Source: Chrysaora quinquecirrha
Taxonomy: Eukaryota; Cnidaria; Scyphozoa; Semaeostomeae; Pelagiidae
Assembly: GCA_014526335.1 (NCBI GenBank)
Contig: JACTAT010000040.1
Location: 8,497,119-8,561,118, forward strand
DNA: 64,000 nt
Reading direction: 5' to 3'
The notes below the pieces were generated by a model. The model saw only the letters and a program-made list of their open reading frames with translations. It did not search any database and had not been told where the DNA came from. Below, piece by piece: positions 1-64,000 of this stretch. The position numbers and the translations under genes are program-made. The number at the start of each line of letters is the position of its first letter. The first letter of the stretch is position 1.

Positions 1-608
1 AATAACGTCCTCGAGATAGTCATTTTCAATAAGAATAGCCCTTTTTTCAAACTCCCAATCGACCGGAGTTTTGGAGCAAATCGTACTCTACTTTCACCGT
101 ATTCCACTCTCTTCCTTTCGATTGGCTAAGATATGGAGAGTGCTTCGGAGGCAGCAATATGAAATTAGCGAAACACCCTGAACTGTAGACCTGGTTCAGG
201 GGAAAACACAGATAAAGCCATTATATATCCAAAACTCAATTTAAAAAATCTGAGTGGCTGGGTTGGATATTTGCTTCTGTTTTGAATATCATATTTTTAT
301 CTAATACTGAAATCACAACCTGTGAGAATGATAAAGAGATATCAAATATCAAGCAAAGTAAACTGCACATATAAGACATATTAATAGAAAACAGAGCTAG
401 AGATCACAATAGAAACTCGTAAGTAGTATAAGCAAGAGAAAATAAATGCCAGCCCAGCCACTCAGACCAACAGTGAGAGACCGCGGATTAGAGCCTTTAG
501 TTAAGCTCCAGAGTGGCTGTGAAGGATGAAAAGATAAAAATTAACAGCGTGAGAAAAAAAAGAAAACACTTTCAAATGAAAGAAACAAACAAATAGATTC
601 TAAAAGCA
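1..608. other. non-coding, nothing recognised
   Basis: AT-rich sequence with no open frame of coding character, no RNA gene and no clear repeat. Confidence 0.5.
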
Positions 609-616
609 ATTGCTAC

Positions 617-822
617 CCCGGGGGGGGCACCATGTATAATTTGGGTACTGGGGACGTGCCGCCCGGAGCGGTATTGATTTTCGCGATTTTGGCATTAGGA
701 ACGGTCTGCATTTTCACGGTTTTCCTGTTCGAAGAATGGAAAATTGGTGTAAGGTTGGGTATGTTTTTGAAGCTTGGGCGGCACGTCCCTTACAAAATTT
801 GATCAAGTGCCTCCTCCCCGGG
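617..822. mobile_element. 206-bp hAT-type MITE
   Basis: The ends are inverted: CCCGGGGGGGGCAC on the left and GTGCCTCCTCCCCGGG on the right. An inner inverted pair follows (GGGACGTGCCGCCC and GGGCGGCACGTCCC). The element is flanked on both sides by the direct repeat ATTGCTAC (609-616 and 823-830), an 8-bp target duplication of the length made by hAT transposases. There is no coding capacity. A related inner motif, GGCGGCACGTCCC, recurs near 22,129. Confidence 0.85.
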
Positions 823-830
823 ATTGCTAC

Positions 831-1149
831 AGATGATGCAATATTTTCATAAGAACTCAAAAGCCAATCGCAATAGTATCTGCAGCCGTATAAAAACCCT
901 ATAATTCATAGAAGCAACCTATATTATAGGGTAGCGATTAATAAAATCCAATCCTCATTGCTGAGCTATCAAACAACAAAGAAAACAGAGCTTAAGCTGC
1001 ACAAAAATAACTGCAATGGCATCATAATCATTTTTGGGGGCAAGACCACAAGAATAAAACAAATAAACTTTGAAAATGAGTTTCAATGCCCAACCATAAA
1101 GAGTTAAGTGAAATCATGGAAATAATCTAACAGCGCGTGGAGCCACAAG
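831..1149. other. non-coding, nothing recognised
   Basis: No open frame or repeat seen. Confidence 0.4.
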
Positions 1150-1562
1150 AAGATAAACTTTTGATAGTAAGCGTTTCTCAGGTCAATTGTTAAGTTGCAA
1201 GGAAAATAATTAAGCAATCAATTGTATCAAAAGATTTCATACGAAATTTTGATCTTAAGGATGCTTGGTCTACTGTCATGCAAGAAAATGGAGCGACATA
1301 GGGAAGTTTTGATTGTAAGCATTTTCCAGGTACACCATCACATTGCAAGAAAAATTATTGCACAATCAATGAATTAATGGGGCCATATAATGATATTTGA
1401 TTGTAAGCATTTTTAGGTCCACCATCAACATGCAAGAAAAATCATTGAACAATCAATAAACTGATGAGGCCACGGCCCGGCCAAATAATATGAATGATAG
1501 TCAGAGTCTGATAGGTTCACTGTCAAGATGCAAGAAAAATCATTGAACAACAACCCTTTGAC
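1150..1562. repeat. degenerate tandem repeat, about four units of roughly 100 bp
   Basis: Motifs recur in the same order: GATTGTAAGCAT, then a CAGGTCCACCATCA-like block, then TGCAAGAAAAATCATTG, then ACAATCAAT. Units are diverged and unequal in length. No coding frame. Confidence 0.55.
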
Positions 1563-3109
1563 AGGACAACAAGATAAAACATTTTATAGGTACCTAGTAA
1601 GCTTAAGTTGTGTAAAACGAATGAGCAAAATTTATATCGGTGCCTATATGTTTATGCGATGTTTTGTACCTACAATGAAATGCTGTGCTAATGCCTTAAA
1701 TAAGAAATAACAACAGGTAAATTCAGTGCCACGAGGTGTTTAGGCCGACACAAACTCGGAGGCAGCACAGAAACGACCTCTAAATATAGAGAGGTAAGAG
1801 GTCTACAAATAGACACGTTGTTGCAGAAAAACACTGGATATGATTGCAAATGTAACAAAAATTGAAAAAGCAACTGGCACAAACAATGGCATGAAAAATG
1901 TACAGGAATAGAAAATGATATAGGTACAACTTTACGCGTTAATGTTCCTCCTGGAATTCATCCAGATTTCTAGCATTACATTAGGCCTACTAAAATTTTC
2001 CAGGCCAAGCACAGTTTGGCAGCGACGGCTTTTGGTGTCACGTCGAGCAGCTACCTCTTATATTGCGAGATGCTGAAGAAGACTGGCTGGAGCACACATA
2101 TTGAGTTATATAACATGGAGAAACCCTAGGGGGGTTCTTCTTGGTTTCTTGCATCCCAAGAAGGGTTGTTAGATCGATTTATCTTTGCCTTACTACAAAT
2201 TCAGAGGTTTTCATCCGGTGAGAATAATAAGTATCTGATTAATAAGAGCGTTAATGAGGCTAATTTTCCTCTGTTTTGGACTAAGTTAACCCAACGTATA
2301 TAGAGGCCGCTGAAAAATGATAATGTGAAAATCCAAAACGATTATGTGAAAGTCCAATCCACGCAGCCTTAAGGTTTAAGTTGTGGGATTATCAATGAGA
2401 AGTTTTCAAAGGTTAGTAAGCTTTTAGAAAAGCTCTATCACAAAGCTTAAAAGGGTACTAGGAGTCAGAGATAGATAAGAAATATCAAAGATTAAGGGAA
2501 ATGTAAACTAAGCCTACCTTTCAAATTTCTCTGATATTTTATCGGTCTTGTCTTTTGACGGCACTTCAAATAAATCAGAAGCTCCAAGGATCTTTTTATT
2601 TCCAAGGGTAAATAAATTTTGCATCCACCTAACGGAGAGTTTTCTATTTAGAAATTCTGTACTAATGATTACAAACTTAAATATGTACATAACAATAACA
2701 CTCTATGCATGCAAACGCTAAAAATATGGCCAAACAAACAAATTAGACGTTATACAACAATGCAAGAAAATTCGCTCGAAGGAAGGTAAAAAGTAGCTAA
2801 GCGTGTCTTTGAACAAGGCTAAACGTCTTTAATAGGACGCTAGGCCCTCTACCTGTCAATCAATTGTAGTTAAAGCAGCAATGTAATGTCTCTTTAGCAA
2901 TTACAATTCTTATGAATTAAAATTTTGTTTCAGTTTATCTTATGCTTAATTTGCGATCAAAAATATACCTATAAGCTAGAAGAAAAGTCTTTAACTGTCA
3001 GATGCAAGCCGACAGTGGCTTCTGGTGTCTGTCGTCATTCAATGGCAACAGAGCCCATTTCATTTCTAATTTTTCAGGACTACATCTCTAACAATAAAAC
3101 AACAAGCCC
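1563..3109. other. non-coding, nothing recognised
   Basis: Only short open frames without coding character and no recognisable mobile-element ends. Confidence 0.4.
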
Positions 3110-3580
3110 TCACCAAAAGGTCAGATATTTGGAAATAAAGCATCCTCTATCAAATGGTGACAATTTTGATGATTTTCTATAAGTCAATTCATCATTATTA
3201 TCATCATTTTTAACTTTGTTGGCAATGTATGCATCCTTTGAATCTTCCCATCCATTCATACAGGGTGTTTCTTGGTAACCGAAATTTCTATGGTCGGATG
3301 TGTTTCGCTTTTCAGAGAATGATGTCGAATTTCTTGATGAATATCCTACAGTCATTGTTGCTCCATTAGCAAGCAAATCTTTATCCTTTACAGATATATT
3401 CTTCACAGGCTTTTCCATCTCAAAATTTGCGTTAAGACCATCACCATTATTGCTCACTGCATCTTCATTTTCTTCGTATTTTTTATGTTTTGAAAGCTGT
3501 GCATCAATATTGCCAGTACTAGCATTATCGTATTCATAATTTATATCCAATGCAAGGTTGACAGCTCCTTTGTATGGCAT
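3110..3580 (-). CDS. exon-like ORF, charged low-complexity protein, unrecognised
   Basis: An open frame of 156 codons from an ATG at 3580 with A at -3. The product is hydrophilic and rich in Asn, Asp, Lys, Glu and Ser, beginning MPYKGAVNLALDINYEYD, with no signal peptide, membrane segment or known domain. It looks more like an intracellular disordered region than random sequence. Near its end, TTTTG is followed by GTGAGG (about 3110), a possible splice donor, so it may be the first coding exon of a longer gene. No family is recognised. A chance ORF is a real alternative. Confidence 0.35.
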   Translation of the reverse strand: MPYKGAVNLALDINYEYDNASTGNIDAQLSKHKKYEENEDAVSNNGDGLNANFEMEKPVKNISVKDKDLLANGATMTVGYSSRNSTSFSEKRNTSDHRNFGYQETPCMNGWEDSKDAYIANKVKNDDNNDELTYRKSSKLSPFDRGCFISKYLTFW

Positions 3581-3586
3581 TGTCAC

Positions 3587-5260
3587 AATGCTTTATGTTC
3601 AACTAAAAATTAAACGTAAAAGAAATCGAAAATCTAGAAACAAATATGAAACTGGATCATCGGATGCAAGCATCTTTATTTCTTGACCCCTTCATGACCT
3701 AATTGCTATAATTTTAATTCACTGATTTCGTTTACCAGAATAGTTACGTCAATTCTCCAGTATACTAAAATCAGAAACTAAAATATTTGGGGCACAATAT
3801 CAGACTTAGGATTTAATCTTTAGCTAAGACTTTTATTTTCGAAGGTTAAGTTTCAGACGAATTTCGACATAGACCTCGCCGTATAGAGAGGTCCCTAAGT
3901 GGGTGCGAAATACCACAGGAAAGAGCGCGCGAAATTATTACAGGAATCACGCAAATCAAACACGTGCATGCGAGCAACCAATTCAGGCGTCTCTCCCAGA
4001 AATTCTGAGCTCGATCTTTGTTCAAGGTTGCTTAACTTCAAACATCTAAAAGATTGGTTTGACAATTTCTTTCTGTCACAAGTTTGTAACAGGGAAGAAA
4101 TTTTAAGGGCTTGTTTTATTTGTTACATACCAGAATGAAAAAATTTAGTTTGACAAACAAGATTAACAATGCTTGATAGATAAAAAGGCCAGATACAGTA
4201 ACCATCCTTCCTGCATTTAAGCCACGACACAAACATTTGGCCAGTATATATTCACGAAAATCAATAGCTGTATCAAGGCATTTCTCGTAACATGCTTGGC
4301 CTTAGATTCAAAACATCACGCAAAAAATTCTTGTTTCACGAAGTTGCGCATGAAAAATGGTCCAGAGGGGCTTTTGTAGCGAGGTAAAGGAGTGGCCTTT
4401 GCGTTAATACTCATTCTCATTCGCACTTCCATTCCTTCTACCCATGTCGTACAATATCAGAGCAATCGCAGACAATAAGCGATAGCCGGCTATAACATTA
4501 TATCATGGATAATTGTTCAAAATCAACATTTTTAGGTTTTTTGATGAAAATTTCACTTGAGGGCACTGGAGAGACAGTTTTGTAAATTGTCACGTGACTC
4601 TGTGACGTAAAAGTTGACAAGTCACATCCACATTTGTAAGCAGCCCAGTGAGAACAACAAGCAGTGCACAATCAATCATTAATGTATCGAAAAGTATTTG
4701 AATCACTAGGTCATAATGCTTTCGCGCCAAAATATTTAATATGATTTTGAGGGGTTGGCAAAACACGGAGAGTCAAAATACTTCACATACATGGTGAGAT
4801 AGCATTTTTGGACAAAATAAACCAGAAATATTTTTGGCGCCAAATTAAATGTCACTAATCCTTTAAAGACAATGCTGCTATATGTCGAAAGCATGAGAAG
4901 GTCAATAAAAAATTCTTTTTACCAGCAGCCAGGTAGTATGTTTTAATTTTATACTGTTTTCGTTTTCGTTTTAAATTCATATCAACCTTTCCTATTCATG
5001 TGGAATTCTTTACCAAATATATTTTGAATCATATTCATAGCTAGCTACCTTATCGTTACATCTGCATTAGTTAAATGGAATCTATAGCGTTAAGGCTGGT
5101 ACAGATTAGTTGCTTTCTAGTTGCTTTCAGATGCCATAAATAAACTATTGTCATGTGATAATGGGTAATAAACTGACCCTATTGTGCAGCACAAAAATTC
5201 ATTGCCATTATTAACTTTCTTTCAAATTCAAAATGATGGAAAGGCTATTTAGGAATTCAC
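3587..5260. other. non-coding, nothing recognised
   Basis: Only short open frames; no RNA gene and no transposon ends seen. Confidence 0.4.
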
Positions 5261-5261
5261 T

Positions 5262-5440
5262 GCCCGTTTACATGATAGTTTTCAGACCGGTTTGAAAATT
5301 AAGCCGAAATGAATTCATTTCGGGGAATACCAAATCCCATACAAATCTCACGTGTGTTTACATGGGAGAGGGCGAAATTAAACTAAAACCGCTATGAGTT
5401 CATTTCGCTTTTTCAAACCGGCATAAAAATCGATTCCCGT
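5262..5440. repeat. short inverted repeat, MITE-like
   Basis: CAGACCGGTTTGAAAA near 5284 is mirrored by TTTTTCAAACCGG near 5410, with GAATTCATTTCGG and GAGTTCATTTCGC close by. CGTTTACATG and GTTTACATGGGAG are also repeated. This suggests a small foldback element; its exact ends and target duplication are not resolved. Confidence 0.5.
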
Positions 5441-5892
5441 TAATAACTTCATTTCAATCGGGTGCCTTGGCAGAGTTTTCAAAAAGAAAACCATATCAAT
5501 GCCCTGCCTCTTTAATAGATTTCCTTAACGTTACGTTGTATTTCTTACCTATCTGAGCACCGTTATCCCGCCAGCTGCGACTCAAAATCTACATCTTAAG
5601 ACCGGATTTTTAACCAACGTCCGTTTTTTAAAACAAAAAAGATCATCTGTACTAATATTTCAAACCTTGGAGTAAGACAAGTTTTTGAAATGACAGCAAC
5701 AGCATACAGATCGTGATGACAAAACAATATGTCTTGAGCTCTTTAGCTAAAATATAATAATTTTATCGTTGTCAGTCTTGTAATCTTCAGTAGATCGCAT
5801 CAGGGTTCTACAGGAGAGTAGTCTGCAGAATAGAATCGGATATAAAGCTCTGATTTTGTGCGACAAGCGATAAAATAGCATTGAGAACGCGG
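5441..5892. other. non-coding, nothing recognised
   Basis: No gene or repeat seen. Confidence 0.4.
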
Positions 5893-7060
5893 AGGGGCGG
5901 ATCCATGCTCAGTAGGTGGGGCGAAGGGTGCTTGAGCACCGGTCAGGTTTTCTGGCTATTTTTGCGCACCATTGCTTCCTTTATTCATTTTTATTTCAAT
6001 TCTGTAGATATTATTCATATCAATACCATTATTGACCTTATTATTTCTGTTATGGCTATGAAACAACATGAAACGAGACTGGCATTGTTCGATTTCTAAA
6101 CCCAATTAGATCAATCTCTTCTCACGACAACAAGTAATTCAACAAAAGATTTTCTGAAATTCCGTAAATGATGTTAATGGTCAGTATTTAATGGAATGAG
6201 ATTTTCCACAGAATTTCTGGGCTGCCCAATCATATGGCGATTTGTAAATGTCATCTTCCAATGAAATTCTCTTATTCTCAATATTCCGAGCACCGGTCAG
6301 GTCTTTAAAATATTCTGCTCACCAGTGCTCAGACAGAGATCAGCCAATCAGAAGCAACTTCAGCTTTTTCTTTTGTTTTTCGGTGCTCAACGTCATCAAA
6401 GCACCAGTCAGGAAGAAATAGCCAATCAACGAAGAGAGAACAGGGCTTAAATTTAGGTTACGCGGAGGCAAAGGAGAAGAGAGGCACGCTCTTAATGTTT
6501 TCGTTTATATTTGATCAGAGAGATTAGCTGTGAGATGCATCATTGCACGTTTACTTTCAAATAGTAATTGTGAATCAGACTTGGACAACATAAAGTCTTT
6601 AGCCCTTGCAAAGCAGGAGAAGAAGAAAAGGGAATGCTTTAATATAAGCAAGAACTCTGCCGACTGGTTGACCTATAACTTCCTCGGCCCCTGTGAAGGA
6701 ACCGCCTTAGCCCTAGGCTTGAAACCTAAGGTAAGTACAGCATTCTATTCTAGTCACCCTAGTATGATGAACTTGTTCATGCTTTACATGGTGACCCTGA
6801 AGAAATATAAATAATGATCCCTTTTGATTGTAAATCGCCAAATTACTAACAATTATGATTATGCAATCGTTAATTATTTTCGAGAACATTTTAAAGCTTA
6901 TGAGTTTAGTGGCTTTGGAGTGCTGTATAACCACTCTGTAATAGCTACCAAGGCAAAATAATGGTTGAGCCTTCAATTTAAGGGCGTGGTCAATTTTTCA
7001 GGAGGCCACACCCCTATACCTCTTCTTGAGCACCGGTCAGAAAAATCCTGGATCCGCCCA
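5893..7060. mobile_element. about 1.2-kb DNA-transposon-like unit
   Basis: The left end GGGGCGGATCCA is inverted at the right end as TGGATCCGCCC. The motif GAGCACCGGTCAG recurs at about 5934, 6290 and 7028, with diverged forms near 6325 and 6400, as expected for subterminal transposase-binding repeats. An open stretch on the plus strand (about 6545-6729) ends in AAACCTAAG followed by a strong donor, GTAAGT. It could be a captured or transposon exon, but no domain is recognised. I could not find a convincing target duplication, so the class is uncertain. Confidence 0.5.
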
Positions 7061-8089
7061 TTTCATATGGATTTGACAGTTTACATTTATTCATAATTAT
7101 AGCAGTCCTTTTAGCAACAGGAGCCAGGGGGTATTCTTAGTCAACAAATTCAATCAAATCGTGGATGGATAAAGATTCTTATTAAAGGGGTTACCTTGGT
7201 GGGATCGGTAGGCTAGTTTGGGGGGCTGTGGGTTTAGAGCGACGCGTTCAATAGGAAGGCACGCACTTCTAGTCCGGTCTGAAAGCACAACAATCGTGCA
7301 GAATATGATACCAGTATCAAAATTTCACAAAATATGCAGTTTGAGTCGTAGAAAACGATGAAAAACAGTCCCAAGCTGAAAAATGCCCCTATGATCTATT
7401 TTTAGAACAGGGTGCTAAGCCCAAGTCCTCAGAATGATGAAATCGATTTTGGAGTCATTGGTTACCAGTATAACCATGAAATTTAGTATTTCTAAGTAAA
7501 TTGACCTGTACAATACCATAAATTCAAATGAGGCAAATAAAGTACCCTATTTTCTATATTTAGAGCAGGGGGCTCAGTCCCAGTCCTCAAAACCGTAAAA
7601 TTTATTTAGGAAGATATATTGCCTGTATAACCATGAAATTTAGTATTCCTAAGTAAATTGACCTGTACAATACCATAAAAATCAAATCAGGTCAGTAAAT
7701 TACCTTATTTCCCATATTTAGAACAGGGGCTCGATCTCAGTCCTCATAACCGTAAAATTGATTAGGAGGATATATTACCTGTGTAACGATGAAATTTAGT
7801 ACTATTTCAGTTCCCTTCACAGCACCGGTCCCAGTCCACAGAGTTATTGCCCAATTTCTAAGTTAACAAAACATATGATATACGAACCAAATAGTACAGA
7901 ACGATTGACGGTCTACTGATATTAGCTATCTCAGTCAAAACATTGGCCCAGAGCCAAGAAAAAGTTACGGTCACACGGTCATTGACCGGAGGAAGGTCAA
8001 CCAGAACAAAAGAAAATCTAATGCCACACCTAAGACACGCCTATTTTTCATTGTTTGGTGAGGAAGGTTTTTAGCTAAGGATAATTTTG

Positions 8090-9051
8090 TCTGGATGAAG
8101 GTTGGCCACTTTTCTGGACTCTGCATTGGCCACTGCATTCACACAATTCCGTGCACTCTAAGCCATAGCCCTTGCACTTGCATCTGGTTGTGCAACTCCG
8201 TTTGCAACCGCATTGACCAGTTCATGGCAGGCCCGTGACGCTTCGGATATCAGTGTCCAAATTGGAGTTATCATCCCTTCCTCTCCTTCTGTTCTGCACC
8301 AACCGTAATCAACGATATCTGGAACATTTTGCCATTGGTTAAGGGACTGACCCCAAATAATCCTACAAGCAAAAATGTGACAATTAATCACCTTAAATTG
8401 TTAAGTAGTTTTTCGAACACTCCAATTACGGAAAAACGTTAACTGCTGTTGAAGTGAGGCACCGTTTACAATACAGTTTGAACGGCGTTTTGCTTTGTAA
8501 TTACGAACCATTACTCATTCCATACTTGTTCAATCATGGTGCACGAAGCGACAACAACTTCATTGTCGAATAAGGTATAAAGGTACCAAATACCTTTAAT
8601 GCCGAAGAAATAATTTTGGTTTCAGATTCGGACAGCCCCCCTTTGCCTTTTTCCCCTTTCTTAGGTCCATGTCCATCTATTCTGACTATCTGAAGTGTAT
8701 GGGTAAAGTATTTATATATGTTCCAAGTAAAGGGTTAAGTACTTTTGCAAACGGAGCATCTGACTTCAATTTAGATATCAAACATATGTATCATCACTAT
8801 TCTTACCCGCCTTGGTACAGAGCTCTCTTTGTTTGTTGAACCAATGCATCTTTCGTTGGTGGCAGGCTTTCAATGCTTCGACCCTTGTTGGTAAACAACA
8901 TTCGTCTACACTCATCTTTTGATGATAGCTGACTGGAACGATCGTAAAGCTGGGTAACGAATCTCTCAATCGATTTAGTGTCACCGTCAGTGAGCTCTCT
9001 GGTGCCACCAACGAAAGATGCAAACGAGGGGCTGTCCGAATCTGAAACCAA
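8090..9051 (-). pseudogene. two-exon transposon-borne gene with CXC-like cysteine cluster, frameshifted
   Basis: The first visible exon (9051-8807) lies partly in the single-copy loop and encodes a stretch ending PPTKDALVQQTKRALYQGG, then donor GTAAGA. The second exon begins at 8362 after CTTGTAG and continues in frame as IIWGQSLNQWQNVPDIVDYG. After HELV a one-base shift is needed to reach a cysteine-rich tail with repeated CxC and CxxxC spacing (CGCKRSC, CKCKGYGLEC, CECSGQC). That tail resembles the CXC clusters of tesmin/TSO1-type proteins and of ORFs I know from cnidarian repeats. The 5' part of the gene is not visible. I treat it as a decayed mobile-element gene; family assignment is from memory. 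Confidence 0.55.
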
Positions 9052-9307
9052 AATTATTTCTTCGGCATTAAAGGCATTTGGTACCTTTATATCTTATTCC
9101 ACAATGAAGTTGTTGTCGCTTCGTGCACCATGTTGATTGAATTAGTATAGAATGAGTAATGGTTCGTAATTACAAAGTGAAACGCCGTTTAAACTGTATT
9201 GTAAACGGTGCCTCACCTTAAGAGCAGTTAACGTTTTTCCGTAATTTGAGTGTTCGAAAAACTACTTAACAGTAAAAGGTGATTAATTGTCACATTTTTG
9301 CTTGTAG

Positions 9308-9556
9308 GATTATTTGGGGTCAGTCCCTTAACCGATGGCAAAATGTTCCAGATATCGTTGATTACGGTTGGCGCAGAACAGAAGGAGAGAAAGGGATGAT
9401 GACTCCTATTTGGACACTGATATCCGAAGCGTCACAGGCCTGCCATGAACTGGTTAATGCGGTTGCAAACGGAGTTGCATAACCAGGTGCAAGTGCAAGC
9501 GCTATGGATTAGAGTGCACGGAATTGTGTGAATGCAGTGGCCAATGTTTTGACTGA
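9308..9556 (+). pseudogene. inverted copy of the CXC-like exon
   Basis: This exon starts after the acceptor CTTGTAG and mirrors the left-arm exon. It gives IIWGQSLNRWQNVPDIVDYG and, after the same one-base frameshift at the same place, CGCKRSC, CKCKRYGLEC and CECSGQC before TGA at 9554. Because both arms share the frameshift, it predates the inverted duplication, or the two arms have been homogenised since. No first exon precedes this copy. Confidence 0.55.
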
Positions 9557-10400
9557 GATAATATCAGTAGACCGTCAATCGTTCTGTACTATTTGGTTCG
9601 TATATCATATGTTTTGTTAACTTAGAAATAGGGTAATAACTCTGTGGACTGGGACAGGTGCTGTGAAGGGAACTGAAATACTAAATTTCATCGTTACACG
9701 AGTAATATAACCTCCTAAATCAATTTTACGGTTATGAGGACTGGGACCAAGCCCCCTGTTCTAAATATGGGAAATAGGGTAATTTACTGACCTGATTTGA
9801 TTTTTATGGTATTGTACAGGTCAATTTACTTAGGAATACTAAATTTCATGGTTATACAGGCAATATATCTTCCTAAATAAATTTTACGGTTTTGAGGACT
9901 GGGACTGAGCCCCCTGCTCTAAATAAAGAAAATAGGGTACTTTATTTGCCTCATTTGATTTTTATGGTATTGTACAGGTCAATTTACTTAGAAATACTAA
10001 ATTTCATTGTTATACTGGTAACCAATGACTCCAAAATCGATTTCATCATTCTGAGGACTGGGGCTTAGCACCCTGTTCTAAAAATAGATCATAGGGGCAT
10101 TTTTCAGCTTGGGACTGTTTTTCATCGTTTTCTACGACTCAAACTGCATATTTTGTGAAATTTTAATGCTGGTATCATATTTTGCACGATTGTTGTGCTT
10201 TCAGACCGGACTAGAAGTGCGTGCCTTCCTATTGAACGCTTCGCTCTAAACCCACAGCCCCCCAAACTAGCCCACCGATCCCACCAAGGTAACCCCTTTA
10301 ATAAGAATCTTTATCCATCCACGATTTGATTGAATTTGTTGACAAAGAATACCCCCTGGCTCCTGTTGCTAAAAGGACTGCTATCATTATGAATAAATAA

Positions 10401-11566
10401 GTCCCTCTCTATTTCTCCGAAAACCCCCTGTATCTCCGAAAAGCCCCCCAGAATCACCGATCAACATCCAGATTCGCAATCTACGCCAAAAAGTGACCCC
10501 GATAATGTTTATCCTATAAAGTCCCAGCTCAGGTGGTAATACTCCCCACTCACCCTCTGGACTACAAATGTAAACGGTATCGTGTAAACATGGCCTCTGC
10601 CTCGAGTTCTTTACAAAGGTGTTCCATATAAAACTAAAGATACCCATTAGCCATGTTTGAAGAATGAGATCAGTCCACATCAGCCTGGGATCAGCCTATT
10701 AGCTTGCAGCTTGAAAATATAACGCAGAAGAATTCTCGCTTTTTTCACTTGTTTTATGTGATCCTAGCTGTTTCGGGCGTTTTTCTTGCTTTTCCCCTCG
10801 ATCGTCATTGATCCCCATTTTGTTTCAAATTGTTCTCGCTTGTTTGCGGGAATTTCCCCTTTTTTCTCAATTGTTCATTTATCTTTTGTAGTGATTCCCT
10901 TTTTGTTCCCCCTTGTCACCTCTGATTGCCACTCATTCCTACTTTATTCCCATTTGTTCCTTCCGATTCCAAATTATTCCAACCTTGTTTCAGCCTGTTC
11001 CATTTGATCCCTTCTGTTCCGTTGATTCCCACTCATTCCACAGGTTTCCAGCTTTATTGCTTGGTCCAGGTTTTGGCTCATAACGGCTTCCTAATGAGTT
11101 GGTTGTCCAAATCATGCCAAATTTTGTAGATTCAAAACAGCCTTCCCCATTGTTTTGATTGTGTGCATATGAATTGCAATTGAAGTAAATGACTCAACTC
11201 ATTGATTGTTTTGATTGTGTGGATAGAGAATCGAAATTCTTATCTTTTTTGTTACAACATTCCTGATTCCTATCTAATTGGGTATGTTTCATCCGGTTTG
11301 CCGAAAACCCCTGCATCATGTTTGAGTTCTTCAAACATGTATTTCATAAAAAGACCACAGGTCAACTTCAATTCAGTGTACTTCGTCTAACAGTAAGGGG
11401 AGGTTGTAATTGATAAAAAAAACAACGCAGAAATCGTTATTTATCTTGAAATCTCGAACTGAGTATTCCAAATGTGTACACGCTTGTATATGTTGTAATT
11501 ATATCTTATTTCATAGAGGAACAGCAAACAAATGTTCATCTTGAAAGCAAAACGAGCTTCTTTTTT
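10401..11566. repeat. pyrimidine-rich low-complexity tract within intergenic DNA
   Basis: Between about 10,780 and 11,050 the plus strand is a run of loosely repeated C- and T-rich words such as GATTCCCACTCATTCC and TTGTTCC. The rest, up to the 3' end of astacin gene A, shows nothing recognisable. Confidence 0.45.
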
Positions 11567-14500
11567 TTATGACGATTGCTTTGCTTGCATTTTAGCAAAC
11601 ATTTCACATCTTCCACCTTTTTCGTCATCGGGTTTCTTGTTTCCACTATTTTCAATCCTGCGTTTCTCTCTTCTTTCATAAAATTGGCTGACTGTTTCAT
11701 TTCTTGGGATATTTGCTCTTTCAGCAAAGGTAACCTTTGGACAATCGTAGAGAATTCTCACTTGCTCGATGTCAGAGTCGGCGAAACCCTCTCTCTGTCC
11801 AATTTCTACACCTCCTGTATCTCCAATTGGTTCCATTGTATTAGATCCGTCCTTCGTAAATGCATTTAATCGATAGTGCATCAGACTGCCGTAGTTATAT
11901 GGAATTCCAAGATTTGTCTGATGGTGTTCAACCACAAATTGTCCAACGAATTCTAAAAATTATTTTGAAATTCTGATCACTTTACAGCAAATAAGCATAG
12001 CTACTATATTACTATCCTACTTTAAAGTACACGCAGTTTTTTTCCATGGTATAAACTCAGAAATTTCTCAAGCATAAAGTAGCTGTGCTGTAGCAATTAC
12101 TGTTCATTGGCTATCCTTTATCTTCTAATACACCAAGAATTATGTTTCCTTCACGCAGACCAATGTGGTAACATTTTAGGGTTTACAAACTGAGTTTACC
12201 AAGGCTTGAAGAATATTTTAACGTAAAAGTTGTTGCGCTAATAAAACAAAGCATACGTCGTTTACGGGGTTGCCTCAATTTCGAATGGTTTCCAACAAAA
12301 CATTTTTATTGCTAGATACTACAGGGTATTCTGGAAAAAAAGGAGGTCGCTTTAAAAATTGTTTCTATTTGCGAACCGTAGCTTCAAGGCCAATAAAATT
12401 TTTTTCATAATACTTGCTGTGTAAATACACTTTTGCCAGTAAAAGGATAAGTTTTCAATATTTCATCTTCACAAGTATATGCTGTAATGAATTTCAATGA
12501 TAAAAAAGCATGTGCACAAACTTTATTCACATTTCATGCAATTGAGGATTTCTGTTGCTGGAATAAGTTACAGCAAGGGATTATTGCCTTGGGATTATTG
12601 AAACAACTTATTGAGACCATTTCAACTAAGGGCCTCGTTTTCAAAAAAAATTGGAAATTAGTTAATAGAGAAATTTCGACTTCAGATTCGCATTCGGCAC
12701 CTTCCTTTTAGTGTTGAGACAAAGTTTTATGCTTCTAGTCCTTAAGATATTGATTTTATAGGTATTAAAAGTTGGGAAATTCTATAAAGGGTTTGTCCGT
12801 AAAAAATCGCCGGGGGTGAAATTTTTCAGCCTCCGTCATTTTACACGGTCAAATCCCTTATAAATTTTCAAACTTTCGATCGCTACAGAATCAACATCGT
12901 AAGCACTAGAAGCGTAAAAATTTGCCACAACCCTAAAAAGAAGTTGCTGAATTCGAATCTGATGTTAAAATTTCTCTGTGACCTAATTTTAAATTTCTTT
13001 GAAAGCGAGGCCCTTAGTTGAATAGAGGTTTGTTCAGGCCAATTGTGTTGACTAAAAAGCTATTGTGTCCAAAGTTTTGGTTTTTCCAAGTGTTATTCAT
13101 GAAGTAAAGTATTATATATTGATGTCAGCACAATTCTCATTCCTTCAAAATTATGAGTACCAAGATATTTACCAGGTTTCTGTAAAGAAGGTTAGCAGGT
13201 TACCCCCCTGATTCTCCATCATCCCTTGCATATAATAAGCTGTCATCTACACTTATTCATTCTGTGGTAGTTCTATTTAGAAGGCTCAAACTCAGCGTTT
13301 CTCTGATCTCAGTATCTAACACTTCTTTTTTTGGAACACCCTGATATAGCAGTAAAAGAGTTGATGAAATGTGATTGCATTGCTCAAATGACCTTCATTT
13401 CACAAGAAGCGGAGGTTAACAATAGTTATTAGGTCCTTTTTATGGTAACTCAGAAATCAACGTATACGTAATATTTGGCCCTTCGTAAAAAGGAGAATAG
13501 TTTTACAATGAAAAATCTGATGTATTTTTTAACAACTTTAAGGGTGTATTTTTCACATTCCGTTGTCGAATCGTATTTTTTGGTACTGTCTTCTGAAAAC
13601 AAGAATAACCTATCAATATGACAAAAGGCGTTCATTATGACCACAAATGAATTAAATTTGCAAATTTTTGTTTCAAGGGTTTCTCCTATGCAAAAATAGA
13701 AATTTCTTAACTGCGTAAAGCTCTTAATCTATCATATCTCAATTTGCGTGAACTGATACATCTTGTTCTTTGACAAAAAGAAATTGGTTTTACCTTACCT
13801 ACCGATGTCAAAAATGTTAATTTTCAAGATTGTTCTTCTGCCACGCAACCACTTCCAGATCAAGCCGCTCTGCAGCATAGTCATTATGTCACAAAATGAG
13901 GTCCCCTGAACCTTGTTTGTTAATTTTAAGAATTGGGTATAAATCAATACAGAATGTTATGGAGATTATGAATTTCAATTTGAAATCTCGCTTAGTTAGC
14001 ATGACGGCATGATGACGTAAGACAGAATTGAGCTCACATTGCATTTAAAAAATGCTGCTGTTTTCGACATCTGTATTGGTTTCAATCGTTTAAACGCATT
14101 GTTTTGGACATTGATGTTGTTTTTTATTGTTTTTACGTCTTATGTATATATTTCCCAATATCCTTCCTGTTTCAAACTGCCACAAACTGCTTTGTGTAGA
14201 AAAAGCAAATGGTCTAGTCATTTAGATGTATTCTACGTTCGTAATTGCATTTTAATCATTTTTCATCTGAATCTAGTTTTCTACTTCAATAGGCTGTCCA
14301 CTTGTACTATGCATAAATTTTTTTATCATTGCTTGCATTCACTGCACTGAAATATTGCCGCCAAAGTTCAATATCAGTCCAGTACAGTTATGCATAATTG
14401 TGGAAAAGCATCGAATGAAGCGCAGTCTTATTACTGTCTATGAATCGTCAAAAATTATTTTTGAGACAGTCATTTTGTACACTTCCACAACTTAAGCGAG

Positions 14501-17500
14501 AGTTCAAATTGCCAACATTGAAATTCGTAATCACTATAAAATTCCTCATGAATCCATAACAAATTCATAAAATTAACTTAAAACTATAGCTAAACTAGGA
14601 AACATGCCTCGCGCGACATTTCAATCGGTGTATCTCCCAAGGCAGCTAAACTTGCGAGTCAGAAGCGGGCAACATGTCCCCTAGAAGCGGAGACAAGAAA
14701 TGTTTCTGTTACCTCCCAGAATTATGTCGCGCACGACATTTCTCTTAATTTAGCCAGACCTTAACATTTAGAAAACATTAAGCTCTTTCATTAAAATGAT
14801 TTTGAGCCTCTTTGAGTGCAGAAACCAGTATCTGTATTCAAATATAAAAAAGTCGTGATGTTATGTTATCTTTTATAAACTCACCATCTATGATGTGATC
14901 TGTGAAAACTTTGATATATTGGTCTCTATCAAGTCGACAATGCTCATGAAAAAGCCCAACAGCATGCAGGATCTCATGAATTACTGCTGCCTTGTATTCA
15001 CAACTTTTACTGATCGATAGAATCTGATAATCCCTCCCTCTTTCGTATATATATTTTGCTCCAACGTAGGAAAAACATCTAGATATTGACAGAAAGGAAA
15101 GAAGGCTATGATGAATATCCTGGTAACGAAGAGGAAAAGAACGTAACTTTTCCCTTTCATAACTTTTATCCTTTATTATTGTAACATACAAAGCAGAGTT
15201 GGCATGTCTTCGAACCTTTCGTCCTATTGCGTCGTTATTGCGTCGTGGCCTTATCAATATGACTCGTAGTGTCAGCAGCTCAGCGAGATCGGAGTTCTAG
15301 CCCTAGCAAGAATCGAAGTCTCAGTTAGTCAACCTGCTACTGAGATCTTAACGACTGGCGCTAAATACAGGATTTAACCTTCACCTTGTGTCATGTGAAT
15401 TATAATAACATGGAGAACAAAATATGGCTTTTCAGAGTATGCTTTCTTATGCGTTCTTTTTTCTAACACCTGATATTTGATGGAAGGAAACGATCCGTGA
15501 TGCTGTCACAGTGTCTAAAAGAATACTTGGGAGAAGCGTCATATGCTTGTTAAAGATACACAATAGAACACTGATATGTTTCGCATATTCATTTATTATT
15601 TCTGTCTACGAACTGGTCAAGAGAGAATCTATCTCGTGTCCAAACAATAACCTAGGAACGATTAACACGATTCTGAATACGACAACACTTACTTAATTGA
15701 AAGTTCTGACGTAGGCTGAACTGTAGTTAATCTGCCCCCTTTTTCCATGCTGCCTGCAACCTTACGCCATCCAAAATGCCACAGATGCCGCAGTAGTTGT
15801 AGCCTGGATACCGTACTTTGCCATGGTTCACAGTGAGTGGTATCATAAGGTATTTAACCAATCATATGTGCCGAACTGAACTAACTATGCTAAACAATGA
15901 AGGGCGTGATCTACCCCTAGCCAATGATAAACCAACAGGTTACACCCCTAAAATCCACCTAAAAACCAGGCATATCCTATGGAAGGCCTCTTTTTCTTTA
16001 CGCATCATACTGAACAGTCCTCGGTCCAACAAAAAACAGAAATATTGGTGAGAGCGTTCCTTTATACCTACTTTCGCGTTTAATTATTCTCTTCTTTACC
16101 CTATACATGTATTTTCAGTTAGATAGGTTCATTTCTCTGTGTTCATCAGAGAATAACTGAATCCCAAGGCCTAAATAAGAAGCTGACTGTACCAGGAAGC
16201 CCGGAAGCCGTACGATTTTCCTTGTACTTGTGGGCCTAAGCTGTCTGCACACCTTTAGAACCTGGCTCAGAGACTTTTCCCTAAATGTCCCTTAATGTTT
16301 ACCCCTTTTTTGTGATACGATTGTGGTATCAACAGTTCCCTAGAGTTCCTTATTTTTAACTGGATATTTAATGCCCTCATGACTTTGATATAAAATGAAG
16401 ACACCTGGTGTGTGGGAGGGGCTGATGCTGCGGAAGGACGCATCTAATTTTTCAGGTTCTACTTCTGAACTTCTGAAACAGCTCCTCCTTTTTGAGAAAT
16501 GACTGCAATCTTTGCTTTAACGTTTAGCTTTCTCTTCGGAAGGTATCATCAATGCATCTAGCATAGGATAGGCAGTCTTATTTTATATCTGGTTTGATAG
16601 AATTCACAAAAATTTTCTTCAAACACACCCATATAGATTGTTATAGTAAGTGGTACTAGGTTTGTGTAGAAACACAGCATGCTTGTCCCTCTCTTAATTT
16701 GTAGGCTTTTACGCTCAGTTTTGACTGTCTTGGTTTTATGTTTGGCTGATATTTTGGGTGCTTTTTAGGGGACCTCAGTTTATTCTTATTTTGTTCTTGA
16801 AGTCTGGGCAAAGTCCAGGCTCGTGTTCTGGTAACATTGTTCGTATACAGCATCAGTTCATTCCAACCAAATCTGCCCTGCGCCTAAACATTTTGCAAAC
16901 AACATCCCCACCTCAATTTAATTTGTCAAAGCATCAGAGTGCAACCTGCTGAGGTGAAAAATTGGTAAAAAAAAAAAAAAATGTATTTTATACTCCACTG
17001 CTTGTAAAACCCCAATGTTTATTAGGTCAGTTATCATATAATTTCCCCAAATATTTGGATGTCATAACAACGAGCATCTAAAGTTTTTATCAACAATTCT
17101 AAAAATCTGCCAGAACAATAGATCATATACTTCTTCATAACCCCAAGGTTCTTATTAATAGCTCTAATCAAAAGATGGTGTCAGACAGTAGAGGCCAGTT
17201 TATTTAGCATCAGTGACGGACCCAGGGTCGATCCAATGGGTTAAATGGACCCAGTCAAGCCAAAATGGCTTTAAGCAATGTGTAGATTATTCATAATCCT
17301 TTATCTGATTTTTGCTTTACTTGATCTTGAATTTAAGACTTTAAATTACTACAAATGTTTGAAAATGTCAGATTTTTGTCGTGGTATCATTTTCGAGTTT
17401 CAATTAATGCTGGAAGTCTGAGGATTTGATTCAATCTACAGTAGTCCGATGATTATACGTGCCCAGGCATCAATGAAGAGCTAATATCGCATTACATGGT

Positions 17501-20500
17501 TATGAAATTAGGATGTCAATATGTTCAATACAAGCCATTTTCTTAGCTTGCTTTGGACTCAGATGGATGTTTGTGGCCGCATTCTTGGCTGTTGAGGTAG
17601 GGAGTTTCTGAATTTGTTTTCAGAGGACCCAGTTGCTGTGGGGCATCCCACAGAGGTTGTGTCCTTGGAGGGCTCAGTGTGGACTTTTTCTGGGGGTGCT
17701 GCAGAGAGGGAGACAGTTATAACTGTCTTTCTGAGTCCATTGAATAAAAACGGCGGAATTGCCCCGTACCCGATCAAATTAAAGCAACAAGCGCATGAAG
17801 GGGACTAGAGGAAGGCAGTCAATTTAGGGGCAGGAAGGCAAGACATTCGTCTGTTTTGTCAGTGACAGGATGTCTATGATCGATTGCATATATCAACAAA
17901 CAAAAAAAAAACAAATATATGACAACTGCAGTAATAGATATCAAGATAAATATACAATTCACGGTTTACATGAACACACAATTTTTTCTGTAAAGATTCA
18001 TTTATACTGATGTTACTAAAAGAGCGTGGTAATAGAATCCTTGTCTGCAATGGCATTTTATCCATTCTAAAGGGCGTGGTCTCAACAAATTTTTCGGAGT
18101 AATTGTTTTGGCTTGCTTCCCTTGTCGATCAATTGGACCCAGCCAAAGATTTTTCTCACTGTGTTCTTGATCATGCAGGCCTTTCTACTTTTCTATCGGC
18201 AGAGAAAAAAACCAAAATGTTGTTTTTGCTACGACCCACAATGTGATAATTCTGTGGCCCCTTAGGTTTGATTTAAATTACAAGTGACTATCCTATGAGG
18301 ATTTCTGTTCTAGGATTACAGCACGCATGACAGAAACTTTATAAAGAATCACGGTATTCCCCTGGGGTGCAAAACAACATTTCAGTTGCTTATCCTTGCT
18401 TAAAGATTCAATGTTCTGCCTGCTTACCCGGGGGCAACATATGGTGCCAAACCTGGCACCTACAAACATTTAAAGGAAATTTTCGCGTCGTTATAACTGC
18501 AGCACCAAGAGCAAGCTATGAGGGTTTAAGCAACCACCTGTGTCAACATAATTGACATAGATACAGCATTAGTACTATTCTTTAGAGTCTGTGAGGGTCT
18601 GCAAATTCCCTGGTGACAAGACAACCCTCCATCCTTGGTTTCTCTTATGATCAGATTCCCCTTCCCAACAAAGGGTTGAGGAAGATATACCTTTAATTGT
18701 CTAAAACAGACAATTGATTCCCAAACCTTTACCTTATCTGTACAGAAACACCCTGCGGTTCATTTACTGGAAGATCAACATAGGCTCCAGAGTAGCTTGA
18801 CTATACCTACTCACAGGGTGCAGCTTTAATAGCTGCGGCAGCATCGCAACTGTGGCATCCCCCAAAAAACCCAGCAAGGCTGTTCAAGTTATTTATCGTA
18901 TCAAGTATGCATACATACATACATTAATAAACATAATTTCTTCCTCTTTCTGGGGCAATCACACAAGTGTGATTAGTGGCAAGAAGTGCAATATAACTGC
19001 ACTCTCCCCAGAAAAGACTCAGAAATGTTACAAACTACAGCTTAAACTGCCCTGCAATTAAACCACTATTGAACGTTTCACACCAGAGTTGGACATGGAT
19101 GCTTGCAATGGGGACCCGGCCCCCTCTCTACATCCGTGCACCCCTCTCTGGATTGCTGGACCTCACTCGTAGTCGACAGAGACCCGGCACTCTGTATCGC
19201 TACGCTATCGTCGAGCACACAACAAATGTTCCCAAGGTTTGGCATTGCCTGCCCACATGGGTACTTCAGCTACCCACGGCGGTAATCTGTCCAACCTTAC
19301 GCGTCCACCTTGCCACTTCGCACTTCCAATGCCCACATATAGTATTTAGAAGGAATGTAGTACCGTATTTAAAATGAATGTAGTACCGTATTTAATGTAT
19401 AGTAATGTAGACACAGTATGAATCTGTACATGTAGAACGACGTCATCTGATTATCTGTTGCCAATCTGCACATTGTGTTTTTCTCTGTCGCACCTCTTCG
19501 AGGGAGGAAAAGGGGGGCTGATTAACTCGTCAACCAATATTTTGCAGAAAATTACAGCTAGAGTTTTTCTTCAAATGATTGGCAAAGCAAAATTTTGTTT
19601 CATCGCTTCCTATTATTTCGGTATTAGTAGTTGCAGTTTTTCTTACCCTCTTTCATTAACGAATTTGATATGATAGTCTTTTGAATCGGCGGCTTTTTCT
19701 TTGAATTTAAGACAAGTATAATAATGAAAATCTCGAATGGCTGCTTTGATCTGAACTTTTGCTTCCTGACCTAAAATAACCAAATACTACTGTTATATAG
19801 TTGTGCTATATATTTTTCCATTTTACTTCTCTAAGGACTGTTGCAAAGTTTTTCGGAATTTCTAGAATGCTGTTGACTTTCACAATTAGCTAACTGAAAT
19901 CTTTGCAGAATTTCCTGTAGTTTCTAATAAATTTTTTCTCATTGCCTAAAACCTGCCCTTAGTTTTCACGTCGTTGGGATTGAATTTATGCTGTCAGCGG
20001 ATAACTATATCTGAATTAAATATACAATTTTTTTCATAAACAACAAGATCATTCTTTCTGAGGCTTGATGTTCTACTTTTACGAATAATTCTTAGGGACG
20101 AGTTTGCGTTATGTTTTTCTTATTTCAATATTGATTTTCTGCAACTGAACACAATAAAATGCTTCAACGAAAAATGAGCAAAAGATTGGCATATCTTCTG
20201 ATAATTTAATTAAGTAATTAAATAGTTTTTTTTTCTGTTAAAATGAAACGAAATTTCTGAAACACATTTTCTTGTTTCTAATATTTCATCTGAGGCTGGT
20301 CATGTTCTTACATTGTTCTAATTTTTCGGCAAATGAAGCCTCGATGTTCCTATCAAAGTTTGATCTTATAAAACATACTTAATGGGAAATTTATTCTGTA
20401 ATCAGCAAACAGTATTACAAAGAACTTTATTGATGCCTTTATGATTTCAAAGAAGCTCAGCCGAGAGCGCTAAGATCAACCGAAATATTTGTCTAAGCTG

Positions 20501-23475
20501 CTCCAGCGTCATCCAGCTGATATAAATTTGTTGACAACCTACCGCAAAGCTCTAGGGTCTGCTGCTTGGGTCCGCTAAGATCAAAATTTTACAACAGAAC
20601 TAACATATTCTCCGTTTTCTGATTTCTTGAAGACCTTCTAGTTAGGGAAGCATTTTCAATTACATTTAATCTTCTATGAAAAAGCAACTAAAGATTGACG
20701 TTGCCATCGGGAGTTCCTTAGGCAATACAATTTTTTACTTTAGCAAGGATGCGTTTTCTCAGTATTTTATCGGCTTCAAAAAGAAACAATGGCAACCCTT
20801 ACTTCTCCTATTCCCAAACAATACACCTTTTCAGCTAAGGGCCTCGTTTTCAAAAAATTTGAAATTGTGTCACAGAAACATTTCGACGTCAGATTCGAAT
20901 TCAGCACCTTTGTTTTAGTGGTGGCGCAAAGTTTTACGCTTCTAGTCCTTACTATGTTGATTCTGTAGCGATTTAAAGGTTGAAAAGTTATAAGGGATTT
21001 GACCGTGCAAAATGACTGAGGGTGTAAAATTTCACCCCGAGCGATTTTTCACGGTCAAATCCTTTATAGATTTTCAAACTTTTCGTCGCTATAAAACCAA
21101 CATCTTCAGGAATAGAAGCGTAAACATTTGCCTCAACACTAAAATGAAGGTGCTCCATCTGAATCTGGGGTCAAAATATTTGTACGAACAAATTTTTGCA
21201 AATTTTGAAAACGAGGCTCTTTGTTGAAAAGGTGTATTCGGGACCTAAACCTAATCTAAACAAAACAAAATTGATTTTACCCTTGAATGAAATGAATTTT
21301 AAATTACTAACTCAAGCTGCTGTCCAATACGTAGGGGATGTTTTGAGGATTTGGCCATTTTAAATCCTCGAAAAAATCGAGATCTATGACATCTCTGTTT
21401 TGGCCATTGCTCTTTTCTTCTAACCTCTTATCTAGTTTCTTTTTCTCCTTTGGTGTAAGAAGTATGTCTCCTTGGTAGAAAAATTTACCTGGCATAGAAT
21501 TTAGAATTAATGAAAGGAAGAAAATTGTATCAGTTGCTCGAGAAATATAATGAATTACAATTAGAAGTAATGATAGCATTGTTTGGTGATGCTGTAGCGA
21601 TATCTGGATTTGGGTATTCAGCAGCTTTTCATAATGCAGAAATTAGCCTCATACTGTCTGTCGTGTAGGTATGTTTAAACCTACTAGTACCCAGCCCCCC
21701 GCTACATGGCTTGTTCTAAGGAAAACTTCCAGCTCCAAAAATCACCCACGTGTTACCTTCATCGCACATCCACAAAGAGAAACCTTTTCAAAACTACTCA
21801 ATTCATGTTTTCTTTCAGCTGTTAGAACGTCCAATAATTCAAATTACTAGTGGAAACTTCAGTAATAGCTAAACCTAGTTATACGCTATAACAAAAATTT
21901 GAATCTGGAAACCTGAAAATTTGTACCAATAACGGCATTGACTTCTCGATAATAGTTATAAACTTTATTATCAACAGTTTTATTTTAGTTTTTCTTTGTG
22001 AAGTTTGATTTGAACAAATATAATACATTTTTGTATACATAGTAGTGTAGGAGTTGAATTTTTGGTACAATTTTGGGTATAAATTTTCAGAAAATGCGTA
22101 TGAATATCAGTAGAAGTTTGTTTCTTTGGCGGCACGTCCCTACCTGCACCTAAGTCAAGACCCCCGTGGGAACCCGCGCTAGCAGGCAATATTTATTTCA
22201 TCACTGAATATCGCTACCCTTGTTTATTCAAACAATTTTTATGAGTAGAAGAAATATTGCTTATAACACTTAAGTATATATCTGCTTCATAAAATTATCT
22301 ATATTTACCGTTAGCCGGATCATCTTCATTTTCCTCTGATTTTGCCTCCTCCTCCTTCTCTTTTTGAGTTTGGGGCTTCCTGTCACCTGTAAAGCAAAGA
22401 TTTCAGCTAGAATTAATCTTCTTATATTATTATTTTACACTCTTTTTTTAAAAGAACCAGGAAACTTTTATCGAGGCTTGGTGTTCTTAGGCTTGCCTTT
22501 TTTGAGCCTGAAATTTTCTTTTCTTAATCTGTTATTAACTCCTCGGTTACTTGGACAGTATTATTTTTCAGTGAATGTCTGGAGTCGAACGTACTAGGTT
22601 TTAATACAAATAATGCAGCATGTTTGTCTATTTCTTTGTTCACTTAGATTTTACTTTCAGTCGGACTGTATTACTTTCAGATTAGGCCTATATTCTGATA
22701 TGCAAAATTCAGGCTCGTGTTGTTATAAAATCGTTCTTATAAAAAAAGGAATGCATAATAATCAGTATCCACGCGCCACAATGAATGCGATTTCTTGCTT
22801 ACTATACTATCCATGTGATTCTCAGATAAATGCAATAAACAAAGGCCTGTTTCAAAAATTAATAGTAAAAGATAGTAAAAATTCTATAGAAGTGTCTACG
22901 CAGTTGAAAAAGAGGGTCTGTCTGATAGGGGCTTTTGCGAACAAAGGAGCAAGACCGAAAACGTACCGTGGGCTTGAGAGCGTTAGTAAAAAGCACAGGA
23001 GCTTGGGAGCTAACCAGACATTGAAGCATAGAAAATATTCAAGAAATTCAAGAAATTCAAACGAAATTCAAGAAGATTCGTTTAGATGGGAGAAGTTTTA
23101 GGATGGGAGAAGGGAGTAACTACCTCCTTCCCTATCAGAGTGTTATAAAAGCATTTTGAGGGAGCTTCCAGGAGAGGTTTTTCAAAATCATTATTCCACT
23201 TCTATTTAGTGAGTTATGCTGACTGATAAGGCTCTTAATAAAATTGCATAATTTCATTTAGGACCGCATATAATCAATGAAATCGAAGTTTATCGTGATA
23301 ATACTTTTAGCAAACAAATACGAGAATCGTTAACTGGAAAAATTTTTAATTGAATAGATAACCTACCTGGTTGTCCTCTGCCGCAAATTTCTCCAACACA
23401 AGATTTGCAGTCAATCTCCAAATTCAACACAAAAAGTAGAAATAATAGCCCAAAGATTACTCTAGAAGTAGCCAT
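11567..23475 (-). CDS. astacin-family zinc metalloprotease, gene A (six exons)
   Basis: Predicted secreted zymogen of 355 aa that cleaves proteins outside the cell. Coding exons: 23475-23367, 22386-22309, 21488-21312, 19770-19647, 15078-14885 and 11952-11567 (stop TAA), all with GT-AG borders. The start ATG has an AAG-ATG-G context. Residues 1-24 form a signal peptide. The propeptide carries YQGD (67-70), the equivalent of the astacin FxGD aspartate switch. Cleavage is likely at NR/DV before the KWP...IPYVLD start of the catalytic domain. Exon 5 has the zinc site HEILHAVGLFHE (197-208; ligands His197, His201, His207, base Glu198). Exon 6 has the Met-turn SLMHY (Met252, Tyr254). The four family cysteines are present. 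There is no CUB or EGF domain; a basic tail of about 57 residues with an NET glycosylation site follows. CFSYVG replaces the usual CWSYVG. Confidence 0.88.
11953..14884 (-). other. gene A intron 5
   Basis: Contains the first foldback MITE copy (12,621-13,022). The remainder is AT-rich with no coding frame of interest. Confidence 0.6.
12621..13022. mobile_element. 402-bp foldback MITE, copy 1
   Basis: The ends are inverted: TTCAACTAAGGGCCTCG on the left and CGAGGCCCTTAGTTGAA on the right. The two halves are largely complementary throughout; for example GTCAAATCCCTTATA mirrors a diverged TATAAAGGGTTTGTCC. The transcript would fold into a long hairpin. No coding capacity. A second copy lies in intron 3 of the same gene. 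Confidence 0.8.
15079..19646 (-). other. gene A intron 4
   Basis: A 4.6-kb intron. A block at about 17,214-18,165 begins GTGACGGACCCAGGG and ends with GACCCAGCC and TCACTGTG, and carries an AAGGGCGTGGTC motif typical of old hAT fragments; its ends are too diverged to define. Poly-A lies at about 16,967-16,980 and a short duplicated GAATGTAGTACCGTATTTAA at 19,353-19,395. No exon-like ORF. Confidence 0.45.
19771..21311 (-). other. gene A intron 3
   Basis: Contains the second foldback MITE copy; otherwise no recognisable content. Confidence 0.55.
20821..21237. mobile_element. 417-bp foldback MITE, copy 2
   Basis: Same family as the element at 12,621. The ATACACCTTTTCA left edge is mirrored by TGAAAAGGTGTAT, next to AGGGCCTCGTTTTC and GAAAACGAGGCTCT. 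The arms are better preserved here (AAGGGATTTGACCGTG against CACGGTCAAATCCTTT), so this copy shows the foldback design most clearly. Confidence 0.82.
21489..22308 (-). other. gene A intron 2
   Basis: 820 bases with no exon-like frame. A GGCGGCACGTCCC motif near 22,129 matches the inner inverted repeat of the MITE at 617-822, so a fragment of that family is probably here. Confidence 0.45.
22387..23366 (-). other. gene A intron 1
   Basis: Nothing recognisable. An opposite-strand open frame at 22,613-23,101 has no domain and no coding signature. Confidence 0.45.
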
Positions 23476-23559
23476 CTTGACAGTACTGCAACTTAACTAA
23501 CTGCTTCTAGCCAATGTGCCAATCGTAGTTAAAACTCTGATACCAATGGGCAAAGTTAT

Positions 23560-24057
23560 GCATGAGACGAGAAAACAACTGCATTATTCATGCGGTCCGT
23601 GACCTTTAGGGGCATTGGATAATGGCTAGGACGGCAAAGCGGCAATAACGTATTGTTTAGACCTCCATCTCTCTCTGAAGTATGAACTTTCGCGAATGTC
23701 GTAAATTTCAAAAAGCGTCTGTTGATTCGTTCTAGAAGGAAGTATTCCGAAGTGATCTTATTTTGCTCGGTCAAGAGAGTGCCCAGAATTGGCTGTTTTG
23801 AAGTAATAACGATGGAACGCGGACACTTGTCAATTATTGTTTGGTTTTGTGAACATCCAGAGGGATCGACATGATCCACCAAGATGCATTCTTACCCAAG
23901 CTTGTTACTCAAACATGCATCTAGTACTGGAGCATGAACTTTCCGAATCGTGTAAAAGTAAAAATCGCATGGTGATTTGTTCGACAAGGAAATGATATAG
24001 CGATGCTCGGTCAAATCAATGGTTCGATAATTGGTCGGGCATACACGATGAAGCATC
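23560..24057 (-). pseudogene. duplicated exon-like unit, unrecognised
   Basis: Two diverged direct copies of about 160-200 bases lie just upstream of astacin gene A. The upstream unit (about 24,057-23,895) has a good acceptor (pyrimidine tract then AAAG), an open frame with LTEHRYIISLSNKSPCDFYF and YTIRKVHAP, and a possible donor GGGTAAGA. The second unit (about 23,840-23,640) reads LLTEQNKITSEYFLLERINR then FTTFAKVHTS. Shared spacing around LTE and KVH suggests a duplicated coding unit, but frames do not join and no family is recognised. Confidence 0.3.
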
Positions 24058-24762
24058 CTTTACAGCAAAAGAGGAAATAATTGTATTGACGTTTGCTATG
24101 TAGGTATAGTTTCCGTGATTTTTCGGGGATTTTTTGTGGGTGTTATTAGAGGGTTTGGTCAGTTACAATAATGCTACGTTACCTAAACTGTTATTAAACG
24201 ACGTTGTTCCTACAAACAGCAAGCATTCCCACAGGCTTGGGCCAAAAGACAATTCTTTTAATTATTCACGCCTTGCCTGATCTTAGTGCGCGAAACATAC
24301 GTATTTTCCATGAATAAGTTGCCAATTTTCAAATGTATAATAATATAGTTTCATTTTGCTGAACGGCAAACTTTTTTTTTGCTCTCAAGGCTTTACTGGG
24401 CAGAATAATACATCTTCAACCTGATTTTTTGTTCAAATGAAAATATACTTGAATGATGTTGTTGTGTAAAGCTGTTGTATAAACTTGTTGTTGTTGTGTA
24501 AAGTCAGGTGATGTGCATTTATTATTATCGTAACGCAGTCGCAGTAAAACTATTCTTTCAAAATTTGCTAAAAGGGTAATGTGCAACGAAAACACGAAAT
24601 ATTTTGTGCCTTAGGGCCTTATTGCTTATTGCCCTTCCATTTAATTGACACACAAATTGAGCTTGAAACTGCGCGTTTTCATTAAGCGTATTCCTTAAAG
24701 TTGCATTTCTCAATGAGGCACATAATTTTGCATTGCTTGATTGCTTGAATTAACAAGTTCAC
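24058..24762. other. non-coding, nothing recognised
   Basis: AT-rich sequence without a supported feature. Confidence 0.35.
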
Positions 24763-26943
24763 CTTCTGATAATGGTGGAACGCGGAACCATTGAATTTTT
24801 CATAAGGTTTGCCTCCATTCCGAGGCTTATCCTTCCTATCTCCATGTTTAAATAAAACAAACAAATCAAAGTGGATTTTGTCGTTTAAAGGGTTTAAAAA
24901 AATGCAAAAAATTAAACAAAATTAGTAGCTGAAACATTTTTAACTTTAATTTTTACTGTGGGTTGAAAAAAAGCATGCTCGTGAACATTCAGTTAACATG
25001 CTCAATCATTGTGGAATACGGAAATAGCTCTGCTCAACTGTTTATTTATGCGTTGCATGACCTTTGCATGGTTGTTTTTATGGCACTGTGGTGGATTTTG
25101 TCGTTTTCTCTTGCTTGATCTATAGAGTTTTGCTATGATTTCGTGTTCACCACAAAAAGCATTATAACCCACCACAAGTAGTGATTATCCACCACAGTAC
25201 GCAAAGACTACCACCACAACAAGCATAATAACCCACAACAGGAGGCATAATAACCCACCACAGTAGTGATTATCCACCACAGTACGCAGAAACTACTTCC
25301 ACATCAAGCATAATAACCCACCACAGTAGTGATTATTCACCACAGTACGCAGAAACTACTACAACATCAAACAGAATAACCCACCACAGTAGTGATTATC
25401 CACCACAGTACGCAGAAACTACTACCACATCAAGCATAAAAACCAACCACAGTAGTGATTATTCACCACAGTACGCAGAAACTACTACAACATCAAACAC
25501 AATAACCCACCACAGTAGTGATTATCCACCACAGTACGCAGAAACTACCAACACATCAAGCATAGTAACCCATAACATCAAACACAATAACCCACCACAG
25601 TAGTGATTATCCACCACTGTACGCAGAAACTACCACCACAGTACGCAAAAAGCACCACCACGGTAGTGATTATCCACCATAGTAGTGATTATAGATTCGC
25701 TAGCGTGATTCGCTTGTATTCTAATTTGCTCAGATGCAGCTCAGTTTTGTGTTGGGAAAGTACATTTGGATAAGGTTTACATTGAGAAATAAAAATGTTT
25801 TGCACATTCCAAGGCATTCGTAAGTTTTTGTGCGTTTCCAATTAGGACGATAGTTAATTCTCTTGGGTATCGAACGCTTCTCCTTTTCTTTTTCTCATAC
25901 AAAGATCACACTTAAAATCAGCAAAAAAGTCACCAGCTCTACAGTTATTCATATGACAATGAAAACTGTGAAACCTGACATTTTAGTATTATTCTGTTCC
26001 CTGATAACCTGCCAGTAAACATGTTCATCAGCATTACCAGCGGACATTAGCAAAAAACTTTATTCCACGCGAGCACAGTTATACTTACGGTAAGCATCTT
26101 GAACATCAGCAGGAAAGACAAGATCAGAAATGAAATTGTACGCGAAAGAACGAAAGTCAAAGATGTCATCACAACGACAAGAGAAATGAAAGCAAGGTTG
26201 GCTGGACATGTGAAGAACATGAGTAGCAGCAGATGGACCAAATAACACCTGAATGGACCCCAAGAGAAAGAAAAAGAATGAGGAGGAGACCGGAGAGAAG
26301 ATGGAGGGAAGAAATTGCAGAGAGGATTGGCAACACCATAGTATGAGAAAGGTGCAAGATCAAGTGATGTTGAGGAACCTGTGGAGGCCCTTCGCCAACA
26401 AGCTGATGATGATGATGATGATGATGTACTCACCGTAGTACTGTAACTACTCACTGAAGAACGAGAATGTGCTTAATGAGCGTTCGAAGCTTCAAGAGGG
26501 AAGCAGAGAGTTAGATATCGCACAAGAGAAGTGGCAAAAGAGCTAGATTATGGCGCCCACATAAAAGCACATTAAACACAGACCAGGCTGCTTGCATTTT
26601 ACATAATGTTAGAATCAAGGCAAAAGATTCACGTCTCCATTTAGGAACTAATTATACAATTGAAATAAAATATAGGATAAATGTTTTAACTAGGATAAAC
26701 TACTTCAATGGTCCTGAAGAATAACAATAACGATTTTGATTCCAGTTTGAGCCCCACTAGTGAAACGGTTAGGCCAAAAAGCGATGTTGATTTTATGCGT
26801 TGTTTCAAAAACATACCTTCAAAATTTGTTATTTCTGCCACTTCTGTAAAACACTTGCTATAAAAATCCTTATTACAATGCCTGGCGTCTGGAGGATGAG
26901 TATCCCATACAGCAGGTAGTTCTTCATCAAGGTCGAAATCCAT
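24763..26943 (-). CDS. possible two-exon start of an unrecognised gene
   Basis: A candidate first exon (26943-26817) starts at an ATG in AAA-ATG-G context, encodes 42 codons beginning MDFDLDEELPAVWDTHPPDA and stops at a canonical donor GTATGT in phase 1. A candidate second exon (24839-24763) begins after AACATGGAG, restores the frame exactly (G plus AT gives Asp), encodes RKDKPRNGGKPYEKF and ends at AG/GTGAAC. No signal peptide or known domain is visible. Without splicing at that donor, the frame runs to a stop at 24,682. The second exon's acceptor has an interrupted pyrimidine tract. The first exon is more convincing than the second. No product can be assigned. Confidence 0.3.
25140..25690. 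repeat. 63-bp minisatellite
   Basis: About eight units, some truncated, built from CCACCACAGTAGTGATTAT, CCACCACAGTACGCAGAAAC and ACATCAAGCATAATAACC. Units differ by a few bases and by loss of sub-blocks. It sits between the two candidate exons above and has no coding frame. Confidence 0.85.
26095..26427 (+). pseudogene. 3' end of a non-LTR retrotransposon (LINE)
   Basis: Translation in shifting frames gives KDKIRNEIVRERTKVKDV, then RLAGHVKNMSSSRWT, then RRRPERRWREEIAERIG, then LRNLWRPFANK. This is the classic order at the C terminus of LINE reverse transcriptases (KDRIRN.EIR.RT, WAGHV.RM.D.RWT, GRP..RW.DDI). It finishes in a TGATGATGATGATG microsatellite, typical of such 3' tails. Frameshifts and a stop show it is dead; the upstream polymerase is absent (5' truncation). 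Confidence 0.75.
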
Positions 26944-27977
26944 TTTGCTTAAAAGCGCTTGTAACTTGTTTAGCTGCTAACTTACTGGCCTTCTCTCATG
27001 AACAAGCTCGGAAAAATTGTGCAGTCTGAACGCGCTAAGGGATTCTTATGAAATTTTATTTCACGCGCAACAAAATCTTGAGATTGCGCAGTGTGAATCC
27101 AAGAGCTTTCAAGCGCTTTAAAGTATTGTTCAGGTAAGATTCACACGATTCACAAGCTTGTAAAAGCGTGATTGTGTTTTTGGTGCGTGGCATGGCAGCC
27201 ATTTGCTAACAATTTGACTCTTCAGAATGTGAAAGCCTGTGCAATTGTATTCACGATTTAATAAAATTTCTATAAAACTTAATTATTTCTGTAACGTCTG
27301 TCGGGCATTTGACAATAAAATGCCTTGGGTCTTTTGGATCCCATAAAATGGTTCTTTTTCAATTTCTAATATTTGAAGTTCAAAATCAATATTGCTTGCA
27401 AGCGCGTGTAATTAATTTGGCTGCTCGCATGAGCAGCTTGGGAAAACACTGTAGTCTGGACGCACCAAGTGATTAGCACGTAATTTTGTTACGTGCTCGT
27501 CGAAGTGCTGTCAAAAAATTGTGCATTAAGAAGGCGCAGCCTTACATTAATTTTTCTACTGTAAAACTAAAATCTTTTTCAGGTAGCCTAAAATATTGTA
27601 TGTTCAAAAATTCTATTATCAGTATGTCAGTTCCATTATGTGATACCGGGCTTTTTTGAATTATACGCAAATAACAAGGGCAAGACTAAATTAGCAGTGA
27701 CTAGACTCGTAATTTTTCCCACTCCTCTCAATTCTCATCCATATATATATATGCCTTCTTTCCTATTTACCGTACGTTTTTGCAAATCTTTTTGTATCAG
27801 TTAAAAATGTCTGTGCTACAACAATGCCTGTATAAAACAAATTCTTGATCCGACACTTGTCGACCAGATAACTCTACAAATGAACGTTGCAGAAAACCAA
27901 AGTTTGTGAAATTAGAAAATGCCTTCCCAGGGTCACTGTCTACATAGAGACCAAACCGCCCTTCGGTGCCTAATTGC
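26944..27977. other. intergenic, nothing firm
   Basis: An open minus-strand frame (27,797-28,015) includes GRFGLYVDSDPGKAFSNF, faintly like part of a TLDc domain, but it is short and overlaps a repeat edge. A short TA run lies at 27,740-27,752. Confidence 0.35.
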
Positions 27978-28315
27978 TTTTGATCGGAATAGGCAGGCGG
28001 GGGTTGCAACAGCATTCATGATCTAATTGACGGGTGGAAGGGGGGGGGGCAAAAGACGAGGGGTCGGAATTTGTTTGACAAAAAGTCAGCAAACTGCAAA
28101 AACGCAGTGTGAACGGGCCCTATAGTTACTGTAAGCTTCAATCGTAACAAGCAGATAGAGTGTATAAGTGAAATTTAATACCAAAAAAGTCTTGGTAAAA
28201 TAAGTGACAAATATCGATACCAATAGTAATGCAAATAATAATAAGCGGGGGGTCCTAATAAGAGTCCTAATAAAACTAATTAGTGGGGGACGGCGGCTAG
28301 GCACGTAAGAGCACA
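27978..28315 (-). mobile_element. about 340-bp repeat element, short relative of the 29,657 insertion
   Basis: One edge (28,315 inward, read on the minus strand) gives CTCTTACGTGCCTAG and then a C-rich block with CTAATTAG. This resembles the left edge of the insertion at 29,657. The other edge (ATGATCTAATTGACGGG, then GAGGGGTCGGAATTTG) resembles the right edge of that insertion read in reverse. It lacks the internal 36-bp array, so it looks like a short non-autonomous form of the same family. The class is unknown. Confidence 0.5.
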
Positions 28316-28676
28316 TTGATACTACACACGAAAGGTATCATTATCCAATTGAATTACATCAAGTGTCAAACGACAAACGAATGAATAAAAGCAAAAATGT
28401 AATGGCATGAAATTTTCTCGCTCAAAAACATCTTTAGAATAAGAGAATTCCGTGATAATGTCTGCCTGCTTTTACTGTCTGATGTCTTAGACCTGTGCAA
28501 GGCAGTGAAATACGAGACGATACGAACAATAACTCAGAATTTTCTGCAGTTTTTCAGAAAAAAATTCAACTTTATCTATGTCAAATAGGCAAATAATGAA
28601 TAAATGAATGTCAGATTCAGTAGTTTCTTTTGAACAGTTAAAAACGTCTTCATGCTGAAAATAAAGCGAAAATCCT

Positions 28677-31600
28677 TTATGATTTGTTTTCTTGCTCTTT
28701 TGCAAAACCCTGGCACTTACCACCTTCTTGGTCATCAGTTTTCTTTTTCTCTTTCTGTGTATCTTTTCCTCTTTTACTGAAAAGTCGACTGACTGTTTCA
28801 TTCTTCGGGATGTGTGACCTTTTCTGAGTACTTTTGCAGCCGTAGAAAATCTCAACTTGTTCGATATCAGATGCAGACATGCCATCCCTGTTTCCAATTT
28901 CAGCGCCCTCTGCAGCGGATATCGGCTCCAAAGTCTGTTGCCCATTCATTGAAAAAGCAGTTAAGGAATAATGCATCACACTGTTGTAGTCATATTCAAC
29001 TCCAAGAGTCTTCTGATCCGGGCTTATTTCAAACTGTGAAAGCATTTCTGTTAAAGAATCAAATTTTATTACAAAAATATGTGTCTTTCATGATAAGGAA
29101 TCCATCATATTTATATACGTAAGGTGTTTTAGGCAGCAATGCAAATCAGCAAGAAAAGTTCTCAATATTTTCAACTAAATAATAACATTTTAATATTCTA
29201 CATAGTATCCATCTGCTATATTACCTAAGACTGTGCAATTCTCCCATAGGAAAATCAGGGCACTTGAGATTAAGTCTTGAAAGAAATTTAGTTGTTTCAA
29301 CATAGGTAAGCCTTACATTTAGATTAGTTTGTTTTGAGAGGATAACGTACATTAAGTGGTTTTGATTAATCAATTAGAAGTGGAGAATGAAAACCTTTGA
29401 ACTGATAGCTTTCTGTGTGTGGCAGCTGTGGGTGTTGATTTCTTATGTTTCTTGACTTGCTCCAAGGAAAGTTGCCGCTTTGCGCATGCAGTAATGTGAC
29501 ATCTGCCTTCTCATTGGTGAAGGCAAGGCTAATAACGTATTGTTCTAAACAAAAGAGTTACGAGCTCATCGCCCCATCAAGTTTGTTCGCAACCACGAAC
29601 CAAAAAAATACAGAGCCATCATTAATTTTAGCCATGCCGCCCAGAGCTGTTGAGCCATTCTCTTAGGTGCCTAATTGTCATCCCCCCGCTAATTAATTTT
29701 TCGATAAATTTCCAACCCCCGCTTCTATTAGGACCCACCCCCTGCTTGTTAACATCTGCATTAATATTGATGTTGATATTTTTATTTTCTACCAAACTAA
29801 CTCTGATGTTTTTGGTGCGAAATTTCTTGGGCGTATTTTGGCGGGTAGGGCCACCCAATGAATTGGTTGCATGTAATTATATATTAATTGTTAGATGAAT
29901 GAGTGTGCAGTGTTTTCAGTTATGCCATATACGATCCCAAATAATGCCAAATAAGCTTGTTTTCTTGTGGCTTTACTTCGCGCTGCTTCGTGGCTGATAA
30001 GCGTTAATATAACATTCTACGCATGCGTAAATGGGCTTTAACACCGAGGTCACGAGATATTTTGTATTTCCGTATCCACCCAGTCCATTCTGGTTCATTC
30101 TATCTATCAGTTATCGTGTCTGGTAAGTGAAAGTCTGTCTTGTCTAATTCGTTAGTAAAATGTCAAACACACCCTTCCCTCATATCATTGTAAATGGAGT
30201 AAATCTACGACGTAGGGCAACTACGACCCCGATCAACGCGAATGACGAATTAGGGCTAGAAGCCCACGAAGAGGGCTAGTAGCCCAAGTAAACGCGAACG
30301 AAGAAGTAGGACTAGTAACCCAAGTATATGCCAACGAAGAAGTAGGGCTATAGTAACCCAAGTATACGCCAACGAAGAAGTAGTACTAGTAGCCCAAGTA
30401 TACGCAAAAGACGAAGTAGGACTAGTAGCCCAAGAATACGCGAGAAACGAAGTAGGGCTAGTAACCCAAGTAAACGCCAACGAAGAAGTAGGGCTAGTAA
30501 CCCAAGTATACGCCAACGAAAAAGTAGGACTAGTAGCCCAAGTAAACGCGAACGACGAAGTAGGACTAGTAGCCCAAGTATACGCAAAAGACGAAGTAGG
30601 ACTAGTAGCCCAAGAATACGCGAGAAACGAAGTAGGGCTAGTAACCCAAGTAAACGCCAACGAAGAAGTAGGGCTAGTAACCCAAGTATACGCCAACGAA
30701 AAAGTAGGACTAGTAGCCCAAGTAAACGCGAACGACGAAGTAGGACTAGTAGCCCAAGTATACGCAAAAGACGAAGTAGGACTAGTAGCCCAAGAATACG
30801 CGAAAAACGAAGTAGGGCTAGTAACCCAAGTAAACGCCAACGAAGAAGTAGGACTAGTAACCCAAGTATACGCCAACGAAGAAGTAGGGCTAGTAGCCCA
30901 AGAGAACGCGAACGACGAAGTAGGACTAGTAGCCCGAGTAAACGCGAGCGAAGAAGTAGGGCTAGTAGCCCAAGTAAACGCCAACGAAGAAGTAGGACTA
31001 GTAACCCAAGTATACGCCAACGAAGAAGAAGGGCTAGTAGCCCAAGTATACGCCAACCAAGAAGTAGGGCTAGTAGCCCAAGTATACGCCAACGAAGAAG
31101 TAGGGCTAGTAACCCAAGTATACGCCAACGAAGAAGTAGGGCTAGTAACCCAAGTATACGCCAACGAAGAAGTAGGGCTAGTAGCCCAAGTATACGCCAA
31201 CGAAGAAGTAGGGCTAGTCACCCAAGTATACGCCAACGAAGAAGTAGGGCTAGTAGCCCAAGAGAACGCGAACGACGAAGTAGGACTTGTAGCCCGAGTA
31301 AACGCGAGCGAAGAAGTAGGGCTAGTAACCCAAGTATACGCCAACGAAGAAGTAGGGCTAGTAGCCCAAGAGAACGCGAACGACGAAGTAGGACTTGTAG
31401 CCCGAGTAAACGCGAACGAAGAAGTAGGACTAGTAGCCCAAGTATACGCCAACGAAGAAGTAGGACTAGTAGCCCAAGTATACGCGAACGAAGAAGTAGG
31501 ACTAGTAGCCCAAGTATACGCCAACGAAGAAGTAGGGCTAGTAGCCCAAGTATACGCCAACGAAGAAGTAGGGCTAGTAGCCCAAGTATACGCCAACGAG

Positions 31601-34600
31601 GAAGTAGGGCTAGTAACCCAAGTATACGCCAACGAAGAAGTAGGGCTAGTAACCCAAGTATACCCCAACAAAGAAGAAGGGCTAGTTACCCAAGTATACG
31701 CCAACGAAGAAGTAGGGCTAGTAGCCCAAGTAAACGCGAACGAAGAAGTAGGGCTAGTAACCCAAGTAAACGCAAACGAAGAAGTAGGGCTAGTAACCCA
31801 GGTATACGCCAACGAAGAAGTAGGGCTAGTAACCCAAGTATACCCCAACAAAGAAGTAGGACTAGTGGCCCAAGTAAACGCGAACGACGAAGTAGGACTA
31901 GTAGACCATGTATACGCAAAAAAACGAAGTAAGGCTAGTAGCCCGTATACGCGAAAAACGAAGTAGGGCTAGTAGCCCAAGTAAATGTCAACGAAGAAGT
32001 AGGGCTAGTAGCCCAAGTAAACGCGAACGAAGAAGTAGGGCTAGTAACCCAAGTATACCCCAACAAAGAAGAAGGGCTAGTTACCCAAGTATACGTCAAC
32101 GAAGAAGTAGGGCTAGTAGCCCAAGTAAACGCGAACGAAGAAGTAGGGCTAGTAACCCAAGTAAACGCGAACGAAGAAGTAGGACTTGTAGCCCGAGTAA
32201 ACGCGAACGAAGAAGTATGGCTAGTAACCCAAGTAAACGCGAACGAAGAAGTAGGGCTAGTAACCCAAGTAAACGCGAACGAAGAAGTAGGGCTAGTAAC
32301 CCAAGTAAACGCGAACGAAGAAGTATGGCTAGTAACCCAAGTATACGCCAACGAAGAAGTAGGGCTAGTAACCCAAGTATACGCCAACGAAGAAGTATGA
32401 CTAGTAACCCAAGTATATGCCAACGAAGAAGTAGGGCTAGTAACCCAAGTATACGCCAACGAAGAAGTAGGACTAGTGGCCCAAGTATACGCAAACGACG
32501 AAGTAGGACTAGTAGCCCAAGTAAACGCGAACGAAGAAGTATGGCTAGTAACCCAAGTATACGCCAACGAAGAAGTAGGGCTAGTAACCCAAGTATACGC
32601 CAACGAAGAAGTATGGCTAGTAACCCAAGTATATGCCAACGAAGAAGTAGGGCTAGTAACCCAAGTATACGCCAACGAAGAAGTAGGACTAGTGGCCCAA
32701 GTATACGCAAACGACGAAGTAGGACTAGTAGCCCAAGTATACGCGAAAAACGAAGTAGGGCTAGTAGCCCAAGTATACGCCAACGAAGAAGTAGGGCTAG
32801 TAACCCAAGTATACGCCAACAAAGAAGTAGGGCTAGTAACCCAAGTATACGCCAACGAAGAAGTAGGACTAGTAGCCCAAGTATACGCGAACAACAAAGT
32901 AGGGCTAGTAGCCCAAGTATAGGCGAACGACATTTGTAGTCGATAATCACATGCAATTGTACCTTACGCATGTATCAAATGCGGCCTTGAGTAGTCGCGA
33001 GCTTAGCTTACATCCAAGTGTCTCGGTATAGTAGTCATGAAACTGAATGCGCAGTTAAAATTACGGAACTATTACGCAATTTTTTGGAACTACAATCGTC
33101 TCAAAAGAGGATTAAAAAATAAGGAACTTTAAGAACTAGGCTTTGAGATAGGTTCCTTATAAAAAATGCGTGTAGGGCCCCTCACCTTGCTTTTCAGAAG
33201 TTTCTTAACAAAGTTTTTCAAATAAAGTCCGACCCCATCCCGTTTATTACGACCCCCCTGCCAATTAGATCCTGACTGTAGTTCCAACCCCCCACCTACC
33301 CCGACCCCCCAGCAAATGTCTGACATAACAAGTTAGCAAGATGGCATGGGCTCTGTCATCATATATATAGGAGCAAGTTTGGCGAAGGAACACAGGAGCA
33401 ATTGCTAGAAATCCAAATTTCAGGCCAACGGTTGGAAAAAACTGTTTTCCCCCACGGGCTTGTGTACAAGGCTTGCCAGAAAGTTATGGCCCGTAATTAT
33501 CCAGCACACGCTAATGGAAGGCGGTGGGGGGGGGGGGGATTTTACAGAAAAGAATGAGAACGTTCCAAACAATTTTCTGCTCTTCATAGCCTCGAAACAG
33601 CACGAGATCCCGGCAAGAGGACAGCCCACACATGGAGACCATAACGCTCACTCCTGTTTTAACTCAAATTACAAAAGCTTTCTAATTTTCGTCAAAAATG
33701 GATCGTAGAGAAATAAAAGCAGAACAGTATTGCCGAGACCTGTTGTCTCCAAGTATGACGTATAGGCAACTTTATTGTTATTGAGAGTCACGTTGACATT
33801 TTTAGCATACTTTAGATTTCCATGATATTGTCTTAAGTATTTTATCTCTACCAGAGTTTAACGAATGGCTATGTATCTTTGTCGGACAAAGCTGATAACA
33901 AATTGTCCCGTAAGTTGACAGCTATTAAAAAACAACGAAAAAGGATCTTCTGTGCTAATAAAGAGGTTGCTGATAAATTGGCGACACTAAGGACATAAAG
34001 AAAAATGTTGGAGATCATACAGTAGAAAAGATAGCAAATAAAAGAACCAATACAACCATTCCGTATGCCTGGTTCTTTCTTCTTCTACAGAAAAAATGTA
34101 TAAGAAGTGCCCATCGTTATTTGATGTGCTCATATAGCTAGAACCTTTGGTGGCTCCCCTTAATTTTATTTCTTTGCCCCCCCCTAAGGAGCCAATTGTA
34201 TGAGAGATTTCATCCCGTTTTTAACTTTAGCCGGGCTGAAATTTTAACCGATTATATGACGGCTCATCTGCTGGTGAAATAAGTTTTCCTTGCGGGAAAA
34301 TATCCAAATTGTGCCACAAGATGTCATGAAAATGTCTGCTCTCATCTTTTGGCAATGCTTCTCACTTTACTGGTTCAGGTTATTTGCAACAGCAGTGTTT
34401 ATATCAAAAGCCAAATTCAATTTGGGTGATGAATGGAAGAACTAAACAGTGGTGGGAAAATGCTTTCAAGTTGACAGCATTTTTTCCACCAAGGTTCAGA
34501 TAGTATCATATAATGCACCTGATACTGCACAGGAAAAGTATATTCGAATACAAAGGCAAGCAGTATTTTTTAAACTTGCTGCATAGCTAGACCCATCTAT

Positions 34601-37600
34601 GGCACCAAAACCAATACTACTAATAATTTGAATAATTTTAGCCCGGTTCAATATTCTGTCTTGCGATTATGTGGGTTTTTTCAGCTGGCTTGACCAAGAT
34701 GAAAATCCAAGCACGTTTGTTAAAAGCGGGCTGAGATTTCAGCTCGGTTGTCCGAGTTGAAACTTTTCTCATGTAATCGTAATTCTGTTTTTGCAGTCCT
34801 TTGAACACAATGCCGGGCCGAGTTTTCAGCCCGGCTAAAGTTACAAATGGGATGAAACCTCTCATATAATCGACCCCTAAATCACATACATTTCATTGTG
34901 GACCTGCATGATTTCCTCCGGCCCGGAATTGAGATTGACTGATCTTTAACGTTCTCTACATCGACACGAAATGATGTATCTACAAGATACTTGTACGAAT
35001 TTCGGGATGAACATCCATTAGAAAACATACCTGGAGCTATGTTTGCACTCATCACTCTTACGTATTGATCTCTGTCGAGTCTACTATGCTCATGATGAAA
35101 TCCCAAGCAATGCAGCATTTCATGAATAACTGTTCCCTTGTATTCACAGCCTTCACCAATCGATATATCTTGTTGAATGTTATAGTAGTCCTTTACTTCT
35201 TTCGAAAGTCGTCCAATGTAAGACCAGCATCTAAAAATTATATATTAATATATATATATATGTACATATATTCGCTTATAACTCAAGAACCACTCAACAC
35301 AGGAAACTAAAGGTCACTTTAAAAAGGCATTTTTGGAGATTGTCCTCAGCAAAAGCGAGGAAAAAGAAAATCAAAATACATTAATTACAAAATGACAAAT
35401 TATTTTGTAGTCTGCCCCTAAATCAGCAAGAACCCAACTTTTCCCTAATATTTAAGGCTATTTTAGGGGAAGAATAGGGTAAATTTCACTCATTCGGGGA
35501 CAAAGTTGGTTTGGGGTCGATTTCTTCAGTGTACTATGAAATTTTATTTGGTATTTTCAAACGTATACTACTGAATAAAATATATGATTCATGCAGGGCC
35601 GCCGAGAGGCAGGCCGGGCCCCGGGGCCAGGCCCCTTATGGGCCCCCCGGATCTGAAGGTGCCGGAAAATTTTTTGGACCACGCCCTCCTATGCACCGTT
35701 AAAACGCTGCTTCTAGTTGGAAAAGTACACTGTTGAAAATGTTTGCAAATTCTGCGAGCGAGCAGAAATTTTATTGTTCAAATTGAAAATAAAGTTACGG
35801 CTGAGTGTAACTACAAGAAAGGAAAATGCTGAGAAATCCTAAAATTCACTTTGCGAGCCTTTTTTAGTGCAAAGGCATTAATTACGTCACTGAAATCTAT
35901 TTTTCTCGTAAGTTCGCTCTCAATACTTAGAATAGCCAAGTCGTTCAATCTTTCCTGCGTCATTGTGCTCCGCAAGAAGTTTTTGATGAGCTTGAGTTTG
36001 CTGAAAGATCGCTCTGCTGAAGCAACTGTAACTGGCTTTGTGCAAAATATCCTCAAGGCAATGCATATGTTTGGGAATATCTCACCAAGCTTGAATTTGC
36101 TGATTTTTTTCAAGAGAATGAACGGACTTAATGATTCTTCTCCAAAGTTTGCAGCATGAATTGTTTTCAGATGAATCATTTCTTCTCTCAGTTCATCTTG
36201 CGAGATATCGTCCTTGTATTTCTTTGCCAGGGCAACACAGGCTGCCGAAATTCGCTGCTTTGTCAAGGCAAGGTATCTCCAAAGGAAATCAAACATATCT
36301 ATTTTGTATGCAGGATCATAGAGTTTTGAGAGGCCAGCAATGACTGAGTCGATAATAAAATAGAAATCATCACGTCTAAATGCTGCTTCTTCCACTGCTT
36401 CAACTGCATCACCTTCTGGGGAGACATCTTCTTGCGTCTCGTCGAAAAATGGTCTCCTTTTCGTCTTTCGTTTGGCTGGGAGATGTGAATCAATTTGCAT
36501 TCCTTCTGCAACCAACTTCGACTTATTCACAATCTGATTCCACTTGCTGCGCAAATCTTTAAGGTCCTGCACAAGTGACTTAAGATTTGAGACCTCTATA
36601 TCAATAGTGGCTTGCCTTGCTTGTATGATCTGGTTTCTTTGATCGATCGCTACTAAAATCTTCAACCAAATTGCAGACATGAGGATGCAAGTAAAAGAAG
36701 AGATGTACTTTATGGTACCATTAACTTCAGTGGAAGTCTTAGGGGTAAGATTCAGCGTATGAAGCTGCTCTAGAGCAGAACGTATACCCGGAAGATGAGC
36801 TGCAAATGGTCGCACACTTGCTACACGATCCGTCCATCTTTTACCTGACAGGCCATGCAATGAGGATCCAATGCTTCCTTGAAGAATTAACCATCGCTGG
36901 GGACAGCTAGAAAATGGGGTGTACACGGTTTGTACCATTCCAAAAAATGTCACTGCTTCTTTACAGCAAGCTGCAGAGTCTTCTCCACATAGATTTAGTG
37001 AATGAATACAGGCACAAAGGATTTTCAGTGAGGATGTGTTGCTGGGCTCCATTGTATTTGCCAGACATATTTGCAGCGTTGTCATACCCTTGACCACGGC
37101 AGTCTGCAACTGGAATCCTAAACTGTTTCAAAGTTTCCAAGATTAACATGGCTATTTGAACACTTGAAAAATGGGGTAATATATGATATTAACATAACAC
37201 TTAAAAAGTGTACTCTTTACTTAGGGATACAATGGTGAGCGCGGACGGCTTTTGTGAGGCGCAAAGCGGGGGCTGGTACTACAACTTTTTTTTTAGTTTT
37301 ACGTGGACGTTAGTGCACCTTATTATTATTTCATACAAACATCCCTTTGTTCCCCATGTTCCCGCTTTGTTGTCGCTTTGCTCCCCATGTTCCCGCTTTG
37401 TTCCCGATGTTCCCGCTTTGTTCTCGATGTTCCCGCTGTTTCTGATTTTAGAGATAGCCTACTTTTAGATATGATGTAACGCTATGAATTGGCTTGTTGT
37501 CACAACGCAAAGTTAATTGCAAATGGAATGATTTGAGGCCCGTGATGTTACTGCAAAGTGCAATAGACACGAAGAAAATTTGATTTTTCCCGGCCCCTTG

Positions 37601-40600
37601 GGGCCCAGCTCAATGATATCACTACAACATACTATAGAAAAACAAAGCTTAATTTTTACGGGCCCCTCACGGGGCCCGGGCCCCGGGGTAGTTGCCCTGG
37701 CTACCACCCCCTCTCGGCGGTCCTGGATTCATGATCGCAAAAACTTAAGTCTTTCTTGAAGGACTTAAGTTTCGCTTGGCTGTAAGATAACTCAAATGCA
37801 GGCACTTCCAAATTCAATGTAATCCAAGTAAAATTTTACTCCAAATGTCTTACCCATTATCTTTTTTAAAGTTGATGAAATAATCATCATCGGCAGCGGC
37901 AGATCTTTTCCCTGACGCTTTTTCTTCGAATCTCAGACATGTGTACATTTCAAAATCTCGAATGGCAGCTGCGATCTGTGTTTTTGCCTCTTCGTCTAAA
38001 ATAAACAAATAATGTTACATAAAATACAATAAATTATCTTTTCGCAGCGTTAGGGTCTCAGGTGAGCAGAACAGACAGATAACACAAAAGAAAACAACAG
38101 TTGGTTTTGTTGGAGTACATGGAAGTGGTTCTTGGCTTAAAGCATCCCCCTTGTATAGAGTTCCTAGCGCAAAGCTTTGCTGCACTAGGATAACAATTGG
38201 AAACAAGTTTATGTTGTATAATGTTGTTAGCTAAGCATCGGCAATGGGCATTTAAGACCCAAGGCTTAGGATGCTTAGAGCTCAGTGAGTACGTTAAAGG
38301 GGTGAGCAGCCCCTAAGTACTCGAAAACTTACAAAAATAGCAAAGTCCATAGGAAGAAAAGTGTAAGAAAGAGAGAAGGGCGGAAAAAGTTTACATTAGA
38401 GCATTGAGTTGCAGGGAGTGTTAAGGCCCCGCAGCACTGCAATGCCGAGATATGCAACCAGTGTGAGGAGGGTGAAGGATGTTGTCTCTTGAGAAAATAT
38501 TGAAATGCTTTGCTAAAATTTTAGAGCATCAGAGAGACGAGAGGTGAAAGCACCAAAAGGTGAATCTTATTTCTGTTCTCTACGCCTATGTCTGACTGAA
38601 GGTGATTTGGCTATAGACATTTTGGCCTTTCCTTTGCGTCATTGAAATTGCTGAAAAATGGGAATGATATTGCTACTTTAGTGCAAAAGACGATCAACTT
38701 TTGTCTATGATCATATTGAAATCATCGTTTTTGCTAGCTACAAACTATCTAAAGTTGCTAAAATTCCAATGATCTCTGAGAAATAATGGGAAAACCAGCA
38801 AAGGTATAAAATATTCTGTAAGTAATCACTGCTATGCGTTTTGATACCTCAGGGCAAGAAAGAAACATACCGGAAGACTTCTGTACTGTACTACTATGAC
38901 GAGAGTCAACCTCAAGCCCACAAGTTACTCACCAGTCATTAGCAAGTAAACTCTTCATGCAGGAAACCCCGGTTTGATTCTCACAAAAGTTACAGATGAG
39001 CTCCAATAAGAACGAGAGGCATCTGGCATTGCGAATTTACTTGTGAGTTTATTCAGTATAAATTTGCATGCCAATTAATGTAATGATTTCAAATTTTTCA
39101 ACCTCTGCTCTAATAAAGACCCACCGTTTATTAAATTTTGGACAATAATTGGCATCATTTTCCATTTGAGTAAAATTTAACACGGCACTCCTGGTAGAAA
39201 CATGTAAAATTCATTTTAATGAATCTTCTGTACATAACTACGGATAGATGTTGTTAATGAGAGCAGTTTCTTTGCTTTTCTACAAAGTATCACAAGATAT
39301 TCTGGAGTTATAAAACGCGGCTCTTTTGAACCTTCCACAAGGTAAATCTTGCTCTAACACCCAGCATCGTTTTTTCCAATCACAATTATCCTTACAGCGA
39401 TGCGTTTCGGTAAAGGAGGCAGCTAGGGTACCTCCTTTGTCAAAAATACTAGACGTTTCGCCAAAATGGGTTTATCTTTCATTAAAAATTTCCCAACATA
39501 GGGGTCTGTTTTCGTAAAAAGTCTATGTTTATTGTGTTTTATACAATATGTGGAGTTGCCCTAGCTGTTAAACGGAGGTTAAATGTGGTCCATAAATTTG
39601 AGGTATTGCTTTTTGTTTTTCTAAACAGCAGGTAACAAAATCAAACAGTGGATATCAGTAGTTTCGGACCTTCCGGGTGGCGCGTCTATTATTTCAAACA
39701 ATTAAGTACCCCCGGCTACGGAACATAAGGCCATGTACAAACCTTACAAGCTAAATAAAGTTCATTGCTAATAAATTTAAATCAAAATAAATTTTACTCA
39801 CTCAAGCTGCTGTCTAACTTGTAACGAATTTTCTGACCCTTCCCTGGCTCTGGCCATTTATCACTGTCAAATGAGGTGACATCTCGTTTCCCGCCATTTT
39901 TATTTTTGTTTTGCTTCTTCCTTTCATCAAATTTTTCTTTTTGTTTGGGTGTGAGTCTCATATCTCCTTGGTAGAAAAATTTTTCTGGCAAAGAAATTTA
40001 GAGATTCATGAGCGAGACCAAAAGAAATTAATAATTTCATACTCTAAAGATCTATATAAAAAGTCAATGAAGCGGATTAAGTATATAAAACTTCATTTAC
40101 TAACATTTTGGAAATATAATCGAAATAGCAAAGAATGGATACATCTAACTGTGCAAGATCTGACACCAGATTTCAATGTGGCACGGTGTTTCTTCTTCAT
40201 TTCCAAGCTAAATATTGTTTGTGGCTCGTCAAGAGAATGAACAAAGACTCATTATTATTTCAAGGTAAACACTAAAAAGATCAAGTAATGCGTTTGTAGA
40301 TGACTGCATGTACGATTTCTAGAACTGCTATCCCACAATGGCTTTCTATATTGTCTTGAGTTAGCTAAGTTCAGTTTATATGAAGTAATTCTTATTCCAT
40401 GTCAACTTTTCAAAGACTTTCTTCGAAAATAAATTATAAAAATAAATCATCAAGACAGTCTAGACAAAGATGAGATTTTGGGCAGACCCTTGTGCAAAGC
40501 TTTTGAAACCACATCTTATTTTGTACAATCCCTTCGCAACAAAAAAGCACATCGTTTTAGAAATCTTTATCTTGTTAGTTTATACATAATGAAATAGTTT

Positions 40601-43600
40601 TAGAAATTTTTTGGCATTTTTTTTTGCTATTCAAAAACAAAACAAAAAATTCATATTCAAAAAATAAGTTTACGCGACATAAAATGGATTTTTATTAGAG
40701 GCACGGTTCTTCGTTCATAGCTAGGCTAGCATTTCCATCATGTTAACATAATTCTTTAGGTGTATGAAACTCCACGAAATGACTGCTTAAAACAAATCTT
40801 CCACCAAACCAATTTTTTCCTTTCACTCTTATTATGTTTGATAGTTCGAGATTCGGCAAATAGCATTTCAAAGGTCAATGGTCTCATTAAGGTGAATATT
40901 GGTGAAAAGGCTAGAGACATCAAAGCTGGCCATACAGAGATAACTATTAGTATCAAGTTCAGTTATTTCCGATACAAAGGAAAAGATTTTTTTACAGAAA
41001 AGTCGTTGCAAGCGAGTGGTTGGAGAACAGGAACCAGAAATTTAGCGAATTTATAGTTATATGAACTGACAGAAAGAATATGGGCAGAAAGAATATGACG
41101 AGCTAGATTGAGAAGCTTGTCCCTCAGAAAGCGAATAAGTTTATTTTCACGTTTTAAAGAAAGATCAAGAACGTCGCTGTCCAGTTAAGACAATTTAGAT
41201 TAGTCAGAGAGAAAATTTTCAACTTTGTTAACATAATCAGAGCGGTTGAGAAGAACAACGCCATTGCCTTTAACAGGGCGTAGAATAACAATTTCTTTAT
41301 GTCTAGAAAGGTTCTTCAAAGCGGCAAATAGACCTTTTCAAAGACATCTGAGTCGGGCGCGACATTTTTCTGGAAAATGGTAACCGTATCGAGTACGGGA
41401 ATCCTCTCAACAGACAAAGACCTGAATGGCGGTCGTTACAGGAGAGATACTACAGAAAGTTTTGCTTCAAATTTACATTCAATGGGAGTAGAAGTGAAGG
41501 AAAGGATTCAAGTCCCAGTTTATCTGGTCTAGGATCAATTTAATTAAGTATTTTCTTTTCCGTTCTTTTAGTTAATGAAATCTTGTTTCCTGAGTCCCTG
41601 CAGATATTCCAAAAATTGCTGTCGCAGATTCCCTTTTCTGTCTTTTTCTTTAAAGGGTATGTGAATTTAATCAGATAATTATAATCAAACCAAGAAAAAG
41701 AGTTACGAACTTCTCAACTTCTCAACTAAATTGTTTTGTTCTTCAATTGTTAGCTTACATCCCCAAGGGAGACTTAGTACTTCAAGGTGACGTACCCGTT
41801 GAAAAATGCCATAAAACCAAAAAAACCTTGGCGGTAGTAGAAAATAGCTTTAGCGGTAGTGCCTTTTGGTACTAACTTTTCCTTAAGACCCAAAAAAACA
41901 TAGGATGGTTGTTCGATGAAAAATAGTACTACTGTATGGCGAATACAAAAGAATAGTATTGCGATTTGGTGATTTTGCGATTGCTTATTATTAATTTAGC
42001 TGAATATATTGTATTATTCAATGACTTTGTGACGTCATCCATTGTCTTCAAAAAATGTGAAACACAAGTCACCTTACACCGGCTGGATTAGATAGAGTAT
42101 CAAAATATACCCTAATTGCTGAATCTGCTTCTGCTACTTATTAATTGAGCCTTATAACTACTCAAACCGCTGATTGGATCAATTTCCCTTTCCCTGAGTT
42201 GCAGTAAATTGAAAATTTGCCTACCCTTAGCGGTAGTAAAATGCATAATTCGGGGCCCTAAATTTTCCAACGGGTACGTAACCTTGAACCACCAAGTCCC
42301 CCCCCCCTAGGCTTACATCTTGAAATCACTCGCATGAAAGAAATTCTTAAACTCGATTGCTTTCCCACTAGCCTCTGGTAGACTCGGTTATGAAAAATGT
42401 TTCTTGACAACAGATTTGTTACTTAAGCACCCCTAAATGTCACTCCCGATAAACCTTCTCTCTTACATTCTGCTTGCCAATTTTTGGTCATTACAGCTTA
42501 CTAGTTAAGACTAAATTGACTCGCCTTCTTAAACAGTGTTATCCTGAAACCAAAGTCAATATTGTTTTTACACAACGCAAACGTATTTCTTCTTTCTTTC
42601 CTTTCAAAGATAAAATCCCACCTTACACTTGCTCTTCGATCGTTTACAAATTCACGTGTCCTGGCTGTAATGCCTTGCACTATGAGAAAACTTCCCGCAA
42701 CCTTACAGTTGGATCTAGAGAGCATTTGGGAATAAATAACATGGTCAAAGCATAAAAGCCAGTGAATCTTCTATTTTTGAACACATCTCTCAGCCTGGTC
42801 ATTCTGCTTCTCTTGAGGATTTTTCCATTCTTTCTAAAGCCAACAATTCATTCCATCTTATTATTGATAAAAGCCTATTTATTTTACGTGACCACCCGCT
42901 TCTTAACTCTCAACAGTCTTCCATCCCCTTGAATTATTCTAAGGCCTGTTTCATACGTCGTGCCGTGTCGCGTCGTACCGAGTAAATTTTGACTGATTTC
43001 AGGTGGTTCGGCGCGGCGCAACTGGTATGCAACCAATTTCACACTCGTTCGGGTCGACCCAGAGCGACGTATGAAACCAAACCAGTCGCGCCGCGCCGTA
43101 CCGTTCTTACAAATTTGCACAGACATATGAAATTCAGCGGTTTTGCTTTCAAAATATAGTTCCAGGAAAAAGTCCTTGTAAAGTGAAAAGATCTTTGTTG
43201 ACAATACTCACAATGATTTTGGTGTGGTACGGCACGCCTAGAAATATGCCTTATGAAGCAGAGGGGCACCCAGCCGAACAATAGTAGAACTAAATTTCTG
43301 TTAGTTCCGCACGGCACGGCTCGACGTATGAAACAGGCCTTATGCCCTGTTTAGGCTTGCACATTTTTCCTTTCACTCGGTTTTCTTTGTTATAAGTCTC
43401 TAGGTACCTTATAACTTAAACTTTCCGTAATTTTTTTTAGATTGGTAATTGTTTCCCCTTCTAATGATCATTATCTTGAAAAAGTATAACATAACTTAAC
43501 ATTTTACATTTAGTTTAACTGATGATGGACCTCTGAAAGGTCCGAAAAGTATCATAATGGATTTTTCGAAATAAGTTGCTAATGTAGTGAATAATTAAAA

Positions 43601-44865
43601 TGAGTTTGTCTTGAAATATGTAACACGAATAACTCAAATTTTATCGTCGTATAGTTCTTCATTCTCAAATCTACTAAACTTTCCGTTTGCATGGCGTAAT
43701 TTGATACTCACTTTTAAGCGGGTCATCGTCATTTTCTTCAGCTAGCCTTTCTTTTTTCTTCTGCTCAGGAGACTCAGGTCTTTTATCACCTTAAAAATAT
43801 GGTTAGTGAGCATGTAGTTCTGTGAATAATACTTACGGTGGTACATTAAGTGCAAAAAAATTCGGCTTTTAAGTTCGGTGAAAAGAGTAGCTACATGGAA
43901 AATTTTCCCGCCAGAAGTTTTGTAGTCACTATAGATTTATAGCACCAGCATATCAAAAAAATATAAAAAGCGCGTTTTTTTGTTTCTAATACTTTCATTT
44001 CTTTCCTTTATTACTGTCAGCTATTCAAACATTGTCATCATCGTCAATTATCATCATCGTCGTCATAATCATCATCATCATTAACGTTCTCGATATCGCT
44101 TCTGTCGTCCTCTCTGCCATTGCTACAGCAGCATAACGGCATGCCTTTCTTTGTTCAAAAACACAGCAGCAAGTTCCCATATCAGCAACTTGCAATTTAG
44201 GAAAAAAGCATTTTAGCCATTAGATCATTCGGAGACTACAATACAAGCTCTTGCAATCTATTCGATCTTGCGGTATTAAATCTCTTATCTTTACCGTCAA
44301 TATACTGTAGAGGAGGCTCGTGCCTCTATTGTTTTAAGCTGGGATTTTGCGAGGCACGTCTGGACGATACATTTGTGTAAAAGGACCGGAATGAGAGCGC
44401 TCGTGTGCAGAGCATTTTCGGATTTGTATTGTACTGGTGGAAGTTTGCGGCGGGATTCGAAAGGCAGCAAAAACTCGTATAAATAAGGATAAAAAACCAT
44501 AAATTCATTCGCATTTCATCGGATTACACAGAACTTCGACGGCCTTCTTCGAAACTTCGGAACACAATTGTATCCCATTGATTTTTATCCAGTATATTAT
44601 GAGGGTGGTTTAGCTAATAGTCCAAGTACTAAAATGGCAAATTATTTAAATGAGGACTGAATTGTTTACTTACAAATAGATTTTTGCTTAAAAAATCGTG
44701 TAAACATGGTCAAAAAAAGAGAATTAATTTTCAAGCAAATAAAAATCTCAATAGCATACCTTGTCCTCTTCCGCAAATTTCTGCCACGTGAGATTTGCAA
44801 TCAATCTCAAAATTTAACGCAAAAAAAAGAAACAATGGCACCAAAATTACTCCAGTGGGCACCAT
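28677..44865 (-). CDS. astacin-family zinc metalloprotease, gene B (six exons)
   Basis: Paralogue of gene A, 359 aa, in the same orientation and upstream of it. Coding exons: 44865-44760, 43789-43712, 39984-39802, 37995-37854, 35230-35031 and 29047-28677. Every junction has the same phase as in gene A, so the pair arose by duplication of a complete gene. Residues 1-22 form a signal peptide. YQGD (66-69) is the propeptide aspartate switch and KR/DV the likely activation site. Exon 5 carries CWSYIG and the zinc site HEMLHCLGFHHE (206-217; His206, His210, His216, Glu207). Exon 6 has the Met-turn SVMHY (Met261, Tyr263) and ends in a basic tail with PKNETVS, conserved with gene A. Nothing is broken in the frame. 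Large nested insertions occupy introns 2, 4 and 5. Confidence 0.9.
29440..29656 (-). repeat. dispersed repeat, part 2 (interrupted copy)
   Basis: Read on the minus strand, GGCTCAACAGCTCTGG, CATGGCTAAAATTAATG and GTGGTTGCGAAC match the plus strand at about 46,461-46,530. This is the continuation of the copy at 33,315-33,700, separated from it by the 3.7-kb insertion. Confidence 0.65.
30160..30279 (+). pseudogene. short ORF leading into the 36-bp array, frameshifted
   Basis: An ATG opens a 39-codon frame: MSNTPFPHIIVNGVNL, then RRRATTTPINANDELGLEAH, which enters the repeat in the frame that encodes EVGLVAQVYAN-type units. A 4-bp loss in the second unit (GAAGAGGGC where others have GAAGAAGTAGGGC) creates the TAG at 30,277. 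A 2-bp gain near 30,350 shifts it again. This may be the relic of a repeat-protein gene or chance. Confidence 0.3.
30217..32935 (+). repeat. tandem array of 36-bp units, about 75 copies
   Basis: Units read roughly GAAGAAGTAGGGCTAGTA, then GCCCAAGTATACGCCAAC, with GGG/GGA, GTAGCC/GTAACC, TATACG/TAAACG and GCC/GCG/GCA variants. Because 36 is 12 codons and most frames of the unit lack stops, long ORFs appear on both strands (for example repeats of SLAYTWVTSP on minus and RRSRASSPSK on plus). I treat these as consequences of the repeat, not proteins. Many variants are silent in the EVGLVAQVYAN frame. Confidence 0.92.
33315..33700 (-). repeat. dispersed repeat, part 1 (interrupted copy)
   Basis: Read on the minus strand, GAGTGAGCGTT, CTTGTACACA and TTGTTATGTCAGACAT match the plus strand at about 46,120-46,455. 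A run of G (about 33,526-33,539) lies inside. It continues at 29,656-29,440. Confidence 0.65.
34189..34877. mobile_element. 689-bp MITE with long inverted ends
   Basis: TATGAGAGATTTCATCCC and AACTTTAGCCGGGCTGA on the left are mirrored at the right end by TCAGCCCGGCTAAAGTT and GGGATGAAACCTCTCATA. The inverted ends are about 60 bp. There is no coding capacity. It sits in intron 5 of astacin gene B, about 150 bp from the zinc-site exon. The target duplication is not resolved. Confidence 0.75.
35240..35275. repeat. TA-rich microsatellite
   Basis: A run of TA dinucleotides with single interruptions, just upstream of astacin B exon 5 and close to its acceptor. Confidence 0.7.
35594..37725 (-). mobile_element. 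2,132-bp hAT transposon with intact ends
   Basis: Terminal inverted repeats CAGGGCCGCCGAGAGG and CCTCTCGGCGGTCCTG (one mismatch) are flanked by perfect 8-bp direct repeats GATTCATG (35,586-35,593 and 37,726-37,733). Length, end sequence and duplication size all fit the hAT superfamily. It lies in intron 4 of astacin gene B. Inside are a decayed transposase gene and a short degenerate TGTTCCCGCTT repeat (about 37,340-37,440). The ends look recently active compared with the coding part. Confidence 0.93.
35811..37149 (-). pseudogene. hAT transposase, 5'-truncated and frameshifted
   Basis: About 430 codons remain open, resembling the ZMYM1-like or TTF-type branch of hAT transposases. The 5' piece (37,149 to about 37,020) has GQGYDNAANMSGKYNG, the conserved block at the second catalytic Asp. 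A frameshift then leads into HSLNLCG, FFGMVQTVY and SSCPQRW. The C terminus carries the hAT dimerisation region (SAERSFSKLKLIKNFLRST, then MTQERLNDLAILSIE). The N-terminal zinc finger and first catalytic region are missing, and the remaining space to the left end is non-coding. The product could not catalyse transposition, although the element ends are intact. Confidence 0.85.
37996..39801 (-). other. gene B intron 3
   Basis: 1.8 kb with no gene, repeat or transposon end that I can support. Confidence 0.45.
40756..41640 (-). pseudogene. Penelope-like element reverse transcriptase fragment
   Basis: Minus-strand frames read LSRHKEIVILRPVKGNGVVL and LNRSDYVNKVENFLSD, then NYKFAKFLVPVLQPLA, then ASFDVSSLFTNIHLNETIDL. 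The last is motif A of Penelope-like reverse transcriptases (FDV.SLFTNIPL.ETI). The usual YGLPKIHK block between the first two is missing, and stops and frame changes occur. It is a dead fragment in intron 2 of astacin B, in opposite orientation to the endonuclease fragment at 42,315. Confidence 0.75.
41781..42288. mobile_element. 508-bp MITE
   Basis: The left end TTCAAGGTGACGTACCCGTT is mirrored by AACGGGTACGTAACCTTGAA on the right (one difference). AGCGGTAGT-type words recur inside, near both ends. No coding capacity. It lies between the two Penelope-like fragments. The target duplication is not clear because the ends are self-complementary with the flank. Confidence 0.75.
42315..42935 (+). 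pseudogene. Penelope-like element C terminus with GIY-YIG-type endonuclease
   Basis: Frames read EITRMKEILKLDCFPTSL, then SSFFPFKDKIPPYTCSSIVY and KFTCPGCNALHYEKTSRNL, then FEHISQPGHSASLEDFSIL. This order (inter-domain linker, FKD.IP, SxxVYKFxCPxC, R...EH) is the Penelope-like C terminus with its GIY-YIG endonuclease. The YIG position reads HYEKT, so the catalytic motif is damaged, and a frameshift follows near 42,745. It is cut at the 3' side by a 399-bp MITE, after which the element's 3' region resumes. Confidence 0.78.
42942..43340. mobile_element. 399-bp TA-flanked MITE
   Basis: Inverted ends AGGCCTGTTTCATACGTCG are perfect over 19 bp and continue diverged to about 28 bp. They are flanked by TA on both sides (42,940-42,941 and 43,341-43,342), which fits Tc1/mariner-type insertion. 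It is GC-richer than its surroundings and has no transposase. It lies inside the 3' part of the Penelope-like fragment, so it is younger than that copy. Confidence 0.82.
43510..43560 (+). ncRNA. candidate hammerhead ribozyme of the Penelope-like element
   Basis: The conserved core CTGATGA (43,519-43,525) is followed by a stem of GGACC pairing with GGTCC around loop TCTGAAA, then GAAA (43,544-43,547). After that comes AGTATC, a possible short stem III with an AUC cleavage triplet. Penelope-like elements of many animals carry minimal hammerheads of this design in their terminal repeats. Position (3' of the endonuclease) and strand agree. Stem III is weak, as in known minimal forms that act as dimers. 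Activity is unproven. Confidence 0.65.
44030..44095. repeat. ATC-rich trinucleotide microsatellite
   Basis: Interrupted runs of ATC and GTC in intron 1 of astacin B. Confidence 0.7.
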
Positions 44866-46089
44866 CTTGGCAGCAATACGGTTAGCTGTTTATCTTAATC
44901 TACAAGATAAACTACACAAATAAACGATGAAATGCTTGAATTATTTATTTATGACTAAATACTGTTTGCATGACCTTCATTCAAAAGGGTGACTAGCCAA
45001 AAACCTGCATCTTTAAAGGACCTACTCTAAAAGTTTACCACAAAAAGAGCAGAAGAGAAGGGTTTGAGACTTTTTATCACGGGTTAAAAGCGACAAAATG
45101 AAAATGTCTTTTAACTGAACTGCAATTTCTGTTTTCGTTAAAAAAATGAAATCGGCTAAAAAACGAAAACTAAAAAATGAAAAATGCGGGGCATCAGGAG
45201 CTAGATTACCATGCATTTTTCAATGAACCATGAACTTCACTTCACATTTGCTCCTAAATTCTCAACTGGCGATTGATGTACCGTGCAATCTTATTGTTTG
45301 AATCAAGACTTGCCGTGAACCTTGAAATAGTACATGCTTTAAAGTCAATAGCTTCTTGTTGACTTTTAGAACCATGCAAATGGAATAAAGTTGCTCGGTC
45401 AAAAGGTTAACCAACTCTTTTGTTTTCAGAAACCCGTAAACAAAAACAAGCAAGATGTTTTTCATAATAAACAAGATCTCAGAATAACTCAAAAAAGCGA
45501 AATAAACAAATTCTACACTTAAAGCAATTTCTCCCCGAAAATGTAGTGCCACGATCCCGCACACATAAAGTCCCACTTTCTTTTTCAATATATTGACAAG
45601 ATTGGGTGAAAAATAAGCAATTTACGTCGGCAAATTTATAGAAAATAGCCTTTTTTATAAAAAGGAATAAATCATTTATGCAGCGATTAGGTGAATATGA
45701 TCGAGAGGTTTGTGCAAAGAAACTATAATATAAAGTAGAGGTCCGATGAAGAGATAAATACTGTAACTCATATGAAAAACAGCCATTCGAAGCCAATCTG
45801 GAGATGGTGCATTGAAAAATTTTCTGCGGAGAATGCCCCCAGACCCCCCTAGATGGGCACAGCTTCGGTGCACTAAGCGCCTTGGCGCATTTCATTCCAT
45901 TTTTAACATTTTCGTTTATTCTTTCCAGTAAGGCCCCCCTAGTTGTCTTTCCAGCTCTACACCACTGGTCCATCCCCCTTTCGTCACTTATGTCTCTATT
46001 TTTTACATTTCGTAGCATTGACTCTCAAACGATCGTCACGTTTGGTTTCTGATACTGCATTCCGATTACTAATTTGACCGTCATTTTCA
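44866..46089. other. upstream of astacin gene B, nothing firm
   Basis: A minus-strand ORF at 46,018-45,479 has no recognisable domain and ends in repeat-like sequence. No promoter element is claimed. Confidence 0.35.
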
Positions 46090-46690
46090 TGAAAATTATA
46101 AAGCATTTCTTATTTGAGTTAGAGCGGGAGTGAGCGTTCTGATCCTGTTGGGCCTCTTTCCAGGGTCTCTGTGCCATTTCGAGGCTGTCGTGTGCATAAA
46201 GGGCTGAAAAATTGTTGAAAATTTCTCACTCATATCTGCAAAATTTCGCACCTGCCCTCCCATTCCTGTGTGCTGGTGGCCATAACGTTCTGGCATGCCT
46301 TGTACACAGGCTAACGAGAAAAATAGGTTTTTCTTCACCAAACCCCAACCTTTTGGATGAAATTTGGATTATTTGCAACAGGGCCTGTGTAAATCCACCC
46401 TACTTGCTTCTATGATGACAGAACACAGGCCATCATGCTATCTTGTTATGTTAGACATAAGGCTCAACAGCCCTGAGGGGCATGGCCAAAATTAATGGTG
46501 GCTCGGAAATTTGGGATTGTGGTTGCGAACGACAAAGCTTTAAAAGATGATTACATTGTTTTTGCAAGCCTCTGCTTTGTTCTGAACTTCTGTCTTAAAG
46601 CATTTGCCATGGTTGTATTCGACCACAGCAAGCTTCTGCTTACCATATGGACAACAACTTCGTTGTTGATTTTAGACAATTTTGCTGTTC
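46090..46690 (+). repeat. dispersed repeat, uninterrupted copy
   Basis: Colinear with the two minus-strand pieces at 33,700-33,315 and 29,656-29,440. Matching words include GAGTGAGCGTT, GCCTTGTACACAGG, TTGTTATGTTAGACAT, GGCTCAACAG and GTGGTTGCGAAC. It shows the target site before the 3.7-kb insertion. No coding content is recognised. Confidence 0.65.
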
Positions 46691-46745
46691 ATCAATAGCG
46701 TGTTTTCATCTCACACTGGATGTCCGTAGCTTCACCCATAACTTT

Positions 46746-46769
46746 AACCAACCGATTGCGCAAAGAGAC
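46746..46769 (-). pseudogene. truncated tRNA-Asn remnant at the array boundary
   Basis: Only the 5' acceptor strand and D-arm are left (AACCGATTGCGC then AAAGAGAC on the plus strand). It marks the left edge of the array, which therefore ends inside a tRNA gene. Confidence 0.75.
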
Positions 46770-46848
46770 ATAATATACAAAAAGATTTAAGTTAAATAAA
46801 ATTTGGAATTGGTTTGGTTACTGCAAATATAAAAAAGAAGCCAAAAAA

Positions 46849-46872
46849 CGTCCCTGGATGGGCTTGAACCAT

Positions 46873-46916
<44 letters not shown>

Positions 46917-46922
46917 AGAGAC
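46849..46922 (-). tRNA. tRNA-Asn(GTT) copy 1
   Basis: Identical to consensus. A box at 46,904-46,915 and B box at 46,860-46,870; six T follow the 3' end. Confidence 0.92.
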
Positions 46923-46999
46923 CTGTTTGTAAAAGAAAGTTTCAAGCTATTCAATGTGGAATTGGATTGTTTAATGAAAATATGAAACAGAAGCCAAAA

Positions 47000-47073
47000 C
47001 GTCCCTGGATGGGCTTGAACCATCAACCTTTCGGTTAACAGCCGAACGCGCAAACCGATTGCACCACAGAGAC
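47000..47073 (-). tRNA. tRNA-Asn(GTT) copy 2
   Basis: A22T, C11T. Confidence 0.75.
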
Positions 47074-47152
47074 CTGGCAGTGAGACAAATTTTCAAGCTA
47101 TTCAATGCAGAATTGGATTGTTTACTGAAAATATAGAACAGAAGCTTAAAAA

Positions 47153-47226
47153 AGTCCCTGGATGGGCTTCAACCATCAACCTCTCGGTTAACAGCTGAAC
47201 GCGCTAACAGATTGCGCCACAAAGAC
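47153..47226 (-). tRNA. tRNA-Asn(GTT) copy 3, degenerate
   Basis: G74T, C57G (B box), A44G, G31A, G18T, C5T; probably inactive. Confidence 0.5.
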
Positions 47227-47294
47227 TGTTTGTGAGACAAAGTTTCAAGCTTTTCAATTTGGAATTGGTTTGTTTAATGAAAATATAAAACAGA

Positions 47295-47318
47295 CGTCCC
47301 TGGATGGGCTTGAACCAT

Positions 47319-47362
<44 letters not shown>

Positions 47363-47368
47363 AGAGAC
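47295..47368 (-). tRNA. tRNA-Asn(GTT) copy 4
   Basis: Identical to consensus; spacer shortened by about 10 bp so the first T run lies a few bases downstream. Confidence 0.9.
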
Positions 47369-47447
47369 TTGACAGACAGACAAATTTTCAAGCTATTCAA
47401 TGTGAAATTGGTTTGTTTAATGAAAATATAAAACAGAAGCCAAAAAA

Positions 47448-47471
47448 CGTCCCTGGATGGGCTTGAACCAT

Positions 47472-47514
<43 letters not shown>

Positions 47515-47521
47515 TAGAGGC
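47448..47521 (-). tRNA. tRNA-Asn(GTT) copy 5
   Basis: G7A, T2C, both in the acceptor stem. Confidence 0.75.
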
Positions 47522-47600
47522 CTGTTTGTAAGACAAAGTTTCAAGCTATTCAATGTGGAATTGGTTTGCTTAATGAAAATATGAAACAGAAGCCAAAAAA

Positions 47601-47674
47601 CGTCCCTGGATGGGCTTGAACCATCAACCTTTCGGTTAACATCCGAACGCGTTAACCGATTGCGCCACAGAGAC
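47601..47674 (-). tRNA. tRNA-Asn(GTT) copy 6
   Basis: C33A (anticodon loop), G23A. Confidence 0.75.
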
Positions 47675-47752
47675 CTGTTTGTAAAACAAAGTTTCAAGTT
47701 ATTAAATGTGGAATTGGTTTGCTTAATGAAAATATGAAACAGAAGCCAAAAA

Positions 47753-47776
47753 CGTCCCTGGATGCGCTTGAACCAT

Positions 47777-47820
<44 letters not shown>

Positions 47821-47826
47821 AGAGAC
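47753..47826 (-). tRNA. tRNA-Asn(GTT) copy 7
   Basis: C62G, disrupting one T-stem pair. Confidence 0.8.
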
Positions 47827-47905
47827 CTGTTTGTGAGACAAAGTTTCAAGCTATTCAATGCAGAATTGGTTTGTTTAATGAAAATACAAGACCGAAGCCA
47901 AAGGA

Positions 47906-47979
47906 CGTCCCTGGATGGGCTTGAACCATCAACCTTTCGGTTAAAAGCCGAACGCGCTAACCGATTGCGCCAGAGAGAC
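47906..47979 (-). tRNA. tRNA-Asn-derived copy 8 with anticodon TTT
   Basis: G35T changes the anticodon from GTT (Asn) to TTT (Lys) in an otherwise Asn-type body; G7C breaks the last acceptor pair. The change also creates TTTT inside the gene, which could stop polymerase III early. It is the only anticodon change seen in the array. Confidence 0.7.
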
Positions 47980-48058
47980 CTGTTTGTGAGACAAAGTTGC
48001 AAGCTATTCAATGCAGAGTAGGTTTTTTTACTGAAAATATAAAACAGAAGCCAAACAA

Positions 48059-48132
48059 CGCCCTTGGATGTGCTAGAACCATAAACCTTTCGGTTAACAG
48101 CTGAACGCGCTAACGGATTGCGCCACAGAGAC
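48059..48132 (-). tRNA. tRNA-Asn(GTT) copy 9, degenerate
   Basis: A72G, G69A, C62A, A58T, G50T, G31A, G18C; no T run directly after the 3' end. Confidence 0.45.
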
Positions 48133-48211
48133 CTGACAGTGAGACAAATTTTCAAGCTATTCAATGCAGAATTGGATTGTTTACTGAAAATATAGAACAG
48201 AAGCTTAAAAA

Positions 48212-48285
48212 CGTCCCTAGATGGGCTTGAACCATCAACCTCTCGGTTAACAGCAGAACGCGCTAACCAATTGCGCCACAGAGAC
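48212..48285 (-). tRNA. tRNA-Asn(GTT) copy 10
   Basis: C67T, A44G, G31T, C17T. Confidence 0.6.
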
Positions 48286-48364
48286 CTGTTTGTGAGACAA
48301 AGTTTCAAGCTATTCAATGTGGAATTGGTTTGCTTAATGAAAATATAAAACAGAAGCCAAAAAA

Positions 48365-48388
48365 CGTCCCTGGATGGGCTTGAACCAT

Positions 48389-48432
<44 letters not shown>

Positions 48433-48438
48433 AGAGAC
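48365..48438 (-). tRNA. tRNA-Asn(GTT) copy 11
   Basis: Identical to consensus. Confidence 0.92.
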
Positions 48439-48516
48439 CTGTTTCTAAGACAAAGTTTCAAGCTATTCAATGTGGAATTGGTTTATTTACTGAAAATATA
48501 AAACAGAAGCCAAAAA

Positions 48517-48540
48517 CCTCCCTGGATTGGCTTGAATTAT

Positions 48541-48584
<44 letters not shown>

Positions 48585-48590
48585 AGAGAC
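48517..48590 (-). tRNA. tRNA-Asn(GTT) copy 12
   Basis: C73G, C63A, G54A, G53A; T-stem and B box weakened. First unit of a duplicated block. Confidence 0.55.
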
Positions 48591-48668
48591 CTGTTTGTAA
48601 GACAAAGTTTGAAGCTATTCAATGTGGAATTGGTTTGTTTAATGAAAATATTAAACAGAAGCCAAAAA

Positions 48669-48742
48669 CGTCCCTGGATGGGCTTGAACCATCAACCTTT
48701 CGGTTAACATCCGAACTCGCTAACCGATTGCGCCACAGAGAC
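48669..48742 (-). tRNA. tRNA-Asn(GTT) copy 13
   Basis: C33A, C26A. Confidence 0.75.
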
Positions 48743-48821
48743 CTGTTTGTAAGACAAAGTTTCAAGCTATTCAATGTGGAATTGGTTTGCTTAATGAAAA
48801 TATGAAACAGAAGCCAAAAAA

Positions 48822-48845
48822 CGTCCCTGGATGGGTTTGAACCAT

Positions 48846-48889
<44 letters not shown>

Positions 48890-48895
48890 AGAGAC
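48822..48895 (-). tRNA. tRNA-Asn(GTT) copy 14
   Basis: G60A (T loop). Confidence 0.8.
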
Positions 48896-48974
48896 CTGTT
48901 TGTAAGACAAAGTTTCAAGCTATGAAATGTGGAATTGGTTTGTTTAATGAAAATATAAAACAGAAGCCAAAAAA

Positions 48975-48998
48975 CGACCCTGGATGGGCTTGAACCAT

Positions 48999-49035
<37 letters not shown>

Positions 49036-49048
49036 ACGCCACAGAGAC
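48975..49048 (-). tRNA. tRNA-Asn(GTT) copy 15
   Basis: A72T (T2-T72 mismatch), C13T. Confidence 0.7.
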
Positions 49049-49126
49049 CTGACAGTGACACAAATTTTCAAGCTATTCAATGCAGAATTGGTTTATTTAC
49101 TGAAAATATAAAACAGAAGCCAAAAA

Positions 49127-49150
49127 CGTCCCTGGATTGGCTTGAATTAT

Positions 49151-49194
<44 letters not shown>

Positions 49195-49200
49195 AGAGAC
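49127..49200 (-). tRNA. tRNA-Asn(GTT) copy 16
   Basis: C63A, G54A, G53A; block duplicate of copy 12. Confidence 0.6.
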
Positions 49201-49278
49201 CTGTTTGTAAGACAAAGTTTGAAGCTATTCAATGTGGAATTGGTTTGTTTAATGAAAATATTAAACAGAAGCCAAAAA

Positions 49279-49352
49279 CGTCCCTGGATGGGCTTGAACC
49301 ATCAACCTTTCGGTTAACATCCGAACTCGCTAACCGATTGCGCCACAGAGAC
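49279..49352 (-). tRNA. tRNA-Asn(GTT) copy 17
   Basis: C33A, C26A; block duplicate of copy 13. Confidence 0.75.
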
Positions 49353-49431
49353 CTGTTTGTAAGACAAAGTTTCAAGCTATTCAATGTGGAATTGGTTTGC
49401 TTAATGAAAATATGAAACAGAAGCCAAAAAA

Positions 49432-49455
49432 CGTCCCTGGATGGGTTTGAACCAT

Positions 49456-49499
<44 letters not shown>

Positions 49500-49505
49500 A
49501 GAGAC
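49432..49505 (-). tRNA. tRNA-Asn(GTT) copy 18
   Basis: G60A; block duplicate of copy 14. Confidence 0.8.
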
Positions 49506-49584
49506 CTGTTTGTAAGACAAAGTTTCAAGCTATGAAATGTGGAATTGGTTTGTTTAATGAAAATATAAAACAGAAGCCAAAAAA

Positions 49585-49608
49585 CGACCCTGGATGGGCT
49601 TGAACCAT

Positions 49609-49645
<37 letters not shown>

Positions 49646-49658
49646 ACGCCACAGAGAC
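49585..49658 (-). tRNA. tRNA-Asn(GTT) copy 19
   Basis: A72T, C13T; block duplicate of copy 15. Confidence 0.7.
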
Positions 49659-49736
49659 CTGACAGTGACACAAATTTTCAAGCTATTCAATGCAGAATTG
49701 GTTTATTTACTGAAAATATAAAACAGAAGCCAAAAA

Positions 49737-49760
49737 CGTCCCTGGATTGGCTTGAATTAT

Positions 49761-49804
<44 letters not shown>

Positions 49805-49810
49805 AGAGAC
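49737..49810 (-). tRNA. tRNA-Asn(GTT) copy 20
   Basis: C63A, G54A, G53A. Confidence 0.6.
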
Positions 49811-49888
49811 CTGTTTGTAAGACAAAGTTTGAAGCTATTCAATGTGGAATTGGTTTGTTTAATGAAAATTTGAAACAGAAGCCAAAAA

Positions 49889-49962
49889 CGTCCCTGGATG
49901 GGCTTGAACCATCAACGTTTCGGTTAACAGCCGAACGCGCTAACGGATTGCGGCACAGAGAC
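49889..49962 (-). tRNA. tRNA-Asn(GTT) copy 21
   Basis: G46C, G18C, G10C. Confidence 0.6.
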
Positions 49963-50070
49963 TTGACAGTGAGACAAATGATCAAGCTATTCAATGTGGA
50001 ATTGGTTTGTTTAATGAAAAGCTATGAAATGTGGAATTGGTTTGTTTAATGAAAATATGAAACAGAAGAA

Positions 50071-50221
50071 CGTCCCTGGATGGGCTTGAAAAACGTTAAC
50101 AGCCGAACCCTGGATGGGCTTGAACCATATCAAAAGAAGGACAAAAACCTTTCGGTTAACAGCCGAGCGCGCTAACCGATTGCACCACAGAGACCTGTTT
50201 GTAAGACAAAGCCACAGAGAC
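50071..50221 (-). pseudogene. rearranged tRNA-Asn copy 22
   Basis: A 3' fragment (50,071-50,107) jumps from the T-arm into the anticodon arm. A second copy (about 50,107-50,194) is split by spacer sequence inserted between T-arm and variable loop. A short duplicate of the 5' end follows at 50,211-50,221. Several unequal exchanges are needed to explain it. Confidence 0.8.
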
Positions 50222-50300
50222 CTGTTTGTAAGACAAAGCTTCAAGCTATTCAATGTGGAATTGGTTTGTTTAATGAAAATATGAAACAGAAGCCAAAAAA

Positions 50301-50324
50301 CGTCCCTGGATGGGCTTGAACCAT

Positions 50325-50368
<44 letters not shown>

Positions 50369-50374
50369 AGAGAC
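50301..50374 (-). tRNA. tRNA-Asn(GTT) copy 23
   Basis: Identical to consensus. Confidence 0.92.
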
Positions 50375-50449
50375 ATGTCTGTGAGACAAAGTTTTAAGCT
50401 ATTCAATGCAGAATTAGTTTACTGAAAATATAGAACAGAAGCCAAAAAA

Positions 50450-50473
50450 CGTCCCTGGGTGGGCTTGAACCAT

Positions 50474-50505
<32 letters not shown>

Positions 50506-50523
50506 GGATTGCGCCACAGAGAC
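50450..50523 (-). tRNA. tRNA-Asn(GTT) copy 24
   Basis: T65C (A51-C65 mismatch), G18C. Confidence 0.65.
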
Positions 50524-50602
50524 TTGACAGTGAGACAAATTTTCAAGCTATTCAATGTGGAATTGGTTTGTTTAATGAAAATATAAAAAAAAGGACAAAA
50601 AA

Positions 50603-50676
50603 CGTCCCTGGATGGGCTTGAACCATTAACCTTTCGGTTAACAGCCGAGCGCGCTAACCGATTGCACCACAGAGAC
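50603..50676 (-). tRNA. tRNA-Asn(GTT) copy 25
   Basis: G50A, T28C, C11T. Confidence 0.65.
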
Positions 50677-50755
50677 CTGTTTGTAAGACAAAGCTTCAAG
50701 CTATTCAATGTGGAATTGGTTTGTTTAATGAAAATATGAAACAGAAGCCAACAAA

Positions 50756-50783
50756 AATCCCTGGATGGGCTTGAACCATCAAG

Positions 50784-50823
<40 letters not shown>

Positions 50824-50829
50824 AGAGAC
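50756..50829 (-). tRNA. tRNA-Asn(GTT) copy 26
   Basis: G74T, C73T, G47C; the 3' end runs directly into the T tract. Confidence 0.6.
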
Positions 50830-50909
50830 CTGCTTGTGAGACAAAGTTAGAAGCTATTCAATGCAGAATTGGTTTGTTTAATGAAAATACAAGACCGAAG
50901 CAAAAACAA

Positions 50910-50983
50910 AGTCCCTGGATGGGCTTGAACCATCAACCTTTCGGTTAACAGCCGAACGCGCCAACCGATTGCGCCACAGAGAC
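50910..50983 (-). tRNA. tRNA-Asn(GTT) copy 27
   Basis: G74T (discriminator base), A22G. Confidence 0.7.
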
Positions 50984-51062
50984 CTGGTTGTAAGACAAAG
51001 TTTCAAGCTATTAAATGTGGAATTGGTTTGTTTAATGAGAATATGAAACAGAAGCCAAAAAA

Positions 51063-51086
51063 CGACCCTGGATGGGCTTGAACCAT

Positions 51087-51130
<44 letters not shown>

Positions 51131-51136
51131 AGAGAC
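51063..51136 (-). tRNA. tRNA-Asn(GTT) copy 28
   Basis: A72T. Confidence 0.75.
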
Positions 51137-51215
51137 CTGTTTGTAAGACAAAGTTTCAAGCTATTCAATGCAGAGTTGGTTTGTCTACTGAAAATATAAA
51201 ACAGAAGCCAAACAA

Positions 51216-51289
51216 CGTCCTTGGATGTGCTTGAACCATCAACCTTTCGGTTAACAGCTGAATGCGCTAACGGATTGCGCCACAGAGAC
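51216..51289 (-). tRNA. tRNA-Asn(GTT) copy 29, degenerate
   Basis: G69A, C62A, G31A, G27A, G18C; no adjacent T run. Confidence 0.5.
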
Positions 51290-51368
51290 TTGACAGTGAG
51301 ACAAATTTTCAAGCTATTCAATGTGGAATTGGTTTGTTTAATGAAAATATAAAAAGAAGGACAAAAAA

Positions 51369-51392
51369 CGTCCCTCAATGGGCTTGAATCAT

Positions 51393-51436
<44 letters not shown>

Positions 51437-51442
51437 AGAGAC
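51369..51442 (-). tRNA. tRNA-Asn(GTT) copy 30
   Basis: C67G, C66T, G54A. Confidence 0.6.
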
Positions 51443-51521
51443 TTGACAGTGAGACAAATTTTAAAGCTATTCAATGTGGAATTGGTTTGTTTAATGAAAA
51501 TATAAAAAAAAGGACAAAAAA

Positions 51522-51595
51522 CATCCCTGGATGGGCTCGAACCATCAACCTTTCGGTTAACAGCCGAACGCGCCAACCGATTGCGCCACAGAGAC
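51522..51595 (-). tRNA. tRNA-Asn(GTT) copy 31
   Basis: C73T, A58G, A22G; A58G restores the GGTTCGA form of the B box. Confidence 0.7.
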
Positions 51596-51674
51596 CTGTT
51601 TGTAAGACAAAGTTTCAAGCTATTCAATGTGGAATAGGTTTGTTTAATGAGAATATGAAACAGAAGCCAAAAAA

Positions 51675-51698
51675 CGTCCCTGGGTGGGCTTGAACCAT

Positions 51699-51742
<44 letters not shown>

Positions 51743-51748
51743 AGAGAC
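51675..51748 (-). tRNA. tRNA-Asn(GTT) copy 32
   Basis: T65C. Confidence 0.75.
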
Positions 51749-51827
51749 ATGTTTCTAAGACAAAGTTTCAAGCTATTCAATGTCAAATTGGTTTGTTTAA
51801 TGGAAATATAAAACAGAAGCCAAAAAA

Positions 51828-51901
51828 CGCCCCTGGATGGGCTTGAACCATCAACCTTTCGGTTAACAGCCGAACGCACTAACCGATTGCGCCACAGAGA
51901 C
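51828..51901 (-). tRNA. tRNA-Asn(GTT) copy 33
   Basis: A72G, C24T. Confidence 0.75.
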
Positions 51902-51980
51902 TTGACAGTGAGACAAATTTTAAAGCTATTCAATGTGGAATTGGTTTGTTTAATGAAAATATAAAAAAAAGGACAAAAAA

Positions 51981-52054
51981 CATCCCTGGATGGGCTTGAA
52001 CCATCAACCTTTCGGTTAACAGCCGAACGCGCCAACCGATTGCGCCACAGAGAC
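51981..52054 (-). tRNA. tRNA-Asn(GTT) copy 34
   Basis: C73T, A22G. Confidence 0.75.
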
Positions 52055-52133
52055 CTGTTTGTAAGACAATGTTTCAAGCTATTCAATGTGGAATTGGTTT
52101 GTTTAATGAGAATATGAAACAGAAGCCAAAAAA

Positions 52134-52157
52134 CGTCCCTGGATGGGCTTGAACCAT

Positions 52158-52201
<44 letters not shown>

Positions 52202-52207
52202 AGAGAC
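52134..52207 (-). tRNA. tRNA-Asn(GTT) copy 35
   Basis: Identical to consensus. Confidence 0.92.
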
Positions 52208-52285
52208 CTGTTTGTAAGACAAAGTTTCAAGCTATTCAATGTGGAATTGGTTTGTTTAATGAAAATATGAAACAGAAGCCAAAAA

Positions 52286-52359
52286 CGTCCCTGGATGGGC
52301 TTCAACCATCAACCTTTCGGTTAACATCCGAACGCGCTAACCGACTGCGCCACAGAGAC
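52286..52359 (-). tRNA. tRNA-Asn(GTT) copy 36
   Basis: C57G (B box), C33A, A15G. Confidence 0.6.
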
Positions 52360-52438
52360 CTGTTTGTCAGACAAAGTTAGAAGCTATTCAATGCAGAATT
52401 GGTTTGTTTAATGAAAATACAAGACCGAAGCAAAACAA

Positions 52439-52462
52439 CGTCCCTGGATGGGCTTGAACCAT

Positions 52463-52494
<32 letters not shown>

Positions 52495-52512
52495 AGATTG
52501 CGCCACAGATAC
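52439..52512 (-). tRNA. tRNA-Asn(GTT) copy 37
   Basis: G18T, C3A. Confidence 0.65.
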
Positions 52513-52590
52513 CTGTTTGTAAGACAAACTTTCAAGCTTTTCAATGTGGAATTGGTTTGTTTAATGAAAATATGAAACAGAAGCCAAAAA

Positions 52591-52664
52591 CGTCCTTGGA
52601 CGGGCTTGAACCATCAACCTTTCGGTTAACATCCGAACGCGCTAACCGACTGCGCCACAGAGAC
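52591..52664 (-). tRNA. tRNA-Asn(GTT) copy 38
   Basis: G69A, A64G, C33A, A15G. Confidence 0.6.
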
Positions 52665-52743
52665 CTGTTTGCCAGACAAAGTTAGAAGCTATTCAATGCA
52701 GAATTGGTTTGTTTAATGAAAATACAAGACCGAAGCAAAACAA

Positions 52744-52767
52744 CGTCCCTGGATGGGCTTGAACCAT

Positions 52768-52806
<39 letters not shown>

Positions 52807-52817
52807 ACCACAGAGAC
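52744..52817 (-). tRNA. tRNA-Asn(GTT) copy 39
   Basis: C11T. Confidence 0.8.
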
Positions 52818-52893
52818 CTGTTTGTGAGACAAAGTTTCAAGCTATTCAATGCAGAGTTGGTTTGTTTACTGAAAATATAAAACAGAAGCCAAA

Positions 52894-52950
52894 GAACCAT
52901 CAACCTTTCGGTTAACAGCAGAACGCGCTAACGGATTGCGCCACAGAGAC
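52894..52950 (-). pseudogene. truncated tRNA-Asn copy 40
   Basis: The 3' acceptor strand and part of the T-arm are deleted together with adjoining spacer; G31T and G18C in what remains. Confidence 0.85.
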
Positions 52951-53029
52951 TTGACAGTGAGACAAATTTTCAAGCTATTCAATGTGGAATTGGTTTGTTT
53001 AATGAAAATATAAAAAAGAAGGACAAAAA

Positions 53030-53103
53030 CGTCCCTGGATGGGCTTGAACCATTAACCTTTCGGTTAACAGCCGAGCGCGCTAACCGATTGCACCACAGA
53101 GAC
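53030..53103 (-). tRNA. tRNA-Asn(GTT) copy 41
   Basis: G50A, T28C, C11T. Confidence 0.65.
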
Positions 53104-53182
53104 CTGTTTGTAAGACAAAGCTTCAAGCTATTCAATGTGAAATTGGTTTGTTTAATGAAAATATGAAACAGAAGCCAACAAA

Positions 53183-53206
53183 AATCCCTGGATGGGCTTG
53201 AACCAT

Positions 53207-53250
<44 letters not shown>

Positions 53251-53256
53251 AGAGAC
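53183..53256 (-). tRNA. tRNA-Asn(GTT) copy 42
   Basis: G74T, C73T. Confidence 0.65.
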
Positions 53257-53335
53257 CTCCTTGTGAGACAAAGTTAGAAGCTATTCAATGCAGAATTGGT
53301 TTGTTTAATGAAAATACAAGACCGAAGCAAAACAA

Positions 53336-53409
53336 AGTCCCTGGATGGGCTTGAACCATCAACCTTTCGGTTAACAGCCGAACGCGCCAACCGATTGCGC
53401 CACAGAGAC
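53336..53409 (-). tRNA. tRNA-Asn(GTT) copy 43
   Basis: G74T, A22G. Confidence 0.7.
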
Positions 53410-53488
53410 CTGTTTGTAAGACAAAGTTTCAAGCTATTCAATGTGGAATTGGTTTGTTTAATGAGAATATGAAACAGAAGCCAAAAAA

Positions 53489-53512
53489 CGTCCCTGGATG
53501 GGCTTGAACCAT

Positions 53513-53556
<44 letters not shown>

Positions 53557-53562
53557 AGAGAC
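53489..53562 (-). tRNA. tRNA-Asn(GTT) copy 44
   Basis: Identical to consensus. Confidence 0.92.
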
Positions 53563-53641
53563 CTGTTTGTAAGACAAAGTTTCCAGCTATTCAATGCAGA
53601 GTTGGTTTGTCTACTGAAAATATAAAACAGAAGCCAAACAA

Positions 53642-53715
53642 CGTCCTTGGATGTGCTTGAACCATCAACCTTTCGGTTAACAGCTGAGTGCGCTAACGGA
53701 TTACGCCACAGAGAC
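53642..53715 (-). tRNA. tRNA-Asn(GTT) copy 45, degenerate
   Basis: G69A, C62A, G31A, T28C, G27A, G18C, C13T. Confidence 0.45.
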
Positions 53716-53795
53716 TTGACAGTGAGACAAATTTTCAAGCTATTCAATGTGGAATTGGTTTGTTTAATGAAAATATAAAAAAGAAGGACAAAAAA

Positions 53796-53819
53796 CGTCC
53801 CTGAATGGGCTTGAACCAT

Positions 53820-53858
<39 letters not shown>

Positions 53859-53869
53859 ACCACAGAGAC
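53796..53869 (-). tRNA. tRNA-Asn(GTT) copy 46
   Basis: C66T, C11T. Confidence 0.75.
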
Positions 53870-53948
53870 CTGTTTGTAAGACAAAGTTTCAAGCTATTCA
53901 ATGTGGAATTGGTTTGTTTAATGAAAATATAAAACAGAAGCCAAAAAA

Positions 53949-54022
53949 CGACCCTGGATGGGCTTGAACCATCAACCTTTCGGTTAACAGCCGAACGTGT
54001 TAACCGATTGCGCCACAGAGAC
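53949..54022 (-). tRNA. tRNA-Asn(GTT) copy 47
   Basis: A72T, G25A, G23A. Confidence 0.65.
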
Positions 54023-54101
54023 CTGTTTGTAAGACAAAGTTTCAAGCTATTCAATATGGAATTGGTTTGTTTAATGAAAATATGAAACAGAAGCCAAAAA
54101 A

Positions 54102-54175
54102 CGTCCCTGGATGGGTTTGAACCATCAACCTTTCGGTTAACAGCCGAACGTGCTAACCGATTGCGCCACAGAGAC
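54102..54175 (-). tRNA. tRNA-Asn(GTT) copy 48
   Basis: G60A, G25A. Confidence 0.75.
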
Positions 54176-54254
54176 CTGTTTGTAAGACAAAGTTTCAAGC
54201 TATGAAATGTGGAATTGGTTTGTTTAATGAAAATATAAAACAGAAGCCAAAAAA

Positions 54255-54282
54255 CGACCCTGGATGGGCTTGAACCATCAAA

Positions 54283-54315
<33 letters not shown>

Positions 54316-54328
54316 ACGCCACAGAGAC
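54255..54328 (-). tRNA. tRNA-Asn(GTT) copy 49
   Basis: A72T, G47T, C13T. Confidence 0.65.
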
Positions 54329-54406
54329 CTGACAGTGAGACAAATTTTTAAGCTATTCAATGCAGAATTGGTTTATTTACTGAAAATATAAAACAGAAGC
54401 CAAAAA

Positions 54407-54443
54407 CGTCCCTGGATGGGCTTGAACCATCAACCTTTCGGTA

Positions 54444-54474
<31 letters not shown>

Positions 54475-54480
54475 AGAGAC
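54407..54480 (-). tRNA. tRNA-Asn(GTT) copy 50
   Basis: A38T, the base 3' of the anticodon. Confidence 0.75.
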
Positions 54481-54558
54481 CTGTTTGTAAGACAAAGTTT
54501 GAAGTTATTCAATGTGGAATTGGTTTGTTTAATGAAAATATTAAACAGAAGCCAAAAA

Positions 54559-54632
54559 CGTCCCTGGATGGGCTTGAACCATCAACCTTTCGGTTAACAT
54601 CCGAACTCGCTAACCGATTGCGCCAGAGGGAC
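54559..54632 (-). tRNA. tRNA-Asn(GTT) copy 51
   Basis: C33A, C26A, G7C, T4C. Confidence 0.6.
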
Positions 54633-54710
54633 CTGTTTGTAAGATAAAGTTTCAAGCTATTCAATGTGGAATTGGTTTGCTTGATGAAAATATGAAACGA
54701 AAGCCAAAAA

Positions 54711-54734
54711 CGTCCCTGGATGGGCTTGAACCAT

Positions 54735-54778
<44 letters not shown>

Positions 54779-54784
54779 AGAGAC
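54711..54784 (-). tRNA. tRNA-Asn(GTT) copy 52
   Basis: Identical to consensus. Confidence 0.92.
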
Positions 54785-54862
54785 CTGACAGTGACACAAA
54801 TTTTCAAGCTATTCAATGCAGAATTGGTTTATTTACTAAAAATATAAAACAGAAGCCAAAAA

Positions 54863-54936
54863 CGTCCCTGGATTGGCTTGAATTATCAACCTTTCGGTTA
54901 ACAGCAGAACGCGCTAACCGATTGCGCCACAGAGAC
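54863..54936 (-). tRNA. tRNA-Asn(GTT) copy 53
   Basis: C63A, G54A, G53A, G31T. Confidence 0.55.
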
Positions 54937-55015
54937 CTGTTTGTGAGACAAAGTTTCAAGCTATTCAATGCAGAGTTGGTTTGTTTACTGAAAATATAAA
55001 ACAGAAGCCAAACAA

Positions 55016-55089
55016 CGTCCTTGGATGTGCTTGAACCATCAACATTTCGGTTAACAGCTGAACGCGCTGACGGATTTCGCCACAGAGAC
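55016..55089 (-). tRNA. tRNA-Asn(GTT) copy 54, degenerate
   Basis: G69A, C62A, G46T, G31A, T21C, G18C, C13A. Confidence 0.45.
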
Positions 55090-55169
55090 TTGACAGTGAG
55101 ACAAATTTTCAAGCTATTCAATGTGGAATTGGTTTGTTTAATGAAAATATAAAAAAGAAGGACAAAAAA

Positions 55170-55243
55170 CGTCCCTGGACGGGCTTGAACCATCAACCTT
55201 TCGGTTAACATCCGAACGCGCTAACCGACTGCGCCACAGAGAC
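55170..55243 (-). tRNA. tRNA-Asn(GTT) copy 55
   Basis: A64G, C33A, A15G. Confidence 0.65.
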
Positions 55244-55322
55244 CTGTTTGTCAGACAAAGTTAGAAGCTATTCAATGCAGAATTGGTTTGTTTAATGAAA
55301 ATACAAGACCGAAGCAAAACAA

Positions 55323-55346
55323 CGTCCCTGGATGGGCTTGAACCAT

Positions 55347-55385
<39 letters not shown>

Positions 55386-55396
55386 ACCACAGAGAC
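55323..55396 (-). tRNA. tRNA-Asn(GTT) copy 56
   Basis: C11T. Confidence 0.8.
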
Positions 55397-55475
55397 CTGT
55401 TTGTGAGACAAAGTTTCAAGCTATTCAATGCAGAGTTGGTTTGTTTACTGAAAATATAAAACAGAAGCCAAACAA

Positions 55476-55549
55476 CGTCCTTGGATGTGCTTGAACCATC
55501 AACCTTTCGGTTAACAGCAGAACGCGCTAACGGATTGCGCCACAGAGAC
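55476..55549 (-). tRNA. tRNA-Asn(GTT) copy 57, degenerate
   Basis: G69A, C62A, G31T, G18C. Confidence 0.5.
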
Positions 55550-55629
55550 TTGGCAGTGAGACAAATTTTCAAGCTATTCAATGTGGAATTGGTTTGTTTA
55601 ATGAAAATATAAAAAAGAAGGACAAAAAA

Positions 55630-55703
55630 CGTCCCTCGATGGGCTTGAACCATTAACCTTTCGGTTAACAGCCGAGCGCGCTAACCGATTGCACCACAGA
55701 GAC
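55630..55703 (-). tRNA. tRNA-Asn(GTT) copy 58
   Basis: C67G, G50A, T28C, C11T. Confidence 0.6.
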
Positions 55704-55783
55704 CTGTTTGTAAGACAAAGCTTCAAGCTATTCAATGTGGAATTGGTTTTGTTTAATGAAAATATGAAACAGAAGCCAACAAA

Positions 55784-55817
55784 AATCCCTGGATGGGCTT
55801 GAACCATCAACCTTTCA

Positions 55818-55851
<34 letters not shown>

Positions 55852-55857
55852 AGAGAC
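55784..55857 (-). tRNA. tRNA-Asn(GTT) copy 59
   Basis: G74T, C73T, C41T. Confidence 0.6.
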
Positions 55858-55936
55858 CTGCTTGTGAGACAAAGTTAGAAGCTATTCAATGCAGAATTGG
55901 TTTGTTTAATGAAAATACAAGACCGAAGCAAAACAA

Positions 55937-56010
55937 AGTCCCTGGATGGGCTTGAACCATCAACCTTTCGGTTAACAGCCGAACGCGCCAACCGATTGCG
56001 CCACAGAGAC
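55937..56010 (-). tRNA. tRNA-Asn(GTT) copy 60
   Basis: G74T, A22G. Confidence 0.7.
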
Positions 56011-56089
56011 CTGTTTGTAAGACAAAGTTTCAAGCTATTCAATGTGGAATTGGTTTGTTTAATGAGAATATGAAACAGAAGCAAAAAAA

Positions 56090-56113
56090 CGTCCCTGGAT
56101 GGGCTTGAACCAT

Positions 56114-56157
<44 letters not shown>

Positions 56158-56163
56158 AGAGAC
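56090..56163 (-). tRNA. tRNA-Asn(GTT) copy 61
   Basis: Identical to consensus. Confidence 0.92.
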
Positions 56164-56241
56164 CTGTTTGTAAGACAAAGTTTCAAGCTATTCAATTTGG
56201 AATTGGTTTGTTTAATGAAAATATGAAACAGAAGCCAAAAA

Positions 56242-56315
56242 CGTCCCTGGATGGGCTTGAACCATCAACCTTTCGGTTAACATCCGAACGCGCTAGCCGA
56301 CTGCGCCACAGAGAC
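56242..56315 (-). tRNA. tRNA-Asn(GTT) copy 62
   Basis: C33A, T20C, A15G. Confidence 0.65.
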
Positions 56316-56394
56316 CTGTTTGTCAGACAAAGTTAGAAGCTATTCAATGCAGAATTGGTTTGTTTAATGAAAATACAAGACCGAAGCAAAACAA

Positions 56395-56418
56395 CGTCCC
56401 TGGATGGGCTTGAACCAT

Positions 56419-56462
<44 letters not shown>

Positions 56463-56468
56463 AGAGAC
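56395..56468 (-). tRNA. tRNA-Asn(GTT) copy 63
   Basis: Identical to consensus. Confidence 0.92.
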
Positions 56469-56547
56469 CTGTTTGTGAGACAAAGTTTCAAGCTATTCAA
56501 TTCAGAGTTGGTTTGTTTACTGAAAATATAAAACAGAAGCCAAACAA

Positions 56548-56621
56548 CGTCCTTGGATGTGCTTGAACCATCAACCTTTCGGTTAACAGCTGAACGCGCT
56601 GACGGATTGCGCCACAGAGAC
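56548..56621 (-). tRNA. tRNA-Asn(GTT) copy 64, degenerate
   Basis: G69A, C62A, G31A, T21C, G18C. Confidence 0.5.
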
Positions 56622-56701
56622 TTGACTGTGAGACAAATTTTCAAGCTATTCAATGTGGAATTGGTTTGTTTAATGAAAATATAAAAAAGAAGGACAAAAA
56701 A

Positions 56702-56775
56702 CGACCCTGGATGGGCTTGAACCATCAACCTTTCGGTTAACAGCCGAACGTGCTAACCGATTGCGCCACAGAGAC
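56702..56775 (-). tRNA. tRNA-Asn(GTT) copy 65
   Basis: A72T, G25A. Confidence 0.7.
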
Positions 56776-56853
56776 CTGTTTGTAAGACAAAGTTTCAAGC
56801 TATTCAATGTGGAATTGGTTTGTTTAATGAAAATATGAAACAGAAGCCAAAAA

Positions 56854-56927
56854 CGTCCTTGGACGGGCTTGAACCATCAACCTTTCGGTTAACATCCGAA
56901 CGCGATAACCGATTACGCCACAGACAC
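56854..56927 (-). tRNA. tRNA-Asn(GTT) copy 66, degenerate
   Basis: G69A, A64G, C33A, G23T, C13T, C3G. Confidence 0.5.
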
Positions 56928-57005
56928 CTGACAGTGAGACAAATTTTCAAGCTATTCAATGCAGAATTGGTTTATTTACTGAAAATATAAAACAGAAGCC
57001 AAAAA

Positions 57006-57042
57006 CGTCCCTGGATGGGCTTGAACCATCAACCTTTCGGTA

Positions 57043-57073
<31 letters not shown>

Positions 57074-57079
57074 AGAGAC
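57006..57079 (-). tRNA. tRNA-Asn(GTT) copy 67
   Basis: A38T. Confidence 0.75.
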
Positions 57080-57157
57080 CTGTTTGTAAGACAAAGTTTG
57101 AAGCTATTCAATGTGGAATTGGTTTGTTTAATGAAAATATTAAACAGAAGCCAAAAA

Positions 57158-57231
57158 CGTCCCTGGATGGGCTTGAACCATCAACCTTTCGGTTAACATC
57201 CGAACTCGCTAACCGATTGCGCCACAGGGAC
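57158..57231 (-). tRNA. tRNA-Asn(GTT) copy 68
   Basis: C33A, C26A, T4C; T4C turns the T4-G70 wobble into C-G. Confidence 0.7.
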
Positions 57232-57309
57232 CTGTTTGTAAGACAAAGTTTCAAGCTATTCAATGTGGAATTGGTTTGCTTAATGAAAATACGAAACAAA
57301 AGCCAAAAA

Positions 57310-57333
57310 CGTCCCTGGATGGGCTTGAACCAT

Positions 57334-57377
<44 letters not shown>

Positions 57378-57383
57378 AGAGAC
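57310..57383 (-). tRNA. tRNA-Asn(GTT) copy 69
   Basis: Identical to consensus. Confidence 0.92.
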
Positions 57384-57462
57384 CTGTTTGTGAGACAAAG
57401 TTAGAAGCTATTCAATGCAGAGTTGGTTTGTTTACTGAAAATATAAAACAGAAGCCAAACAA

Positions 57463-57536
57463 CGTCCTTGGATGTGCTTGAACCATCAAACTTTCGGTTA
57501 ACAGCTGAACGCGCTGACGGATTGCGCCACAGAGAC
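57463..57536 (-). tRNA. tRNA-Asn(GTT) copy 70, degenerate
   Basis: G69A, C62A, G47T, G31A, T21C, G18C. Confidence 0.45.
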
Positions 57537-57616
57537 TTGACAGTGAGACAAATTTTCAAGCTATTCAATGTGGAATTGGTTTGTTTAATGAAAATATAAA
57601 AAAGAAGGACAAAAAA

Positions 57617-57690
57617 CTTCCCTGGATGGGCTTGAACCATCAACCTTTCGGTTAACAGCCGAACGAGCTAACCGATTGCGCCACAGAGAC
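57617..57690 (-). tRNA. tRNA-Asn(GTT) copy 71
   Basis: C73A, G25T. Confidence 0.65.
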
Positions 57691-57770
57691 CTGTTCGTAA
57701 GACAAAGTTTCAAGCTATCCAATGCAGAATTGGTTTGTTTAATGAAAATATAAAAAAGAAGGACAAAAAA

Positions 57771-57794
57771 CGTCCCTGGATGGGCTTGAACCAT

Positions 57795-57838
<44 letters not shown>

Positions 57839-57844
57839 AGAGAC
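57771..57844 (-). tRNA. tRNA-Asn(GTT) copy 72
   Basis: Identical to consensus. Confidence 0.92.
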
Positions 57845-57923
57845 CTGTTTGTTAGACAAAGTTTCAAGCTATTCAATGTGGAATTGGTTTGTTTAATGAA
57901 AATATAAAACAGAAGCCAAAAAA

Positions 57924-57947
57924 CGACCCTGGATGGGCTAGAACCAT

Positions 57948-57984
<37 letters not shown>

Positions 57985-57997
57985 ACGCCACAGAGAC
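57924..57997 (-). tRNA. tRNA-Asn(GTT) copy 73
   Basis: A72T, A58T (B box), C13T. Confidence 0.6.
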
Positions 57998-58075
57998 CTG
58001 ACAGTGAGGCAAATTTTCAAGCTATTCAATGCAGAATTGGTTTATTTACTGAAAATATAAAACAGAAGCCAAAAA

Positions 58076-58112
58076 CGTCCCTGGATGGGCTTGAACCATC
58101 AACCTTTCGGTA

Positions 58113-58143
<31 letters not shown>

Positions 58144-58149
58144 AGAGAC
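58076..58149 (-). tRNA. tRNA-Asn(GTT) copy 74
   Basis: A38T. Confidence 0.75.
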
Positions 58150-58227
58150 CTGTTTGTAAGACAAAGTTTGAAGCTATTCAATGTGGAATTGGTTTGTTTA
58201 ATGAAAATATTAAAAAGAAGCCAAAAA

Positions 58228-58301
58228 CGTCCCTGGATGGGCTTGAACCATCAACCTTTCGGTTAACATCCGAACTCGCTAACCGATTGCGCCACAGGGA
58301 C
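58228..58301 (-). tRNA. tRNA-Asn(GTT) copy 75
   Basis: C33A, C26A, T4C. Confidence 0.7.
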
Positions 58302-58379
58302 CTGTTTGTAAGACAAAGTTTCAAGCTATTCAATGTGGAATTGGTTTGCTTAATGAAAATATGAAACAAAAGCCAAAAA

Positions 58380-58403
58380 CGTCCCTGGATGGGCTAGAAC
58401 CAT

Positions 58404-58440
<37 letters not shown>

Positions 58441-58453
58441 ACGCCACAGAGAC
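58380..58453 (-). tRNA. tRNA-Asn(GTT) copy 76
   Basis: A58T, C13T. Confidence 0.65.
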
Positions 58454-58530
58454 CTGACAGTGAGACAAATTTTCAAGCTATTCAATGCAGAATTGGTTTA
58501 TTTACTGAAAATATAAAACAGAAGCCAAAA

Positions 58531-58554
58531 CGTCCCTGGATGGGCTTGAACCAT

Positions 58555-58598
<44 letters not shown>

Positions 58599-58604
58599 AG
58601 AGAC
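58531..58604 (-). tRNA. tRNA-Asn(GTT) copy 77
   Basis: Identical to consensus; a four-T terminator follows. Confidence 0.92.
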
Positions 58605-58683
58605 CTGTTTGTAAGACAAAGTTTCAAGCTATTCAATGTGGAATTGGTTTGTTTAATGAAAATATAAAACAGAAGCCAAAAAA

Positions 58684-58757
58684 CGACCCTGGATGGGCTT
58701 GAACCATCAACCTTTCGGTTAACAGCAGAACGCGCTAACCGATTGCGCCACAGAGAC
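58684..58757 (-). tRNA. tRNA-Asn(GTT) copy 78
   Basis: A72T, G31T. Confidence 0.65.
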
Positions 58758-58836
58758 CTGTTTGTAAGACAAAGTTTCAAGCTATTCAATGTGGAATTGG
58801 TTTGTTTAATGAAAATATAAAACAGAAGCCAAAAAA

Positions 58837-58860
58837 CGTCCCTGGATGGGCTTGAACCAT

Positions 58861-58904
<44 letters not shown>

Positions 58905-58910
58905 AGAGAC
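58837..58910 (-). tRNA. tRNA-Asn(GTT) copy 79
   Basis: Identical to consensus. Confidence 0.92.
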
Positions 58911-58989
58911 ATGTTTGTAAGACAAAGTTTCAAGCTATTCAATGTGGAATTGGTTTGTTTAATGAAAATATAAAACAGAAGCCAAAAAA

Positions 58990-59013
58990 CGTCCCTGGAT
59001 GGGCTTGAACCAT

Positions 59014-59057
<44 letters not shown>

Positions 59058-59063
59058 AGAGAC
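58990..59063 (-). tRNA. tRNA-Asn(GTT) copy 80
   Basis: Identical to consensus. Confidence 0.92.
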
Positions 59064-59142
59064 TTGACAGTGAAACAAAATTTCAGGCTATTCAATGTGG
59101 AATTGGTTTGTTTAATGATAATATAAAACAAAAGAAAAAAAA

Positions 59143-59216
59143 CGTCCCTGGATGGGCTTCAACCATCAACCTTTCGGTTAACAGCGGAACGCGCTAACCG
59201 ATTGGGCCACAGAAAC
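59143..59216 (-). tRNA. tRNA-Asn(GTT) copy 81, degenerate
   Basis: C57G, G31C, G12C, C3T. Confidence 0.5.
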
Positions 59217-59295
59217 CTGCCAGTGAGACAAATTTTCAAGCTATTCAATGCAGAACTGGATTGTTTACTGAAAATATAGAACAGAAGCTTAAAAA

Positions 59296-59369
59296 CGTCC
59301 CTGGATGGGCTTGAACCATTAACCTTTCGGTTAACAGCCGAGCGCGCTAACCGATTGCACCACAGAGAC
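59296..59369 (-). tRNA. tRNA-Asn(GTT) copy 82
   Basis: G50A, T28C, C11T. Confidence 0.65.
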
Positions 59370-59448
59370 CTGTTTGTAAGACAAAGCTTCAAGCTATTCA
59401 ATGTGGAATTGGTTTGTTTAATGAAAATATGAAACAGAAGCCAACAAA

Positions 59449-59472
59449 AATCCCTGGATGGGCTTGAACCAT

Positions 59473-59516
<44 letters not shown>

Positions 59517-59522
59517 AGAGAC
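59449..59522 (-). tRNA. tRNA-Asn(GTT) copy 83
   Basis: G74T, C73T; first of a four-copy block repeated 613 bp later. Confidence 0.65.
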
Positions 59523-59601
59523 CTGTTTGTAAGACAAAGTTTCAAGCTATTCAATGCAGAGTTGGTTTGTCTACTGAAAATATAAAACAGAAGCCAAACA
59601 A

Positions 59602-59675
59602 CGTCCTTGGATGTGCTTGAACCATCAACCTTTCGGTTAACAGCTGAATGCGCTAACGGATTGCGCCACAGAGAC
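59602..59675 (-). tRNA. tRNA-Asn(GTT) copy 84, degenerate
   Basis: G69A, C62A, G31A, G27A, G18C. Confidence 0.5.
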
Positions 59676-59755
59676 TTGACAGTGAGACAAATTTTCAAGC
59701 TATTCAATGTGGAATTGGTTTGTTTAATGAAAATATAAAAAAGAAGGACAAAAAA

Positions 59756-59779
59756 CGTCCCTGAATGGGCTTGAACCAT

Positions 59780-59823
<44 letters not shown>

Positions 59824-59829
59824 AGAGAC
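59756..59829 (-). tRNA. tRNA-Asn(GTT) copy 85
   Basis: C66T. Confidence 0.8.
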
Positions 59830-59908
59830 CTGTTTGTAAGACAAAGTTTCAAGCTATTCAATGTGGAATTGGTTTGTTTAATGAAAATATAAAACAGAAG
59901 CCAAAAAA

Positions 59909-59982
59909 CGACCCTGGATGGGCTTGAACCATCAACCTTTCGGTTAACAGCCGAACGTGCTAACCGATTGCGCCACAGAGAC
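59909..59982 (-). tRNA. tRNA-Asn(GTT) copy 86
   Basis: A72T, G25A. Confidence 0.7.
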
Positions 59983-60061
59983 CTGTTTGTAAGACAAAGT
60001 TTCAAGCTATTCAATGTGGAATTGGTTTGTTTAATGAAAATATGAAACAGAAGCCAACAAA

Positions 60062-60085
60062 AATCCCTGGATGGGCTTGAACCAT

Positions 60086-60129
<44 letters not shown>

Positions 60130-60135
60130 AGAGAC
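60062..60135 (-). tRNA. tRNA-Asn(GTT) copy 87
   Basis: G74T, C73T; block duplicate of copy 83. Confidence 0.65.
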
Positions 60136-60214
60136 CTGTTTGTAAGACAAAGTTTCAAGCTATTCAATGCAGAGTTGGTTTGTCTACTGAAAATATAAAA
60201 CAGAAGCCAAACAA

Positions 60215-60288
60215 CGTCCTTGGATGTGCTTGAACCATCAACCTTTCGGTTAACAGCTGAATGCGCTAACGGATTGCGCCACAGAGAC
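60215..60288 (-). tRNA. tRNA-Asn(GTT) copy 88, degenerate
   Basis: G69A, C62A, G31A, G27A, G18C; block duplicate of copy 84. Confidence 0.5.
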
Positions 60289-60368
60289 TTGACAGTGAGA
60301 CAAATTTTCAAGCTATTCAATGTGGAATTGGTTTGTTTAATGAAAATATAAAAAAGAAGGACAAAAAA

Positions 60369-60392
60369 CGTCCCTGAATGGGCTTGAACCAT

Positions 60393-60436
<44 letters not shown>

Positions 60437-60442
60437 AGAGAC
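60369..60442 (-). tRNA. tRNA-Asn(GTT) copy 89
   Basis: C66T; block duplicate of copy 85. Confidence 0.8.
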
Positions 60443-60521
60443 CTGTTTGTAAGACAAAGTTTCAAGCTATTCAATGTGGAATTGGTTTGTTTAATGAAAA
60501 TATAAAACAGAAGCCAAAAAA

Positions 60522-60595
60522 CGACCCTGGATGGGCTTGAACCATCAACCTTTCGGTTAACAGCCGAACGTGCTAACCGATTGCGCCACAGAGAC
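60522..60595 (-). tRNA. tRNA-Asn(GTT) copy 90
   Basis: A72T, G25A; block duplicate of copy 86. Confidence 0.7.
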
Positions 60596-60674
60596 CTGTT
60601 TGTAAGACAAAGTTTCAAGCTATTCAATGTGGAATTGGTTTGTTTAATGAAAATATGAAACAGAAGCCAAAAAA

Positions 60675-60748
60675 CGTCCCTGGATGGGTTTGAACCATCA
60701 ACCTTTCGGTTAACAGCCGAACGAGCTAACCGATTGCGCCACAGAGGC
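60675..60748 (-). tRNA. tRNA-Asn(GTT) copy 91
   Basis: G60A, G25T, T2C. Confidence 0.65.
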
Positions 60749-60827
60749 CTGTTTGTAAGACAAAGTTTCAAGCTATGAAATGTGGAATTGGTTTGTTTAA
60801 TCAAAATATAAAACAGAAGCCAAAAAA

Positions 60828-60901
60828 CGACCCTGGATGGGCTTGAACCATCAACCTTTCGGTTAACAGCCGAACGAGCTAACCGATTGCGCCACAGAGA
60901 C
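60828..60901 (-). tRNA. tRNA-Asn(GTT) copy 92
   Basis: A72T, G25T. Confidence 0.7.
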
Positions 60902-60981
60902 CTGTTTGTAAGACAAAGTTTCAAGCTATCCAATGCAGAATTGGTTTGTTTAATGAAAATATAAAAAAGAAGGACAAAAAA

Positions 60982-61055
60982 CGTCCCTGGATGGGCTTGA
61001 ACCATTAACCTTTCGGTTAACAGCCGAACGAGCTAACCGATTGCGCCACAGAGAC
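60982..61055 (-). tRNA. tRNA-Asn(GTT) copy 93
   Basis: G50A, G25T. Confidence 0.7.
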
Positions 61056-61134
61056 CTGTTTGTAAGTCAAAGTTTCAAGCTATTCAATGTGGAATTGGTT
61101 TGTTTAATGAAAATATGAAACAGAAGCCAAAAAA

Positions 61135-61208
61135 CGTCCCTGGATGGGTTTGAACCATCAACCTTTCGGTTAACAGCCGAACGTGCTAACCGATTGCGCC
61201 ACAGAGAC
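61135..61208 (-). tRNA. tRNA-Asn(GTT) copy 94
   Basis: G60A, G25A. Confidence 0.75.
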
Positions 61209-61287
61209 CTGTTTGTAAGACAAAGTTTCAAGCTATGAAATGTGGAATTGGTTTGTTTAATGAAAATATAAAACAGAAGCCAAAAAA

Positions 61288-61311
61288 CGACCCTGGATGG
61301 GCTTGAACCAT

Positions 61312-61348
<37 letters not shown>

Positions 61349-61361
61349 ACGCCACAGAGAC
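61288..61361 (-). tRNA. tRNA-Asn(GTT) copy 95
   Basis: A72T, C13T. Confidence 0.7.
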
Positions 61362-61439
61362 ATGTTTCTAAGACAAATTTTCAAGCTATTCAATGCAGAA
61401 TTGGTTTATTTACTGAAAATATAAAACAGAAGCCAAAAA

Positions 61440-61463
61440 CGTCCCTGGATGGGCTTGAACCAT

Positions 61464-61507
<44 letters not shown>

Positions 61508-61513
61508 AGAGAC
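61440..61513 (-). tRNA. tRNA-Asn(GTT) copy 96
   Basis: Identical to consensus. Confidence 0.92.
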
Positions 61514-61592
61514 CTGTTTGTTAGACAAAGTTTCAAGCTATTCAATGTGGAATTGGTTTGTTTAATCAAAATATAAAACAGAAGCCAAAAAA

Positions 61593-61616
61593 CGACCCTG
61601 GATGGGCTAGAACCAT

Positions 61617-61653
<37 letters not shown>

Positions 61654-61666
61654 ACGCCACAGAGAC
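61593..61666 (-). tRNA. tRNA-Asn(GTT) copy 97
   Basis: A72T, A58T, C13T. Confidence 0.6.
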
Positions 61667-61744
61667 CTGACAGTGAGACAAATTTTCAAGCTATTCAATG
61701 CAGAATTGTTTTATTTACTGAAAATATAAAACAGAAGCCAAAAA

Positions 61745-61781
61745 CGTCCCTGGATGGGCTTGAACCATCAACCTTTCGGTA

Positions 61782-61812
<31 letters not shown>

Positions 61813-61818
61813 AGAGAC
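61745..61818 (-). tRNA. tRNA-Asn(GTT) copy 98
   Basis: A38T. Confidence 0.75.
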
Positions 61819-61896
61819 CTGTTTGTAAGACAAAGTTTGAAGCTATTCAATGTGGAATTGGTTTGTTTAATGAAAATATTAAACAGAAGCCAAAAA

Positions 61897-61970
61897 CGTC
61901 CCTGGATGGGCTTGAACCATCAACCTTTCGGTTAACATCCGAACTCGCTAACCGATTGCGCCACAGGGAC
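61897..61970 (-). tRNA. tRNA-Asn(GTT) copy 99
   Basis: C33A, C26A, T4C. Confidence 0.7.
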
Positions 61971-62048
61971 CTGTTTGTAAGACAAAGTTTCAAGCTATTC
62001 AATGTGGAATCGGTTTGCTTAATGAAAATATGAAACAAAAGCCAAAAA

Positions 62049-62072
62049 CGTCCCTGGATGGGCTTGAACCAT

Positions 62073-62116
<44 letters not shown>

Positions 62117-62122
62117 AGAGAC
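62049..62122 (-). tRNA. tRNA-Asn(GTT) copy 100
   Basis: Identical to consensus. Confidence 0.92.
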
Positions 62123-62201
62123 CTGTTTGTTAGACAAAGTTTCAAGCTATTCAATGTGGAATTGGTTTGTTTAATGAAAATATAAAACAGAAGCCAAAAA
62201 A

Positions 62202-62225
62202 CGACCCTGGATGGGCTAGAACCAT

Positions 62226-62262
<37 letters not shown>

Positions 62263-62275
62263 ACGCCACAGAGAC
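62202..62275 (-). tRNA. tRNA-Asn(GTT) copy 101
   Basis: A72T, A58T, C13T. Confidence 0.6.
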
Positions 62276-62353
62276 CTGACAGTGAGACAAATTTTCAAGC
62301 TATTCAATGCAGAATTGGTTTATTTACTGAAAATATAAAACAGAAGCCAAAAA

Positions 62354-62377
62354 CGTCCCTGGATGGGCTTGAACCAT

Positions 62378-62421
<44 letters not shown>

Positions 62422-62427
62422 AGAGAC
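62354..62427 (-). tRNA. tRNA-Asn(GTT) copy 102
   Basis: Identical to consensus. Confidence 0.92.
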
Positions 62428-62506
62428 CTGTTTGTAAGACAAAGTTTCAAGCTATTCAATGTGGAATTGGTTTGTTTAATGAAAATATAAAACAGAAGCC
62501 AAAAAA

Positions 62507-62580
62507 CGACCCTGGATGGGCTTGAACCATCAACCTTTCGGTTAACAGCGGAACGTGCTAACCGATTGCGCCACAGAGAC
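62507..62580 (-). tRNA. tRNA-Asn(GTT) copy 103
   Basis: A72T, G31C, G25A. Confidence 0.6.
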
Positions 62581-62659
62581 CTGACAGTGAGAAAAATTTT
62601 CAAGATATTCAATGCAGAATTGGTTTGTTTAATGAAAATATAAAACAGAAGCCAAAAAA

Positions 62660-62683
62660 CGTCCCTTGATGGGCTTGAACCAT

Positions 62684-62727
<44 letters not shown>

Positions 62728-62733
62728 AGAGAC
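62660..62733 (-). tRNA. tRNA-Asn(GTT) copy 104
   Basis: C67A. Confidence 0.75.
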
Positions 62734-62808
62734 ATGTTTCTGAGACAAAGTTTTAAGCTATTCAATGCAGAATTAGTTTACTGAAAATATAGAACAGAAG
62801 CCAAAAAA

Positions 62809-62832
62809 CGTCCCTGGATGGGCTTGACTATG

Positions 62833-62875
<43 letters not shown>

Positions 62876-62881
62876 AGAGAC
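62809..62881 (-). pseudogene. tRNA-Asn copy 105 with damaged T-arm
   Basis: 73 nt; one base lost and two changed in the T-arm and B box (plus strand GCTTGACTATGAACC). Confidence 0.7.
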
Positions 62882-62960
62882 ATGTTTGTAAGACAAAGTT
62901 TCAAGCTATTCAATGTGGAATTGGTTTGTTTAATGAAAATATAAAACAGAAGCCAAAAAA

Positions 62961-63034
62961 CGTCCCTGTATGGGCTTGAACCATCAACCTTTCGGTTAAC
63001 AGCAGAACGCGCTAACCGATTGCGCCACAGAGAC
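62961..63034 (-). tRNA. tRNA-Asn(GTT) copy 106
   Basis: C66A, G31T. Confidence 0.65.
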
Positions 63035-63113
63035 CTGTTTGTAAGACAAAGTTTCAAGCTATGAAATGTGGAATTGGTTTGTTTAATGAAAATATAAAAC
63101 AGAAGCCAAAAAA

Positions 63114-63187
63114 CGACCCTGGATGGGCTTGAACCATCAACCTTTCGGTTAACAGCTGAACGCGCTAACGGATTACGCCACAGAGAC
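63114..63187 (-). tRNA. tRNA-Asn(GTT) copy 107
   Basis: A72T, G31A, G18C, C13T. Confidence 0.5.
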
Positions 63188-63266
63188 CTGACAGTGAGAC
63201 AAATTTTCAAGCTATTCAATGTGAAATTGGTTTGTTTAATGGAAATATAAAACAGAAGAAAGAAAA

Positions 63267-63301
63267 CGTCCCTGGATTGGCTTGAATTATCAACCTTTCG
63301 T

Positions 63302-63334
<33 letters not shown>

Positions 63335-63340
63335 AGAGAC
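63267..63340 (-). tRNA. tRNA-Asn(GTT) copy 108
   Basis: C63A, G54A, G53A, C40A. Confidence 0.5.
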
Positions 63341-63418
63341 CTGTTTGTAAGACAAATTTCCAAGCTATTCAATGCAGAATTGGTTTATTTACTGAAATTA
63401 TAAAACAGAAGCCAAAAA

Positions 63419-63492
63419 CGTCCCTGGATGGGCTTGAACCATCAACCTTTCGGTTAACAGCCGCACGCGCTAACCGAATGCGTCACAGAGAC
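63419..63492 (-). tRNA. tRNA-Asn(GTT) copy 109
   Basis: T29G, A15T, G10A. Confidence 0.6.
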
Positions 63493-63571
63493 CTGTTTGT
63501 GAGACAAAGTTTCAAGCTATCCAATGCAGAATTGGTTTGTTTAATGAAAATATAAAACAGAAGCCAAAAAA

Positions 63572-63645
63572 CGTCCCTTGATGGGCTTGAACCATCAACC
63601 TTTCGGTTAACAGCGGAACGTGCTAACCGATTGCGCCACAGAGAC
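63572..63645 (-). tRNA. tRNA-Asn(GTT) copy 110
   Basis: C67A, G31C, G25A. Confidence 0.6.
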
Positions 63646-63724
63646 CTGACAGTGAGAAAAATTTTCAAGATATTCAATGCAGAATTGGTTTGTTTAATGA
63701 AAATATAAAACAGAAGCCAAAAAA

Positions 63725-63748
63725 CGTCCCTTGATGGGCTTGAACCAT

Positions 63749-63792
<44 letters not shown>

Positions 63793-63798
63793 AGAGAC
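63725..63798 (-). tRNA. tRNA-Asn(GTT) copy 111
   Basis: C67A. Confidence 0.75.
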
Positions 63799-63873
63799 AT
63801 GTTTCTGAGACAAAGTTTTAAGCTATTCAATGCAGAATTAGTTTACTGAAAATATAGAACAGAAGCCAAAAAA

Positions 63874-63946
63874 CGTCCCTGGATGGGCTTGACTATGAAC
63901 CTTTCGGTTAACAGCCAAACACGCTAACCGATTGCGCCACAGAGAA
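63874..63946 (-). pseudogene. tRNA-Asn copy 112 with damaged T-arm
   Basis: 73 nt; the same T-arm lesion as copy 105, plus C30T, C26T and G1T. Copies 104-105 and 111-112 are one duplicated pair. Confidence 0.7.
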
Positions 63947-64000
63947 ATGTTTCTAAGACAAAGTTTCAAGCTATTCAATGTGGAATTGGTTTGTTTAATG

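Follow-up and report, generated by a model that had tools for sequence, protein, structure and literature searches.

A tandem array of tRNA-Asn(GTT) genes in Chrysaora quinquecirrha and its place among the single-isoacceptor tRNA arrays of the genome

Introduction

Why would a scyphozoan genome carry 112 copies of the gene for a single tRNA isoacceptor lying head to tail, and are these genes still held to their function, or are they the units of a satellite that once began as a tRNA gene? The question is raised by a stretch of 64,000 nucleotides (hereafter, the window) from Chrysaora quinquecirrha, for which an earlier note, made from the letters alone, had described such an array, called it unusual, and offered, among other readings, a dosage locus and a satellite of tRNA origin. 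A COX1 search, capped at 7,998 scored candidates, pointed to a scyphozoan source, its two best named hits (92%) being scyphozoans, with a sponge and stalked jellyfish as well as Cassiopea among the next ones (82–84%). Here, the array is characterized within the window, followed beyond it, and set against further loci of the same genome and against tRNA gene arrays in print.

The array within the window

A nhmmer search with a 74-nt consensus found 112 tRNA-Asn(GTT) copies between positions 46849 and 63945, all of them (112/112) on the minus strand, while ARAGORN made 106 tRNA calls in the window (105 Asn(GTT) and one Lys(TTT)). The unit consists of the 74-nt tRNA gene and a 79-bp spacer, and the step from copy to copy is 153 bp in 64/111, 152 bp in 27/111, 154 bp in 11/111 and some other length in 9/111 cases, i.e., 102 of the 111 steps fall within 152–154 bp, the array thus being evenly spaced, unidirectional and made of a single isoacceptor head to tail. 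TRF returned, inside the array, the 153/459-bp unit and only three local rows, with periods of 35, 27 and 133 bp. The copy number of about 112, the unit length, the single orientation and the seventeen copies identical to the consensus (exactly 17/112) given in the earlier note were all reproduced, and its proviso that nearly all copies might turn out to be pseudogenes did not materialize on Rfam's model, as 109/112 copies reach the gathering score of RF00005. Its statement that boxes and terminators are intact, on the other hand, is true of most copies and not of all, as the B-box pattern is present in 85/112, the A-box pattern in 87/112, a TTTT no more than 25 nt downstream in 111/112, and all three together in 72/112 copies.

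Two other readings of the repeat were rejected. The open reading frames of the array are frames running through the tRNA repeat and not protein-coding genes, and a tRNA-derived SINE, for which dispersed copies sharing sequence beyond the tRNA would be expected, is not indicated by the best candidates scored, since outside C324 a two-unit query matched one tRNA only (70–77 bp) in 7/7 of the matches listed.

Table 1. Features of the tRNA-Asn(GTT) array, in positions of the window
Feature	Position	Strand	Remark
tRNA-Asn(GTT) array, 112 copies, 153-bp unit	46746..64000	-	runs on past the right edge
3' (left) array edge: partial, degenerate unit	46746..46848	-	by eye; no nhmmer copy scored
Leftmost full tRNA-Asn copy	46849..46922	-	68.8 bits, as the exact-consensus copies; followed by a T run
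Copy with anticodon TTT (Lys) replacing GTT	47906..47979	-	ARAGORN
Local disturbance: 92-nt tRNA call, 27-bp tandem duplication	50104..50260	-	steps of 232 and 180 bp
Only unit of the window lacking TTTT in the first 25 nt downstream (copy start, 50194)	inside 50104..50260	-	
Truncated copy, query positions 2–57	52894..52949	-	nhmmer
Rightmost copy of the window, low score (31.5 bits)	63874..63945	-	nhmmer, Rfam

The locus beyond the window

The array does run off the right edge, as had been noted, and reaches C324:8568504, amounting to 162 copies in one orientation with no N between them, a number that describes the array as assembled, the exact copy number being uncertain. It is followed by an array of tRNA-Cys(GCA) genes on a 182-bp unit, and both arrays recur inverted beyond a run of 500 N, the main Asn runs of the two arms counting 162 vs. 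82 copies (N runs of 5,000 and 500 lie beside and in the arrays, and both were taken as gaps). The flanks of the two arms (46,742 and 49,688 bases) form 17 collinear, inverted alignment blocks that total 29,983 columns, with an identity of 95.3% without and 92.9% with gap columns, single blocks ranging from 79.8 to 99.0%, and the mirror extends at least to C324:8400001, which matches 8759770–8760724 (93% over 952 bases).

As judged from the assembly, the arms may be two alleles set head to head, or else a genuine inverted duplication. The central run of 500 N, taken as a gap, favours the joining of two contigs. One astacin exon, compared between the arms, differs at 8/130 residues and 18/390 bases, which is much for alleles, and some inverted pairs of this genome look real, since minus and plus Lys(CTT) copies lie 2.2 kb apart on C96 with no N between.

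Further single-tRNA arrays in the genome

ARAGORN confirmed further arrays of Lys(TTT), Lys(CTT), Pro(AGG), His(GTG) and Gly(TCC) genes and a second Cys locus, which, together with Asn(GTT) and Cys(GCA), make up the list of arrayed isoacceptors, a list that covers the loci read; further loci with other isoacceptors or units number eight. The view of the Asn array as unusual is therefore in need of correction, as it is one of several in its own genome and arrays of single isoacceptors have been published for Hydractinia and Phytophthora infestans. At the second Cys locus (C2), two neighbouring copies were read, accompanied by scattered pattern hits over 97 kb. For the loci read, an array of mixed isotypes was rejected, other anticodons being scattered single calls within pure arrays.

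Genome-wide, tandem B-box pairs at a spacing of 141–171 bp number 2,284 as opposed to 3 for the reversed pattern, which makes a chance origin of the arrangement untenable; of the 100 such pairs listed, 92 belong to arrays of His, Pro or Gly genes and the other 8 fall outside them, ARAGORN finding no tRNA at one of these 8 places. The B-box plus TTTT pattern occurs 2,396 times (61 for the reversed pattern), a figure that is no gene count, since some sites are counted two or three times, and the Rfam search of the genome, in which 63 of 35,636 loose candidates were scored, is likewise no census.

Variation of the tRNA gene and the spacer

The strongest competitor of a genic reading, although in our opinion an unlikely one, is that of a mostly silent satellite of tRNA-gene origin, whose units are kept alike by concerted evolution alone. 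Variation was compared among 237 Asn units (of 120–230 bp) and 190 Cys units, both arms pooled. Mean minor-variant frequency is 0.031 in the tRNA and 0.077 in the spacer of the Asn units (a difference as large was seen in 0/20,000 site permutations), and 0.043 and 0.071, respectively, in the Cys units (p 0.0044). The number of distinct variant alleles per site barely differs between tRNA and spacer (1.61 and 1.72 for Asn, 1.76 and 1.82 for Cys). Rare variants are equally dense in both, and it is the variants present in at least 16 copies that are found mostly in the spacers: variants in 1–15 vs. at least 16 copies stand at 115:4 in the tRNA and 108:28 in the spacer for Asn (Fisher p = 2e-5), and at 121:4 and 175:27 for Cys (p = 0.0017), although the 16-copy cut was chosen on bins of the same analysis and variants that belong to linked unit types do not count as independent. 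When all circular windows of tRNA length are ranked, the tRNA itself comes third lowest of 153 for Asn and only 15th of 182 for Cys. Fewer copies, moreover, have a gap in their tRNA than in their spacer (10/237 vs. 68/237 for Asn, where part of the spacer gaps are changes in T-run length, and 28/190 vs. 70/190 for Cys).

This near-absence of common variants from the tRNA in both arrays, together with the shortage of gaps, argues against a silent satellite, as does a compensated change in the T-stem, the array consensus reading GATGG/CCATC where 5/5 ARAGORN-called Asn genes outside the array read GGTGG/CCACC. The CpG observed/expected ratio of 0.99 in both Asn arrays (flanks, 0.78–0.81) likewise shows no strong sign of methylation decay there, whereas it is 0.58–0.66 in the Cys arrays.

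Single copies tell a different story. Pair-breaking changes are not depleted in the Asn copies (254 seen vs. 207 ± 10 expected if they fell at random), and one or more pairs are broken in 134 of the 227 copies scored (the 10/237 gapped ones were dropped), and, at G-C pairs, C>T, which keeps a wobble, is not commoner than G>A, which breaks the pair (0.023 vs. 0.029 for Asn; 0.026 vs. 0.039 for Cys), so that selection on single copies, looked for via pair breaks and wobble changes, was not found. The undepleted broken pairs would suit a satellite, and so would the canonical tRNA-Asn genes outside the array, on which decoding could rest, and the terminators of the Cys array, where TTTT within 25 nt follows only 37/190 units (99/190 have it anywhere in the spacer) in contrast to 237/237 Asn units of 120–230 bp; the Arabidopsis SYY cluster is reported to be silent in most tissues (PMC12308677).

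The probable mode of turnover is satellite-like as well. In each Asn arm the spacers resemble one another (mean pairwise unit difference of 0.099 in one and 0.102 in the other), and the nearest relatives of the Asn units recur at particular lags (most commonly 4, 41, 7 and 40 in one arm; 30, 6 and 22 in the other), which, along with a stretch bearing a reverse-transcriptase ORF (Pfam RVT_1) of which the plus arm has two versions (99.1% alike), suggests turnover by blocks of units, in line with the genic reading set out below too.

A role in chromatin or replication (boundary, fork pausing, clustering of TFIIIC) or in the supply of tRNA fragments, instead of decoding, seems improbable as the reason for which the array is kept. 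tRNA clusters elsewhere have been linked to replication forks and instability (PMC2888827) and a human tRNA tandem repeat has been implicated as a boundary (PMC4041453), but the Asn anticodon hardly varies (mean minor-variant frequency 0.004), while the A- and B-boxes (0.037 and 0.030) are not conserved beyond the level of the whole tRNA (0.031), a pattern that decoding would explain better than the boxes alone. A collapsed or inflated assembly artefact, which the N runs and the inverted second copy might bring to mind, is very improbable, given that the Asn units differ by ~10% on average and carry singleton variants, neither of which stuttering would make, that 162 copies follow one another without an N, and that there are the eight further loci.

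Discussion

The reading that we consider probable, on the grounds of sequence, is that of a single-isoacceptor tandem array of Pol III tRNA-Asn(GTT) genes, one of a genomic set, which turns over by unequal exchange and keeps its function in aggregate. Every unit would be transcribed separately from its internal A- and B-boxes and end at its own T-run, and the array would supply a large template dose, added to a basic tRNA-Asn set rather than replacing it, as canonical genes exist outside; unequal exchange of multi-unit blocks would alter copy number, and selection would act on the good copies taken together, which would let lone damaged copies be tolerated while keeping bad variants from taking over. 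The tRNA part looks shielded by selection, with the spacers drifting. Of the four roles offered in the earlier note, the dosage locus gains from the variant spectrum, the TTTT behind the units and the compensated T-stem change, and the satellite of tRNA origin is weakened by the same data, the undepleted pair-breaking changes in single copies still counting in its favour.

A wider conjecture, possible and no firmer than tentative, would have most isoacceptors of this jellyfish residing in pure tandem arrays, each inherited and selected as a unit of dose. Alleles would then differ in copy number (162 vs. 82 Asn copies, if the arms are alleles), and array length would determine translation capacity, as in rDNA; taken together with Hydractinia and Nematostella, arrayed tRNA genes would be an ancient cnidarian trait that short-read assemblies have missed. 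Be that as it may, the variant spectrum from one assembly offers a simple test between a dead satellite and a gene bank under collective selection.

Comparison with known tRNA gene arrays

Long tandem arrays of tRNA genes of many isotypes are described for Entamoeba, with units, however, of 1–5 tRNA types. In E. histolytica, arrays hold nearly the whole complement of tRNA genes; here, tRNA-Asn genes occur outside the array too. The short tandem repeats between genes in E. histolytica and E. dispar have no counterpart in the TRF result above, and are absent also from other Entamoeba species (PMC2652664). Arabidopsis has tandem tRNA units in its SYY (PMC12308677) and tRNA-Cys clusters (PMC10701932), the unit number of the latter varying between ecotypes (PMC10701932), but in far fewer copies (27 SYY units, PMC12652284; 4 tRNA-Cys, PMC10701932), and the SYY unit is a mixed one, with tissue-specific expression shown (PMC12308677). 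Nematostella, a cnidarian too, has tRNA gene clusters with fifty or more members, in which, according to a paper on tRNA clusters of Nematostella and teleosts, adjacent pairs are mostly of different isotypes (PMC2888827).

Closest are Phytophthora infestans and Hydractinia, as one isoacceptor head to tail, similar spacers and several isoacceptors arrayed in the genome are all found here. P. infestans, with 271 tRNA-Cys(GCA) genes reported in one array and tRNAs on unplaced contigs suspected of divergent-haplotype origin, differs in being an oomycete, in its Cys unit of 513 nt and in the dimeric and trimeric units that make up the other 36% (PMC9584435). Hydractinia, a cnidarian like the host of the present array, although a hydrozoan and not a scyphozoan, has tandem arrays of tRNA and other ncRNA genes, so that the arrangement is already in print and the one described here is a further case of that kind (PMC11067881), extending isoacceptor-pure tRNA arrays to a scyphozoan. 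This bears on the age of the trait in cnidarians, since the Hydractinia paper, of 2024, reports RNA arrays from Nematostella and none from other cnidarian genomes (PMC11067881).

Anatomy of the locus

The genome searched comprises 328 Mb in 740 contigs, and the window corresponds to C324:8497119-8561118 (C324 being its contig, other C numbers denoting contigs of the same genome). In the window, nhmmer with a 74-nt consensus placed 112 tRNA-Asn(GTT) gene copies at 46849-63945, all on the minus strand and spaced 152-154 bp apart at 102 of the 111 steps; 109 reach the Rfam gathering score, while ARAGORN called 106 tRNAs here (105 Asn, one Lys(TTT)). A recount bore out the 17 consensus-identical copies of the earlier note. 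TTTT lies within 25 nt downstream (a near T-run) of 111/112 copies, and A-box pattern, B-box pattern and T-run are all present in 72.

Beyond the window, the C324 locus continues into a tRNA-Cys(GCA) array and an inverted arm (see table). Over the whole locus nhmmer counts 250 copies of Asn and 192 of Cys, and ARAGORN 222 Asn(GTT), 174 Cys(GCA) and 11 with other anticodons. Four Cys-array tiles gave 187 matches above Rfam cut-offs and, among the matches listed, 150/150 were tRNA. The mirror symmetry includes the flanks and the inter-array stretch, reaching at least C324:8400001; it may stem either from the head-to-head joining of two divergent haplotypes or from a genuine inverted duplication. 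At all four array loci in which both orientations were observed (C324, C467, C96, His on C1), minus copies lie left and plus copies right. A reverse-transcriptase element (Pfam RVT_1), by eye of non-LTR type, sits twice within the plus-arm Asn array, its copies 99.1% alike.

Features of the window, the C324 locus and other arrays
Feature	Location	Strand	Remarks
Short tandem repeats	window 7462-7801, 9675-10015		157 and 158 bp, 2.2 copies each
Astacin metalloprotease exons	window 11567-11935, 14838-15257, 28677-29045		Pfam PF01400
Astacin exon, fourth	window 34885-35244		by eye
Tandem repeat	window 30268-32930		36 bp x 74 copies
hAT transposase ORF	window 35811-37109
Asn main run	C324:8543967-8568504	minus	162 copies
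Run of N	right of main run		5,000 N
Degenerate Asn	C324 at 8576000, past 5,000 N		3 copies
Cys(GCA) array	C324:8583732-8609223	minus	141 copies, 182-bp unit
Run of N	C324:8609316-8609815		500 N, then same order inverted
Cys(GCA), inverted arm	right of 500 N	plus	51 copies
Degenerate Asn, inverted arm	between plus-strand Cys copies and Asn runs		3 copies
Asn runs, inverted arm	ends C324:8651238		3, 31, 48 copies
Reverse-transcriptase element	C324:8633613-8636600, 8641200-8644179
Cys(GCA), second locus	C2		two adjacent copies, 172 bp apart
Lys(TTT) pure array	C467	both	149 bp
Lys(TTT) pure array	C268		about 206 bp
Lys(CTT) pure array	C96	7 minus, 6 plus (ARAGORN)	184 bp
Pro(AGG) pure array	C1		171 bp
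His(GTG) pure arrays	C1, C65		149 bp
Gly(TCC) pure array	C141		about 162 bp

The astacin exons adjoining the array perhaps represent several paralogues, and the 36-bp repeat, several frames of which are open, is possibly the coding sequence of a protein with a 12-residue repeat, or else a satellite. Matches of the hAT ORF include Penaeus indicus (72%), Rhopilema (55%), Hydra and one at 61% that we take to be Aurelia. An inverted pair of stretches lies near the 157/158-bp repeats.

Probable turnover and selection

Asn units differ from one another by about 10%, with their closest relatives several to tens of units away, behaviour that looks like that of satellite units and would involve unequal exchange; the doubled reverse-transcriptase stretch of the plus arm fits the same picture. 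The nearest same-arm unit differs by a median of 0.0065 and 0.0131 in the two arms, much less than the best opposite-arm match (0.033-0.039), which argues that homogenisation runs separately in each arm.

New variants are equally dense in tRNA (74 Asn and 71 Cys sites) and spacer (79 and 111), whereas those present in at least 16 copies number 4 in tRNA vs 28 in spacer for Asn and 4 vs 27 for Cys, the p-values being guides only, as the 16-copy threshold was set once the data had been binned and linkage makes variants non-independent. The tRNA part thus appears constrained, damaged variants arising without spreading. To our knowledge, such a variant-spectrum test has had no earlier application to tRNA arrays. 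A depletion of pair-breaking changes in Asn copies was looked for and is absent (254 broken pairs observed vs 207 +- 10 expected), as is a preference for wobble-keeping changes in array copies, and both results speak against selection copy by copy. Since common variants are scarce in the tRNA and single copies seem unprotected, we conclude from these sequence patterns that selection probably acts on the summed good copies, as expected of a dose array.

A compensated T-stem change separating the Asn array consensus from five tRNA-Asn genes off the array suggests that the array passed through a functional state. Transcription and a dose function of the array are inferred. Transcription of the Cys array is less certain, as 153/190 units have no near T-run.

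Two Asn-array copies carry a Lys(TTT) anticodon (one at window 47906-47979), the C324 Cys arrays contain Ser(GCT) three times, Trp twice, and Tyr, Phe, TCA and ACA once each, and one Gly-array copy has changed to TCA (C141:12100-12171); such copies inside pure arrays, if expressed, could misread codons.

Other arrays and tRNA genes

Genome-wide, 2,284 tandem B-box pairs have a spacing of 141-171 bp, compared with 3 when the pattern is reversed, and as the places listed are the first 100 of these, further isoacceptors may well be arrayed. Off the array, ARAGORN found tRNA-Asn genes on C467, C623 (two), C366 and C168; six additional, weaker nhmmer matches about 0.2 kb apart on C623 and C366 mark two of these four places as small decaying groups.

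COX1 copies that contain in-frame TGA, some complete and others partial, occur on C179, C424 and C192, possibly as nuclear copies of mitochondrial DNA; on C179, COX2 adjoins COX1 (code 4) in the opposite direction (Pfam). This C179 COX1 shares 92% identity with Aurelia sp. 4 and with Acromitus, and Cassiopea, stalked jellyfish and a sponge are among the named relatives that follow at 82-84%, so that a scyphozoan jellyfish is the most likely source.

Comparison with known tRNA arrays

The literature searched yielded no scyphozoan tRNA array of this sort, and none is mentioned where a jellyfish genome paper (PMC6599738) and a medusozoan review (PMC9112765) treat tRNA. According to passages of the Hydractinia paper (PMC11067881), its authors detected RNA arrays in Nematostella and in no other cnidarian genome besides. 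Elsewhere, as passages of the respective papers state, one Phytophthora infestans array holds 271 tRNA-Cys genes (PMC9584435), and Entamoeba array units contain one to five tRNA types (PMC2652664). The array is a further case of the single-isoacceptor kind known from Hydractinia and P. infestans, here in a scyphozoan.
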